DNA from: Prorocentrum cordatum
Taxonomy: Eukaryota; Sar; Dinophyceae; Prorocentrales; Prorocentraceae
NCBI GenBank assembly: GCA_963575745.1
Contig: CAUYUJ010019945.1
Span: 1 to 64,000 of the forward strand
Reading direction: 5' to 3'
Length of the DNA stretch: 64,000 nucleotides
How positions within the stretch are numbered: position 1 is the stretch's first letter; every line of letters starts with the position of its first letter. A program made the translations under genes and the position numbers. The notes beneath the pieces were generated by a model. The model saw nothing but the letters and a program-made list of their open reading frames with translations, was not told the DNA's origin and ran no database searches. This document shows, in pieces, positions 1 to 64,000 of the stretch.

Positions 1-2
1 GC

Positions 3-2293
3 CAGAGGAATTTGCTGAGTTGCCAAAGCTACAAGTGGAAAGATATCGAGCAGGCGATGGAGAAGACAAAACCACATTTGCGCGGCCAAGTTGGCGACAT
101 GATCGAGTTTCTGAAAGTGTACAGCGGTGGAGACAATGCACCGTTGCTGCAAGACGTCGCTGCATATGCGAAGTGCGTCGGGGATAAGATGCGCGACGTG
201 CATGGGACCACGTTCAAGATGCTATCACAGGTGCCGTTCCTACAGGGACCTACCTTCATTGGCGCATGCGTGAAAGCATGCATGGTGTGCCCAGCGCAGT
301 ACGTCAAGAACGGGGTTAGCAAGCTCATCAGCAGCTCCGACTTCTCCTCGCTCAGCCAGCCCGCCAGCAAGCTGAAAGCCGACGCCCTGGAGATTTGCGC
401 CGCCACGGAGGTCGCGGAGGCATGGCTATCAAAAGTACATGGCATCGACCCTGGAGTTTCGGCCAGGCTGATCGGGGACATGCAAGTGAGATCAATCATG
501 ACGTGCCTCAAGAAAAAATCGAAATCCACGAAGAACTACGAGACACTGAATGAGGTCCACGCGCTGTTCATGGTGGATGCGCGGGCGGCGCAGCCGCAAT
601 GCATGGAGGTTAAGCCGACTCCGTTCGAGACCGAGGCCGAGGAGGACATCAACGAGCGCAGGGCCGCGTCCGCTGGCGTCGCCCAGTTCTCCAAGGGCGG
701 CGCGCTGAGCGACCGCGTGATGCAGAACAATGGCCTCGTTGTTGGTAAGAGGGTGCGGCATAAGACTGACCACAAGACGGTGCGCGTCATCCAGAACCTC
801 GAGAGCGGCAAGGCCACGCTCGTGAGCCAGGAGTGGTGGGACGAGGACATGCGTCGGCGGAAGCAGAAGACGTCCAGCACGCCTGTGGAGAAGATGGAGC
901 TGGTCGTGTCTTTCGGCTGCGTGGTGGACGAGTGGGAGGCTGCTTTTTTTGTTGATTGATCTCTCCGCCCTCATGCTGCTATCAACTGCACGTATACGTG
1001 TAGTTGATAGCCACATGAGGGCGGCGATGGCGGTAACGTCGGCGACAATGACGACAATCTGCGCGAGGGGGGGCGGATGAAGCCTCAAAAAAAAAAAAAA
1101 CGGCTGTTCGACGAGTAGCCGACCTTAAGACGACGGCGGCGTTGGCGACGACGACGGCGACGACGACGGCGACGACGACGAGGACGACGCCGACGACGAT
1201 CGGGGACGACGACGACGACGAGGGCGACGACGACGACGACGAGGACGACGGCGACGAGGAGGAGGAGGAGGAAGACGACGACGACGACGACGATGAAGAC
1301 GGTGACGACGACGAGGACGACGATCGTCGTCTTCGTCGTCGTCGTTCTCCCCGAGGAGAACGACGACTACGAATAATTAAGAGCGCTCTCAGCTGGTCCC
1401 CGTCCCCGCCGAGATCATCACCAATGTGTCCAACGTGTTCGAGCAGGCATTGGGTAACGACCAATGCGCGATCGAGGAGTTCAAGGCCCAGGTGCACGCG
1501 CCTTGCCGTGCTTTGCCACTGATGATACGGATGCGGATGAGGACGGCGAGGAGGAGGATGATAAGAGGGAGGATGATGATGATGAGGAGGAGGACTGGCT
1601 GGGCTGGGCACTCGGCGGAGACCTGGTCAACGCAGTCTTGGGGTCCAACGGGCTGGACTCATTCTGGGCCCAACGGAGGGCCCTGCCCGAAGGTTCCGTG
1701 CACCCCAGTCAGGTAAACCCCACGAGGGAAGGAGGGGTGACGGAGGAGGATGAGGAGGATCCCCCATGTAGTGCTTGCCCCCCCATGTGCGATGCGCGCT
1801 GAAGCACGCCTTCGTGCGCTACCGCGCCGATGTCACCGTTGTATCTACCAAGATGTCGAAGAAGGTCGTGAGCAACACTGGTTATAAGAAGGGTGAGCTC
1901 ATCTTAGTCCCCTTTACCCCATTTATCTCCCACAACACGAAAGTGCCCGCAAACGCTGTCGAGGTGCCGTCGGCGCTGGAAGATATCGATACGAAGGTGT
2001 ACGTGTCCCCGAAGTTTGAGGCCCCGTCCCCCCAGAGCGATGAGAGCAATACATTCGTCGTTCCGTTTTGGTGCGTGGCTTCAAACCCTGACAATGCTGC
2101 TGTGAATATGGTTCGCTCGACAGTGTCCGTGAAGATACAGGTCATCATTGGAGAGCGCTCCGCCCACTCTGAAGTGACGATCCCCACGCTGACGAACACT
2201 AGGAAGATTGCTGCGGGGAGCGAGCTATTCGTCAAGCCAGGTGCACCCACTAGCAAGGAGGCCGACGCTTCTAAGAAGCGCAGGACTTGCTGA
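3..2293 (+). CDS. Family A protein, copy 1 (5' partial, three exons)
   Basis: Unrecognised protein; family A is my label. The frame is open from base 3, so the 5' part is outside the window. Exons were traced by similarity to the second copy at 35577-38838 (minus): exon 1 to about 930-957; exon 2 about 1390-1515 (peptide VSNVFEQALGNDQCAIEEF); exon 3 about 1785-2293 with a basic C-terminal KKRRTC tail before the stop. Shared blocks include LILVPFTP against IFKFTPTAP, and FVVPFWCVASNP against FFAPRWWVESTP. Both introns are absent from copy 2, whose sequence runs straight through these positions. No signal peptide, membrane segment or known catalytic motif is visible. It is the first gene of the A-B-C-T module. 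The copy looks open apart from introns, but expression cannot be judged. Function unknown. Confidence 0.6.
966..1023. repeat. 58 bp palindrome inside A1 intron 1
   Basis: Two arms of about 27 bases (CCGCCCTCATG, short mismatch, CTATCAACT...) meet at a central ACGTATACGT and mirror almost perfectly. It lies in the intron between exons 1 and 2 of family A copy 1 and is a compact foldback, possibly a tiny MITE. Confidence 0.8.
1138..1345. repeat. GAC/GAG trinucleotide tract
   Basis: Imperfect (GAC)n with GAG and GAT interruptions fills most of A1 intron 1. Acidic open frames here (D/E runs) are products of the repeat and are not annotated as protein. Confidence 0.85.
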
Positions 2294-2970
2294 GTCCACA
2301 GCCTGGAGGCGCAGAGTTTTGCATCGCATTGCGCAGCACGAGGATGTTTTTTTCAGGAGCACTGCGTGCTGCAGGCTCGCGGTTCGGGCGGTAGTCGGGG
2401 AGGGGTGGCGGGAGGGAAGGATGGGAACTCAAGGGGTGGAGGCGGCTTCCGCTCTGAACCATGATGGGCGCAGCAAGTAGGAGGGTGGAGTTTGCCGCCC
2501 ACGCGGATCGGTTCGCTTGACCCGCCTCTCAATGTCGCTGCATCGATGCATTTTTTTGAGACAGCGGCTCTGGCGAGAGGTGGTCGCATCCGACAACTGC
2601 GGATCACCGCGACGCAAGTGCAGAGCTGCGGTGCCTTCAATGACAAGGCTAGGCGCGATGATAAATGCAAAGAAGGCCCCAGACCCCCCAAAAGAGCCCC
2701 AAGAGGGCCCCGCGACGCCCCAAAAGAGCACCAAGCAGCCCCAAGAAGGCCCTAAGAGGACCTCAGGAGAGCCCCAAGAAAGAGCCGCATGAGGCCCCAA
2801 GAGGGGCCCAACAGAATCCCAAGAGGGCCCCAAGATGCCTCCAAGTTTCGGAACGCACGCAAGTTTAAGATACAAATCAGTGCAACAGCCATTACGAGTC
2901 CTCGAAATCCCTCACCTCTCATCGAAGCACCATCGAAATTTGCACCCATTTCAATCTGAAACTTCAATGC
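2152..2970 (+). repeat. A1 tail unit, copy 1
   Basis: An about 820 bp unit that begins in A1 exon 3 (GAGAGCGCTCCGCCCACTCT), runs through the stop and a T-run, then unique-looking sequence and an imperfect CCCCAAGAGG minisatellite at about 2680-2840, and ends CTTCAATGCGG. It is repeated directly at 2971-3889 and again at 13003-13845. Confidence 0.85.
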
Positions 2971-3186
2971 GGGAGAGCGCTCCGCCCACTCTGAAGTGAC
3001 GATCCCCACGCTGACGAACACTAGGAATATTGCTGCGGGGAGCGAGCTATTCGTCAAGCCAGGTGCACCCACTAGCAAGGAGGCCGACGCTTCTAAGAAG
3101 CGCAGGACTTGCCGAGTCCCACAAGCCTGGGAGGCGCCGAGTGTTGTCATCGCAGTTGCGCATCACGGGGAATTTTTTTTTTTTTT

Positions 3187-3227
<41 letters not shown>

Positions 3228-3889
3228 AAAAATAAAAAACAAAAAAAAAAAAAAAGCTGCTGGAAGCCTTTTAAAAAAGGAGCCTGCGTGGCTTAGCAGC
3301 TCGCGGTTCGGGCGTTCGTCGGGGGAGGGGTGGCGGGAGTGAGGATGGGAACTCAAAAGTGGTTGAAGGCGCTTCCGCTCTGAACCCATGTGGGCGGCAG
3401 CAAGTAGGAGGGTGGAGTTTGCCGCCCACGCGGATCGGTTCGCTTGACCCGCCTCTCAATGTCGCTGCATCGATGCATTTTTTTGAGACAGCGGCTCTGA
3501 CGAGAGGTGGCCGCATCCGACAATTGCGGATCACCGCGACGCAAGTGCAGAGCTGCGGTGCCTTCAATGACAAGGCTAGGCGCGATGATAAATGCAAAGA
3601 AGGCCCCAGACCCCCCACGCGAGCCCCAAGAGGGCCCCACGACGCCCCAAAAGAGCACCAAGAAGCCCCAATAAGGCCCTAAGAGGACCTCAGGAGAGCC
3701 CCAAGAAAGAGCCCCAGGAGGCCCCAAGAGGGACCCAAAAGAATCCCACGAGGGCCCCAAGATGCCTCCAAGTTTCGGAACGCACGCGAGTTTAAGATAA
3801 ATCAGTGCAACAGCCATTACGAGTCACCGAAATACCCCTCACCTCCCATCGAAGCATTATCGCAACTTGCGCAGATGTTCACCTTAAAT
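2971..3889 (+). repeat. A1 tail unit, copy 2 (tandem)
   Basis: Direct repeat of 2152-2970. It carries the last 47 or so codons of family A again (2972-3114) without the upstream exon, so that stretch is a gene fragment. The T-run is expanded into T18 plus (TA)n plus an A-rich run at 3172-3256. The minisatellite is at about 3610-3770. Confidence 0.85.
3172..3256. repeat. T-run, TA microsatellite and A-run
   Basis: Poly-T, then about 18 TA units, then an A-rich run, replacing the short T-run found at the same place in the sister tail units. A replication-slippage expansion. Confidence 0.9.
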
Positions 3890-3959
3890 TTTAATGCAGG
3901 AAGCTATGTGTGATGCTTGTGCTCTCGAAGACGGCTGCGCGACTGCATGCGTTCTGGAT

Positions 3960-3994
3960 GGGCTGGTGGGGATACGCAAAGCATCAAGACTAGT
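3960..3994 (-). mobile_element. Left terminus of an introner-like element (reverse)
   Basis: Reads on minus as GTCTTGATGCTTTGCG then TATCCCCACCAGCCC, matching the left termini at 13976, 38341, 50174 and 60147. The body would extend leftward over the A1 tail units, but I could not find its other end. Confidence 0.6.
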
Positions 3995-4234
3995 TCGGTT
4001 TTTGTTGTCAGCATTTTTCAATTTCGAGGTTCGTGGAGTTCGTGGGTATGGGGGGGAGTGGCAGGGCGCGTGGGATTCCACTGTCATGTCTGCGTGCGGT
4101 TATCATCGCGCCTACCCTGAGCATGCCGCCTGCCCTTATCATCGCGCCTGTCCTTATCATCGCGCCGCAGCTCTATCTGGGGCTCCTGGGAGCGATCTGG
4201 GAGGCCTCTTGGGGCCGTCGTAGACCGCATTGAT

Positions 4235-4800
4235 CAAAAAGATAGGGGGGGGGCAATCCTTGCCCCCCCATCGGAGGCTCAACGCTGCCGTCTTGGGACC
4301 CTCTTGGCCCGCTCTTGGAGCGCTCTTGGGCGCTTTCGGGGCCGTCTTGGGGCTCTCGTGGGCCCCTCTTGGGGCTGTCTTGGGCCATCTTGGGGCCATC
4401 TTGATGCCTCAAGAGCCCTTCGGATGCGAAAAAGCGAGAATGCAACAACCATTGATTTCCCTTATGTGTTTGAAGGATGTTGGCCTCTTGGGGTGGTCCT
4501 TGGAGGCATCGGGAGGCACTTGAAACCGTCTTGGGGCAGTCTTGAGGCCTCTTGGACGCGTGTCGGATGCTATCTTGACCCGTATACCGCTATCTTGGGC
4601 CATCTTGGAAGCCATCTTGCGCTCTCGGAGGCCCTCTTGGAGCCATCTTGGGCCATCTTGGACGCTGCTTTGGGCCCGTTCCCCCCCCCCGTCCAATTGC
4701 AGGGAGGGGGGGGGGGAGGTGCACCTCCCGAGCAGGGGAAGGCAGGAGGTTGGAAAGGGAAACGTCCTAGACCACCTGCGCCCAGAGGGCTGGTGGGATT
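4235..4800 (+). mobile_element. Introner-like element, truncated copy with right end
   Basis: Body of CTTGGGGCC-type minisatellite closely similar to the reverse complement of about 11953-12650. It ends in the right terminus GCGCCCAGAGGGCTGGTGGG at about 4770-4790, shared with copies at 11953 and 60958. The left terminus is missing. The C-run and G-run near 4681-4715 correspond to much longer homopolymers in the 12 kb copy. The ORFs across it are repeat artefacts. Confidence 0.7.
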
Positions 4801-5352
4801 ACCGACCTGGCACCCTGGTCGCGGCGCTAATCGTAGATGTCGAGATGGGGCCCGAGGGGGGACAAGACCTGTGATATAGTGCGCGTGTAATAGGAGACGC
4901 GCGCCTCTGCACGGCACAAAGGATGTGAATTCTGGGGCCCTCCGAAGACACAGAGGGGGAGGTGGGGGCGGGGGGAGGGACGGAGAGGGGAGGGATGGAG
5001 GGAGGGAGGGAGGCACATATGTATATATATATATATACATAAATATAAAAAAATATACGTACACAGATATAACTATATATATATATATATAGAGAGAGAG
5101 AGAAACACAAACACAAGCAAACGGGTGGGAGAGGGAGGGAGAACGATATAAAGAGAGATAGAGAGATATATAGAGAGACGGAGGGAAAGGGAGATGTATA
5201 GGGAGACGGGAGAGGGAGAGAGAGAACGAGAGAGAGAGGGGTATGGCATTTGGGTTACATTTTTGGGCATTGCTGTAAAGCGGCAACCAATCATCCCCGC
5301 TCCAACCACCCGTCCTCCTCAATCCTCTCACGCGCCCAATGCTGCCTCCGCT
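4801..5352. other. No gene; TA and GA microsatellites
   Basis: Holds a (TA)n stretch at about 5018-5090 followed by an interrupted (GA)n/GGGA purine tract to about 5245. I see no coding region. Confidence 0.7.
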
Positions 5353-5374
5353 GCGTAGCTCATTGAGGCGCCAG
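5353..5374 (+). other. Relict DinoSL upstream of B1
   Basis: GCGTAGCTCATTGAGGCGCC and the next two bases match the dinoflagellate spliced leader at 16 of 21 positions with one inserted base. It ends 41 bases before the B1 start codon. Confidence 0.6.
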
Positions 5375-5414
5375 ATTTCCACGTCTGCGACGGGCAGTGC
5401 GAATCGTACCACTC

Positions 5415-6097
5415 ATGGTGTCCATCGATGGCGGCTATGTGCTCGTCGCTGCGCCTGGCACTGTCCCGAACCCTGCCTCGTCTTGGTGTGTGAAGCCTTC
5501 AGTTGTTGATGGCATCTCGTTCGTGCAGTGCGACAAGGGCGATGCCAGGTTCAAGCGCTTCCTGTCGCAGAAGCTGGACATGGTGGATGCGCTCTCCAGG
5601 GCGCGCAATAACATGGTGGACGAATTGATGGATGAGGCCAACAGGAATCGCGTCGCAAATGACGAGATCATGACCATTGACGTCCAGGGTCCAGTGTCCA
5701 AGAGGCCCAGGAAAGATGCGTTCGATGACATCGCCGACTGGGTCGAGGTCACCGCGAAGCTCGTTGGTGGGGGACTCGGTCGTGCAAAGTACGGACTAGT
5801 GCCAACCACAGGGACAAGCTGCACGTGGAGTGCAGCGCCGACGCGATGGACCTGCTGACGAAGGACCCAGCCCCCCCTGACCAAGACGTGGCCGACCCCG
5901 TCATTACACACCCGCACGTGAAATGGATGAGGTACAGGCACTCGCTGGTCACCTACTACTTCAATACGGACACACAGAAAATGGCGAGCAGGAGCATGAA
6001 GGTCGAGACGGGGACGCCCGAATTCGTGCAAAGCAAGATCGACATATACGGCCAAATACTGGAGGATTTCTACCAGATGCGCCACAACAAGTCGTGA
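5415..6097 (+). CDS. Family B protein, copy 1 (frame break)
   Basis: Unrecognised protein. The ATG at 5415 follows a spliced-leader relic. Part 1 (MVSIDGGYVLVAAPG...) stays open past 5760. Part 2 (about 5775-6097, KLHVECSADAMDLL... to DFYQMRHNKS) is one frame over. The change could be a one-base indel or a micro-intron near 5763-5811 (a CACAG-G acceptor is present, but phases do not fit a simple GT donor). An alanine/arginine-rich helical stretch (RARNNMVDELMDEANRN) and a KRPRK basic patch suggest a soluble, possibly nuclear protein. Weak similarity to 39464-40210 covers the first 80 or so residues only. It is the second gene of the module. Function unknown. Confidence 0.55.
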
Positions 6098-6484
6098 GTG
6101 TTGAGGCTGGGTGTCTGATGTCAGGCTGGTTGGCGTGCACGCGCAGGGGTAGCGGCGCGCTGTGCCTGCATGCACTATGGAAGGAATTTGCACTGGCGTG
6201 GCTCTGTGTCGGGCTGGTTGGCGAGCAGGGGGCAACTGTAGTTTGGTGCGCGGCTGCACGTCGCCTTCGCTCAACCGCGCTAGGCGGTGATATCATGTAG
6301 CGGCATGCTATGCTCGCATGCGGTTGCAGTCCGCAGTATCATTCAAGTTGGGCTCGTGATGAAATGACCAATCGGAGCCCGTGTCGATCGCACAACCTAT
6401 GTCGAAATGTGCCCGCGACCCCCTCGATCAGCGCGGCTAGACTGTCAGGGCACGCAGGGGCCGACCACCGACGTATGATATCTT
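6098..6484. other. Intergenic, nothing recognised
   Basis: Unique-looking DNA between B1 and the hairpin element. Open frames are short and lack coding character. Confidence 0.6.
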
Positions 6485-6682
6485 CGCATTGCGCGAACCT
6501 CTGCTCAGAGGTTCGCGCAATTGCGCGAATCTCTGCTCAGAGGTTCGGTATCCGCCAACTCATCTTCATAAGATAACTTAAAGTTATCGTACGTTGGCGG
6601 ATGCGCGGACCTCTGAGCAGAGGTTCGCGCAATTGAGCGAACCTCTGAGCACAGGTTCGCGCATCAGAGAGATGCCACTGCT
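6485..6682. repeat. Foldback MITE-like element, about 200 bp
   Basis: Two long arms (about 75 bases) built from GCGAACCTCTGCTCAGAGG palindromes face each other around a central AT-rich loop near 6560-6590 and share GTTGGCGGAT at the inner ends. Each arm also folds on itself. No ORF. Confidence 0.8.
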
Positions 6683-6770
6683 TGTTCTCATGTGGTGCGT
6701 GCGATGTGGCTTTCCACCCTCGCCCCACGCACTCCCTCCCCATCATCTCTCTCCATGTCCCCCTCCACTG

Positions 6771-6790
6771 GCGTAGCTGGTTTGGCTCAC
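6771..6790 (+). other. Relict DinoSL upstream of C1
   Basis: GCGTAGCTGGTTTGGCTCA matches the DinoSL at 15 of 19 positions and ends 46 bases before the C1 ATG. Confidence 0.6.
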
Positions 6791-6835
6791 AACGGCCTGT
6801 TTACCATTGGTTCGCCACGCGCCTCGTGCCGCAGC

Positions 6836-8816
6836 ATGGGCGACGCCGACCCCGTCGCCACCCGCCTCATCGGCATGATCAACGAGCGGGTCAGGTTCAT
6901 TGGGGCCCAGGCTTCAGCAGGGCTGAACATGGATGCGGCCAAGCAATCGCAGGTTCGCGCCCTGGTGCAGACGATCTCCACGACGAACGACGTGACGTAC
7001 GCCGTGGCAACCGCCGTCACGGCGGCCATTGTTGGAGGGCCATGGACCCCTGAGCAGGTCACCACGCTTGCGACGGCGCTGAGCGACAGGGCAGCGTCGC
7101 TCGAGGGAGAGGCCACTTCCACGACCCAAGCGCGGCCTCAGCAGAAGGCCAAATACATCCATAACTTCTTCACTCGCACGGACTACGAGACCTTCTTGAA
7201 CGCGCACCTCAGCGTCCAGGCCAAGACGGAGGTCATGGCCGCTCGCATGCACAAGGTGGGCGTGTCATGCCCGTCGGAAGACTTGCAGATGAGGGGGGTG
7301 AGCATCCTCATTGCATGCAGCGCGGAGCTATCGTCTAGCAGCCTGACGGGCAATAGTAAGAAGCCCATGTGCAAGCAGCTCCAGTCGGAGATTAAGAAGC
7401 TCGACAAGACGAAGGGGCACCCGTACATCCATGAGAAGGAGCTCAAGGCCCACCCTCAGTTGATGGGCCAAGGGAGGTGGGATTACGCGTACACCGCCGA
7501 CGACCCGCCAGTCCAGCCTAACGCGGGGCAGGTCGAGATGATCGAGGCCGTGTTCCAGGGCATGTGCTGCAGGAAGTCCAGCAACCAGGTGGGGGACAAG
7601 CGCGCTGATCACCAGACGCAGCCTGGACCCCTGGCAGTGGCTCAGCCTTCAGCGTTCGGCCCGAGCGGCCAGCCACAGGGTACCGACTTCATGCAGATGC
7701 TGATGATGACCATGCAGACCATGTGCCAATCTATCAACGGTTCTGGTCAGCGGGCCATCGTCGACGGCAGCGGGGCGGGCTCATCGGGCCTGCACGCGCT
7801 CAAGCCCCAGCTGAGGAGTCCCCCCCCCCCCCCAGCCAATGCAAAGGTGCCGAGCATGGATGCGACTCCGCCCATTGGCGGCGGCGGCGTGTCCAACGGT
7901 GACCCAACCTCCGCCTGGGGTGCGAGCTCGGCGGGCGACTCTCCTGCAGCGGCGGACCAGGCTCCCTCAGGGGCGGCTGCGGCAGCCGACGACGAGGCCG
8001 CCGCCTTGGAGGAGTCGATGAGGCGCGCTTCCCACGAGGCGAAGAGGAGGAGGAAGGCTGCGAAGGACGGTGCCGACGAGGCCCAGAGCGCGGCCACGAA
8101 CACGGACAAGGGCTGCACGGGCAAGGCCAAGGCCAAGGGGGAGCCCAAGGCGAAGGCCAAGGGCAAGCCCAAGTCCAAGGCCGCGCCGTCCAACGGCGGG
8201 GAGGGGGTTGGGCGGTAGGCACTATGCGACGTAATGTGTATAGCGTGCGTGCTCCCCCCAAGCGTCCGCCCGCTCAACGGGACCCCGAGAAGGCCCCATG
8301 AGGGGCACGAGGGGTGATGAATCGGAGTCGGAGTCGCAACAGATGCCAGATTATACGACTGGACCCTGTCATTTGCATTCGTCTATGCACATGCTATACC
8401 ATATGAATGCAGGCAGGCAGAGAAGGATGGGGGGAGAAAGAGGAGTTGGGTGTGGATGAGGAGGATGAGGACGAGGAGCAGGTTTACAGGGGGCCCTCCA
8501 GGGCCTTGCGCGAGCATGGTAGGAGGGAGCGGATGAGTAGGCATGAGGGGGGGAGGGGGTGGATGGGGCGGTCGCTCCTCGGGCCATGGGGTGGGCAGGT
8601 GCCGATGCGAAACCGCTCAAGCACAGCGTCGACTACAAGGCCTACCTGAGGCCGACCGATTGCAAAGGGAGGACCATCGGTGCATACACGTCTCGCGCAT
8701 ACACCTCAGCCATCAATCTTGCGAAGCACGCGGGTCACACTGTTGAGGATCAGAAGCGCATCGGCAGGGAGGCTTATCAGAAGGCCGTCCTTGTGTTTAA
8801 GAAGCATGGGGCGTGA
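6836..8816 (+). CDS. Family C protein, copy 1
   Basis: Unrecognised protein, the longest intact frame of block 1. The ATG at 6836 (MGDADPVATRLIGM) is chosen over upstream in-frame starts because those lie on or before the spliced-leader relic. Exon 1 runs to about 8205: an alpha-helical N-terminal half (LVQTISTTNDVTYAVATAVT, NFFTRTDYETF), then a Pro/Gly/Ala-rich linker and a Lys/Ala repeat (KAKAKGEPKAKAKGKPKSKA). An intron of about 395 bases (CAG-G acceptor near 8600) leads to exon 2 with a C-terminal helical domain (AYTSRAYTSAINLAKHAG) matching the end of the copy at 46776. That copy has no intron there but has one elsewhere. Basic and disordered regions could suit nucleic-acid binding; function unknown. 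Confidence 0.65.
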
Positions 8817-9289
8817 TTGTGCACACCTCTCACTCTCCTACTCCGTCCTGCTGAACATCTCCCTATCTCTCTACCTCCCCTCGCTCCCTAATGACGCCCT
8901 CGCGAAGCATGTGGGGTGCATGGCATAGTTAGCGTTCACGGTACACGCGGGCTCAGCATGAGGGGCGCTTGTCAGGCTCGCTGCACGTACCGTCTGCCAT
9001 GCGAAGAATTCGTGGTTGATCTAAGCTCAACAATTCGTGAAAATATGTTTGGGCACGCACGGGCAACCCTCGGGGTTGCGGTCGGCTCCTCTGGGAACCT
9101 GCTCAAGGGGAGGTGGTCGTCCATCTCGGGACGTCATTCGGTGCCCGGGACCCAAGAGGACCCCGAACGGGGTCTCGCAACATACGTGAAACTCTCCAAG
9201 CCCTTGAGGGCTTCCCGTGTTTCTCGTGGCCCCTGAAACGGCACCGATGCGAACCAGAGCCCACCTCCCCCAACCTCCATCCCTATACC
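8817..9289. other. Intergenic, nothing recognised
   Basis: 3' flank of C1. No repeat or coding signal that I can support. Confidence 0.6.
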
Positions 9290-9437
9290 CCCTGCCCTTA
9301 ACCCTAAACCATACCCCCTAACCCCATATACCCCTAACCACTAACCTTATCCCCAACCAACGCCTTAAACTTAAGTTTAATCCCTACCCCATGCGGCCCC
9401 CCTTATGTTTAATCATCACCCTAACCCCTACCCTAAC
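9290..9437. repeat. Degenerate telomere-like C/A-rich stretch
   Basis: Repeated CCCTAA, CCCTAAA and CCCCTAACC-like words (AACCCTAAACC, ACCCTAACCCC) at irregular spacing over about 150 bp. The plant/algal telomere unit is CCCTAAA on this strand, so a decayed interstitial telomeric tract is possible. Confidence 0.45.
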
Positions 9438-9587
9438 GACGAAGCGGCCAACATTTCAGGCATCGGATGATCCTCTGCAGCCAGAGCCCGATGGGCCAAT
9501 GGAATCAACATAGACGAAGCTGCCAACGTTTTAGGTATCGGATGACCCTCTCAGCCAGAGCCCAATGGGCCATTGGAATCAACATAT
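9438..9587 (+). repeat. 75 bp direct repeat, two copies
   Basis: 9438-9512 and 9513-9587 share GACGAAGC.GCCAACRTT, ATCGGATGA.CCTC, and CAGAGCCC.ATGGGCCA, ending GGAATCAACATA. A simple tandem duplication with a few substitutions. Confidence 0.85.
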
Positions 9588-9746
9588 GGCGGGATACTGG
9601 AGTCAAGGCGCGACGAACGTGACCTTGCAGGGGGGCCTGTATCCGAGTCCTACCCTGACCCACTGGGCGGCGAGAGGGGGCATGGCCAAGTAATGAAGAG
9701 GACGTGGGGAATTGGTCTTTGGAATGGGGGGGGGGGGGTTGGAGGG

Positions 9747-9768
9747 TCCGTAGCCATTGTGGCTCAGC
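9747..9768 (+). other. Relict DinoSL upstream of T1
   Basis: TCCGTAGCCATTGTGGCTCA plus two bases match the 22-nt DinoSL at 19 positions. The next bases (AGCCATTCTAG) resemble a second, truncated leader, the layout expected after repeated trans-splicing and reinsertion. It ends 38 bases before the T1 ATG. Confidence 0.8.
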
Positions 9769-9805
9769 CATTCTAGATCGTGTTGTTCTGTCGACCACTC
9801 AGACA

Positions 9806-11883
9806 ATGCAACAGTTCGTATACGCTGTTCTTGGTGCATGTTGCATCTCTGCAGCGTCGTCCATATCAATGACTTCCCTTCCACCTGCGCCGAAACGGTG
9901 CAAAGTGATAGAGCTGGGCAGGAAAAGCCACGTCACTGCGAGCGCACTCTGCAACTTACTCAAGGAGTTGAAAGACCAGCCATTGCCAGCCTTCTCCAGC
10001 CGAACCACCCAGCGGCGACAGCGAGAGCAGATCAGCAACGAGAAAACATCGTTTGGGCCTTTGCTTCAAGAGATGAATGTTAGCGGTGGGGGTGGACATG
10101 CTGATGATGTTGTTTTAGATTTTCAGCACCCTCTTGCATGGTTGGAAGTTGCGTGTAAAAAAAAGTGAGTCGTACCGCGATATGGTGACAACAGCTTTGG
10201 ATAAGTCCGGAAACAAGATGTCCATACTACTTTACTCAGACGAAGTAACACCAGGGCAAGCATTAACGTCCCACCATACACGCAACATACAAGCCATGGA
10301 CTGGTCATTTTTGGAGCTGGAGTTTCCGACGCTCTCAAATGAACTAGCGTGGGCCACCCTCGCGGCCCCGCGGACCGATGCGGTCAGATATGTTCAAATA
10401 TGGGCGTGGGTTGTTCTTTGGTGACACTTATGATTTACGGGCGGGTGTTCACGTTCAGATTGCAGGGGAACTTCGCCCCAGACTCATTCATGGTTCCCTT
10501 GCTCTGGTGATTCAAGATGAAAGGGCGCACAACGCCGCCAGTGCCGTCATGGGAGCGACGGGCCATAAATTATGCCCCCTATGTAAGAACGTAGTGGGGC
10601 ACAAGAGTTCGCTGTTGCCAGATCCTGGCCGATATTTAATTCCCGCCACGGAAATAGACGTAAGTAAGTTCGATCTTCACAGCGACGAGTCTGTGAAGGC
10701 TGTGCAAAGACGGCTGGCGCAGATGGCAGCTTCGGGCACTCAGGCTGAATTGGAGGAGCTGGAAACTCTTTTTGGATTCCATTTCGTGCCAACGGGCATG
10801 ATGCAATGTCCGAGGCTAGACGTGAACTTAGTGTCGACGTGGGGGTGGGATAGGCTCCATTGTTACGTGGTGGGTGGGGTTTTCAATAACGAGGTCGAGG
10901 AGTTGGAAAGCAGGCTATCGCAACACGGTTTGGGTGGGAAACAGATTGGTAAATATATTCAGCGGTTTAAGTGGCCGAGCGGTTACGCCAACGCCAAACA
11001 AGTATGCAGGTCAAGGGCTGACAATTCCCCGAAAGATTTAGCGAGTGAGATGCTGTCATTTGCACCCGTCCTGCGGAAGTTCCTAGTGGACGTAGTGATA
11101 CCGACGAAGTTTCTCGAGGACGAAGTGCAGAGCGCTTTGGCGCTCATCGATGTGCTTGAACTTCTGAACATTGCAAATTCGGGTGAGGTGACCCCAGCCG
11201 AGCTGGGGGTAGCGATCTGTACCCACTTCGCTTTGCATCAGGTTGCATACGGTGATCTTCTGTGGGTTCCCAATGCCCACTATTGCCTCCACCTCCCTAC
11301 GCAAATGTTGCAGCACAAATTCATTTTGTCGTGCTTCATGCACGAGCGTAAACATCGGGTATTGAAAAGAATGGCGGAGCATCGGCACAGCCTCCAGAGC
11401 TATAACAAGGGCCTCTTGCAAGAATGTACAGTCCAACATCTGTTTGACATCGACGGCCCGATCGAAGCCACAAGCTTGATTGAGCCAAGACCCGCAAATA
11501 AAAATATGATCCAGATTTTGGATTCAATGTTCAGCTTGCCTCACGGGTGCGAGATCTTGACTGCCAGGTCTCTGATTGCAAACAGTCGCAAAATTGTGAT
11601 GCAATATAGTGTAGCGTATGTTTTAGCAGATGGCCGAGTTCGTTTCGGCTGCGTTTGGTTTCACTTCAGCATTGGAGGAGCGTGCTACAGCTGCATAAGC
11701 CAATGGGAGATGTTGGAGGTGACAGACACTGCAGTGAAGTGTCGAACCTCAGATTCCCCATATGTGTTTTTGAGTAGCTGCATTTTCGAGCCTTGCACGT
11801 TCATGCCTTCAGACGTCGGCAAGATATGCTCAATCATTTTACCCCCGAAGCTCAACCAACGGGTGAGGCGCAGCAGAGCGTGA
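9806..11883 (+). CDS. Family T, copy 1: transposase-like protein (two frame breaks)
   Basis: Intronless copy of about 690 codons in three frames: 9806-10150, 10150-10390, 10390-11883. The first break lies in an A8 run (10147-10154), the second near 10385-10395; removing one base at each restores a protein collinear with the copy at 48069-50850. Landmarks: YSDEVTPGQ (acidic motif after a hydrophobic strand), CPLCKNV (CxxC), WGWDRLHCYVVGGV (D-x-x-H), and HYCLHLPTQ...CFMHERKHRVLKRM (H-rich block followed by E and basic residues). Spaced D, D and E in such contexts recall DDE transposases of the Plavaka/CACTA-like type. I also recall this as a very common uncharacterised dinoflagellate family. 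Transposase identity is inference; breaks may be real or sequencing errors. Confidence 0.6.
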
Positions 11884-11952
11884 AGTCACGCGCGTGGGTT
11901 CGCAGAGTGCCCCCAGAAACGCAAAATCGACCCCGCCCATTCCTACTTGTTT

Positions 11953-12066
11953 TAATCCCACCAGCCCTCTGGGCGCAGGAGGTCCATAGGGCTCTTCCCT
12001 CTCCAACCTCCTGCCGTTCCCTGCTCGAGAGGTTTACCTCCCCCCCCCCGTCCCTGCGTTTTGGGG

Positions 12067-12103
<37 letters not shown>

Positions 12104-13976
12104 CGGGCCCATATCAGCGTCCAAGATGGCCCAAGATGGCTCCAAGAGGGCCTCCGAGAGCGCAAGATGGCCCCCAAGATGGCCCAATATAGCGGTAGAC
12201 GGGTCAAGATAGCCTCCGACACGCGTCCAAGAGCCCCCCCCCCCCCCCCCACCCCCACCCCCCCCCCCCCCCCCCCCCCCAAAACCCCCCCCACCCCCCC
12301 CAAACCCCCCCCCCCCCCCCCCCGCCCCCCCCTCAAGACGGCCCCAAGACGGTTTCAAGTGCCCTCCGAGGCCTCCAAGGACCACCCCTAAGAGGCCACA
12401 ATCCTTCAAACACTGAGGGAACATCAATGTGTCTTGCCTTCTCGCTTTTTCGCCTCCGAAGGGCTCTTGAGGCCTCAAGATGGCCCCAAGATGGCCCAAG
12501 ACAGCCCCAAGAGGGGCCCAAGAGAGCCCCAAGACGGCCCCAAGTGCGCCCAAGAGCGCTCCAAGAGCGGGCCAAGAGGGTCCCAAGACGGCATTTTTGA
12601 GCCTCCGAGGGGGTGGCAAGAATTCCCCCCCCCTCTTTAGCCGTAAGGACCAAGACGGCCTCGAGAGGCCTCCCAGAACTCCCCCAAAGAGCCCCAAGAG
12701 GACACCAAGACCCTCCAAAAGAGCCCCAAGAGGACCCCAAGACGCCCCCAAAGAGCCCCAAGAATCCCCAAGAAGGCCCTAAGAGGACCTAAGGAGAGCC
12801 CCAAGAAAGAGCCCCAGGAGGCCCCAAGAGGGGCCTAAGAGAGTTCCAAGCGGGCCCCAAGATGCCTCCAAGTTTCGGAACGCACGCGAGTTTAAGATAC
12901 AAATCAGTGCAACAGCCATTACGAGTCATCGAAATACACCTCACCTCTCATCGAAGCACCAGCGTAACCTGCACTGATTTCCACCTTAAACTTCAATGCG
13001 GAGAGCGCTCCGCCCACTCTGAAGTGACGATCCCCGCGCTGACGAACACTAGGAAGATTGCTGCGGGGAGCGAGCTATTCGTCAAGCCAGGTGCACCCAC
13101 TAGCAAGGAGGCCGACGCTTCTAAGCAGCGCAGGACTTGCTGAGTCCACAGCCTGGAGGCGCAGAGTTTTGCATCGCATTGCGCAGCACGAGGATTTTTT
13201 TTTTTTTTTTCCCAGGAACACTGCGCGCTGCAGGCTCGCGGTTCGGGCGTTAGTCGGGGAGGGGTGTGCGGGAGGAAGGATGGGAACTCAATGGGTGGAG
13301 GCGGCTTCCGCTCTGAACCAGGATGCGCGCAGCAAGTGGGAGGGTGGAGTTTGCCACCCACGCGGATCGGGTCGCTTGACCCGCCTCTCAATGTCGTTGC
13401 ATCGATGCATTTTTTGTGAGACAGCGGCTCTGACGAGAGGTGGCCGCATCCGGCAACTGCGGACCGCCGCGACGCAAGTGTAGAACTGCGGTGCTTTCAA
13501 TGACAAGGGTCGGCGCGATGAGAAATGCAAAGAAGGCCTCCAGACCCCCCCCCAAAAACAAAAAAAAAAAGGCCCCAGGAGGGCCCCGCGACACTCCAAA
13601 AGAGCCCCCAGAAGCCCCAATAAGGCCCTAAGAGGACCTCAGGAGAGACCCAAGAAAGAGCCCCAGGAGGCCCCAAGAGGGACCAAAGAATCCCACGAAG
13701 GGCCCCAAGAGGCCGCCAAGTTCGATACGCAAGCGGTTTAAGATACAGAATCAGTGCAACAGCCATTACGAGTCATCGAAATACCCCTCACCTCTCATCG
13801 AAGCACCATCGAAATTTGCACCCATTTCAATCTTAAGCTTCAATGCGGGAAGCTATGTGATGCTTGTGTTCTCGAAGACGGCTGCGCGACTGCATGCGTT
13901 CTGCCGCCCCTGATTCACTCACTCCCCTGCTGATCGTTTCTGGATGGTGGGGACACGCGAAGCGTCAAGAATTCCC
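11953..13976 (-). mobile_element. Introner-like element B, full length with captured gene tail
   Basis: Begins on plus with AATCCCACCAGCCCTCTGGG (reverse of the right terminus) and ends with GACACGCGAAGCGTCAAGAA (reverse of the left terminus); the CCCACCAGCCC core is inverted at both ends. Inside are a G-run of about 38 (12066-12103), long C-runs (12236-12330), the CCCCAAGAG minisatellite, and a whole A1 tail unit (13003-13845) preceded by the end of another unit. It sits 70 bases after the T1 stop. Confidence 0.7.
13003..13845 (+). repeat. A1 tail unit, copy 3 (captured)
   Basis: Direct match to 2152-2970 including the family A C-terminus with stop (13003-13143) and its 3' flank, about 10 kb from the source and inside element B. 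Differences such as KQRRTC for KKRRTC show divergence since capture. Confidence 0.85.
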
Positions 13977-14640
13977 CCCCCTCTTCGTCCTCCCCCTTCT
14001 CCTCCGAGGGGGGTGGGGCAAATTTGGGGGACCCCCCCCCCCCGACCAACCAGCAAAGGAGAATGCACTTGGACCCCGACAGCAAGCAGCAGAGGCAGCA
14101 AGTGGAAACGGTGGCAGCAAAACACTGCCACCCTCCTCCCCCTCCCCTTCCTCCCCCTCCCCGCCGCTCCCGTGCACCTGGCCCGCCCCCTCTCTGCTCC
14201 TGCCTCTCCTCCTCTCTTTTGCTTGTGGGCAAGAGAGAAACATGTCGGATGGTATCCGAGTTGGCCCACTTAGGGTAACCACTCGGTCCCACTTAGCCTG
14301 GTTAGCTTAACCACTTACCAACCGACATCCAAGGACAACCCACAACATACGAAACGGGATCCGTTGATACCCCCATAAACAGCTTACCCCATATAAGATA
14401 GGAGAATCACATGCACATGCATGTAGCCCAACCGCTTAGCAAGCGCAGCGGCCATCGCAGTGGGCTCCTCTGGCATCCCCCCCGGGGCCCGTTTTGTGAG
14501 GATGTCTCAGGCGAGGGCGCCGGTTTGGGATTCGTCACCGGATCCAGCGGATCCAGCGGATCCGTCCGGAAACGGTGCCGGAGGCCGCTCTGGGCTCGTG
14601 CTCTTCGCGCCGGGGGTGAGGATGACGTGAGTTCCACAGA
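13977..14640. other. C-rich flank, nothing coding
   Basis: Pyrimidine-rich DNA, then ordinary sequence with no gene that I can support. Confidence 0.6.
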
Positions 14641-15700
14641 AACTCCCTCAAATTATGAGGTTGACGATGGTGACGACGATCATGATGATGATGATGATGA
14701 TGCTGAGGATGATGCTGATGATGATGGTGATGATGATGATAATGATCACAAGGAGGAGGAGGAGACGGAGACTCTGGGATGATATCCATGGTCTCAATGT
14801 GTGATAATAAACCAGCGTTTGAGTGGCGGCAAGATCCGCGAATTCCCTCACCAGCGAGCGCTGCTGAGGGTGATGATGATGGTGATGATGATAATGATGA
14901 GAATTATGACGATGCTGATCATGGTGATGATGCTGATGATGTTGATGATGATGATTATGTTGATGATTGTGATGATGATGATGATGATAATGATGATGAG
15001 CAGGAGGAGGAGGAATATGCTGATGTAGATGAAGATGAGGGTGAGCACGAGGGTGAGGGTGAGGGTGAGGATACGGAGGATGATGAGGATGATGATGGTG
15101 GTGCTGATGATGGTGATGCTGATAAGATTGCTGATGCTATGCTTGAGGATGGTACTGATGATGACGTTGAATATGATAGGTACTGATGAGTGTGATGATA
15201 GTTGGGATGAATATGATGATGATGAGGTTGATCGTCAGGGTGATGATGAGGATGACGTTGACGATGGTGATGTTAATGATTATGATGGTCGTGATGAGTT
15301 TGGTTGTGGTGGTGGTGGTGAACATGATGATGTCTATGATGATCAGGTTCACCATGATGTTCATGGCGAGCATGGCATCCAGTAAAATTATGATGATAAT
15401 GGTGATCGTGATGATGATCAGGAGGATGAGGTCGAGGATGAGGACGCTTATGATGAGGTTGACGATGGTGACGGCGATGATGATGCTGATAACAATGATG
15501 CCGATGATGATGCTGCTGATGATGCTGCTGATGATGATCACGAGGAGGAGGAGGTGGAGGAGGAGGAGGAAAAGGAGGAGGAGGAGGAGGAGACTCTCGG
15601 ATGCGATCTGTGGTTTCCATGTGTGATCACAGAAGAGTGCTCGAGCGGCGGCAGGATCCGCGACCTCCCTCACCGGCGAGCGCTGCTCAGTGGGGGACAC
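14641..15700 (+). repeat. GAT/GAG trinucleotide region with an internal duplication
   Basis: Long imperfect (GAT)n tracts alternate with GAG tracts. A 140-160 bp non-repetitive block occurs twice (about 14745-14880 and 15540-15700): GGAGACTC, then a ...CATG/CAATGTGTGAT segment, then GCGGC.AGATCCGCGA and CAGCGAGCGCTGCT-like ends. The acidic ORFs are repeat products. Confidence 0.75.
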
Positions 15701-16302
15701 CACCTGTGGCCCTCGGCCCGCCCGTCGGCCGGGGGATGCCAGCAAAGCGGGCGAGGGGCACCACTCCGAACAGGCCCGATCTGCCTGCGGCCGCCGAGGA
15801 GGCCTCGACCGCCGCGAGCGGCGGGGCCCACGGACGAGGCCGACAGCTCGCGGATCGGCTCGCGGCCCACGAGGAGGCGAGGGCTGCTCAGGACGAGAAG
15901 GCCCTCCTCCTCCCTCCTCCTCCCTCCTCCCTCCTCCCTCCGCCCTCCTCCCTCCCTCCTCCCTCCTCCCTCCTCGCTAAGGCCCGAGCCGTCGGAGGCT
16001 TTTCCTGGCGGTGCGTTTTGCTTTCTGCAGACGGCTTACCGTTAGCTCTTTCACATTGTCCTTTTCACATCGGCATCGCGCCTAGCGCGCCAGCCGCCTG
16101 ACGGCCAGCCGCGCAGCCGCGGAACACGGCTCGTGAAGAGCCAAGGAAGTCCGCAGCACATCGACGTGAACGTTATCGTAGGGCGGACGATCGCCTTCTG
16201 TTGAGACTAGTGGCCGCCCACGATCGGTTTCAAGATCTTGATTTGAGTGATAGAATTCAGGAGGCCGAGGAGCGTTTGAGTTCGCATCATTCGTCGCAGT
16301 CA

Positions 16303-17634
16303 ATGAGCACGTGGACGTGTTCACAATGTGGAATTACAAATTTCTTGGGAAGATCCTCCTGTCGCTTTTGTTCCTCCGTCTTTCAGGACCACCCTGGTGC
16401 ACCGACTTCCCGGCGACCAGCAAAGGGGCGAGGCAAGGCCGCAGCAGAGGGCTTTGTGCGAGACCCGTGGGTCCGCACGCCCCAGTCGCAGGGCGCGCAG
16501 CCCGATGGGCCAGATGCGCGCCCGCGCGCTGCGAGGAGAGCCCTCAGTCCGGCTGTGTCTTTCGCTGGAGAAGACGAGGCGGACGAGGATCGGCAGCCGC
16601 TTGGGATCATGCCTGCGCTGCCGAGAGTTGCCATATATCACTTTCGATACCCTGGGGACTTGCCGCCAGAGGCGAGCCCATCGCAGAGAAATCAGTATAT
16701 TGCCAAGAGACGACAGGAGCTCAAGACTCTAGCTGCTTCTATTCGCATGAAGGACGATACCGGCGAGAGCTCAGGGGACGAGAGAGAATGGTTCAGTGTA
16801 TTGCTCACAGCCATCGATTTATGTCGCTCGTGGCAGGACCAGCACGACCGTCAAGCTACTGCGCTCAGCCGTTCTCGTGTTCGACTGGATCATTTGAATT
16901 CTTCTATCGAGAAAATGGAGAACGAGCTGGAGGTCTTACGGCAGAAGAGGGACGTTGCGGACGAGTGGGTCAATCGACATGAGTGCGCGCTGATGGAGAT
17001 CTCCGAGGAGCGTCCCGCGAATCATCCTGTGCCAGTGGATGGAGGAGAGCCTGCTGTAGAGCCAGCGCCGCGCCCGCGTCAAGTGGGGCTGCAGCGTCCG
17101 CAGCCGATGATGGTGGAACTATCTGTGCAAGAGGCGACCAGAGCACCACAGCCATTACCGCCCATCCAACCTTCACATGTCCCAGATCTGGCTTCCATCC
17201 AGCAGCAGTTGGCCTCGATGACGGAGGCTATGAATTCTTACCAGTCCAGCGTAGATGCTCATGTGTCCACGGTCTCGCAGCAGATCGCAGGGGTCAGTGC
17301 ACGGCACGACGCGCGAGTCATGGCTATTCGGCTGCAGCACATTCCAGAGCAGCAGGCACTCTTGGTTGGAAACCGAGCTGCCGCGCCATCGCCAGGCCTC
17401 ATCCTCAACCAACCTCCCCCGACAGCTGGCGCTCCTCCTCCTGCCGCCGCGCCCCGAGCGGTTTCAAGGTCGCCTCGTGGCGCTGCAGGTGGAGAGAGGG
17501 CGAACGCGGCGACAGAGGCAGCTGCCACGGCGGCCTCGGAGGCAGAAGAGGTGGGGTTGCATCACCGCCCACTCTGGTCAACCAGGATCTCGATCTCCTG
17601 GATGGGAGTGGGCAGCCTCTCTATCGTACGCTAA
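16303..17634 (+). CDS. Gag-like ORF with RanBP2-type zinc finger
   Basis: The frame is open from 16102; the first ATG is at 16303. Residues 4-23 fit the RanBP2 finger exactly: W4, C6, C9, N13, C20, C23. This family binds RNA or ubiquitin in other proteins; here it probably serves nucleic-acid binding by the element's first ORF. A predicted coiled coil follows (HLNSSIEKMENELEVLRQKR), then a Pro/Gln-rich region with a QQLASMTEAMNSYQSSV helix. Near 17545-17640 the coding signal passes to another frame (SPPTLVNQDLDLLDG), so the printed stop at 17632 is probably after a frameshift and the original ORF continued into the RNase H-like part. Confidence 0.65.
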   Translation: MSTWTCSQCGITNFLGRSSCRFCSSVFQDHPGAPTSRRPAKGRGKAAAEGFVRDPWVRTPQSQGAQPDGPDARPRAARRALSPAVSFAGEDEADEDRQPLGIMPALPRVAIYHFRYPGDLPPEASPSQRNQYIAKRRQELKTLAASIRMKDDTGESSGDEREWFSVLLTAIDLCRSWQDQHDRQATALSRSRVRLDHLNSSIEKMENELEVLRQKRDVADEWVNRHECALMEISEERPANHPVPVDGGEPAVEPAPRPRQVGLQRPQPMMVELSVQEATRAPQPLPPIQPSHVPDLASIQQQLASMTEAMNSYQSSVDAHVSTVSQQIAGVSARHDARVMAIRLQHIPEQQALLVGNRAAAPSPGLILNQPPPTAGAPPPAAAPRAVSRSPRGAAGGERANAATEAAATAASEAEEVGLHHRPLWSTRISISWMGVGSLSIVR

Positions 17635-17639
17635 GGTCT

Positions 17640-18320
17640 GACGAACCACAAGCAGGCGCCTTAGTTGACTCACTTAAGGTGCCTTGGGATTTCAGTATAT
17701 GTCAGGACTGGGAGCCCCTCTCTGCCTTTCGGTTGCAATCGTCCCTGTCTTGCCTCTCGCTTCTCCCCCCGTGGTCTAATAGCTTTCAGGCTTGCAACGT
17801 CATTGTTTACACGGGTGGATCTGGGGGCACGGCTTCTAGCCCCTCCGCGTGGGCTTTTGCCGCTGTGGTAGAAGGGCCAAATCAAAGCAGGTGGTTCGGG
17901 GGCTTTGTAGCAGGAAAACTTGAAGGGGATCATCGCGACCCCCCCCCCCCCCCCCCCCCCCCTTCCCCCGCCCAGCCTTCGCAGTTTATGGTCCGAGGTC
18001 GTGCTCCATCTGGGCGATTTCCTGGTCGCATCGAGCAGGTATCGACTCAGCCACTTTCTTTCTTGACAATTTGCTGGTAGCACGTGCTGCCGGGGGGTCT
18101 CAACATTCCTCCTGTCGACGGATATTCCACAGCTCTGCGCTCCCTAGTTTTACTTGCTCAGGTTGAGCGCAGGCTCCCGTTTGTTCACGTGCGAGCGCGC
18201 GAAGATGATCCGCTCAATGAGTTGGTCGATTCGCTAGCTGCGCTAGCTATACTGAGTGTGATTCCCCCCCCCCCCCCTCGGCGTCCCTGGGGTGCTTTGG
18301 AGGATACCCTCGTTGCCTAA
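17640..18320 (+). pseudogene. RNase H-like domain remnant
   Basis: NVIVYTGGSGG followed by AWAFAAVVEG and WFGGFVAGKL resembles the first strands of RNase H (usual motif YTDGS; here D is G). After a C22 homopolymer (17941-17962) and frame changes, FVHVRAREDDPLNELVDSLA resembles the last motif (usual H-x-G-D-P-x-N-E-x-A-D). The altered acidic and histidine positions and the poly-C interruption argue that it is dead. Its place before the endonuclease is unusual, since non-LTR elements usually carry RNase H after the reverse transcriptase. Confidence 0.55.
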
Positions 18321-18512
18321 TGGGCGTGGCTCGAAAAGCTTGGGCCTTCGTTGGGAGTCCAGTTCCCCCCACTGCACGAAGATAAGATGATTCTTGTTAC
18401 AGATGCACCAGGCCAATGGAGATCCCCCCCGTGGTCACACCCTCTAGGCGGCGAGCGTGATCTCTCTTTTTCGGTCGCAAAGATTCCTCATGAGCCAGTT
18501 GTTGATTTTTAA

Positions 18513-20165
18513 ATCCAGTTTGCGCTAGCATTTGCTAATGTTCTGTCGCTGCAGGCTTCCAAGAAAGGACCTCCGAAGAGAGTCGGTCTGTTTGCGCCAG
18601 GTAGCCCCCGGATGCTTGCCAACCAATTCTCCAAACAGGGCTTGCACATCATCGGCGCTGTGGAGTCTCGTATGCCGCGGGAGGGATGGGCACATATAGG
18701 GGACTATATTGTCTTGCGTGGTCCGAGGTCAGAGCATGCAACTCATGGTTGTTCTTTGTGGCTTAGGCGCAGTGTGCCGTCTGCCCCTCAGCTCTCCACC
18801 AGTGCGATTACACGAGACGTTGTCACTGTTGTTATTGCCATCCCTACGGTCTTAGTGGTCGACGTCGCTATTGGGGATGCTACCTCCACCTGCTGCGTAG
18901 GCCATGCCCCGCATACTAAAAAGCACAAGCTGGAGATCAAAGAATGGCGGGAAAAGTTCGAGTCTATCGTTAGAGAAGCCCGCCTCCATACCCCTCGTGT
19001 CTTCGTGCTCGTGGACGCGAACGCAGCTGCTGGGTCTGTCGGTTCGCCTGCCATAGGAGCCCTAGCTATGGAGACGGACAACTTCAAAGGATAATGCTTC
19101 CACCGATTCCTCCTTGATACCTCCTTCTTTGCCCACTCCACCTCTGTTGGGGGCCCGCTCAAGGCCAATGCATGGACCCCCCCTCAGGGCTTCCCCCCCG
19201 CCCGTAGGCTAGATTACATCTGTGCCCCACGTGATCTCCAGCATGCCGTCGCGAGGCCGTGTGTCAACGATGCCATTGTCCTGGCGGTCAAGCGACCTGA
19301 TTATTTGCTCGCGCAGTTGCAAGTTGAACTCACTTTGCCGTCTTTGCGTAATTTTCATGGGATTCTAGGGGGCAAGCCCAGGCTAGACCGTGCTAAGCTT
19401 CAGGACGATGTTCTGTTAAAAGCGTTTGAGGAGTATCTGCAGCAATGTCCTCGGCCGTCTTGGGCCCCCCCCCCGTCCAGACACTGTGACATTACCAATA
19501 GACATGTCAAAGAAGGCATGGCCAGGTTTTTTCAAGTTGAGCCTGAAGTCAAGAAAGTGGGACACCCACCGGAGACAGCCAGACAGATTCAGGCCCTCCA
19601 TCTTACCAGACGCTCCTTACGTCAGCTGCGGTCGGCAGCGACGCCGTTGAGCGCGCGCATTATTTTTGCAGGATGGAGGCAAGTCATTTGGTATAAGTCT
19701 TGGGTTCTGGGTCTTCCCACCTCTCTTTTTCGTCTGGCTTCTACTTGTTCATCACTCCTCCTACGTGTCTTTGGTGCGTCGAGAGAGGTCCGAGACTGTC
19801 GAGCTCGTCATGCTTGTCTCTGGTTGCATACGGCTAAGGTGCCAGAAGCTTGCCTCCATCTCTCTGCGCAGCTCGGCCGCATATCCCAACAGGCTCACGC
19901 TACCGTTAGGGCAGCACTTAAGATGAGGTGGAAAAGGAGAGGACGCGGCAGGGTCAACCTTCCAGCTTTGGCCAGTTGCGACTTTGCGGCTGTCTCTTTT
20001 TTGCTCACTCCCCTCCTGTCCTCCAAGAAGCCTCTCCTGTGGGGGGACATCCTATGGCGCTCCCGCCTATTGGCTGTCAGATTTTCCCCGTTCCAGTTTT
20101 GGCTTGCTGAGCTCTTTGGTTTGGAGGTCAATCGTCGAGTCTCGCTGGGCGCAGCTGAAAACTGA
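18513..20165 (+). pseudogene. APE-like endonuclease domain and linker
   Basis: One frame with a TAA at 18510-18512 just before it and another at 19092-19094. Endonuclease/exonuclease/phosphatase features: IIGAVESRM (metal-binding E), VGHAPHT, VFVLVDANAA (D-x-N) and RRLDYICAP (R-x-D-Y-I). The domain would nick target DNA for target-primed reverse transcription. About 280 residues of linker follow, ending at 20165, after which coding moves to another frame. Stops make this copy inactive. Confidence 0.65.
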
Positions 20166-20167
20166 GG

Positions 20168-22249
20168 AGCATTGCCAAAGAAATTTATGATGCCTGGTCG
20201 GCAAGGGATTATGCCAAGGCTTACGCCTCCCTCCGAGCACTAGGCGCATCAGGTACGCGTCACAAACAGCTTAAAGTTCTGCCTTCGGTCAAGTTGCCTG
20301 ACGGGACTTTTGCTCCCACGGCGCCCCTTGCTCATCAGAGGTGGATGGGGCACTTTGCAGGGCAGGAGCTGGCGGCGGTGGTCTCACTTGCCTTATGCGC
20401 TTCTGTGATTGTAGATCGGCCTAAGGGTGATCTTGGGATGGATAGGTCTTGGAAGGCTGCCCCCACCCTGATGGAGTTCGGGCGCTCCCTCAGAAACACG
20501 GGTCCCGCGGCAAAGGGACCTGATGGCCTCCACGGGGCCTTCGTTCGGGCTTGTGCTCCCTCCCTCGCTCCTGCGTTTTTTCCCCTCGTGTTCAAGAGCG
20601 CTACGTTGCTCTCGGAACCGGTTCAGTGGAAAGGGGGGGATCTGCCGCACATGCCCAAAGGAAGGGGGGACATATATGCCGCGTCGGCGTCCAGGTCTAT
20701 TCTCGTTGCTTCGCGTATAGGCAAGAGATATCACTCCTGCCTGCGTGCCAGGATGCTGCCAGCGCTGCGCAGCGTCGCCGGACAGTATCAGTTTGCATGT
20801 ATCCCTGGCAGAGGCGCACCAATGGCTATTCTCTCAGGGCGCATCCCCCAAGGACTCGCCCCGGCCAAAAAAATGTGCATTGCTTTCTTTTTGTTGATGT
20901 TAACAGCGCCTTCTATTCGTGTGTTCGAGAGCTGGTTCTGGCCACTGACACTTCTGATGCGTCGCTGTTAGCGTTGCTCAGGACCACAGGCCCCCCTGCT
21001 GGATACTTGCCGCGCCTGCAAGAGCGTCTTCAGCAGATTCCCCTTTGACATGGGCGCGATCTTCCAGAACGCTATGTTGCCATGGTCCAGGAGGCCTTTT
21101 CGCACGGGTTGGTTTCAGGTCCCAGGTGCCGAAAAGCTTGCCATCACTCATAGGGGCATTCGTCCAGGGACCCCACTCGGGGGCGCTATTTTTATCTTTG
21201 TCATTGCTGAGGTTACGGCCAAAGTTGCAGAGGAGCTTGCTCGCGAGGGGCTTGTGTTCAAGATCCCCCAGCCTTCTGATTGGTTAGCTAATGAACCTTC
21301 CCCCGAGCTGCTGCCCTTCCCTGGCATGGTCTACGCAGATGACTCTTGCTTTGTCTTTGTGTCCAGTTTCGACAAGTTTCGCCGAGACCTGCCGTTGTTG
21401 CGCCGCGTTGCTCGTCACGCTTTCGCTCCTGTCGGTCTCGTTCCCCATCTGAAGGTAGGCCAAACAGAGATCCTGATGGAGGTCACAGGCAAAGGAGCCC
21501 CCGCTTTTCGCAAGGAGTTGTTTTCCCAGCAGGAATCCTGCATTTCGTTTCCCGGGCTTGTACGTTGGGGAAATGCGATCTCGGTTGTCAGGTCCTCCCT
21601 GTGCCTAGGGTCTGTGCTGGGCGACAAGGGTTCCCTGGGGCCCGAAGTCGCTTACAGAGATAGGGAGGCAAGCGGCGCCATGAAGACTTTGCGCAAGGCG
21701 ATCTCCAAGGCGCCTGGCAAGGACATGGCGCCCAAGCTGGTCTTCCTTGACAGCCTGTCGCTCAACGCTGCCATGTATGCCTCGGGGACCTGGTATTCTT
21801 TGCTCAAATCGGATTTGGCCAGACTCCAATCGTCGCATGTTAGACGATACCGATCGATCCTCAGGATGCCTCGGTTCGAAAAAGGCGGTCCCACGGATGA
21901 GGCTATATTGGCAGCTGCTGAGCGTCCGCTTGCTTCCTCTCTCTTGAGAGTATCCAGACCCAGATTGTTTTGCCAGGTTTTGCATGGCGGCCCTGCTCCT
22001 CTCAGGGCCATCATTCAAGAAGAGTTTAGAGTTTCCAGGGCGAGCTGGCTGCAAGAAGTGCTAGGAGACTTGGACTGGCTCCGATGCGCTCATTTTAAGT
22101 TTGCTGATTTTCCCCTTCCCAGTCTTGAGCCTATTCCTTGGGTCAAGGAGATCACGCGTTCGCCTTCGGCATGGAAGCGCACGCTCAAGGAGGCTCTAAA
22201 TGCGTCTGTCGATCGTTTGAAGAGGGGCGTCAAGGCTAGAGCGTGGTAG
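20168..22249 (+). pseudogene. Non-LTR reverse transcriptase
   Basis: Read through three frames: TGPAAKGPDGLHGAFVRA, then FLFVDVNSAFYSCV (motif A with catalytic D), RGIRPGTPLGG (motif B region) and GMVYADDSCF (motif C, YADD). Thumb and linker follow (LKVGQTEIL, ASGTWYSLLKSDLARLQ), ending at TAG 22247-22249. Frame changes near 20870 and 21045 and this stop show decay. The domain synthesises cDNA at the nicked target in related elements. Confidence 0.75.
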
Positions 22250-22255
22250 ATCAGA

Positions 22256-22414
22256 GTGCTCAACGAGCTGACTGCGGCAGGACTGCCGCAGAGGAGAGAT
22301 CTACCCGTCGCCCGCCCTCCCGAGGATCAGCTGCGCTGTCATTTCTGCGCGTCCAGGTTCGATTATGTTCGATCGCTGGGCGCACGCATCCGCACGAATC
22401 ATTTTTCTCATAGT
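22256..22414 (+). pseudogene. Zinc-finger region of the retrotransposon, interrupted
   Basis: LRCHFCASRFDYVRSLGARI followed by RTNHF fits a C-x2-C...H...H finger placed after the reverse transcriptase. The block from TGGGCGCACGCATCC onward is repeated at 24106-24141, where the element resumes. Confidence 0.55.
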
Positions 22415-24105
22415 GACTCTACAGGCTTACGCCACATCCGCCGACCCCTTCTGTGAGTGTTGCGAGGCCAGGAGTTTCTGGCCAGCGGCGTCTTGTGTGA
22501 GGGTGCGGTGTCGCGCGCGGGTGGTGGCAGATACGTAGGGGGTCCAAATGTTTGCGCGATGCCGGTGGTCTGGGGCGTGTTTTGCGAGCGCTTTGCGTGC
22601 TGTGCACCCGGGTGCGGGGTGTCCTTCTGGGAGGTCGGCCTTTCGACCCGCAACCAAGTGGAGGAGCACTGGAAGACGAAAGGAGCAAGAGTAGTGTGTG
22701 GAAGCTGTGATCAGCGAAGCATCACAGCGAATGATGTGGCAGGTGAATCGAAACGGGTGAAGAGGCTGTTGACGTTCGCAGCGCGCACGAAACAGTTCGC
22801 GCGGCAGCAGCACATTAGCGCCGGGCAAGATAGTGAGCACGTCGCGAGGAAGAGTAAGGTTGTATGCGCGGAGTGCATTGCAGTTGGCGTGACGGCTCGC
22901 AATGCGGAAGCGTCTGGGGGTCTGTGGGGGGCCTCCTGGGGGCCTCTTGTGGGCTCCTTGGGGCGTCTTGGCGGTTTCTTGAGGGCCGTTGGCGGCCTGT
23001 TGGGGCGCTCTTGGGGCCCCCTGGGGCTCGTGGGGGCGGAAAGCTAGATTTTTGAATTGTTGGTTGCCCTCTTGGGCCCCTCTTGGTGCCGTCTTGGAGC
23101 CTTCTTGGGCCGTTTTGGGGACCTCTTGGGCCGTCTTGGGGCGGTTTTCGGGGCCTCTTGGGCCGTCTAGGAGCGTCGGAAAGCCCAGAAGGCGGATGTG
23201 TGAACATTGTACGTTTCACGACGGGAATACGTACATGTCTGCGTCCAGGGGCCGTCTTGGGACGCATCTTGGGGGCCTCTCAGGGGCGTGTTGGGCCATC
23301 TGGAGGCCATTTCGGGTGTCTTCGATCGCTCTTGGACCGTGTGGGACCATGTTGAGCTCTCTTGGAAGCCACTTGGAGCGCTCTTGGGGCCGTCATCGGG
23401 GCTCTCTTGGGCCGTCTTCGGCGCCGCTTGAGCCGTCTTAGCGCCTTGTTGGGCTGTCTTGGGGCCCTCTTGGAGGCTTCTTGGGCCGTCTTGGGGCGGT
23501 CTTGGGGGCCTCTTGGGCCGTCTGGGAGCGTCGGAAAGCCCGAAAGGCGAATTTGTGAAAAACGCACGCTTTACGAAGGGAACGGGCTAATTTTTGCGTC
23601 TAGAGGCCCTCTTGGGACGCATCTTGGATGCCTCTTGGGGCCTCTTGGGGGCATCTTGGGCCGTCAGGAGGCCATCTTCGGTGTCTTTGATCGCTCTTGG
23701 GCTGTCTGGGACCATATTGAGCTCTTTGGGAGGCCACTTGGGGCGCTCCTGGAGCGCTCTTGGGGCCCTTTTCGGGGCCCTGTTGGGCCGTCTTGGACGC
23801 TTGTTGGGCCGTCTTGGGGCCCTCTTGGGCTATCTTGGGACCCTCTTGGAGGTTTCTTGGGCCGTCTTGGGGCGGTCTTCGGGGCCTCGTGGGCCGTCTT
23901 GGAGCGTCGGAAAGCCCAGAAAGCGAATTTGTGAAAAGTATACGTTTGACGAAGGGAATGAGCCAATTTTTGCGTCTAGGGACCCTCTTGGGGCGCATCT
24001 TGGAGGCCTCTTGGGGCCTCGTGGGGACCTCTTGGGCCGTCTTGGAGGCCTCTAGGCTCGTCTTGGGGCCATCTTGGGCGTGTGGGAGCGCTCGTTTGGC
24101 GTCTC
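22415..24105 (+). mobile_element. Insertion splitting the retrotransposon
   Basis: Flanked by a 36-base direct repeat (22379-22414 and 24107-24141 region, TGGGCGCACGCATCCGCACG and on). The left part (22457-22920) has an open frame with two Cys pairs (VVCGSCD, VVCAEC) resembling a captured exon; the right part is CTTGGGGCC-type minisatellite with about 360 bp higher-order repeats. Confidence 0.6.
23164..24005 (+). repeat. Higher-order tandem repeat, about 360 bp, three copies
   Basis: A non-minisatellite block (GAGCGTCGGAAAGCCC... to TTTGCGTCTAG...) recurs at about 23164, 23518 and 23892, spaced 354 and 374 bases apart and separated by CTTGGGGCC/CTTGGGCCGT minisatellite. Confidence 0.8.
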
Positions 24106-24149
24106 GTTGGGCGCACGCATCCGCACGAATCATTTTTCTCATATTGATT

Positions 24150-24773
24150 TAGCTCGGCCTCGAGTGTCTACTGCATGGTGTGCGGCTTGCCTCAAGTTTT
24201 GCTCGTCGCGCAGCCTCTTGCTGCAGATCGCATTCATATTCCGCTTTCCCGTCGTTTACCCTCCCTGGTCCTCCCCCTCTAGATGCGTTGGCGGTTCATA
24301 ACAAGTATCCCCCTGCTGAGGCCTCCAGGTTTATTGCAGATACAGTAGAAGCTATCACGGGTTGGAGTCGTCAAGCCCTCGCAGCTGCTGGCTCGGCAGA
24401 AATCCCAGGCGACTTCGACCCCTCTCCTTCGGATATTGAATGGCCCTATGTTGAAGCCAGGTTTACTGGAACATCGGCGGATTCAATCCCGCGTAGGGCT
24501 ATTAGGCGCCAAGTGTTCATTGACAATCTGTTCTGTGGCCAGCGCAGTGAAGGGGATATCCAACATGCCGTTGAAGTTGCATTGCAGGTTCGCACTCCTT
24601 CCTTTGAGTTAGTCGTCCTTTCGATTGATATGTTGCTAGACAGAGATAAAAGGCGATTTAACCAGATCTGTGTCGGTCCAGATATGGGCAGAACACATCA
24701 AGACAGGTAGAATTTTTAGCCTTGGGGGGGGGGGGGGCCTTGCGAGACGTTTTCGGTTGCCAGGTGGAGGGAA

Positions 24774-24812
<39 letters not shown>

Positions 24813-25866
24813 ACACACTCCGCTCTTGGCAGGCTGTGTGGGGCATCACGGGCATTAGACCTGCCCATCGGGTTCAGGTTTCGGTTTCTAACGATTTGCT
24901 TCAGGCACACATTGAGTTATTGGCCACGATGGCCATTGCGAAAGGTGTAGGTTGGCACGAACACCCAGCCCCCCCCCCGCTTGGGAGCCCAGGTGCGTTC
25001 CCAGCTGGCACATCCTCCCCGTCAGAGCTCTTATGGCCATGCCGTCGTCCAGTTTTTTCAGTTTATGATCAATGCGAGTTCGGACAATTGGGGGGAGCCC
25101 CCACGGGGATCCTTGGAGTGAAGCTCCCTTCGCTGGATGCAAAGCTCAGAGACACACCAGGTGGAGGCAGGTGTTCCCACGGTCGCGGCGGCCATCCGCC
25201 CATGGCTGGATGGGATCCTGAGCTAAAGCGATGGAGAGACGCGCCCAAGAAGGTATACCCCGCACGTCTCTGTTCTGTCATTGCCCACGCCATGCTCGAT
25301 TCCCTCCTCCCGTCTCTCCTTGGACAGTCTGCATTGCTAGATCCATCGGAGAATGAGGAACAGGAGATTTCTGAGCTGCGTGTATTTTTTCAGGACTCTG
25401 CTAGAATTTCGTCTGAGGACCCCGAGATGGGTCCAGATGTTGCTTTTCGGGCCCTTCCTCGGGCTAAACCGTCCGCTTTGGCCAGAATTGCTTGCGTTTT
25501 ACATGCACCTCAAGCAGGCGCGTCTGTCCCTTCCTCGGAGCTCGAAGAACTTGAAGGATCTCATTCCATTGCTACGTCTGCCAGTCAGACTGCACGGGAT
25601 TTCTTGGGCCATTCGCCCCCTGATCCTGTTCCCCCTCCTCCTCCTCCTTTGGCCCTGCCCCCCTGAGGTTATCCAGAGAATTGCCGCCAACCGCGCCCAG
25701 GCCCTCGTCCGACGTCGGACAAGAGAGCGTGAGGCTAGAAGGATCCCTGTCAGGCTAGACGGGTTGTTCTCCTCCTCCTCACCTCCGCCCCCGTCCCCTG
25801 CTGTCTCTGCAATGGTGCAAGCCGACCTCCGCAGGTGGTTCGTTGCAGCAGTGAGCAACTCGTGAT
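24150..25866 (+). pseudogene. C-terminal region of the retrotransposon
   Basis: Continues the element after the insertion in several frames: NKYPPAEASRFIADTVEAIT, then (past a G-run at 24724 and a C32 run at 24779-24812) GWHEHPAPP, PSELLWPCRRP, YDQCEFGQLGGAPTGIL and GGHPPMAGW...YPARLCSVIAHAM, ending near 25866. I recall a similar His/Cys-rich block in dinoflagellate retroelement ORFs, but the role is unknown. Homopolymers and frame changes make it non-functional here. Confidence 0.5.
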
Positions 25867-28030
25867 GTGGGTGGATGGGTGTCAGGTTGGAGATGTATGT
25901 GGGAGGAGTTTTGTTTCGTCGAGTTTTGTTTCGCCTTCTGACGGCGTGGAGGCAAGGCTGCTTCCAGCATCTCCGTCCTTTGAGACGGGCAATGCGTGAG
26001 CCCCGTGTCTCTTCCTTTCTCTTCCCGCCCTCATCTCCCCCCCACCCGCCGTCGCGGGCCGCCCGCGGCCGTCGTCGGCACCGCGGACCTTGCCGCCTTC
26101 AGCGGCTTCATGGAGGTGGGGGGGTAGGAGGTACGGGGGTGGGTGCGATCTGTCATCGAGGGGTCTAGTCCCTCCTTTTTTGTCCTCTTTCTCTAGCCCT
26201 GGGTTCAGGTCCCGGGGGTAGAACGAGCCCGCAAAGCGGGCGTCGTGGGCTGTGTTACTCAGTAGTTTTCCCCCCCCCCCCCGGCTGTCGAGGTCGTGCA
26301 CTTCGCTTTCGTGGAAGGCCGATCCGATCCGATCCCTCCTCGCTCCTCCCTCCCTCCCCCCTCTTCCCTCCTCCCTCCTCCCTCCCTGGTCGAAGCGAGG
26401 GAGCCTCGAGCGACCATCTCGGCGAGACGCGGACTACGAGTGAAGCTCGTGAGGAGGGGCGGGACAACTCGGCGAGGCCAGGCTGACGGAGCTAGGTCGT
26501 CCCCTCCCACCTTCTTGAGGAAGAGGAGGAGGAGGCGGAGGAGGAGGAGGGGGATGGAAAGGAGGAAAGGAGGATGAGCAGGATGAAGAGGAGGCCAAGG
26601 AGGAGGAGGAAGAGGAGGAGGAGGACGAGGAGGAGGAGCTGCACTGCTAGGCAGACTGTTGGCCTCAGACCGCGGGAGCACTGCCGGCGGAGGGCCCGGA
26701 GCAGGACGCTCGGGTGGAGGCTCAGGCTGCGGGAGTAGGTCGGCAGGACGAGCAGCACCATCATCACGGACGATGCTCCGGAATGGGCTCTCGTCGGCAC
26801 GTGCGTCCACCGTGCTCCGGACCAGGCTCTGCCGGAACACGCAGCGCACCAGCAGACTCCGAGCTGACCAGGTTCTCATGCAGCAGTGGCTCGGGCCCGC
26901 CCGCCCGCGCGAGCCTGCGCTCGCGCCGTGGCCGGACCGCGGACACGTCGCCTTCGACGGGCGTGCGGTCAGAGGCGGCAGGCCGGCGACTCCGGCGCCT
27001 ACAGGCGGCCCGGATTAGCAGGCCGGCCCTGCCAGGCCAAGGGTGCCCTCGTGTCCTGTCTCTCGCGACCCCTGCCTCCTGCAGTTCTGCGGCAACGCGG
27101 CCCTCGGAAGGGCCTCGCGTGCCCTCTCGCGTGTCCTCCCCACTCAAGTCCGACTGCACGCCTCCGCGGCGCCCGGCTCCGCGGCCGCGGTGCGGCTGAG
27201 CAGGCAGAGCCGCTGCTCCGGCACGTCGAGAGCTCGCAGGCGCCGCCGAGATGGCTGCGCGCGACCGCCTCGACGACGAGGCGGGGTCTCCCTGTGCGCG
27301 GCCGCGGGGGGCGCCGGCTCGTCGTCGAGGCTGCTTTTTGGGGAGGTCGAGGAGGAGCTGCGCCGCGTCGGCCGGGAACTCGGCGCCGAGGCATCGCGCA
27401 TCGGCGCGGACGGGGCCTCACGAACGAGGCTGCAGGACCGCCTCTTCCCGACCGCGCAGGCGGCAGCTCGGCTGGACGTGGACGACGAGAGCGAGTACAA
27501 GGGCCGACCGCTTGCCCTCCACCCTGGGCGCGTGCTCTGAGGGGGCGCGCCGCGAGGCGCCCGGGGACGACATCGATGGCGAGTCCTCCGCAGTGACGAC
27601 CAGCATGGGCGAGGCATCCGCATGCGAAGTGGCGTTGCGTGCGAGCGGATGCCGATCACGTGGACATCGCACTGGCAGGGGAGGGCGCTGGGGACGACGA
27701 AGTGCACGCGGCCACAGGCTCAGAGTCCGAGCGCGAGCAGGAGGCCTTGGAGACGGCCTCGGGCTCGAGGCAGACCACCAACGGCCGGGGCGCCAGGCAG
27801 GAGCGGTTCAAGACGACCGACGGGGAGGAGGGGTGCTCCCACGACCGCGGCGTCGCGCAGGAGGGCCCCGAGGCGACCACGGGCCCCGAGCAGAGCTCCG
27901 ACGGCCAGGGCGCGGAGCAGGAGGGGCCCCGAGACGGCCGGGGCCCATGTGCAGAGGGGCCACGAGCAGACGGCCGGCGCCGAGGGGCACTCCAACGGCC
28001 AGCTCTCCGTGCATCGGGCCGGACGAAAGG
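25867..28030. other. GC-rich repeat DNA, no supported gene
   Basis: Contains CCTCC/GAGGA tracts (about 26340-26400 and 26515-26640) and very GC-rich sequence with overlapping open frames on both strands, typical of composition and not of coding. One dispersed inverted-repeat copy is listed separately at 27020-27160. Confidence 0.6.
27020..27160 (+). repeat. Inverted-repeat family 5, copy
   Basis: CCTGCCAGGCCAAGGGTGCC...CCCTCGGAAGGGC...AAGTCCGACTGCAC; similar to 28368-28530. Confidence 0.55.
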
Positions 28031-28039
28031 GGGGGGGGG

Positions 28040-28215
28040 ATTGGGAAGGGGGGGGGGGTACGAGATCTGCTGCACGCAGCTGGTTTCGGCCTCACCGAGG
28101 GGGCCATTCCTCGATGCATGGCCGCCTCCGGCGCCGGGAGGCGCCGGGAAAGTCAGCTATAGGTGAGCTGGTTCTCAAGCCCCCCCTTTGCTATCTCCCC
28201 CTTGCGCCCGACCCG
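28040..28215 (+). repeat. Dispersed family 1, copy (GGCGCC hairpin)
   Basis: G-run, TACGAGATCTGCTG, TGGTTTCGGCC, a GCCGCCTCCGGCGCCGGGAG palindrome and AAAGTCAGCTA. Other copies at 54062, 56530 and 61757. Confidence 0.7.
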
Positions 28216-28367
28216 AGTGCAGGAGGGCCTCGACCAGGGGGCCACATGCGTTTTTTTTTTGTGTATTTTTTAGATTTTTGAGGGGGAGGGTGGGGTTTAT
28301 GTTGTTTGGGAGCTCTCGAGCGAGGTGAATCTCCCACCCTCCCCCTCAATCGCGCGGGGTATGGAGT

Positions 28368-28530
28368 ACGGTCGGCCCCCCTTCGTAGGTCGACCCTGCC
28401 AAGGCAAGGGTACCCTTGTGTCCTGTGCCTCGCGACGCGTGCCTTCTTCCACTCCTATGGCGATGTGGCCCTCGGAAGGGTCTCGTGTCCTCTGCGCGTG
28501 TCCTGTCCAGTCAAGGCCGACTGTAAACGG
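28368..28530 (+). repeat. Inverted-repeat family 5, copy
   Basis: TACGGTCGGCCC at the left and the reverse of TTTACAGTCGGCC at the right bracket a core CTGCCAAGGCAAGGGTACCC. A MITE-like element. Confidence 0.65.
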
Positions 28531-28741
28531 CGAGTGCGAGCCTCGAGTTCAGAGCGCCAGACGCCGCGATGTTTGAATCTCAGCGTCTGTGAGCGGGCGC
28601 GGGCGACCCTCAGCAGCGCGATCGCAGGCAGCACCTCGGATGGCTCTTGCGCTCGCACGCTGCAGCCGCGCTCGTCGGCTTGCCGAAGCCAACTTCGGAC
28701 AGCAAGCAAGCTTCCAGGCCAGCAACAGCAGCACTTCAAGA

Positions 28742-28903
28742 GGGAAACAAAAACACACAGACACAATTAATCGTCGATTCCCCGGAAAATGTGGGAAAAT
28801 ATGGGAAGTGGGGGGGGGAGACAAAAACCCAGGAAAAATATGAAAAGATGGGGGATCCTTTTATTTGTGTGTATTTATTTGTGTGTCCCAGGGCCCCCTC
28901 AAC
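28742..28903 (+). repeat. Dispersed family 2, copy
   Basis: GGGAAACAAAAACACACAGA ... GTCGATTCCC ... GGGAAGTGGGG ... TTTATTTGTGTGTCCCAGGG. Copies at 56706 and 57030. Confidence 0.8.
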
Positions 28904-31496
28904 CTTGCACGGCAGCGTGCGCCGACGACAGCGATGCGGCACCCCTGCGAGCATTCGAAAGAGCCGAGTGAACGCCACCCGGCGCGGACAGCAGCCAATC
29001 TGGCCTTGAACCCCTGATTGATGGTGAATGACGAGGTCCCGTTCAGAGCCCCAAGACTCCTGACCAGCTGCGCGGGTACCCAGTCGGGCCTGGGCAACCG
29101 TCTAAGTCTCGGATCGAGCAGGGGCTGGCTGCGGCAAGATCTGCAGCAGACGCAGAGCAACCCCCTGCAACCTTCTTGGCAAGATCATCTGCGCACTTGG
29201 TGAGCGAGGGTCGACCCGTTCCCCTCCCCGCGGCGAGCGGACGACGAGTTTGTCCGCGTGCGGGCCCCGCGTTCTCTGCCTTTCCTGCCACTCGGTGGCG
29301 ACGAGATCGAGCGCGTGGACGGATGGCGCAGGGCGGACCTGTGCCCCATCGGCCCTCCACATCCAGGTCTGGGCGTGGTACCTCTGTCACGCCCCGCAAG
29401 ATTAGTCGAGTGTAGCTCCGAGCCAGGAAAGGAAAACGCGACGCATGAACTTACGCGCGCACGGCCAACCGCTGGACGCGAAGGCGTCGGCCAGGTCGTG
29501 ACAGTTGGCGATGCGAGACGTGCTAGAGCGCTGCAAGCGGAAACCTGTAATGCGCTGGACCAGCAGAGCTGCTTCGCGCCGATGGCGCGGAACCAAACCA
29601 TGTTCAGCGTGAGACTACTGCCCAGGACCCCGCTGTCCCATGAGCCCGGACATCCATGGTCGCCCAAGAGGACCTAGAGGGCGATTGCAACGACTACGAT
29701 GCCAGCGAACATGTGAAACGGCAACTTCGAATCCTATGGGGTCCAGCTTTCAAGATTCAAGACATCCTAGAAAAATTCAGGAACAGGTGGGTGGACGCGA
29801 TTGCCGAGTCCTCGCCCTCGAGCGCTTAGCCTCCGCGGCAGATGCAGGAGAAGCCGTCGGAGCTTCGGCGGGGGAGGCCATTCAGGAACAGCACGCCGCT
29901 TGCCTGCACGGAGACACGCCTTGCGAATTACCGCCAGATCTACGGGCACACTGCGCCGATCGTCACTATTGGGAGCCCGAGCCCCAGGAGCAGCATGCTG
30001 GCGCGCACCGCGGTCCCCATTCTCGGCCTCAGAAGCCCCCGCATCCCTGTCAGCGCAGGGCAGACAGGATTGCTCCAGCACAGCTTGCGAGGTTTCAACC
30101 ACTTGCCGGACACCACCTAACCATTTTGTTGTTGTCCCGGACTTGCTCCCTGATGATGGTCGTACTGAGCGCGCCACTTTGGCGAGCCTCCGCTGCCTCC
30201 ACAACTCAGTCGTTGCATCCACCACCTTGTGTGCATACTCTTCCCGCTGCCCTCGGGGATGGCGCGCATTCCCCGTTGAATCTCGCGAAGTCGAGCACGT
30301 GCGTCAGCCTCCTCCTCCTCCTCCTCCTCCGATGCAGCAGCGAGCTCGCCTTTGTGTGATGCTGAGCCTCCAGCAGCTCAAGTCGCGCAGCAGCCCGTGC
30401 ACGGACGGGGCAGCTCCGATCACGAGCAGCAGATGTGCGACCAGTGCAGATGAGAACGCCCTTCCATAGAGTCGACGTGGGCGTCGGCCGTGGGCCGACG
30501 AGCAGGGCGTCCTGCGAGCTGTGCGTCGTGAGCTGCTCGCGCGCCGACGGCCCTTCGCGAGCCCCCTCCCCCCCGTCCGTGCGGGCCCCGCCTCGGAGGC
30601 CTCCTCCGCAGCAGCGCGGCCCCGGCCCGCCCTTTCGTCCCGCGTCGTGTCCACAGATCCTCTCGGGCGTTGGTGCGCAGAGCAGCTGCGCGCGCCGAGT
30701 GAGGAGGAGGAGGAGGAGGAGGAGGAGGAGGAGGAGGAGGATGCGCGCCTGTTCATGTCTAATACTTCGAGAGTGCTCAGGTTTTTTCTGGAAGGGGCCA
30801 AGATCCTGTCATGTCTAATTGTTCTGTCCTGGGCCTCTTCCTGGCCACTAGGGGGCCAGGAGCAGTTAGAAACGAGCAGAATTTTGACATGAGCACGATT
30901 CCAAATGAACGACGTTTAGCAGTTGCGCGGCGCGCGCCAAGTGATGATCCTGGATGCATCTGCGCCGACAAAACTGCAGACCGCGACCCAGACGGCGCAG
31001 AGGGCCAGCGCTCTCGACGGCTGGGGTCCGCGGGCGCGACGAGGCCCCCGTGGCAACGACACCCGTGGAGCCGCGCGGGCGGAACACGGGCGGCGCGAAG
31101 CGTTCGAACCTGTCTCGCAGTCTGCGTCACGCACCGCAGGGAGCTTTGCGAAGCGAGGCACATACCCGAAACCCATGCCCCCGGCAGCATTCCCCATCAG
31201 GAGCTACAGGAAGCCCATCCCAGACCCACTCAGGACCAACTTTGTGAAGGCCGGCAACTGGCGTAGATCAGTTCGGAAATCAGAGAAAGCTCCTGAGCCG
31301 CCTACTCCAAAAGCCGATGACAAGTAGCACAATGAGCTGCCCATGCTGCTGCCGTGCGCGGACGAGGTGGAACGCAAAGAGCCAGAATTGTAAGATCTAG
31401 AACCCCACTCTGGGCCCGACACACCACGCCGCGTCCTGGAACTGGAGCAGGTCAACGCATCCAGCAGTGTGTTCAGAGCGTTCTCTACGACCGAAG
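28904..31496. other. No supported gene; possible decayed retroelement
   Basis: Weak coding-like islands only: minus 29402-29596 (SSTSRIANCHDLADAFAS, reminiscent of reverse transcriptase motif A), plus 29656-29829, and plus 30923-31327 (below). CAGGAGGAGG tract near 30700-30740. Confidence 0.4.
30923..31327 (+). CDS. Possible exon, unknown protein
   Basis: Open frame whose last 65 or so residues look protein-like (SFAKRGTYPKPMPPAAFPIR, RKPIPDPLRTNFVKAGNW) and end at a TAG. There is no relative in the window, no start that I trust and no spliced-leader relic. It could be a terminal exon or chance in GC-rich DNA. Confidence 0.2.
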   Translation: MRGARQVMILDASAPTKLQTATQTAQRASALDGWGPRARRGPRGNDTRGAARAEHGRREAFEPVSQSASRTAGSFAKRGTYPKPMPPAAFPIRSYRKPIPDPLRTNFVKAGNWRRSVRKSEKAPEPPTPKADDK

Positions 31497-31680
31497 ACAG
31501 TACAGTCGGCCCGCATAGTAAGGATGGGCAGCCTTCCCAAGGGTACCCTTGCATCCTTGCCTGCTCGGTCCATCCTTCGCCGCTTTCGCTGGCCGCGCCC
31601 CGCTCGAAAAGATTCGACATTGGCGTCCAAGGCCCTAGCATCCTTATCGCGCATCCTTACTATCCGGCTTGATTGTAGCA
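31497..31680 (+). repeat. Inverted-repeat family 5, best copy
   Basis: Left TACAGTCGGCCCGCATAGTA and right (reverse) TACAATCAAGCCGGATAGTA, both followed by AGGATG, make terminal inverted repeats of about 28 bases around an about 130 bp core (TTCCCAAGGGTACCCTTGCA). No ORF: a MITE. Confidence 0.75.
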
Positions 31681-31869
31681 CGACCACATGCGTGAGTAAC
31701 ATGCTCGGACAAGGCCCACCCAGCGTCCTACATCACCCGACAAACAGAGAAGCCTCCGCTGCAAAAAGGGCAGCCTGCCGTAGCCCCTTTTGCTGCTGTG
31801 TGCGCCAGTCAGCTCGAGGGCGTCAAAGCTTGCGACAGAGTTTTCGCGATACCCTCCTTGGGGTCGCTG

Positions 31870-32260
31870 GACGGAGGAGGAGGAGGAGGAGAAAAGAGCA
31901 GGAGGAGGAGGAGGAGGAGGAAGAGGAGGAGCAGGAGCAGCAGGAGGAGGAGGAGGAGGAGCAGGAGGATGAGGAGGAGAAGGAGGAGGAGGAGGAGGAA
32001 GAGGAGGAAGCTTTTTGGCGAGATGGGGAGGAGGAGGAGGAGCAGGAGGAGCAGGAGGAGCAGGAGGAGCAGGGGCAGGAGCAGGCAGCAGGAGGAGGAG
32101 GAGGAGGAGGAGGAGCAGGAGGAGGAGGAGGAAGAGGAGGAGGAGGAGGAGGAGGAGGAGAAGGAGGGAGGAGGAGGAGGAGGAGGAGGAGGAGGAGGAG
32201 GAGCAGCAGGAGGAGGAGGAGGAGGAGGAGCAGGAGGAGCAGGAGGAGGAGAGGGTGGCT
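31870..32260. repeat. GAGGAG polypurine tract
   Basis: Nearly pure GGA/GCA repeats for about 390 bp. Open frames on both strands across it are artefacts. Confidence 0.9.
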
Positions 32261-32549
32261 GGTGGGACAAGGGGCCTGGCGGTGGACGAGGGCGGTGGCC
32301 GCGTGCCGCCCCTCCTTCCGCTCCCCGCCGCGGGCGAGCCCGGGCGAACACCGCGGGCGGGCCCTCCGCGGGGCACGGCCGCGCCTCCCCGCCGACGCGC
32401 GGCTGCCGGCCAGCGGACACAAGTCGCCGCCCTCGCTGCCGCCGCCGCTGTCGCCCAGCAGCTGTCAAACGACGCGAAGATCGGGACAAAATCGGATCGG
32501 GATAACTCGAAATCTCTGAGAGTCGGCGGGTTTGGAGGATGTATTGGGC

Positions 32550-32635
32550 GCCGCGGCCGCTCCAGAGCGTTCCAGAACGCTCTGAGAGCGCTCCGGAACC
32601 CTCTGGAGCGATTTATCCCGATCCTAGCCCTGTTT
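32550..32635. repeat. Dispersed family 6, copy 1
   Basis: GGAACGCTCTGAGAGCG-like palindromic words ending in GATTTATCCC; second copy at 59185-59280. Confidence 0.6.
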
Positions 32636-32649
32636 TAAGTTGCCGCAGG

Positions 32650-32840
32650 GGCGGGGCACGCAGTCCACCCGCACGGCAAGGAGGGGCAGCCTTCCCAGGG
32701 GTGCCCCTGCATCCTCGCCTCCTCGGTCCCTCCTTCGCCGCTCTCGCTGGCCGCGCCCCGCTCGAAAAGCTTTGACATGGGCGTCCAAGGCCCTTGCATC
32801 CTTCTCGCGCATCCTTACTATACGGGTTGACTGTAGTCTG
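32650..32840 (+). repeat. Inverted-repeat family 5, copy
   Basis: Core CTTCCCAGGGGTGCCCCTGC and GCCGCGCCCCGCTCGAAAAG shared with 31497-31680; right end GGGTTGACTGTAG. Confidence 0.7.
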
Positions 32841-32967
32841 GGCCTCCCAGATGGGGTCGGAGCAGAAGGGGTCGGAGGATCGCGCCGCATCGCACATGCA
32901 TCACCGATGCATCGGCGATGCGGCGCGATCCTCCGGCCCCATTTACTCCGACCCCATCTAGGAGGCC
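32841..32967. repeat. 127 bp foldback element
   Basis: Arms of 53 bases: GGCCTCCCAGATGGGGTCGG ... GCGCCGCATCGC mirrored by GCGATGCGGCGC ... CCGACCCCATCTAGGAGGCC, loop of about 21 bases with ATGCATCACCGATGCAT. It abuts a family 5 element. Confidence 0.85.
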
Positions 32968-32989
32968 TCTCTATATATAGCCAGCCCAC

Positions 32990-33165
32990 ACAGGAAGGAC
33001 GAGCGACTCCCTTCCTTCCCCAAAGTTGCCCCATCCTTCCCCTTCAGTCCGTCCTCGGCGGTTTCGCCGGCCGCGCACCGTTCGCAACGTTTTTGGCATG
33101 GCCTTCCGAGGCCCTTGCGCCCTTACCGCGCCTCCTTGCTACACGGGTTGGCTGTGCCCGGGGGG
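32990..33165 (+). repeat. Inverted-repeat family 5, diverged copy
   Basis: CCGGCCGCGCACCGTTCGCA ... GAGGCCCTTGCGCCCTTACC ... ACACGGGTTGGCTGTG matches the family core. Confidence 0.55.
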
Positions 33166-33467
33166 GCGCGTCATGGGGGGCGATGAATGGGGGGGGGGGG
33201 CAGCGGGGGCCGCAGAAAAGGGACCCCTTTCGGCCCGAGACGGGCGCCTTCCTGCTCCCCCCCCTGTATCGCCTCTTATTCATTCGCGCCTCACGATACT
33301 CAGAGCGTGAATCGCCTGCCCCGCTTTCGCTTCCAGGCAAAACCAAGTCATACCACGCGCCTCCTCGTCATGCGGCCTGACCATGGTCAGGCCGTAGTTT
33401 GGCATCGCTTGGTATCTCTTGAAAGCGAGGGTTGTCAAAAGCGAGGCAGGTTTGTTTGCCCCCTAGA

Positions 33468-33679
33468 TACGGTCGGACCGAGGTACAAGGTCGATGTCGG
33501 TTGGGGGAGGGTGACCCTGATGTTTGTCGTGCCTGTGTGGTGTTCCCGTGTATCCGGGGGAGGGTGCCCGTGGATGTGCAGTGTGTTTTGGCCCGCAGAG
33601 GGTCTCATGTTCTTGGGGGGTGCGCTCCTGTCCCAGGCCCGACCGCACCGGGAGCCGTGAGAGACGGGGGTCAGTTGAA
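33468..33679 (+). repeat. Dispersed family 4, copy 1
   Basis: ACGGTCGGACCGAGGTACAA ... GTGTGTTTTGGCCCGCAGAG ... GGGTCTCATGTTCTTG; matches 59716-59920, which is likewise followed closely by a family 3 MITE. Confidence 0.8.
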
Positions 33680-33852
33680 GTCGGGCCTGTCCCCTACAGG
33701 GGGATTTTCGACGAAAAATAAAAAATGCACCAACAATAGTCCAAAAATAGTCCAGGGACTATTTGTGGAGTATTTTGGGACCTTTGGGGCATGTTTGGGG
33801 GTATTTTTTGAAATTTTCGTCGAAAATCCCCACGTAGGGGGACACGCCCGAC
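33680..33852. mobile_element. 173 bp MITE (family 3), intact
   Basis: Terminal inverted repeats of about 40 bases: GTCGGGCCTGTCCCCTACAG then GGGATTTTCGACGAAAA, mirrored at the right end. AT-rich core, no ORF. Diverged copies at 56397 and 59967. Confidence 0.85.
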
Positions 33853-34157
33853 ATAACCCTACCCCCCCCACGGTTTCTGAGGGGGAGGGGGGGGCTCACT
33901 TCGCTGGGGAGCTCCCCGGCGAAGTGGACCCCACCCTCCCCTTCAGAAGCGTGGGGGGCAGGGGTAGGGTTCGCGTGTGGCCTCCTGGTAGGATCCTGCG
34001 AAGCTCGGCTGACCTGGGCTTGCTCAGGAGCAATCGCAGGGGCGGGCGCCGCACGTTTCCGTGGGGGTTCCGGCCGCCCGTGCCTCCGGCGAGGCTCCCC
34101 AGCGAATTGGTCGTGCCGTGCCCCCCTTTTCGCTGCCCGCCTCTCTTGCCTCGGGTT
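33853..34157. other. No gene
   Basis: GC-rich DNA. AGGATCCTGCGAAGC...GGCTGACC recurs near 51680-51700, next to the second AT island, so this is part of a larger shared repeat. Confidence 0.5.
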
Positions 34158-34418
34158 CTACTTGAATGAATCCTGTTTCTGCCACAGTTCATGCAATGCT
34201 CATAAATGTTATATAGATGTAATAACTAGTGTTACATGTGTTGTACACTACTGTTAAAATTAGCTAAGTTTCATATATTAAGTTAACATTCTAGGTAGTT
34301 ACAAACCACTTTTTATATATTTTGATTGAATTGTGTACAATTGAGCAGAACTGATAAAATTCGAATTCAAACTTTGTTAGAATTCGCCACTATTCTATAG
34401 AATTCGCTAATATTATTT
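34158..34418 (+). repeat. AT-rich island, shared repeat family 8
   Basis: Starts CTTGAATGAATCCTGTTTCT, then GCCACAGTT, and is AT-rich to about 34420 with ATTCTATAGAATTCGC-type palindromes. The same start occurs in reverse at 51600-51633. A sharp drop in GC against the surroundings. Confidence 0.7.
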
Positions 34419-34605
34419 GCTTTGGTTTTACCGCCCTGTGCGTTGGCACTTCCCCATCAATGAGGGTTGGGCTAATATTCTTTGTTTTGGTTTCACAGCC
34501 CTGTGCGTTGGCACTTCCCCAATGATGGTCGGGCTAATATTCTTTGCTTTGGTTTCACCGCCCTGTGCGTTGGCACTTCCCCAATGAGGGTCGGGCTATT
34601 TATCG
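34419..34605 (+). repeat. Tandem repeat, about 62-66 bp, three copies
   Basis: TTTGGTTTCACCGCCCTGTG, GCGTTGGCACTTCCCCA, TCGGGCTAATATTCTTTG; period anchors at 34440, 34506 and 34567. Confidence 0.85.
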
Positions 34606-34889
34606 AGTCGTTGCACTGCACGGCAAGTGTCACGACAAGTGCATGTGCCAGGATGGCGGGTATTATTCGAATGCCCGTTTTGCCGCGCGCCGATGTCATG
34701 TAAAAGCGTCATCGTCGTCTGCAGTGACGTGTCGCGCGCGGAGATCTTTTGCTCATTCGCAGCAACTCGAATGTTCGGTTTGAACATTTGTTCAGGGAGA
34801 GGGGGCGCTCGGAACCACGTGCAAAACATTTGCACCAATCATCGCCGTCACGTAATCATCCGCCGTCGTCCGTTTGCAAGGGGAGGTTC

Positions 34890-35380
34890 GGAGCATCTTG
34901 CAGAGCTCACGGCTCAATCATGGCTCATTGAGCTTCTAGCTCATGCATGTGCTCAATTTCCGATTGCCGTCGTCGCGTGCAGGTGCACCGCGAGGGGGGG
35001 GAATTACAGAGCGAGCCTCATGGGAAAACTGAATTTGGGTGCGCGCCATTCGTCTTCGTCTGGGCTGTCTCGGAGCACGAGAGCATTTGCTCATGAAGCT
35101 CATTGTGCTTGGAGCGCGTTGCTCCGCAGAGCTCATGGCTCACGCGTCTGTTCATGGAGCTCGTGGCTCATCGCCATCGCTGTTTGTACTTAGTTGCATG
35201 CAAATGCACATGGCTGCATGTATTCTTTTTGCGTGAGACGCCTCGTCATTATATGTAGGTTGCGTTGCAATGGATGAACGTTGCGGGTCTGGAGCTCATG
35301 GCTCATGGAGCCCATGGCTCACCGATAACATCTCCCCATGGAGCCTTGGCTCGCAGAGCCCATGGCTCGCGGATGGTGGA
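34890..35380. repeat. Dispersed GAGCTCATGGCTC motif cluster
   Basis: GCTCATGGCTCA, GAGCCCATGGCTC, GAGCTCGTGGCTC and similar words recur over about 500 bp at irregular spacing. ORFs here look incidental. Confidence 0.6.
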
Positions 35381-35576
35381 TTTCATTGTTTACAGTGGCG
35401 CTCGTAAACATATGTCGCATGTGCGAGCGCGTAAATGCATTCGTATATTGACACAGAGCGAGAGCCTGGAACACATTGTTCGATGGGCGGCCGACGGCCT
35501 TTGAGGAGCTTCTGCTCGAGATGCAGTACATCAGTGCACCAGCCATTGTTTTTTTTCCACCGCAACGTGAATGGAC

Positions 35577-38500
35577 TCAAACCTTGCGGGCCTTCTTCTC
35601 GGGCTTGCCCCCGCTCGCGCTGCCGCCCTCGGTGCCCTTGCCACGCTTGTTCATGCCCTTGCCCTTGCCAATCTCGCCAGCGTTGCCCTTCTCGCCGTGG
35701 TCGACAGCAGATCGAATCACCGCCGCGTTTTGCAAAGCTGTCTTGATGTCCTTAGGTTTGAAGTAGCACAGTCTCTCGTGCACTTTCAATGGCTTGAAGT
35801 TCTGCAACGCAGGGTAGCTCACGCCGTCGGCACCGACGACCCTTACGAACTTCATGTTCGCCTTCTCCTCGATCGGCGTGGACTCCACCCACCAGCGCGG
35901 TGCAAAGAAAGCACGCGCCGTGTCATCAACGGGCTTGCGGACGCTTGTGGCAAACAAGGCCTTTCCACCGATGGTGACGGTCGCCGCATTGTTCTCAGCG
36001 CCCTTAGGTTTAGTGCAGAGGATGTTCTGCATGGGCGCGGTCGGAGTGAACTTGAATATGTTCTTGCCCACGTCTTCCCCCGTCGCAATGCCGAAGGGGT
36101 TCCTCATGTGCAATTTGGGCGGCCCATGGCATGCTTTGCCACTCTTCATCAAGGCTGCGTGCTCCTCGCGGAGGCTCCTGAAAACAATGGGCCGCAGCCG
36201 ATCATCCTCTATAACTTCAGAGCTGATGTCCTTCGAAGCGCACGCAAAGCTTCCCTTCCCCTTGACGACCTTCCAGTCGTAGCCCAAAACCTTGTAGTCG
36301 ACCTCGACCTTGATGCAGTCATCGTCATCGAACGGTTTGACTTGAGTCAGCAACGCTTTGCCACCATCGTTGGTGGCCTTTACCTCGAATAAGAAGCCGT
36401 CGGGGATGTTCCCCCCCCTCAGTTGAGAACCGATCTCGATGCCAGCTTTGCCTTTCAGGACGTGTGCGGGCGAAGCCATCTCGTCGAAACTCATGGCGCC
36501 TATCTTAGCCGCATCAGACCCTGCAGCGGCGGCATCCTTGGAGTCGTCGGTCTTCACGGCGAAGTCGCCGAGGTCCACGACGGAGTCGCCAGCTGCAGTC
36601 TTGAGGTCAATCGCAAAGCGTGACTTGATGTCATCCATGCTTTCGTATTGTTTGTTCTCTGGCGACTGGTGCTGCCTACCGAAATGGAAGAGCGCAGCTC
36701 GCACCATGAACTTGCCGACCGTCATGTCGAAGTCTGTCTGGTGGATCATCGCCTTGTCGGCAAGCTTCCACGCGTCCTTGCGCGTGGTGTTCCTCTTCAG
36801 GATCTCGCCCTTGCCCTTTGACTTGTCAACGTCAGATTTGTAGATCAGCTTCGCAACGCCGTCCACCACCTTCAACGACACAAGGTTCGTGGCCACGAGG
36901 GCGGCGCGAAAGAACGGTACAGCGTCGCACTTGTTGAGCTCCGCAGTCGCAATTGCAATGGCGAGCCCCTCTCCGAGAATCTTGTTCTCTCCGAACGTCT
37001 TTGAGAACCTGTCCAGGAAGTGGGGCACTGGTGCTCCAGCGCCACCTTCCGAGGACCGAGACCAATAGGTCGACGAATGCGTTTCGAGTTAGAGAGGGCG
37101 GGTTATAGAGACGGGGCGGCGCATTTACGAAACGACCGTCGACGACGCGACCGCCCCATTTTGGCGTTGACCAGGGCCACCGCTGATGAGCTCAACCAAG
37201 CGGACGACGGCCTCGATGTATGATGCACACATGGGCGAAGCCGACTTGGCCGCGTTGATGGCATCGCCCTTGTCTGCAGACAGGTCTGAGAGCCAAGCCA
37301 TGGTCTCGAGCTCTGTGCTCCTTGAGCTCACCCCGTGCGCAGCGTCCAGCGCCCGCTGGCACAGGTCAGGCAGTCCCGGCCACGCCACCTCGCACTGCCA
37401 AGGGAACACTCGCCAGACCCAGCCATTGTCCATGCAACTACCCAAGCGCTTGTCACGGTGACCGAGCGCCTCTGACAGGGGCCCATCTGCGTTGGCGATG
37501 CTCTTGAACGGCGTTCTGCAATGAGCCTTGCAAGCTCGGATGGCAGCGGTGAAGTGCCCTGTGCCCGCGCTCAGGTACGACTCGCGCCCTGTGGGATGCA
37601 TCAGGAGCCCGTTGGCTCGCTCGCACAAGTCGACGTTGAATCCGCATCGCTCTCATGAGCGCCGATGGTTTGGAGAGCGTCCGCTTCTGCCCCTCCGTCG
37701 GGAGGGGTGGGTGGGAGAGGGGGGGGGGGGGGGGGGGGCGTGCCCGGCGCCTTCCCATGGCGGGGGGCGCCCAGCGAGTGTCCAAGATTGCCCAAGACGG
37801 CGCCCACGATGGGGAGCGCAAGATAGCTTCCATGATTGCTCAAGATAGCACGAGACGTCCCAATGCGGTCGGGGCGCCTCGGCCGATGCGACCAAACGTA
37901 GAACATACCATAGAATGTTAAAACATTCCCTCCTCTGTGAACCGCCCTCCCTCCCTCCCTCCCTCCCTCCTTCCCTCCCCCCCTGTCCCCCTCCCTCATC
38001 CCTCCTCCCTCCTCTCTCCTCCTCCCCCTCCTCCTCCTCATCATCATCATCCTGCTCCTCCTCCCCCCTTCTCTCCCCTCCTCCTCCCCTCCTCCTCCTC
38101 CTCCTTTTCCTCCTCCTCCTCCTCCTGCTTCATCCTCCTTCTCCTCCTCCTTTTCCTCCTCATCCCTTCTCCCTCCTGCATGCCTCCTCCCTCCTTCAAG
38201 ACGCCAACAAGAGGAAAGAGGGGGGAGGAGAAGGATGAGGAGAAGGAAGAGGAGGAGAACAACTGCCGATGACTGGCGCTCTTCGTTCGAGTACCTGGTG
38301 TGGGGTCGGCTGGCGGGGAGACGCGAAGCGTCCTTAATTGCTTACGGCTGCTCTTCATGGGGTCGAATGGGTTCATCTGGAAGCAGGCCGCTTTGCTGTG
38401 TTCTTTGGGGTCGCAGCCGACGTTGGCGATCTCCGAGAGGTTCTTGTGAACGGTGTATGCGTTCAGCCCGAGCTCACCCCTGTTGGCTGGGTGCACGAGC

Positions 38501-38838
38501 ATGTCGTCTGCTAGGAGCTTCTGCTCGCCCACGATGTGGTCCTTGACGAACATCTCACATATGTCCTCGTAAGCTGTGATCGCTGGGATCTTCCCGTTAT
38601 TTGCAGCGTCGGTGATCTGCTGCACGGAGGCGACGAAGGGGGGAGCATAGCCATGCACGTCACTCATGCTCGACATCGGTACGAACTGCACCTGAAAGGT
38701 CTTGGCCCACAAATGGCTCGCATGCAGAAGGATCCCCTGATGCACCCATAAGACAGCAATGTGCGTATAGCACCAATGACCCACGCAACCCGTGAGCGAA
38801 TGCTCAGCGTCACGTAAGTACGGATTGTTGTCGGGCAC
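35577..38838 (-). CDS. Family A protein, copy 2 (three exons visible)
   Basis: Exon 1 about 38838-38346 (frame open upstream without a trusted start; DNNPYLRDAEHSLTGCVGHW, LLADDMLVHPANRGELGLNA); exon 2 37651-37181 (NVDLCERANGLLMHPTGRES); exon 3 37045-35577, ending in KKARKV. Intron 1 (38345-37652, GTAAGC donor) contains an introner-like element; intron 2 (37180-37046, AG-G acceptor) contains an inverted repeat. Exon 3 is collinear with all of copy 1 at 3-2293 but has no introns there. The C-terminus is basic and Lys/Gly-rich (NKRGKGTEGGSASGGKPEKK). No transmembrane segment or known catalytic motif. It is transcribed away from gene H across about 75 bases. Function unknown. Confidence 0.65.
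37046..37180 (-). repeat. A2 intron 2 with inverted repeat
   Basis: GT...AG intron of 135 bases. GTCGACGGTCGTTTCG near its middle is mirrored by CGAAACGCATTCGTCGAC about 30 bases on, so the spliced-out sequence can fold. Borders chosen so that LISG-GAGAPVPHFLD reads through. Confidence 0.6.
37652..38345 (-). mobile_element. Introner-like element C, forming A2 intron 1
   Basis: The minus strand starts GTAAGCAATTAAGGACGCTT then CGCGTCTCCCCGCCAGCC (left terminus) and ends near CCAAACCATCGGCGCTCATG, similar to the right terminus of the other copies. The middle is CTCC tracts, a G-run and GCCCAAGA-type sequence. Confidence 0.65.
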
Positions 38839-38853
38839 AGACCTATCGCCGCG

Positions 38854-38874
38854 ACGCAGACGTTTTGGTTCAAA
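38854..38874 (+). other. Relict DinoSL upstream of gene H
   Basis: ACGCAGACGTTTTGGTTCAA plus one base matches the DinoSL at 15 of 21 positions, 39 bases before the H start codon. Confidence 0.5.
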
Positions 38875-38913
38875 TCATTTCCGCCTGCGCCCTTGTGTTG
38901 TGGCACACCCCCC

Positions 38914-39264
38914 ATGGAGGTCGATACGCATCCCGTTCTCGATGTGGACACCTCAATGGACGTTGATTCGTCGTGGGAGATGGATGCGACAAGTGTCAGG
39001 AAGAAAGTGACGTGGGGCACCGTCGTTGTGGAGCTGACTTACAGGGAGGTCGACGTGAGCAAGTCATGGAGGCCTGCAACAGTGTGGATGGAGAAGTCGC
39101 GGGCAGCAAGCAAACTCAAACAACGCCATGCAACACACATGTTGCGGAAGGAGAATATGTTCCGCCAGGGGTGCACGTGCACGGAGACCGAAGACGTCTG
39201 CCAATGGTGCGCGATTCTTGCTTGCACGGCTGACGCTCCTGCTTGCTGCACAGCAAGCGCTTAG
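38914..39264 (+). CDS. Small unknown protein H
   Basis: 116 residues from the ATG at 38914. Acidic N-terminus (MEVDTHPVLDVDTSMDVDSS), then KKVTWGTVVVELTYREVDV, which resembles a PP1-docking R/K-V-x-F/W context or a short beta hairpin, then a basic stretch (KSRAASKLKQRHATHMLRKE) and a Cys-rich tail (CTCTETEDVCQWC). The relic leader 39 bases upstream supports this start. It lies head to head with A2 and has no visible counterpart in block 1. Function unknown. Confidence 0.45.
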   Translation: MEVDTHPVLDVDTSMDVDSSWEMDATSVRKKVTWGTVVVELTYREVDVSKSWRPATVWMEKSRAASKLKQRHATHMLRKENMFRQGCTCTETEDVCQWCAILACTADAPACCTASA

Positions 39265-39409
39265 GCGAGAGTGGGAATCATGCGGGGTGTCAGCGCATGA
39301 CAAAACATAATGGTCACATATGATTCGGGGTTGTGTCGGTATGAGCTGTCGCTCTTGAGCTGTCCCTCTTGCAAACATTGCACGTCGAGGGTATCATCCT
39401 CATCCAATG

Positions 39410-39430
39410 TAATAGCCGTTTGGGGTCAAG
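39410..39430 (+). other. Relict DinoSL upstream of B2
   Basis: TAATAGCCGTTTGGGGTCAA plus G matches the DinoSL at 15 of 21 positions and ends 34 bases before the B2 ATG. Confidence 0.55.
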
Positions 39431-39463
39431 GCAGCAGGGGAGAGCTTGCCTTGCTTTGCAAGC

Positions 39464-40210
39464 ATGGACCTGAACGTTACTATTCAGACGTCGGTCACGG
39501 TCACCGCGCATGGCGGTGGCAGTCGGATTTCGAAGTGGAGTCTAAAAGTGGTGATGGCGAGAGGCGGGACACACGCGTGCGTGGTGGTTAACCCGCGCGA
39601 TCGCCCCTTGATCCGCATGGTCGCTCGCCTGGCGGGCCTGTGCTTGGACGGCGTGAATCTCAAGAAGGCCTCCCTCAGCAACACTGCAGGGCACATGATG
39701 CTCAAGGAGTTGCGCCAACAAGCAAGGCCGAAGCTGCTCGTGAAGCAGACTCATCAGGCCGCGGCGAGTTCAAAGCTCTTTGCAGGCGGAAGGGTCGACA
39801 AGTACACCACGCCTGTGAAGACTTCACGGGCGCAGAGACCGTCGAGAAGTTCAATTGCCGACATTCGCAGTCGCCGCGAGATCTGCAGCGTCAGCTCGAC
39901 GGACGACGTCTGTGCCGAGATGCTGCAGAGTCCGGGCCAAGCGGACGACATCGTCGCGAAGGCTACCAGTGAGAACATTATGGCGGTGGCGCGCTTCATT
40001 GCACAGCACCCCACCGCCGAGGACTTGACAAAAAGTAGGGTGCGGGGCAGTTCGGGTAAGAAGGGCATCTGGAGATGCGGAGATGGCTGGCACCACAAGG
40101 GCCGCGGCAAGAAGCTCGCCGTGGAGGTGGGGGCGCCGAGCGGAGCTGAGTCCATGGACTTGAGCGGCCTCTCAGATGCCGAGGCGCCCGCGGACGCGCC
40201 GCATGACTGA
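39464..40210 (+). CDS. Family B-like protein, copy 2
   Basis: Intact 248-codon frame from the ATG at 39464 (MDLNVTIQTSVTVTAHGGGS). The N-terminal 80 residues weakly match B1 (SKWSLKVVMARGG against SSWCVKPSVVDGI, followed by a hydrophobic/basic helix). The middle is basic (TTPVKTSRAQRPSRSSIADI); the C-terminus has a Gly/Lys stretch (GSSGKKGIWRCGDGWHHKGR) and an acidic end (SDAEAPADAPHD). Charge pattern and lack of hydrophobic segments suggest a soluble, perhaps nucleic-acid-associated protein. Homology with B1 is tentative; position in the module supports it. No introns. Confidence 0.5.
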   Translation: MDLNVTIQTSVTVTAHGGGSRISKWSLKVVMARGGTHACVVVNPRDRPLIRMVARLAGLCLDGVNLKKASLSNTAGHMMLKELRQQARPKLLVKQTHQAAASSKLFAGGRVDKYTTPVKTSRAQRPSRSSIADIRSRREICSVSSTDDVCAEMLQSPGQADDIVAKATSENIMAVARFIAQHPTAEDLTKSRVRGSSGKKGIWRCGDGWHHKGRGKKLAVEVGAPSGAESMDLSGLSDAEAPADAPHD

Positions 40211-40789
40211 CAGAAGGGGGGCGTTTGACACCAAACACAGTTTAATCGACCTTTTCGGTCCGCGCCATCGACTGCTCAGTCCATCGAACGTTCGGTCCAC
40301 GCAGTTATCCGCTATTCGTATACATGCACAGATATATCGCGATGCAGTTATCATCACGGCTACCAGTGCAATTATCAACGACGGATTCGCCACCGACCTT
40401 TCGGTCCACGCCATTTGAACATGCCCTCCAAGACTTGCCCGATGGACCTGTGACCACTGAGTGGTTCACTGCTGCCGCTGTGGCTCAAAACCGTGAGGAG
40501 CGCAAGGCTTGCAGGAAGCCCTCTTCTAGCACGATTCCTGCAGGCCGTTAGTTTTGGCGCGCCAGTCTAGGGGTGGGGAGGAGGGATGGGTTGGGGGGAG
40601 GAAGCTGCTGTTGGCGGGCGTTGCGACGATCACAACTCATCTCACATCTGTGCCACCGCACCATCATGTATTACCCCATCCTCGGTTACCTCCGCCTGCC
40701 GCCGCAACCCCCGTCAGGTGAAGGTCCCCCCCCCCCACCCACCCACCCACCCACCCCCCACCGCTCCCCTCGCGCATTTACTTTCACGA

Positions 40790-41895
40790 TGAGCTCGGGC
40801 GTCATGGCGAACACTGCTGGTATGTTTGGCGCCACGGTTCCGACCAAGAAGAGGCCCAGTCCCGCGCCGCCGATTAGGAAGGGCAAGGGCAAGGGCAAGG
40901 GCGCCAAGCCTGCAGGTCATGACCACCCGGCCCCCAAGTGGGAAGGTCCTCCTGCTCCAGCAGCCATGGATGACCACGTCGAGGACGAAGCTGCGAAGCG
41001 AGCTCGCCTGCAGGAGACCGCGGCCATGAAGATCCTGAAGCTCAAGACCTTGCCAGGTCAGCAGGAGGACAAGTTCACGGATCTGGTGATCATCAGCGTG
41101 GACGGCTCTCTGCTCGAGAATGCTCAGTCCGACGAGCAGCACGAGAAGAACAAAGTGGCATGGAAGGTTGCACCGTCTTCGAACTCACCGCAGACCACTC
41201 GGTCGTGCCGCTCGGCGCCCTCTTACTAACATCATCACGCCGCTGGTGTTTTGACATCAGCGTTGGTAAGATGTTAGTGAGAGGGTGCCAAGCGGTTCAT
41301 CGTGTGGGTGGCTGGTGCGTTCGGGACCACCATGCAGATTTCTGGGCGCTACTGGAAGATCGGCATGATCGACGGCAGCGCGGTCTACAGACAGGAACCG
41401 CCACAGAACTCCAGCAGCTGGCTGAACAACGAACAATTGTTCTTGTGGCGCAACGACCACATGAAGGAGGTGAACCACCGCGGGTGGTACATCACGAAGA
41501 GCATGTCGCTCGAGAAGAAGGAGTTCGAGTCGGAGGGGAACATCTACGCGTGGTGCCCGTCGCGCCCAGGTGCGCCGCAGACGTTCCCCGAGGTGGCTCA
41601 CATCCCGCACTGGTGCAAGAAGAAGCACCAAGCGGTTTCCATCAAGAGCGGGGTCGTCTTGCTCCACGAGCTCGCGGCGGCCGCGAAGGAGGACGCCCAG
41701 ACGCACAAGTGGCTCATCGGGCAGCTCGCGTGCTCGGGCTGGCAGACTTCGCCTGATTGGAAGACGTTCGCGGAGGCGATCATGATGGCGAAGGAGATGT
41801 CAGTCGACTTAAACATCTCCGACGAGCAGCTGAATTGGTGGATTGTAAATGCCAGCGAGGCAGCGGCGCTGATGGAGACTGGAGCAGGCCTCTGA
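40790..41895 (+). CDS. Unknown protein D, interrupted by a hairpin
   Basis: From the ATG at 40790 (MSSGVMANTAGMFGATVPTK; upstream in-frame ATG at 40666 also possible): a Lys/Gly-rich N-terminus, then a helical stretch and TDLVIISVDGSLLENAQ. Near 41160 the best frame changes to CTVFELTADHSVVPL. After removal of the hairpin (about 41214-41292) reading continues as RFIVWVAGAFGTTMQISGRY, then WKIGMIDGSAVYRQEPP, WLNNEQLFLWR, GWYITKSMS and YAWCPS. The last blocks resemble a short Gly/Trp/Tyr-rich domain I recall from many dinoflagellate proteins, of unknown function. The C-terminus is helical, stop at 41895. One indel and one intron or insertion are needed for a full product. Confidence 0.5.
41207..41297. 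repeat. About 90 bp hairpin inside gene D
   Basis: CCGCTCGGCGCCCTCTTACT faces the reverse complement of AGTGAGAGGGTGCCAAGCGG across a short loop, pairing over about 35 positions with few mismatches. Excising about 79 bases joins two coding stretches. Confidence 0.8.
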
Positions 41896-42918
41896 TGAGC
41901 CCACCGCCCATCGCAGCCAGCGATAGGTTGGCCAATGCGTGTTGCGGCCAGTCGTTCGCGCTCGCGGCCAGCGTCAGGTTGGCCAATGCGAGCGGCTGCT
42001 GATGCAATGCCATCGCACTTTGCGGTAGTGATGTAATAGGTCGGCCGAGGCGCGTGGAAACGCGCGCGCGACCCACCCATGCACGCAAGGTGCGCGGCCC
42101 ATTGGACGAACAGTTGCGGGCCCAGTTGGTGCGAGAGCAACTGCTCCAGATGCGGCCCCAGTTGCGGGCCCCAGTTGCGGGCCCATGATCGAACGATCCT
42201 TGCAAACACGCATCAACAAAACCATAATGGCACCACTGGCCCCTTGCACTAGTCAAGCACATATTGTTGTTTTTTTCTGCTATGTGGGGTAAGTGCACCA
42301 TCGCACAGCTCTCGAGCCAGCCGTGCATGCTATATGTTTTGATTGCGGCTGATGGCCCACAGGATGAGCATCACAGAGGGGGGAGAGGTCACACAGGGGT
42401 AGCAGCAGTGCAAATGTTCATCCAATGGGCAGCCCCGCAGCGCGCAGTGACATAAGGACTGTAAATACGTTCTTTTCCTAGCTCGCTCGTGTCGCGGCGG
42501 TATCGGCGACGACCCGCAGCGCGGCTGTGGGTGCGACGGCTCGCAGCGCGGTTGCCGCGCCACCATCTAGGGCACACCAGCATCATAATGCCGCGCGCAT
42601 TCGCAGCTGGGAGCGGAAACGTCCTCATCCTCTCCACCTCGTCCCATGCTATCCTGACGTCTCCAGCCCGCCTCCGATCGTCTAGATCACGTACCCTGTC
42701 GTACTATCTATGTCTGCATAGACTCCTCAGTATAGTTCGCTCCGTCTTGTATTGAGCCGAGCTGCCTCGTGAACATGTGTCAGTATAGACGTTTCGGATG
42801 TTTCTGAATGAACCTTGAGACTGTTTCGGAAGGTACGTGGTACTTCGGCGGAGCACCAACATTGTAGATTTCATAGTGATGTCAGTTCGGATCAGCCATA
42901 CCCGACGCAATCTCAGTT
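41896..42918. other. Intergenic with short repeats
   Basis: Two GGTTGGCCAATGCG repeats at 41920-41992 and GGCCCCAGTTGCGGGCCC-type repeats at 42110-42185. No gene supported. Confidence 0.6.
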
Positions 42919-43078
42919 TGCACTCGATTTTGGAATTCTAAAATCGAGTGCAGCGGAATGTGCACTCGATTGTGGAATTCCAAAATCGAGCGCAGATGAA
43001 CGTGCACTCGATTGTGGAATTCCAAAATCGAGTGCAGAGGAGTGTGCACTCGATTGTGGAATTCCAAAATCGAGTGCA
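42919..43078. repeat. Array of four 34 bp hairpins with 42 bp period
   Basis: Four near-identical palindromes (TGCACTCGATTGTGGAATTC then CAAAATCGAGTGCA) start at 42919, 42961, 43003 and 43045, separated by 8-base spacers that differ. Each has GAATTC or GAATTCT at its centre. Confidence 0.9.
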
Positions 43079-43353
43079 GGATTGACGCAACACCATTTGC
43101 GAAGTTCAGTGTGTAAGATCCGCAGGATATGATGTGCAGTCGGGGCGCCGCGGTCTGTCTTGGGTCTGGAAATCATGTCGTCTTGGGGCGCATTGGGGAC
43201 AGCGTCTCGGCCGATTTGGGTTGCATTGTAGCATATATCTGGCTTATGATAGCAACGACTCGGTGAGCGCGAGCTCCACGAACGTGAGTTCCAGCAAGAG
43301 CGTGAGCTCGACGAGGTGGCCCTCGATGCTATAGGCGTTGCGGTTCAAGGGCC

Positions 43354-44041
43354 ATGTCGGCAGAGCCACCGCCCCCTGGGTGCCCGCCTCCCGAGCGCGG
43401 GCCTCCAGCCTGCCCGCGGCCGATGAGCTCGGCCTCGGATGGGATTCCTGTCAAGAGACCCGCCTCCGAAGGCGAAGCCGCCGCCGCCGAGTGCGCCCAA
43501 CGGATGCCCGCAGCATCCGCCTGAGCCTCATAGCCAGGAGGCAGAGAACCGCGTTTACATGGTGGCCCTCCACAACAACGTGAAGACGTTGCACACGACG
43601 GTGTGCGGTCTGTGCGAGCATGCGAACTACTTGCAGAAGAAGGTCGAGACTCTGGAACAGGGGCTTCGCGCTCGAGACCAAGAGCGGGATCAAGAGATCA
43701 AATCCGCCATCAAGAAGTTCGACGAGGAAGCGACGACGAGGGTAAAAAAAGCGACGCAGGAAGCTAACGTTCCGGAGATTCCGGCGAAGAAGCAGCCGCA
43801 GATGTTCAGCATCGGCCTCACAACGGCAGAGACATCAACAGTCAAGAAGGACGAGCCGACGCCAGAGAGCGACCTCAGCGGGAGTCGGGTGGTACCAAAC
43901 GGAATCACGAATGAGCACGTCGGGGGCCGCTGCAGCTTTCGCGGGGGGCAAGTCGGCGTCAAGGACAAGTCGAATACAACGCACGTCGGGGATTGCACCG
44001 TCGGCTCCAAGGAGAAGTCGAAGAAGAAAGACGGCAAGTGA
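43354..44041 (+). CDS. Coiled-coil protein E (frame break near N-terminus)
   Basis: Two candidate N-termini. The ATG at 43354 gives a Pro/Ala-rich segment in one frame (MSAEPPPPGCPPPERGPP ... GIPVKRPASEG) that stops near 43525. The main frame is open from the ATG at 43439 to 44041: Pro-rich start, then a coiled coil (NYLQKKVETLEQGLRARDQE, RDQEIKSAIKKFDEEATTRV), a Ser/Thr/Asp-rich middle and a Lys-rich end (GSKEKSKKKDGK). A 14 of 21 match to the DinoSL at 43329-43349 is too weak to decide the start. No counterpart in block 1. Function unknown. Confidence 0.45.
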
Positions 44042-44502
44042 GGGTGCGGCTGCCGGCCTTCGCTGCATGGTGCGTTACAGAGCACCTCGGCTGATGCAGC
44101 GCATAAGCGAATCCGCCTGCCTGCAGGCGCAGAAAAATCCAGCCCTCCACTCCTCATCCTCGAGCGAACCGCTCTACGTGTCGATGGCGCTCTTCCGATT
44201 TCTCGCAACGACGTGCTCAGCTTTGCACTGCCGCATGTTACTCTCGCATGTTAAGTGCTACATGGACAGTCGTGCCACGCGCACTGGCGTCGTATACTTC
44301 ATCCAGTGCTACGTGCACATATTACGCTACGTAAGCAAACAAGACGAGCGGCATTGTGGACCATGTGGTCAATGATACATGCCTGTATCTCCGCATCTTT
44401 TTTCTGCTCAAGCGCGCGGGCTGGGTTTGCCCCGCGCGCTGAGACCATCCCGCGCGCGCCCTCCCCGCGCGCTGAGCCCCCGCCCCTCGGTGGGGATTCA
44501 CC
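44042..44502. other. Intergenic, nothing recognised
   Basis: CGCGCG-rich near 44410-44480; no coding region supported. Confidence 0.5.
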
Positions 44503-45480
44503 ATGGCGCCCATCGCGGGAATTGTTCAGGAGATCCAGGACGTATCGCGTCCTGATAGAAGTTCGAGGCCGCGGCGAAAAGGCACTCAACGTCTGCGCGA
44601 ACATGTGCAACAGCACCTGCTTGAAGATCGCTGGCCTGCAGTGGCAGGCAGGATTTGCGCTTCACTTCACCGAGGTGGCAAGATTTTAAACCATTTTGAG
44701 GATCTCTGCATGAGGCTCTGCACGGAGCCTCGCGCAGTGTCGATTGGAGGGGGGCCGGGGGGGATGCAACAGCCGATGCGATCGCATATCAGATCGCAAT
44801 ACCATAGGTGATGCAGAACAGCGTTCTGACGGACGCCATGAAGGATGCCCTTCAGGACGCCTGTGACCAACGGTCTACATCCCTCGCGGCGGCGGCTGCG
44901 GCGGGGGCCCCCATGCAAGTGCGCGGCGCTGGTGCGCCAGCGCGCGATCAGCTCCTGCGGTGCCCCAACAACTACCTCACGAACAAAGACTGGATTGCGC
45001 TCGAGAGACCTCAAGCCACCTGCGAGGAGCGCGACGAGATCGTCGTGATCAGGCTCGGCTCGGTTGGCGTTCGCCACGCGAACGAGGACGGGCTGATGAA
45101 GTGGGTCATGCGCCTCCTCATTGACATCTAGCAGCGGCTCCACGGGCACTGGCAGTCGTACAACGACATCTACAAGAGGGTAGCCTGTGGGGAAATTCGG
45201 ACGCCCCCCCCCCCCCCCCCTCCCTCGGACGCCCAGGCCGCAAGAGCTACCAAGAGGCTGCCAAGAGGCTACCAAGAAGCCCAGGACGACAGCCAAGAAG
45301 CCACAACCAAGAGCCCCGAGCGAGGATATAGATAGACCCAAACATGTCTTACACTGCCCCAAAACTGCCACCAAGATGCCTCGCATGACGTGGTTTATGG
45401 GGTACCTGGTGGGTACTGTTTGAAGCAACGGAGGGGCGATGCACGAGATCCCAGAAAACATCCCATAGTTTTGGGACCCA

Positions 45481-45536
<56 letters not shown>

Positions 45537-46776
45537 AATATGCCACACTACGCGTGAGATGTGTGCCGACATGCGCGTGGCGGGCGCATGAGGTGGTCTT
45601 CGGTGGAGCTCAGATGAAACGTGTTCGTTGCGAACGATATGAGCGAAAGATTTGGGGCGACATACCTTACCCCCCCCAACGGAACACGTGGTGATGACGA
45701 CCATGACAACGGAAAGGGTGACGAGGTGGATGAGAAAACGGCTACCGAACGCCACGACCCAACAGTCCTGGATGGTTTGCACAGCTTTCTGCTAAACTCG
45801 CATTGGGTCGAACTTTATGATCTTTTACCTCGCCCAATGAGGTGAAGCGCGTGAGGTCGTTGTTCACCAACCAGCAGCCCTGGGTGGGCACGTACACCGA
45901 CAGGTTCCCCGACGACCCCGTCGGCACGCACTTGATGAGTTTCTACTCGGCAGCAGATCCTCCGATCGCGCGGGCCAACCACTCGTGCGCGTACATCAGC
46001 CAGCACGTGAGACAGATGACCGCATGCATAATGCAGATCGGTCCGACCCAATGCAGCAAGCGCTTGCCACCTGCGTGCAGGCGGTCAGAGCGGCCTCCGC
46101 TGCAGCTGCAGCTCCTGGCAATGACCTGAACCTCGCGTACGCGGGCAAGTACGCGCAATTGTCGCCCTCGGGGTCATCGCAGCGGTCGCGCCGTGGAGAC
46201 TGGGACTCCCAGCAGTCATGGGATTCGTGGGCGAGCGAGCCCTGGTCGGAGAGCAGCAAGGCTCACTTCAAGCCAAGGCTGGCGATCGACAACGGGCCAG
46301 CCTCATCGGCAGCAGCAGCCCCCGCTGCAGCAGCACCACCACCAGCAGCAGCAGCAGCAGCAGTCGCACCTGCAGCAGCAGAAGGCGAAGATACAGCAGC
46401 AGATGAGGAAGCTGGCTGGGAGGAGGCCGAGGGCACTGGCGAGCAGACCTTAGAGCAGTACGAGGAAGAGGCATTCACTCGCCTCAAGATGAGGAAGCCA
46501 GCAGCTGCTGCCACCAAGACAGGTGCTGCACCAGCCGCGAAGAAAAGGCCCGCTGCAGCGGCCCTGCAGGGCGAGGCGAAGACGATCAAGTACACGATCA
46601 AGTGGGAGAAGGCCGACAAGCAGAGCACCAAGAACGCCTTCGCGTCGAGGCACTACGGCAGGGCCACGAAAATGGCGAAGGAGCAGTTCCCTGGCATCAG
46701 CGAGCTCGACCTGAAGGCGGCCATTCAGAAGGTCTACAGGGACGCGGCGGCGCTCTGGTCCAATCACATGGGCTGA
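44503..46776 (+). pseudogene. Family C, copy 2 (degenerate)
   Basis: Collinear with C1 in pieces. N-terminal pieces 44503-44690 in two frames (MAPIAGIVQEIQDV; LIEVRGRGEKALNVCANMC). 44808-45179 (QNSVLTDAMKDALQDAC; NNYLTNKDWIALE; SVGVRHANEDGL), preceded by an in-frame TAG and broken by a TAG at 45129-45131 between IDI and QRLHGHW. An intron 45180-45841 with AG-G acceptor, then WVGTYTDRFPDDP and FYSAADPPIARAN. A frame change near 46020, a Ser/Ala/Gln-rich linker, and the C-terminal helical domain (ASRHYGRATKMAKEQFPG to SNHMG). Matches C1 blocks NFFTRTDYETF, KVGVSCPSEDL and YTADDPPV. Two stops and frame changes argue against function. Confidence 0.6.
45180..45841 (+). other. C2 intron with C-run and TA/TG microsatellite
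   Basis: Lies between YNDIYKR and VKRVRSLF. GTAGCC donor, CAATGAG-G acceptor, phase 0. Contains C16 (about 45205), CAAGAGGCT repeats and (TA)n(TG)n at 45485-45538. Absent from C1. Confidence 0.6.
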
Positions 46777-47036
46777 GGACCGCTTTCGGGCCCGCGCTCG
46801 CGCGGGCTCAGAGTTTTTGGGGTGGCCGCAGAGGGTATCTCGTCCTCATGGCCACCGAAAATGGGCGAATGAGCGCGCCTGTCACGTCCTGAATGGACAC
46901 ACGTCCTTTGGACAACCATGACTCTGAGTCAATTAAGCCATGTCGGCCAAGTCCACGCGGACACGGCTTTATGACTATGCAGTCCTTCAGGCCTTGCGCC
47001 TCGGTCAAGTCCTCATGTGGACGCACATGTTTTTGT
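46777..47036. other. Intergenic
   Basis: No repeat or gene recognised. Confidence 0.5.
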
Positions 47037-47057
47037 ATGTAGCCACTTTTGCTCGAG
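47037..47057 (+). other. Relict DinoSL upstream of gene Z
   Basis: ATGTAGCCACTTTTGCTCGA plus G matches the DinoSL at 16 of 21 positions; AGCCTTCCTGGC right after it may be a second, older relic. Gene Z starts 68 bases downstream. Confidence 0.6.
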
Positions 47058-47125
47058 CCTTCCTGGCATCCGCTGCAGGCGGCTGCAGAATCATCTACCG
47101 AACCCGCTGACGCCCGTGCACGACA

Positions 47126-47521
47126 ATGGCGCCGAAGCGAGCAGTACGTAACATGCCTGCCCACGACAGGTGCATGCTGACGGCGTGCAAGGCCCAGTTC
47201 CAAGCTGCAGTTGCGACGTACAGGGTCATGAAGAGCACGCTGCGTAAGCGGAAGGTGCACCTTGGTGGTCGGTCGTCAGCGTCCGAGACGAAGCTGGCCA
47301 CGGCTATGAAGAAGCACACCGACACGCTTGTGCCGCCGAAGAAGATGACGCACGCGTCGACGCAGACGACGCCCACGAAGCTGGGCGTCCTGCCGAAGCC
47401 CATCACTGCTTTCGAGGACCTCGATGGCGTCTGGTGTCGTTTCACCTTGCCCAATGTCTACAGTGGCTGCACGGCGCACGACGAGCAGCCCACCATGGCG
47501 AATATTTCAAACGGCTATTGA
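47126..47521 (+). CDS. Small basic protein Z
   Basis: 131 residues from the ATG at 47126: basic N-terminal half (MAPKRAVRNMPAHDRCMLTA, RVMKSTLRKRKVHLGGRSSA), a Thr/Lys stretch (MKKHTDTLVPPKKMTHASTQ) and a neutral C-terminus (LDGVWCRFTLPNVYSGC). The stop falls where sequence related to family T begins, so the C-terminus may be truncated or newly acquired. The leader relic upstream supports the start. Charge suggests nucleic-acid binding; no family recognised. Confidence 0.45.
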   Translation: MAPKRAVRNMPAHDRCMLTACKAQFQAAVATYRVMKSTLRKRKVHLGGRSSASETKLATAMKKHTDTLVPPKKMTHASTQTTPTKLGVLPKPITAFEDLDGVWCRFTLPNVYSGCTAHDEQPTMANISNGY

Positions 47522-47650
47522 GGCCGAGCGCCTCATGGCCAGGTGCGTGAAGTGCACTGAGGCGATCTATGCACAGCATGATCGCGCGCAAATGCGTCAA
47601 GGAATGCAAAGCGTACCTTGCGCGCTCGTTCATACATTGGACCTGCGCGA
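47521..47650 (+). pseudogene. Family T fragment, inverted relative to T2
   Basis: GCGTGAAGTGCACTG, CTATGCACAGCATGATCGCG, and AAGGAATGCAAAGCGTACCT with CTTGCGCGCTCGTTCAT match T2 around 48900-49040 (minus) with two internal deletions. A decayed third copy of family T. Confidence 0.7.
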
Positions 47651-47875
47651 AGTCGTTGGGCCGATGAGCTGGGCGTGACAGACGCCAGCGTTGCAGCGCT
47701 TCGTCGTATCGCGGCCTGCGTCCATGGATGAGCAGCGGGATCTTGTTGTCTATAGCGTAAGTGCTGGCTCGTGTACAGTTTCCTTCGTTCAGAGAGGGCC
47801 GCTGCAAGCGGGTGAAGCCGCGTGGATATGGATTCAAAAAGAACACCGAAGGTGACGAGCCATCGCGCTCAGTTG

Positions 47876-47998
47876 ATGGAGCTTCGCTCAAGATGGAGCT
47901 CCGCTCAAGATAGAGTCCCGATCAGGACGGAGCTCCGCTCAAGATGGAGCTCCGCGCTGAAGATTGAGCTCCGCTCGAGATTGAGCTCCGCTTAAGGG
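47876..47998. repeat. 17 bp tandem repeat
   Basis: Seven or so units of CTCAAGATGGAGCTCCG with variants (CTGAAGATTGAGCTCCG, CTCGAGATTGAGCTCCG). Confidence 0.85.
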
Positions 47999-48068
47999 AG
48001 GGGAAGGGGTGGAGAGGACGCTGACGCTGATGAGGATGACGTGCACTTTGTGATCCCGCCCCGCGGGA

Positions 48069-50850
48069 TCAGATAGCCCAGCGGTGCGCCACGGGCACGA
48101 GGGCATCCACGTGCCCGCCCGTGCGCTTCCTATACGGCACCGCCCCCAGGATGTCTGACAACGGGCATAGGCGTGTTGATCCTGAAGGGCGCCCCGATGC
48201 GAAGCCATTGCCTGCATCGGTTACGGGAAAAATCGCAACCAGAGCGCGCAGCTCGTCGACCACTGAGGCCGTAAACCAAACCTGCCCTAGCACAGGGGCC
48301 CCTCGCCCGGGCGTCATTATTATTACATCATTGGTGTGAACGACCTCGAACTCGGACACCCTGGCAGACTTCGCAGTCATGCACGTGTTCTTCCGAGCCC
48401 GTGGGAGACCCAGCTCGGAGACCATGAATTCTGCCACCTTGTCCTTGGCTGACTTCGGGTCCTGCAGCTTGACGCTGACATCGAATTTGTCGTGCACGCG
48501 CAGATCGTGAAAGTGCTTGCACGTCACCTCGGACAGTACGCTCTTCTCCATGGAAGCTGTGTTGCGCATGCCCTCCGAAAGCCTGGGGCAATTATGGCAT
48601 CGCCCGGTCGCTGCATCGCAGTCCGCCAATACGTGGCGCATGCGCCGCATATTAGCGGAGCTGTGCGGCTGATGTCGTAATCACCCGAGAACCTTTTGAC
48701 CATCTTGTGCTTCTTCTCGTGCGTCCAGCACGCTAACAGAGTGCCAAACCTCTTGTGCTCGATGACCAGGTGCAAGGTCCAGTGGAACTTCGGGTGCAGA
48801 TACGCGCCCCGCCCTGCGTCCAAACACGCCTGCAAGAACTTGTCCACCTGGACCCTGAGCTCCCGCGATGTCACCTTGCCGTGCGGCACGGCAATCAAGA
48901 GGTCCATGATGGACGAGCACGCAAGGTACGCCTCGCACTCCTTGGTGCAAATACCTGCCCTCAGCCACACGTTCCGCACGAAGTGCGCGATCATGCTGTG
49001 CATAGAGATCGCTTCCGACGCAGTGCACTTCACGTACTTGGCCTTGAGGCGCGCTTTCCACCTGGACGGCGAGAAGACGTCGACGAGGGCGTCAGTCTTC
49101 GTGCCCATCCTTTGTCGAAGATTCCACTGTCGTAGCAGGTCGTGGATCGCAGCAGGGGCGCGCACCTTCTGATCCAGCAAGCTCTTCGCCAGAAGGTACA
49201 GCGTCGTGTTCCACGCGCCGTGCACGACGAACGTGCGCATCCAATCGTGAGCGAAACAGCTCACGGGCTTCACGACGTTGCGCACGCCCCTCTGCAGAAG
49301 CAGGGTGAACCTGCAGTGGTTCATGCCTGCAGCCATCTCTCGAAGCTTGAGCTCCCGCGGCCTTGTCGCAGCGACGACCGCCAACCTCTCGACGCTGCCT
49401 CGCAGCTCCTCGTCCGTCGCGAAGTCCATGGCGGAGCCGACGGTGATGGTACGCGACAACATGTCCTCCCCGTCCTCGCCAGCGATCCCGCTGCTCTGCG
49501 AATGCAGGTTCTTGCAGAGAACGCATGCCTTCAGTCCAGCATCGCCCTTCACGCAGAATACCTGCTTGTGAGCACCGCCATCCTGCAAGATCATGGTGAG
49601 CTTCGCGAAGAGCCGCGTGCTCGAGCCATCTGGGAAATCCCTTGAGCCCGCTGGGCTTCGGCGGTTTAGCAAGCTGACTCTCTCACTCTTTCCATCTGGG
49701 AGTGGTTCACCCGTCCCCTTATGGACCTGTTCAGGGCGCCCCGCTTGGTGTCAGATGGTCCAAGATGGCCGCGGCTCCGAGAGGGCATCCAAGTGCCCAA
49801 GACGGCCCAAGACGGCTCCGAGAGGGCTTCCAAGATGGTCCCAGATTGTCCAAGATGGCCTCGAGTGTCCAAAAGAGCTATGCTCCGATGCCGATGCGTC
49901 CGAGGCGTCAGAGCCCCCTCCGCCCCCTCCTCCCCGTCCTCATCCTCCTCTCCCCTCCTCTCCTCCTCCTTCTCCTCCTCCTCCACCTCCTCCTCCTCCT
50001 CATCCCCCCTTCTCCTTATGCACCCTCCTCCCCCTCCTCCTCCTCCGCCTCCTCCTCCTCCTCCTTCGCGGGCGGAGTGCCGCGCGCCCGCCTGTTACTA
50101 AGGCCCGACGGCCCAGAGAAGGAGCACATGGTGCATATATGGGATGGTGGAGGGACGCGAAACGTCAATAATTCAGAACTGCTCCCGCGTCGAAACTGTG
50201 GCCACTGGCGTTTAACATCATCTTGAGCAAAGCTCCGAAGACCTGCGCGACGCCACCGCCGTAGTTCTTCACTCGATCAGACCGCTCACACGCAAGGCAT
50301 ATCCACGCGTCTTCGTCCGTCAGAAGCGACCCGAACTGCATGAAGGACACGCACACAGCCCAGCACTTACGCTGGCCGTGGCCTGACAGCTGGTTGCCTG
50401 GGACAACCTCGTCGGCATAGACCACAAGGTTCCACGGCTCGTCCATGGATGGAGGCCGCGACGCAATGATGCGCTGCATGGCCTTCGCGAAGCCGCCGCC
50501 CGCAGCGCACGCCTCGTTGAGGAAGGCGAACGGGTTCACCACCATCATCTCGCCTCCCGACGAGCCGCCGCCGTGCTCCATGGGCAGCTTCGCGAGTAAC
50601 GCTCCGTACTCGCCGCTGCCGCGCATGATGAGGTCCCGCGCCTCCTTAATGGCGCTGCGGTTCCTGACCTCTGGCACGTCATAGACGCACTCCTCCAGGA
50701 TGGCGCTCGGCGCGGAAGCCGACGTGCGAGGAACCCTCAGCTTGAATGCATCCAAGCGCCTGAGCTTCTGCTCCCGCTCTCGCTGTCGGTCCACGCATGA
50801 CCAGCGCTTCGCGCGCGCGCGCGGGCGGCGCGCGCGGGAGGAGGGCGCAC
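48069..50850 (-). CDS. Family T, copy 2: transposase-like protein (three exons)
   Basis: Exon 1 about 50850-50175 (start not resolved: the first frame residues come from the leader relic; clear protein from RNRSAIKEARDLIMRG on); exon 2 49640-48683; exon 3 48572-48069. With GA-AG introns at 50174-49641 and 48682-48573, spacing to T1 is exact (11 residues from AG to R-L-I/F; 14 residues from K-R to the next block). Motifs: VVYADEVVPGNQL, KACVLCKNLH, FAHDWMRTFVVHGAW, KFHWTLHLVIEHKRFGTLLA followed by CWTHEKKHKMVKR. These parallel the YSDEV, CPLC, WDRLH and HERKH blocks of T1; the D, D and E residues are candidate DDE catalytic residues. No frame break is needed, so this copy could encode a full protein. 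Transposase role is inference. Confidence 0.65.
49641..50174 (-). mobile_element. Introner-like element D = T2 intron 1
   Basis: Minus strand begins GAATTATTGACGTTTCGCGT and ends CTAAACCGCCGAAGCCCAGC then GGGCTCAAG, matching both termini of the element at 60147-60958. The intron borders required by protein alignment fall at the element ends. Inside: CTCC tracts and CCAAGATGG minisatellite. Confidence 0.75.
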
Positions 50851-50853
50851 CTC

Positions 50854-50873
50854 CTCGAGCCAAATGGCTGCGA
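50854..50873 (-). other. Relict DinoSL upstream of T2
   Basis: Minus strand TCGCAGCCATTTGGCTCGAG matches the DinoSL at 17 of 21 positions with one gap. Confidence 0.65.
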
Positions 50874-51060
50874 CCAACATCCTCATGAATGGACCAACGT
50901 CCTCATGGACCACGCGCGACCAACGTCCATGGACCAACGTCCTCATGGACCGCGCGCAACCAACGTCCACATGGACCGCACGTGACCAACGTCCTCATGG
51001 ACCAACGTCCTCAAGGACCGCGCGCGACCAACGTCCTCATGGACCAACGTCCTGGACCTG
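50874..51060. repeat. GACCAACGTCCTCATG minisatellite
   Basis: Eight or so units of GACCAACGTCCTCATGGACC with GCGCGC or ACGCGC spacers, immediately upstream of T2. Confidence 0.85.
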
Positions 51061-51138
51061 AGCAATGCTCGTTTAACCGATTGGTGATGCAACGTCCTGG
51101 ACCTGAGCAATGCTCGTTCAACCGATTGGCGATGCATG
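51046..51138 (+). repeat. 46 bp tandem duplication
   Basis: AACGTCCTGGACCTGAGCAA then TGCTCGTTYAACCGATTGG, twice. Confidence 0.85.
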
Positions 51139-51439
51139 ACTGGAAAGTCTTACAAACGACGCGCCTAAAATGACTTCACAAAACCGTTCGGCAGCGTTTC
51201 AAAAACCATGCAAAATCAATGTAACATCGGCCAAACAGTTTTATTCCGAACACAATTTCAAACTATGCGTTGTTTGTCGTTTGCAAATCAAAATCTACAC
51301 GCCTCGACCCAACAACTTTGAGAAATGAAAAACAGAGTTGCGCATGTCACAAAATCAGATCTGAAAAATGAAACCCGTTTCTCAACATGCTTTCACCCAG
51401 CTAGCAACATGTTTTGAACTTGACAAACATTTGGTTTTG
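51139..51439. other. Lower-GC unique DNA, no gene
   Basis: A-rich stretch leading into the AT island; nothing coding. Confidence 0.6.
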
Positions 51440-51633
51440 GTTGAACAAAGATTGATTTCTTCATTATGATTTTTTTTTTGTAAAATTGAAGCACTATTCT
51501 CCAGAATTATATAGAATATTCCATATAATTCGACATAATATTCTATATAATAGTGCTAACATTAAGTAAGGTTTATGTTATATCATATATTGTGATAAAT
51601 TGTGGCAGAAAGAGGATTCATTCAAGTAAGAGG
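51440..51633 (-). repeat. AT-rich island, family 8 copy 2 (reverse)
   Basis: Ends on plus GGCAGAAAGAGGATTCATTC AAG, the reverse of 34158-34190, and holds ATTCTATATAATAGTG-like palindromes as at 34380-34420. Confidence 0.7.
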
Positions 51634-51984
51634 CGGAGGTCAGTGCAAACGGGGGTCAGCCAGGGCACCGGATCCTGCAGGATCCTGCGAAGCCCCTCTG
51701 GCTGACCGGGATTAGCGAGCCGCTCGTGGCCGCGAGGCGGCCGCGTCTATTGGCTGACCCGGGTTTGCGCAGACCTGCGTTGCAGTTTTTTTTTTTTTCC
51801 TGCATTGCAGTTGTTGGTTTCTTGCTGACCCGGGTCTGATTGACCCGTGTTAGCAGATCCCCGATTGCCGCCGCCGTCGCCGTCCCGTCTCTGCTGCCGT
51901 CGACGCCGTTCGAAGAACAGCAAACGCCATCGACCGATTGTAGAGCTACCCCGGCCAGGGTTGGCTGGATCCGAGGCGGAAGCT

Positions 51985-52140
51985 TGATCCATATTCACCG
52001 CCTGGAGGGTCAGTTTCCGGAGCCTCGGCAGGCGGTGGATATGGACATATTCGGGCCCCCGGGGGCCGAAATATATCCATGTACACCGCCCGCTGGAGCA
52101 CCAGGACGTCGGTTCCCAGGCGGTGGATATGGATAAATCT
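51985..52140. repeat. Palindromic cluster around GGCGGTGGATATGG
   Basis: GGCGGTGGATATGG and its complement CCATATTCACCGCC/CCATGTACACCGCC alternate. 52031-52092 is one palindrome centred on GGGCCCCCGGGGGCC. Confidence 0.75.
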
Positions 52141-52589
52141 TTGCCTCGCACTCGAGGGCCAGGGTTGGTCGGGGGGCTGCTGGAGGGCCGGTCGGGGTTG
52201 GCCCGAGGCTTGGCCGGGCCAGTGCTTTGTTGCTCGGTCGGCGGCTCTTTGCAGAGGAGGTCCGCACGGGTCTCTTTGGTCGGCGTTGTCCCCCCGCCCC
52301 CCCCCCCCTGACGCTTCGCATCGCTCGGACTTGTGCATTTTTTCTCGGCGAGGACCATCGAGGAGCATCCTTGATCATTTGGCGAAAAAGCCACGCACGA
52401 AACTGGAAAAAACACATGGAATGGACGTCCGAGCGACCCCCCGCGCGCCAGGGAGTCGGGCGTCGGCCCAGGGAGTCCGCGCGGGCCTCCGAGAGTTGAG
52501 GCTCTTCAACAGGCTTGTCTTGCACGAGGGCGCGCGCCCAGCACCATATCCCCGGTCAGGGCCAGCTTGGGCTCTGGGCTGGTGGAGGT

Positions 52590-52758
52590 GCCCCCCTCCT
52601 CATCCTCCTTCCTCCTCCTCCTCCTCCTCCTCCTCCTCCTCCTTCCTCCTCCTCCTCCTCCTCCTCCTCCCTCCTCCTCCTCCTCCTCCTCCTCCCTCCT
52701 CCTCCTCCTCCTCCTCCTCCTCCTCCTCCTCCTCCTCCTCCTCCTCCTCCCTTCTCCT
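52590..52758. repeat. (CTC)n tract
   Basis: Nearly pure CTC repeats; ORFs across it on both strands are artefacts. Confidence 0.9.
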
Positions 52759-54061
52759 TCCAGGTCGCCCCCCCGGGGGGAGTGCACCATCCTGGGGCCC
52801 AGGATGGACGCGGCCAGGGATTCTGGCAGAGAGTGCAGCCGCCGCCTGCAGATCTCCGGCCACCCCCGCTGGAGATCGGTGGTCGCACTACCCACGAGAC
52901 ACCGAGTCCGTGTCCTCTCCTCGTTCATTTGCTCCCTCCTCTCACTCCCGCCGCCACTGCTGCCACTCCTCCCTCGAAGTCGGCCCCCACATCTCCCCGC
53001 ATCTGGCTTGAAGCGTGTCCTGACCAGGCTGTCGAGGCGGATCCAGTCGTGCAGACGAGAGGGGCCCCAGCAGCCGCAGAATCGTACGATGAGGAGGATT
53101 TTTCCTCATGCTGTTGATGCCATCCCTCGTCCTCATCATCCTTCTTCTGCTCACCTTCTCTCCTTCCTCCCTCACCCCCTCCCTCTCCAGCTCTTTCAGC
53201 TGCTGATCCTCCTCCGTGTTGTCCTCCCCACCTCCTCCTCGTCCTTCTCTCCACCCCTCCTCCAAAGCACTACGTCCTCCACACTTGCCCAACATGAGTA
53301 CTACTCTCCTCTGTCCCCAGACTACGTGCGAGAGGCACCCCGTCCCCTCTGCGAATTATGCTTCACACCAAAGTTTCAAGCATGATTTTCCGAATGTGTT
53401 GATGCAATCCGATTGTTGTCGGTGATTCGAGATGGTGCTCCCGCTGCAGCGAGGGTCTCATTTTCGGATTGGCGCTGTACCCCCGTCGTTCAGAATGGCT
53501 ACCTCGACCCGGCGCGGGCCGCTCGTCTGGATCCCAGTCCCGTTTCATCGTTGTCGCCCCTCTCATCTCAGTTCCCCTCCTCTGCCTTGTCCTGGCTCCC
53601 CTGCTCCCCCTCCTTCCACAACTCCTGCTGCAGCTGCTCGTCCTCGTCCTCCTCCTTCCTCCTCCTCCTCCTCCTTTTGCCTCTGGCTCATCCTCTTGCG
53701 CACCCGCCACCTCCTCATTTGTACTCAGCTCCCCCTTTCCGATTGCGCATGACATGATGGCGTCGTTTTGGGTTTCCCAGGTCGGCTATGACACGCGTCC
53801 GCGGATAGAGAAAACATCAGAGCAATGCGCAGGGAAGGGAGGGAGGGATAGGATGTCAGATATTGCGCGAGCGCACCTAGCTTGTCTCCTCTCCTCCCCC
53901 CCTTCCTCCTCCTCCGCTTAGCACAGCTAGAGAGCGTCACGGCTGATCAGGTGCGCGACCACGGTCGCTCCGCGCAGGCAGCAAGTCGGCCCGTCCGGTC
54001 CAGGGGCTGTCTCGCGCGTTCCTCCGTGGGTTCTCGCTTCGGGCCGAACGAAAGAGGGGGA
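52759..54061. other. No supported gene
   Basis: GC-rich DNA with CTCC tracts (53640-53680); no repeat relatives or coding conservation seen. Confidence 0.5.
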
Positions 54062-54235
54062 TAGGGAAAGGGGGGGGGGGTACGAAATCTGCTGCGTGCA
54101 GCTGGTTTCGGCCCCGCCGCCGGGCCCAGTCCTCGATACGTGGGCGCCTCCTGGCGCCGGGAGGCGCCAGGAAAATCAGCTACGTGAGCCGATTCTCAAA
54201 CTCCGCCTTTGCTGTGCACCCCTTCCGCCCGGCCC
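54062..54235 (+). repeat. Dispersed family 1, copy
   Basis: G-run, TACGAAATCTGCTGCGTGCA, GGTTTCGGCCCCGCC, and the GGCGCCTCCTGGCGCCGGGA palindrome. Confidence 0.8.
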
Positions 54236-55029
54236 AATCGTTCCCCTCCCTCTGGGTGCCATCTCGACCCCATCGCTCCGATGCGGTATCGATTCTGGCC
54301 AGCTCGATCTACTTGGACTCCGATGATCCGACGTGGCCCGAGGCCAGCTTGGCGGTGTTGTACAGTGAGCGGCTTGAGTAAGGAACGCTTACTTTTCAAA
54401 AGGGGCTCGGTCGTTCCTTAGGCTTGCATGCGTTACTTTTCGTTCCCTATTCGTTATGTATTGTTTGTTCATCGTTCCCTATGCGTTATTCCTTGGAAGA
54501 AAGGGTCTTCGTTCCTTATTTATCGTTCCTTAGGTCAGGCCGATGACTGTACATCTTGGCCCAGCGGGTCCCTTTCGATTCCGTCTGCAGCCCAATCCGA
54601 CGCACATTTCGATGCGACAAGGCTTCTCGACCCGATGCCGACCGATCCTGCGCGCGCCCTCCCCGACGACGGCGTGGCCGACGACGGCGAAGTGCAGCCA
54701 GGCCGGCCGCCAAGAGGTCGTGCTGAGGCTGGTGGCGCTGAAGGCGGACGTAGGCACGGGGCGGGGAGGGGCGCCCTCTCCCTCCTGCTCCCCTCTTGGG
54801 TTGCACTTGCTGCGAGGTTGGATTCAGAATCGGCGCCAGCAGATCCCCGGTCGAAGGCGGGCCTGCTCCCGGTTTTTCCGGCCTGTTCCCGCTGAGTCCC
54901 ATCAAGCCCGCCACATCCCGGGCTTCGTCTGGCCCAGCACGGCTCGATGGCCAAGGGGGGCCCCTGATCGGGCTTGATAGCCATTAACCGTTCTGACGAA
55001 GACCTCCTGGGAGTTGCCTCCTTTCGGAA

Positions 55030-55165
55030 GCCCAGAGGGTAACACCAGCACCAGTATCGGCGGTGTGCCTCCACCCAGGGAAGATGAGCCCGATCCCGGT
55101 GGTGGTGGCAACATTGGGGCTTCTTAGCTGGTCGAAATATCACCACCAACATCTAAGATCATCCT
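55030..55165 (+). repeat. Dispersed family 7, copy 1
   Basis: ACACCAGCACCAGTATCGGC, GGTGTGCCTCCACC, then GATCCCGGTGGTGGTGGCAA; similar to 59040-59165. Confidence 0.7.
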
Positions 55166-55189
55166 CCTTCGGTGGAGGAAACCCCGTAT

Positions 55190-55490
55190 CCTCCTCCTCC
55201 CCCTCCTCCTCCTCCTCCTCCTCCTCCTCCTCCTCCTCCTCCTCCTCCTCCTCCTCCTCCCCCTCGTCCTCCTCCTCCTCCCCCTTTCCTCCTCCTCCCT
55301 CCTCCTCCTCCTCCTCCTCCTCCTCCTCCTCTTCCTCCTCCTCCTCTCCTCCTCCCCCTCCTCCTCCTCCTCCTCCTCCTCCTCCTCCTCCTCCTCCTCC
55401 TCCTCCTCCTCCCCCCTCGTCCTCCTCCTCCTCCCCCTTTCCTCCTCCTCCTCCTCCTCCTCCTCCTCCTCCTCCTCCTGTCCTCCCCCC
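55190..55490. repeat. (CTC)n/CCCT tract
   Basis: About 300 bp of CTC repeats with three CCCCTTTCCTCC-type higher-order interruptions. Confidence 0.9.
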
Positions 55491-56396
55491 GTCCTTCTTC
55501 CCCGGGCGGGATGCAGGCGCCACGCCGGCGCACCGCCACACCAAGGGGTGGCACCCTCTCACGAGCCCGCTCGGCCGCCGGGCGAGCAGCCACGGCGGGC
55601 CTCTGCGTTCCCGGTGGCCGCCGGCCAGGACTCGTCTCGATTCCTCCAATATTCGATGCCTTTCGATCTCGATGGATCCCGATCCCGATCCCGATTCGGC
55701 TTCGGACTCCGATGCGGGATGCGCTCTCTCACCGGAGAGGCCCACTGGCCCGCCGGTGTCTGCCGATCCGACTTTCCTCCCGACTCGGCGGCCGCTCTCC
55801 GCCGGTCCGATCCGTTTCGATCGGCGGTCCGGCTCGTCGGTTCGAGCCTGGCTTGTCCTGCCGGGCCCGTGCGGCCCCTCCCAGCGGGCATGCGGCGGCC
55901 GAGCGGGCGCCGGGTGGGCTCCTCGGAGGGGTGCAGCCAGAGGGCAGCGGGCCCCTTCCGCCGAGGAGGGCCGCGGTGCCTCCCCGAGCCGGAGGCCAGA
56001 AGGGTGCGTCGATCCATTCTCTGGGCCCCCCTCTTGATGCCCCCCTCGAGTGTTCTCGGGGGAGGGGGGAGGGGGAAGAGGAAGAGGAGGAGGAGGGGCA
56101 AGAGGAGGAGGAGGAGGAGGAGGAGGAGGAGGAGGAGGAGGAGGAGGAGGAGGAGGACGACGACGATCTGGGTTTTATGAAGTCAGGGCGCTGCAAGCAA
56201 TCACTTTGGAGATCGGGGGGGCCGAAATGGGTGCAGGGGAGCAAGGGGCACGAAGGCCGACAGCAGCTCCATGCTGAAACGGCTTCGCGGTCGGCGTCGC
56301 CGCGGTCGTGGTCACCTGCAACGCGTGCCCGCCTGCCCAGCAGCGATCGCTGCCGGTCTGGGATGACTTTTTTGTTGATGGGCATCGTGAGTTTAA
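55491..56396. other. No supported gene; GGA tract
   Basis: GC-rich DNA, then (GGA)n at about 56080-56160. The long ORFs here are extensions of the repeat frames. Confidence 0.6.
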
Positions 56397-56535
56397 GTCG
56401 GGCCTGTCCCTCGAATTACAGGGGGAATATTCAAAAATAGTAAAAAATAGTCAGGGTATTATTTTTCTGTATTTTAGGGCATCTTTTGAGTATGTTTGGA
56501 GTTTTTCTTAATTTTTCGCCCAAAATCCCCGCCGC
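56397..56535 (+). mobile_element. Family 3 MITE, diverged copy
   Basis: GTCGGGCCTGTCCCTCGAAT ... TTTTCGCCCAAAATCCCCGC; core with AAAAATAGT repeats as at 33680. Confidence 0.65.
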
Positions 56536-56690
56536 TGGTTTCGGCCCCGCCGCCCGGCCCATTCCTTGATACATGGGCGCCCCCCGGCGCCCGGAGGCGC
56601 CAGGAAAATCAGCTGCGTGGGCCGATCCTCGAACCCCCCCCTCTGCTAGCTATCCCCCCCTTTCCGCCCAGCCCGAGACGACTTTTTTTG
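56530..56690 (+). repeat. Dispersed family 1, copy
   Basis: GCTGGTTTCGGCCCCGCCGC, ATACATGGGCGCC, GGAGGCGCCAGGAAAATCAG. Confidence 0.75.
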
Positions 56691-56705
56691 GTTGCTGGGC
56701 ATCTC

Positions 56706-56863
56706 AGGAGGGAAAGAAACACACAGACATCGTCGATTCCCAGGAAAATATGGGAAAACTTGGGAAGTGGGGGGGGGGAGACAGAAACCCAGAAGATATG
56801 GGAAACTATGGGGACTCTTTTTATTTGTGTGTATTTATTTGTGTGTCCCAGGGCCCCTTCAGC
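56706..56863 (+). repeat. Dispersed family 2, copy
   Basis: Same landmarks as 28742-28903, ending TTTGTGTGTCCCAGGGCCCC. Confidence 0.8.
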
Positions 56864-57029
56864 ATCGTGGGCCCGTGTGTCCCGTGCGTCCACGCGGGAG
56901 CGCGGAGGGCGGAGAGGAGGGCTCCGGCCCACGGCCGCGGGCTGCTCGGCCGCGCCGCCGTCCCATGTGCTGTCGGGTCTGTGCCTGTCGGTGCCCCCGT
57001 CGAGCGCCATCGCTGGCGCAGCCAAGTCT

Positions 57030-57132
57030 CAGGAGGGAGAAAGAAAGCACAGACACAACGAACCGTCGATTCCCCAGGAAATTGTGGGAACATATGGGAA
57101 GTGGGGGAAGACGAACATCCAATCTATATATG

Positions 57133-57166
<34 letters not shown>

Positions 57167-57225
57167 AAAATCGAAACATATCTATGTGTGTCCATTCATT
57201 GGTGTGTCCCAGGGCCCCTTCAAAC
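57030..57225 (+). repeat. Dispersed family 2, copy with TA insertion
   Basis: ACAGACACAACGAACCGTCG ... GGGAAGTGGGG, a TA-rich microsatellite, ... GTGTGTCCCAGGGCCCCTTC. Confidence 0.75.
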
Positions 57226-57569
57226 TCTGCCTCGCCGCCAACGGAGAAGTGTTTTGCCAAGTCCTCATGTGCGCGGCCCTGGTCGGGCGGGGCGCCGCGA
57301 GGCAGCACCGCCAGGAGGCCTCTCCCCCGCCTTCACGGCCCTCAGTGGTGTGGGCTTCCCCCCCCCCAGAGGAGCGTGGTCTGCTTCGACCGGTTTCCAG
57401 CAAGGATCTGTAGCATACCACGGCGTGGGCTCTGTGATGCCTGCCCCTGGGGTGTGTTCCTGATCTGTGCCATTCATAGTTTGTCTCGCTATCTAGTTTC
57501 GGCGTCTGTTATTCATCACTTGCTCCTCGTGTCTGATTATGGTGAGGCATCGTATCGTTGTCTGTTCTG

Positions 57570-58170
57570 GACGTATTGTAGTGGTGTGCAGTAGTTTTCG
57601 TTGGATACTTGTTGGTGGGAGCTGTTGGTGTCATTACTAATGTTTTCCATTGCTACATGTAGCCGGTCTCTGTTCGTACTGAGTGATATTGGTGTATTTT
57701 CGCAATGCGTCTTACTGGTGTATATGATTGGTGTGTTGTGTATTCCTGCTCTTGGAGACTGATATACTGATATACGAGTTCGGTGTATGTTATCTATTTT
57801 TTGGGGTGCGGGCTACTGGTGCCTGCGAATGGTGTATATCATCAGTGGTTGTTCTTGATGTCTGCGTGTTGTGTAGTATTGGTGCATGCTCTGGGTGTAT
57901 GTTACTGGCGTACTTCCACAATATCTGTTGTTGGTGCATTATGTTGATGTATATCCGTGGTGTCTGTTGTTGGTGCTTGTTACTTGTGTTGGATATTGGT
58001 GCCTGTCCCTGATGTCTGTTATGATTATCGGTTGTTGATGCCGAGTAGTGGTGCATGCTCGCTCGTATGTGTTAATGCCAGCCGCTGGTGTATGTTGTCG
58101 ATGAGTGGTCTTGCTGCAAGTTCCCAGTGCATGCTCTTTGAAAGAGGGTTGTTTTAGATTTCCGAAGACG
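57570..58170 (+). repeat. G/T-skewed degenerate repeat
   Basis: Irregular repeats of TGTTGGTGC, TTACTGGTGTA and TGATGTCTGT over about 600 bp with strong strand asymmetry. No gene. Confidence 0.6.
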
Positions 58171-58289
58171 ACGTGACACTTGGACGGCGTGACGCCGTGA
58201 CGCCTCCCTTGCGGGACTGTCTGTTAGCCACGCCTGTCCTGCGCTGCTGACTCGCAGTGTCGTCACTGGACCTTTGAAGATCTCCGGCG

Positions 58290-58520
58290 CCTGGCGGCGG
58301 CGCGGGGCGGGGGAGGCTGGCTACTCAGGGATCCTTCGGGGCCTGGCAGTTGCGGCGTGCAGCACAGGCGAGTCGGCCGACCCAGGGATTATACGGACTG
58401 CTGGTGCAGGGCGGCTGGGGACTGCAGGGCGGGCGCGGCGGGACACCCAGGGATCAGCCGAGATCGCCCGAACTATTGGGGCATGGCGACCCATGCATGC
58501 AGGGCGGGCGAGGCGGGTCG
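58290..58520 (+). repeat. Degenerate tandem repeat, about 75-90 bp, three copies
   Basis: CAGGGATC.....GGGGC.TGGC and CAGGGCGG...GG blocks recur at about 58325, 58383 and 58448. Confidence 0.5.
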
Positions 58521-59039
58521 GGGATCTTCACCTTCCAAACCTAGTGACCCCAGCCTGCCTGTCTGGTGGGGAACTGCGTGGCGTAAATCTGCGTCTTCGG
58601 AGGTCCGCACGACTTTTTTTGGGTCGGCGCTGGACCCCCGTCCCTGGCGCGTGGAGCGCCCAAGGGAGGCGCCAGAGGCGCCGCAAGGGGTGGCCAGTGG
58701 CAGTGTGGCCGCCACAGGCGCCTGCGGCCCACGGGGTCACCGCCACTGTCAGCTCGCATCGCTTCCACGAGGTAAGGAAAGGATCGGAACAAAGGCAACG
58801 ACGGCCCGCAAAACCTGTCCGCCCCGATCCAGCCGTGGCCACTAGGGCGCCGCCAGAGGCCACGCGGTCAAACATGAGGAGCTTCGATCTTCGGTCTTCA
58901 GCCAGCGGAGACGAGCCCCCCCCCCCCCCCCACACCCCGACCTGTCCCTGGGCGCGGCCTGACCATCGCTTCGAGCTGGAGCCAGCCGTAGCCACGTGGG
59001 CGCCACGATCCTCCTGCTCCACCCCCTATCGCAGGCCCA

Positions 59040-59165
59040 GAGGTTGACACCAACACCAAGATCGGCGGCGTGCCTCCACCGAGGTGAGACGATCCCGATC
59101 TCGGCGATGGTGGTCATATCCTGGCTTCCAGGGTGGCCGAACTGTTACCACCAACACCAACGTAT
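59040..59165 (+). repeat. Dispersed family 7, copy 2
   Basis: ACACCAACACCAAGATCGGC, GGCGTGCCTCCACC, then GATGGTGGTCATATCC. Confidence 0.7.
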
Positions 59166-59184
59166 CTGGGATCCGGCGGCTCTG

Positions 59185-59280
59185 AAAGACGTCCCGGGGG
59201 CCGCGGTCTTCTCAGAGCGCTCCTGAACGCTCTGAGAGCGTTCCGGAACGCCCTGGAACGGATTGATCCTCGTATTAGCA
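59185..59280. repeat. Dispersed family 6, copy 2
   Basis: CGCTCCTGAACGCTCTGAGA, GCGTTCCGGAACGCCCTGG; matches 32550-32635. Confidence 0.6.
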
Positions 59281-59715
59281 GGAGGGAGGAGGGAGGAGGG
59301 ACCGTCCGACCCTCCATCTCGTCTCAACACCGGATTTATCCTCGTCTTGCCCCCTGCGGAGGCAGCCCCCCTTGTGTAGGTGCTGGTGCCCCTCTCTGGG
59401 CCTCCCTCCCTCCCTCCTCCTCCGCGTGCCCCCCGGCCCCCCGGCCCCCCCCCCGCCCTCTGCCTCCCTGGCCCCCCCCCCTCTTCGCCCCGCGCCCCGA
59501 GCGGGGCGCGGGGCGAGAGGGGGGAGCATCGCATTCTCGGGGGCCCTGGCGCGGGCGAGAGTCTCGAGGGGCCACGTGCGAGACCATGCCGAAGGCGGCC
59601 CGATCGGAGCAGACGTGCGAGAGGCAAGCGTTCTCGGAACCCTGCGACAACCAAAACGCCATCGCGGGGAGAGGCGGCGCCCGCATTGGACAGCGTCAGG
59701 GGAGAGGGGGGAGCA
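59281..59715. other. No supported gene
   Basis: C-rich and GAGGA tracts; overlapping frames on both strands without coding character. Confidence 0.6.
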
Positions 59716-59920
59716 GTACGGTCGGGCCGAGGTATAAGATCGAGGTCGGTCCGGGGAGGGTATTCTGATGTTGTTCGTGTTTGTTGGACGTTCTTGCGCA
59801 TCCTTGGGAGGGCGACCCTGGACGTTCCGTGTGTTTTGGGCTGCGGAGGGTCTCAGGTTCTTGAAGGATGCTCTTCTGCCCCGGGTCCCGCCGTATAGCG
59901 AGTGGCGGGGGGAGGGCATT
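59716..59920 (+). repeat. Dispersed family 4, copy 2
   Basis: TACGGTCGGGCCGAGGTATA ... CCGTGTGTTTTGGGCTGCGG ... GGTCTCAGGTTCTTG. Confidence 0.8.
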
Positions 59921-59966
59921 CCACCATCCTTGAAACTCAATCGACGACGGCGACGACGACCCTCAA

Positions 59967-60110
59967 GTCGGGCGCGTCCCTCTACAGGAGGAGTATTCAA
60001 GAATAGCCAACAGATAGTATAGGGGACGACTTTTTGAAACTATGTTTGAACATCCTTGGATACTTTGCGATGGCTTTTTATTTTTTCGCTCAAAGTCCGC
60101 CTGCAGGGTT
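59967..60110 (+). mobile_element. Family 3 MITE, diverged copy
   Basis: GTCGGGCGCGTCCCTCTACA ... TTTTTCGCTCAAAGTCCGCC. It follows a family 4 copy as at 33680, so 4+3 travelled together. Confidence 0.65.
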
Positions 60111-60146
60111 TGATGCTCCAACCTACTTTAGCCTTGATCACCAGGA

Positions 60147-60958
60147 AGAATTCTAGACGCTTCGCTTATCCCCACCAGCCCATCCCGAAACGATGTCCAG
60201 GCGAGTTGAGGTGATCATGGAAGTGCGGCAGCAAAGAGGAGGACGGCCGAACCGTGCAAAGGAGTGAGGAGGAGAAGGAGGAGGTGGATGGATGGATGGA
60301 TGGATGAGGGAGTGGGAAGACGGAGGATGAATAGGATGATGATGAGGAGGAGGAGGAGGAGGAAGAGAAGGAGTAGGAGCAGGAAGGAGGAACAGGAGGA
60401 GGAGGAGGAGGGCAAGCACAAGGGCCAGAGGTCTCTTGGATGCCTCTAGGAGCCTCTTGGAGTATCTCTTGGGCGATTCTTGGGGGCCTCTTGGGACGTC
60501 TTGGGGGTCTCTTGGCGATCCTGGGGGGCTCTTCGGGGTCTTGGGTGCCTCGGGGGGGGCCTCTTGGGGCCTCTGAGGGTCTTCTTGGGGGCCTTCTGGG
60601 AGCCTCTTGGGGGCCTCTTGGGGGCCTCTTGGGGCCATCTTGGGGCCATCTTGGGACCTCTTGGGGCCTCCTGGGCGCTTCTTTGTGCCATCTTGGAGGA
60701 GATGTATCAAAGAAGAGCTGAGCTTTAATTAGCGGTGACCCCCCAGGAGGCCAAAATGGGGCCCAAACCCTGCTAAAATCAATGATTTTGGCTTCCTCGC
60801 CGAGGCTGTTTTGGACGCTCTGACCGCTCCCCGCCCCTCCTGTCCAGGTCAGTGGGGAGGGGGTAGGGGGAGGGGTAAACCACTCCCCGAAGGGGAAGAG
60901 GGAGGGGTGGAAGAGGAAACGCCCTAAACCACCGACGCCCAGAGGGCTGGTGGGATTT
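60147..60958 (+). mobile_element. Introner-like element E, full length
   Basis: Left terminus GAATTCTAGACGCTTCGCTT then ATCCCCACCAGCCC; right terminus CTAAACCACCGACGCCCAGA then GGGCTGGTGGGATT. The inner CCCACCAGCCC and GGGCTGGTGGG are inverted. Interior: GGATGGATG repeat, GGA tract, CTTGGGGCCTC minisatellite (60430-60700), and a GGGAGGGG stretch. No ORF likely to be a transposase. Confidence 0.75.
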
Positions 60959-61756
60959 CGAGCGCCCCAACAAGTAAGCACCGGATCTCAAGGGCTTTCA
61001 CGTGTCGGGCCCTGGGGGACACTCGTTCGACGCTGCCTAGACATTCCCTCGACACCCCTTCGACACTTCCGGGTGCTCGGAATGATCTTTGGGATGCGGC
61101 CCTCAAGTAGGATGGCAACAGCATAACTGTACAGTGCCGTTTTTTTATGTCCTATGCCAATTAAGCAAATCCAATATTATTAAAGTTCCAATCGTAAAAT
61201 CAAACATCGTGTATTAAAATCCAATGTGTTTAAAAATCCGGTGTATTAAAAACTGCCCTGCAGGGGGGCATACCCGACCGAAGACGACCCTCTCCACCCC
61301 CCACCCCGTCCCAGGGCGCGCTCCGGCCGCGGCCCCCGGGGGCGCCCCGCGGAGGCCCACGGAGGCCCCCGCGGGCATCCAGGCTTCGGCCGGAAGACGG
61401 GTCGTCGCGCTGTCACTCTGTGCTTTTTGCCGATCGGCGCGCTCCTCCTCCTCCTCCTCCTCCTCCTCCTCCTCCTCCTCCTCCCTCCTCCTCCTCCTCC
61501 TCCTCCTCCTCCTCCTCCCCTCCTCCTCCTCCTCCCCTTCCCCCTTCCCCCCCCCCCCTGCCCCATAGAGTAGATCTTGGCTCTTGTTTGGCGCCTGCTT
61601 CGAGCAGGTGGGGTCTCCCCCATAGGGCGCACTACTGCAAACAGCCGCGTGAGCCAGAGGTCTGAAGCAGAACCCCCCCTCCTCCCCCCGCCCCCCTTCC
61701 GCCCAACGCCGAAGCGCCGAATAAGAAAACGTGCGCCAGGCGGGGGTAAGGGAAAA
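60959..61756. other. No gene; (CTC)n tract and a family 3 end
   Basis: 61244-61275 resembles the right end of the family 3 MITE (CCCTGCAGGGGGGCATACCC then GAC). (CTC)n at 61440-61545. Confidence 0.5.
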
Positions 61757-61910
61757 GGGGGCTACGACTTCGGCTACATGCAGCCGCCGGACGCGCTCCT
61801 CGCTACATGGGCGCCTCTGGCGCTGGGAGGCGCCAGGGAAATCAGCCACGTGAGCCGGTTCGCCAAGCCCCTTTTGCCGCCCCCACCTTTCGTCCGACCC
61901 GATCCTCGAT
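61757..61910 (+). repeat. Dispersed family 1, copy
   Basis: CTACGACTTCGGCTACATGC, GGGCGCCTCTGGCGCTGGGA and GAAATCAGCCACGTGAGCCG. Confidence 0.7.
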
Positions 61911-61920
61911 CCTCGAACTT

Positions 61921-61928
61921 CGACAGAC

Positions 61929-61960
<32 letters not shown>

Positions 61961-61990
61961 CGACGACGACGACGACGATGACGGCGGCGG
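61921..61990. repeat. (GAC)n tract
   Basis: About 20 GAC/GAT units followed by GGCGGGGGC repeats. Confidence 0.9.
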
Positions 61991-63604
61991 GGGCGAGGGC
62001 GGCGGGGGCGGGGGCGGCGGGGGCGGCCGCCTTGGCCGAGGCGTGCTCGACAAGACGGGCATCGGGCTGCAGCACTCCTCGGCCCGCCCTCTGCCGCGCC
62101 TCCCCGACCCGCGCGCGGCTGCCGGGGGGGGGGGCAGGGGGGGGGATCGGAGCCGGCCACGCGCAGAGGGGGGCGGGGGCAGGGAAAAAGGCCTCTTAGA
62201 GTTTTTTGTTTTTGAGTCGCGGGTCGAGAGCGCACCTCTTCCGGTCGAAGCTAAGCGGGCCGCGCGAAGCTTGAATGAACAAAGGGGGGGGGAGAGAAGG
62301 AGAGGCCCCACGGTCAGGCCAGGAGGAGGCAACGCCTCGGGATCAGGCAGAAAAAAAAGCCTCTTAGAGGCACCCCCGCTTCTTGAAGAGGCACGGGCCC
62401 TGCCTATGGGTGTCAGGCCGGCGCCTTCTAAGAAGCAGGGGTGCTTCTGAGAAGCCCTTCCCCCCACCCCGTGCAGTCGGGGCGCTGAAGAAAGAGGGGC
62501 TCGGTGCTTCTTGATTGTTTTACAGTCTGCCTCAGTTTTTCCTGAGGCTTCCAATGGGAAATCGAAGTTGGACTTGTGGGAAAAAGGGGCCCCGTTCCTT
62601 ATTCAGGGTTCCTCAAGTCAACGCCCCGACTGTGACCCCCTCGTGCGCGCCGCCAGAGGAGGGTGATGACTGCAGGGGCAGCGCTATAGGGGGCGGGGGG
62701 AAGCTCAGGAGGGGGCGCGTCGGCCCACGATCGCCCAGGGGTCGTCGACGGGGGCCCGGCAGCCTACCCCCGGCAGGGAGGGTGCGGATGTGCTCTCGGG
62801 GGCCGATCGCCGATCAATCGGCGATGCACGGTCGATGCCCGACATTTCCCCCCCTGAACTGGTCCTCCCCGATCGTTACCTGTCCCCGAGTGATGACTCG
62901 GGTGGGCTGGATCGCATGGCCGGGCCCGTGATGTCCCTCCAGATTTCGCAGCCTTCGCTTCCTCTTTCGATGCGTTCCATGGCGCCTCCTCCTTCTGATC
63001 CGCTCACATGCCTCGGGCCATGAGATGCACCCCCCTCTTGGACGCCCTCACTGGGGCGCCCCCGAAGAGCGGGTGGGGGGGGGTCATCTTCGCCGTCGTA
63101 GCACGATGAAGAGCCAGACCTCCTACGACACGACTTTTTCAATCGCGGTATTCCCTTCGTTTTTGGGCCCACAGGGGAACCGTCTTTGGGCCCAGGGGCC
63201 CTCAGAAAACGGATCTGGGACGCAAAACTACCTCTGAGGTCGGCCGCTCTGGGGCCGCAGATAGAAAGAATCCCGACCAAATGACGGCATGTGGGTCTCA
63301 CGCGCGCACATGTCGAATTCCTCTCAAAACCATGAGTGTTCCATGACACCCTTTGCGGCAGAAGACCTTCAGTAGTTTAACACAATGGCACGTCTTGGAG
63401 GCAAGGATCGTGTGCCCTAGGAGGGGGCTGCGATGGTGGACCATACGATGGAGGGGCCACGATGGGTTGGCCACGATGGGGGGCAACGATGGGGGGCCGC
63501 GATGGGGGGCAACGATGGGAGGCGACTGTGAGCCACCGGCCTCGCGGGCCAAGCGTCCCTCAGCTAGCGTTCGGGACGAGCTGCTCGGGGAACTCCAGTG
63601 GTCA
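61991..63604. other. No supported gene
   Basis: GC-rich DNA; CACGATGGG/GGGCAACGATGGGG short tandem words at 63425-63525. I see no coding or element structure. Confidence 0.55.
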
Positions 63605-63775
63605 GCGAGCGAAGAACGGCATAAACTAAACTTTCCGCCGTCGGGGACACCTGCCCCTGGGCGGCTGGAAAGTTTATACCCCTACGGTGCCACCGTAAGG
63701 GTATACATTTTCCAGCCGCCCAGGGACAGGCGCCCCCGACGGCGAAACAGTTTATGTTACATCGTTCTTCGCTCG
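63605..63775. repeat. 171 bp palindromic foldback element
   Basis: Arms of about 83 bases: CGAGCGAAGAACG, CGCCGTCGGGG, CCTGGGCGGCTGGAAA and TATACCC meet at ACGGTGCCACCGT with almost no loop and mirror outward with few mismatches. No ORF. Confidence 0.9.
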
Positions 63776-64000
63776 TGAAAGCGGTGAAAGCCACGCAGTG
63801 CCCCTGGGCGGTGCCAAGCCGTGCGGTGCGACCTCTTCTACGGCGCCCGCGGGGGCGCCCTCCCGACGAGGCCTGGGCGGACCCCGCCAGCGCACGTGGG
63901 CGCCCACGAGGCGCCCCCGGCCGCCCCTCCTGCTCGTCCTCCCTGCTCCCTGCTCCCCAGTGGCTTCGCAGCGCGCGGCGGCCCGCAGCCGTCTTGCCCT

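Follow-up and report, generated by a model that had tools for sequence, protein, structure and literature searches.

Two gene blocks of Prorocentrum cordatum are probably old copies, only distantly related to each other, of a large multigene DNA transposon with a RAG1-like transposase

The 64,000 nucleotides analysed here (contig C19096:1-64000 of Prorocentrum cordatum, the window) contain two blocks of genes, in which proteins of the families A, C and T occur in the same order. An earlier note, made from the sequence alone, described them as diverged copies of an A-B-C-T module with a transposase-like T, and left it between a large multigene transposon and a gene cluster that was duplicated and later invaded. 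To what kind of unit do these blocks belong? We estimate a probability of roughly nine in ten that the two are old and distantly related copies of a cut-and-paste DNA transposon, a large one with several genes, whose T is a DDE transposase of the RAG1/Transib/CMC type. The finding is a real element and not an artefact, and the RAG1-like fold of the transposase was unexpected.

The kinship of the two blocks was examined gene by gene, beginning with gene A.
3..959, plus strand: A1 of element 1, truncated at the contig start; at least 125 matches in the genome.
1859..2128, plus strand: further exon of A1 (A HMM positions 339-425, E 2.8e-8).
35577..37088, minus strand: last exon of A2; at least 94 matches in its own genome (E 3.7e-175 with the A HMM, a profile that includes this ORF itself).
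37170..37643, minus strand: second exon of A2 (A N-terminal HMM, E 2.9e-37).
38344..38625, minus strand: first exon of A2 (A N-terminal HMM, E 1.2e-18).

The last of these falls in the ORF 38047-38838, which had been taken for a separate gene, H, added in block 2; its HMM match makes it part of A2. Plain blastp at E 0.01 returned nothing between A1 and A2. Homology missed by blastp alone was established by profile comparison of the two families (hhalign probability 96.3, E 1.8e-9), by the match of the A HMM to A1 (E 1.5e-13) and by shuffled Smith-Waterman alignment, in which A2 was the top match of A1 among 242 block-2 ORFs (z 13). C1 and C2 were likewise blank in blastp at E 0.01, so profiles and genome searches were needed. 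Metagenomic relatives exist for A. With regard to a RAG2-like beta-propeller, the partner in the two-gene RAG1-RAG2 and ProtoRAG elements, the structure model of A was poor (pLDDT 48.6), and the Pfam matches of the scanned A, B and C ORFs included no kelch model. Matches of A to Vp20_capsid (E 0.24) and NMT1 (E 0.12) were under the curated Pfam cut-offs and were rejected.

The transposase genes are each spread over three ORFs.
9659..11883, plus strand: T1, transposase of element 1, in frames 9659-10168, 10119-10424 and 10348-11883 (T HMM positions 17-95, 93-175 and 197-687).
48069..50902, minus strand: T2, transposase, in ORFs 50165-50902, 48524-49750 and 48069-48680 (T HMM positions 2-204, 209-526 and 495-690; E 3e-51, 1.1e-84 and 8.3e-23).

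T1 and T2 were 26% identical over 317 aa in blastp (E 1.7e-14), a profile of 34 T relatives matched T1 at E 2.2e-39, and a T HMM built without any window sequence spanned both copies nearly end to end, which bears out the proposed T1/T2 homology. Because T1 is spread over three reading frames, it is probably broken; four relatives at 96-97% identity keep a single frame of 714-747 aa. The interruptions of T2 may be introns or frameshifts. All seven T motifs are present in T2. The motifs are near-invariant (114-119 of the 120 homologues aligned per column), occur in both window copies and are laid out as in RAG1, with CxxC and HxxxH motifs between the second D and the final E. The T2b fragment carries E in the first-D column and the T2c fragment T in the E column; these were read as misplaced fragment ends, because T2a and T2b, which hold those motifs, show D and E.

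Foldseek assigned the predicted core of T to a RAG1-type fold. TM-scores against RAG1, normalised by query length, were 0.39-0.46, the rmsd was mostly 9-11 Å and identity 9-12%; the match is therefore a shared arrangement rather than a close one. From the model, T would belong with the RAG1/Transib/CMC enzymes, having an RNase H-type DDE core and, C-terminally, a BAH-like fold. Sequence searches linked T neither to RAG1 nor to a Pfam transposase. AflR (E 0.0077) and other Pfam matches of single T homologues were set aside as below the curated cut-offs. No relative turned up in a scan of IMG/VR with T, and a search of the viral structure library with the T structure yielded nothing at E 0.001. 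P0014, from Prorocentrum cordatum, was the sole named T homologue among the 120 listed (78% identical, 74% of the query).

Between A and T lie the genes of families B and C.
6692..8218, plus strand: C1, with 74 distinct loci among the matches listed.
39446..40210, plus strand: B2, conserved and divergent from A2, with 11 distinct loci among the matches listed, window included.
44808..45128, plus strand: first exon of C2, with 42 distinct loci among the matches listed, of which 37 lie close to a match of A2 or T2 type.
45821..46129, plus strand: weak candidate for the next exon of C2 (a single 8-residue collinear match with C1).

The ORF 44808-45128 ranked top of 242 ORFs for C1 by shuffled alignment (z 7.2), and genome searches placed both C families between A and T. 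Homology of C1 and C2 is supported by this score and this shared position; phmmer gave E 0.027, and sequence alone is no proof of it. A protein search with C1 found nothing. The suggested second copy of B did not hold up: no ORF of block 1 resembles B2 or the B of a further family, Y, by profile comparison, shuffled Smith-Waterman alignment or HMM. B2 and Y-family B themselves matched weakly (hhalign probability 4%, E 0.01; HMM E 0.03, at which level an unrelated ORF, 20721-20894, scored E 0.019). B2 lay beside an A2-type gene, divergent from it at a distance of 2.1-2.9 kb, in all 11 distinct loci (window included; among the matches listed). In the Y family, where A frames have 519-553 aa (e.g. 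L031) or 532 aa (e.g. L035), 10 of the 11 A loci L028-L038 have a B-type frame after A, on the strand of A, and the eleventh, L032 on contig C16567, has a B2-type gene instead. Caldesmon (E 0.019) was rejected for B2 as under the curated Pfam cut-off. The B2 protein (39446-40207) was 100% identical in the window and in the copies on contigs C15560 and C13543; in the latter two A had drifted (88% and 83%) and so had T (92% and 91%). Stronger constraint, conversion or chance may explain this.

Whether the families travel together was determined in the genome assembly (4.13 Gb, 21,875 contigs). Searches gave at least 94 matches for A2, 119 for T2, 84 for T1, 125 for A1, 89 for C1, 15 for B2 and 44 for C2. 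When second pieces of one locus were dropped, 81 A2, 100 T2, 122 A1, 74 C1, 42 C2 and 11 B2 loci were left; all 84 T1 matches were kept, and the window's own loci are included in every count. Results showed that, among the matches listed, a T2-type match lay within 25 kb of 48 of the 81 A2-type loci (0.098 expected) and T1 within 25 kb of 43 of the 122 A1-type loci (0.124 expected), mostly at an A-T spacing of 7-14 kb. Among the same matches, none of the 122 A1-type loci had a T2-type neighbour and two of the 81 A2-type loci had a T1 neighbour, namely the window itself and contig C13307, which nearly duplicates part of the window. The 74 listed C1 loci had A1 within 25 kb in 45 cases, always upstream on the same strand (45/45), and T1 nearby in 46, always downstream on the same strand (46/46); 27 had both, with C1 on the strand of A and T in all 27, and 10 had neither. 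Near the 42 listed C2 loci an A2-type match was found in 33 cases, a T2-type match in 25, both in 21 and neither in five; C2 shared the strand of the A2-type match in 25 cases and was opposite in eight, the window among them. Both lineages have the order A-C-T, and B adjoins A in lineage 2 as well as in the Y family. The orientations originally reported for the two blocks were confirmed, with A2 and T2 on the minus strand and B2 and C2 on the plus strand in element 2, and independent dispersal of the families was not observed in this genome, the one in which it was tested.

Both ends of a transposon were located around block 2.
34161..51626, minus strand: element 2, a multigene TIR transposon of 17,466 bp with both ends, delimited by homology to the C15560 copy and by the inverted ends.
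34161..34192, plus strand: A-side TIR (CTTGAATGAATCC...), 29 of 32 bases matching the opposite end.
51595..51626, minus strand: T-side TIR, pairing with the A-side TIR.
34159..34160, no strand: left 2-bp target duplication, TA.
51627..51628, no strand: right 2-bp target duplication, TA, the same as the left.

Homology between the C15560 copy and the window broke off at 34161 and 51627, with satellite outside. Within the whole window the inner 24-base pattern of the TIR, at up to 3 mismatches, occurred at the two ends of element 2 only (0 expected). The C15560 copy has TG on both sides; for the C13543 copy the A-side end was read, on one side only. Element ends are of the CT..AG type (CTGAGATG or CTTGAATG), and direct repeats sit just within them. 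The gene coordinates of the earlier note were correct and its limits of block 2 (35577-50850) were too narrow, since the element spans 34161-51626; the terminal repeats and target duplications that it proposed to look for outside A and T are present. The A end of element 1 lies beyond the contig start and is missing because block 1 starts at the contig's first base, and no TIR was recognised by eye in 11820-12120.

Element 2 contains further plus-strand ORFs in the region of the genes initially labelled D, E and Z (40552-41895, 43427-44041, 45985-46776 and 47111-47521); the ORFs 40552-41226, 41281-41892 and 45841-46773 had no Pfam match. Another plus-strand ORF, 47679-47852, runs beside T2 in the opposite direction and resembles the region of its first catalytic motif (E 1.9e-7). 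Judged by this resemblance it may be a piece of a further T gene; at E 0.05 it was absent from the matches of the T HMM. Elsewhere in the window, satellite of 11/21/32-bp units (CTCTTGGGG-like) occupies 2200-5000, 11900-13900, 22400-24150 and 60450-60700, partly next to or within block 1 and partly away from it, and satellite of the same type flanks the C15560 copy. Adjacent plus-strand ORFs at 19095-22249 carry a YADD-like motif and presumably resemble a non-LTR reverse transcriptase; PF00078 had at least 150 matches in the genome, and among the matches listed none was in the window's contig. Over 34080-37738, inside element 2, contig C13307 matches the window at 100% identity and then diverges abruptly. 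It also carries near-identical A1, C1 and T1, and may be a segmental duplicate, a haplotig or an assembly join.

Younger copies were found in a family designated X (T frame 706 aa), in which 10 of 13 other T-side loci were 98.4-99.6% identical to L058 and three 89-94%. The 14 loci L055-L068 share the same end point with 13 different flanks; for three more distant loci the same end-alignment script gave no alignment at the X end. All six X copies with both ends carried matching 2-bp direct repeats (TA in four, CT in one, CA in one), and the CT and CA cases indicate that the repeats are duplications rather than part of a palindromic end. The X copy on contig C18711 measures about 15.7 kb (363096-378796, from end coordinates). 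Between two X-type copies dN/dS of T was 0.27; between two Y subfamilies it was 0.22 for A, 0.19 for the N-terminal exon of A and 0.23 for B, at a dS of 1.1-1.7, near saturation. Values of 0.19-0.27 mean that the A, B and T proteins appear to be maintained by purifying selection between subfamilies. For two near-identical X copies the ratio was 1.06, from 9 changes, too few to say much. Within lineage 2 the values were 1.15 for A and 0.89 for T, so element 2 looks relaxed despite having both ends and all recognised genes.

Could an ordinary gene cluster have been duplicated and an unrelated DDE transposon have landed beside it? Among the matches listed, 33 of 81 A2-type and 79 of 122 A1-type loci lack a scored T within 25 kb, as such a history would allow; incomplete listing, contig ends and decayed copies may also account for them. 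It is nevertheless very improbable, because order and similar spacing recur at dozens of sites, a single pair of inverted ends, flanked by a target duplication, encloses both A and T, the A and T lineages do not mix, and copies with sharp ends and distinct flanks already contradict it. Also against a duplicated and later invaded cluster, the two transposases are only about 26% identical, A is paired with the T of the same lineage, and both ends of an element are found at block 2 alone. More improbable still is that assembly or segmental duplication produced the copies, as haplotigs of just a few loci. Some copies are indeed duplicates of one insertion, as C16879 and C13307 have the left flank or neighbouring genes in common with the window: C13307 and C1367 share A1, C1 and T1 with the window at 99-100%, C13307 also A2 at 100%, and C16879 shares A2 at 100% with at least 80 bases of left flank; one flank is common to C18537 and C19174. 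Against this stand the 13 flanks among 14 X ends and the 2-bp duplications of the six checked copies, which match within and differ between copies. Fixed-order co-occurrence across the genome, inverted ends, 2-bp duplications and a RAG1-like DDE transposase all argue for a large multigene transposon, as one of the earlier proposals had it.

A multigene transposon might still belong, as an ordinary member, to EnSpm/CACTA, Mirage, ESTA or some other CMCT lineage already named, with captured host genes as its extra proteins. Second proteins encoded by the element itself are known in En/Spm. That precedent, the C(2)C and H(3-4)H motifs, the RAG1-like fold and a 2-bp duplication within the CMCT range (PMC12730594) favour such membership. 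It is nonetheless unlikely: the ends are CT..AG and not CAC, Pfam transposase models matched none of the 34 T homologues at E 1, and A and C occur in both lineages, which together with the metagenomic relatives of A makes them long-term passengers rather than recent captures. A reading that we hold tentatively, at somewhat less than even odds, is that dinoflagellates, and probably further marine plankton, harbour an undescribed branch of RAG1-type transposons, with a fused BAH-like chromatin reader, conserved A, C and B-type partners and copies about 99% identical. Among literature titles and abstract openings, mostly outside subscription journals, no description of a RAG1-like or BAH-bearing multigene (or four-gene) transposon in dinoflagellates was found.

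Transib and RAG elements have 5-bp target duplications and CAC-type heptamer ends. The element shares with them the predicted RAG1-type fold of the T core. It differs from RAG1, ProtoRAG (BbRAGL) and Transib in its 2-bp duplication, its ends beginning with CT, the low TM-scores without a sequence-level match to T, and the putative chromatin reader fused to the transposase; a further difference from RAG/ProtoRAG is that no Pfam family is matched above cut-off by A, B or C. With the two-gene EnSpm/CACTA elements it has in common a multigene make-up, the CMCT motifs and repeats just inside the ends, and a BAH-like C-terminal fold may be shared by domains of EnSpm transposases; CACTA-type ends and a 3-bp duplication were not found, and none of the accessory proteins reaches the cut-off of a Pfam family. 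By motifs and duplication length the element appears to fit the CMCT clade, the named families being compared by description. According to PMC12730594, this clade has duplications of 2-5 bp and ends that are 5'-CA..TG-3' 'in most cases', not absolutely; here the duplication is 2 bp in the six X copies, element 2 and the C15560 copy, and the ends differ. ESTA are fungal EnSpm-like transposons with TA duplications, some with TET/JBP, and resemble the element in RAG1 similarity by structure-aware comparison and in CMCT motifs (PMC12730594). In the element TA duplications are common (four of six X copies and element 2), but CT, CA and TG occur as well, and no TET/JBP Pfam match was found among the ORFs scanned. 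Plavaka has ends TGT..ACA or CATCA..TGATG and 2-bp (or 2-3 bp) duplications (PMC12730594); it shares duplication size and the C(2)C and H(3-4)H motifs, and differs in its ends and in that no Pfam transposase model matches T. KDZ (Zisupton/Kyakuja), with 7-8 bp duplications (PMC12730594), was rejected because of the 2-bp duplication and the RAG1-like fold.

In the proposed mechanism, T would synapse both ends, excise the element and join it to target sites, TA most often, through a 2-bp stagger. RAG is tethered to chromatin by the PHD finger of RAG2, and in En/Spm TnpA assists TnpD. By likeness to the former, the BAH-like domain could tether the complex to chromatin or histone marks; by likeness to the latter, A, B and C could be accessory proteins aiding end recognition or element survival, e.g. 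by binding the repeats just inside the ends or by counteracting silencing. These two steps are the weakest of the scheme.

Pfam-based annotation would overlook these elements, since none of the tested proteins reaches the cut-off of a Pfam family. In this multi-gigabase dinoflagellate genome, DNA transposons that carry three or more conserved genes have multiplied. Dinoflagellate chromatin is unusual, and a predicted RAG1-fold transposase with a putative built-in chromatin reader in this protist group bears on the diversification of RAG and CMC transposases and on the gain of chromatin targeting. If the elements do form an undescribed branch, protists would possess a RAG-like, chromatin-coupled, multi-protein transposition system.
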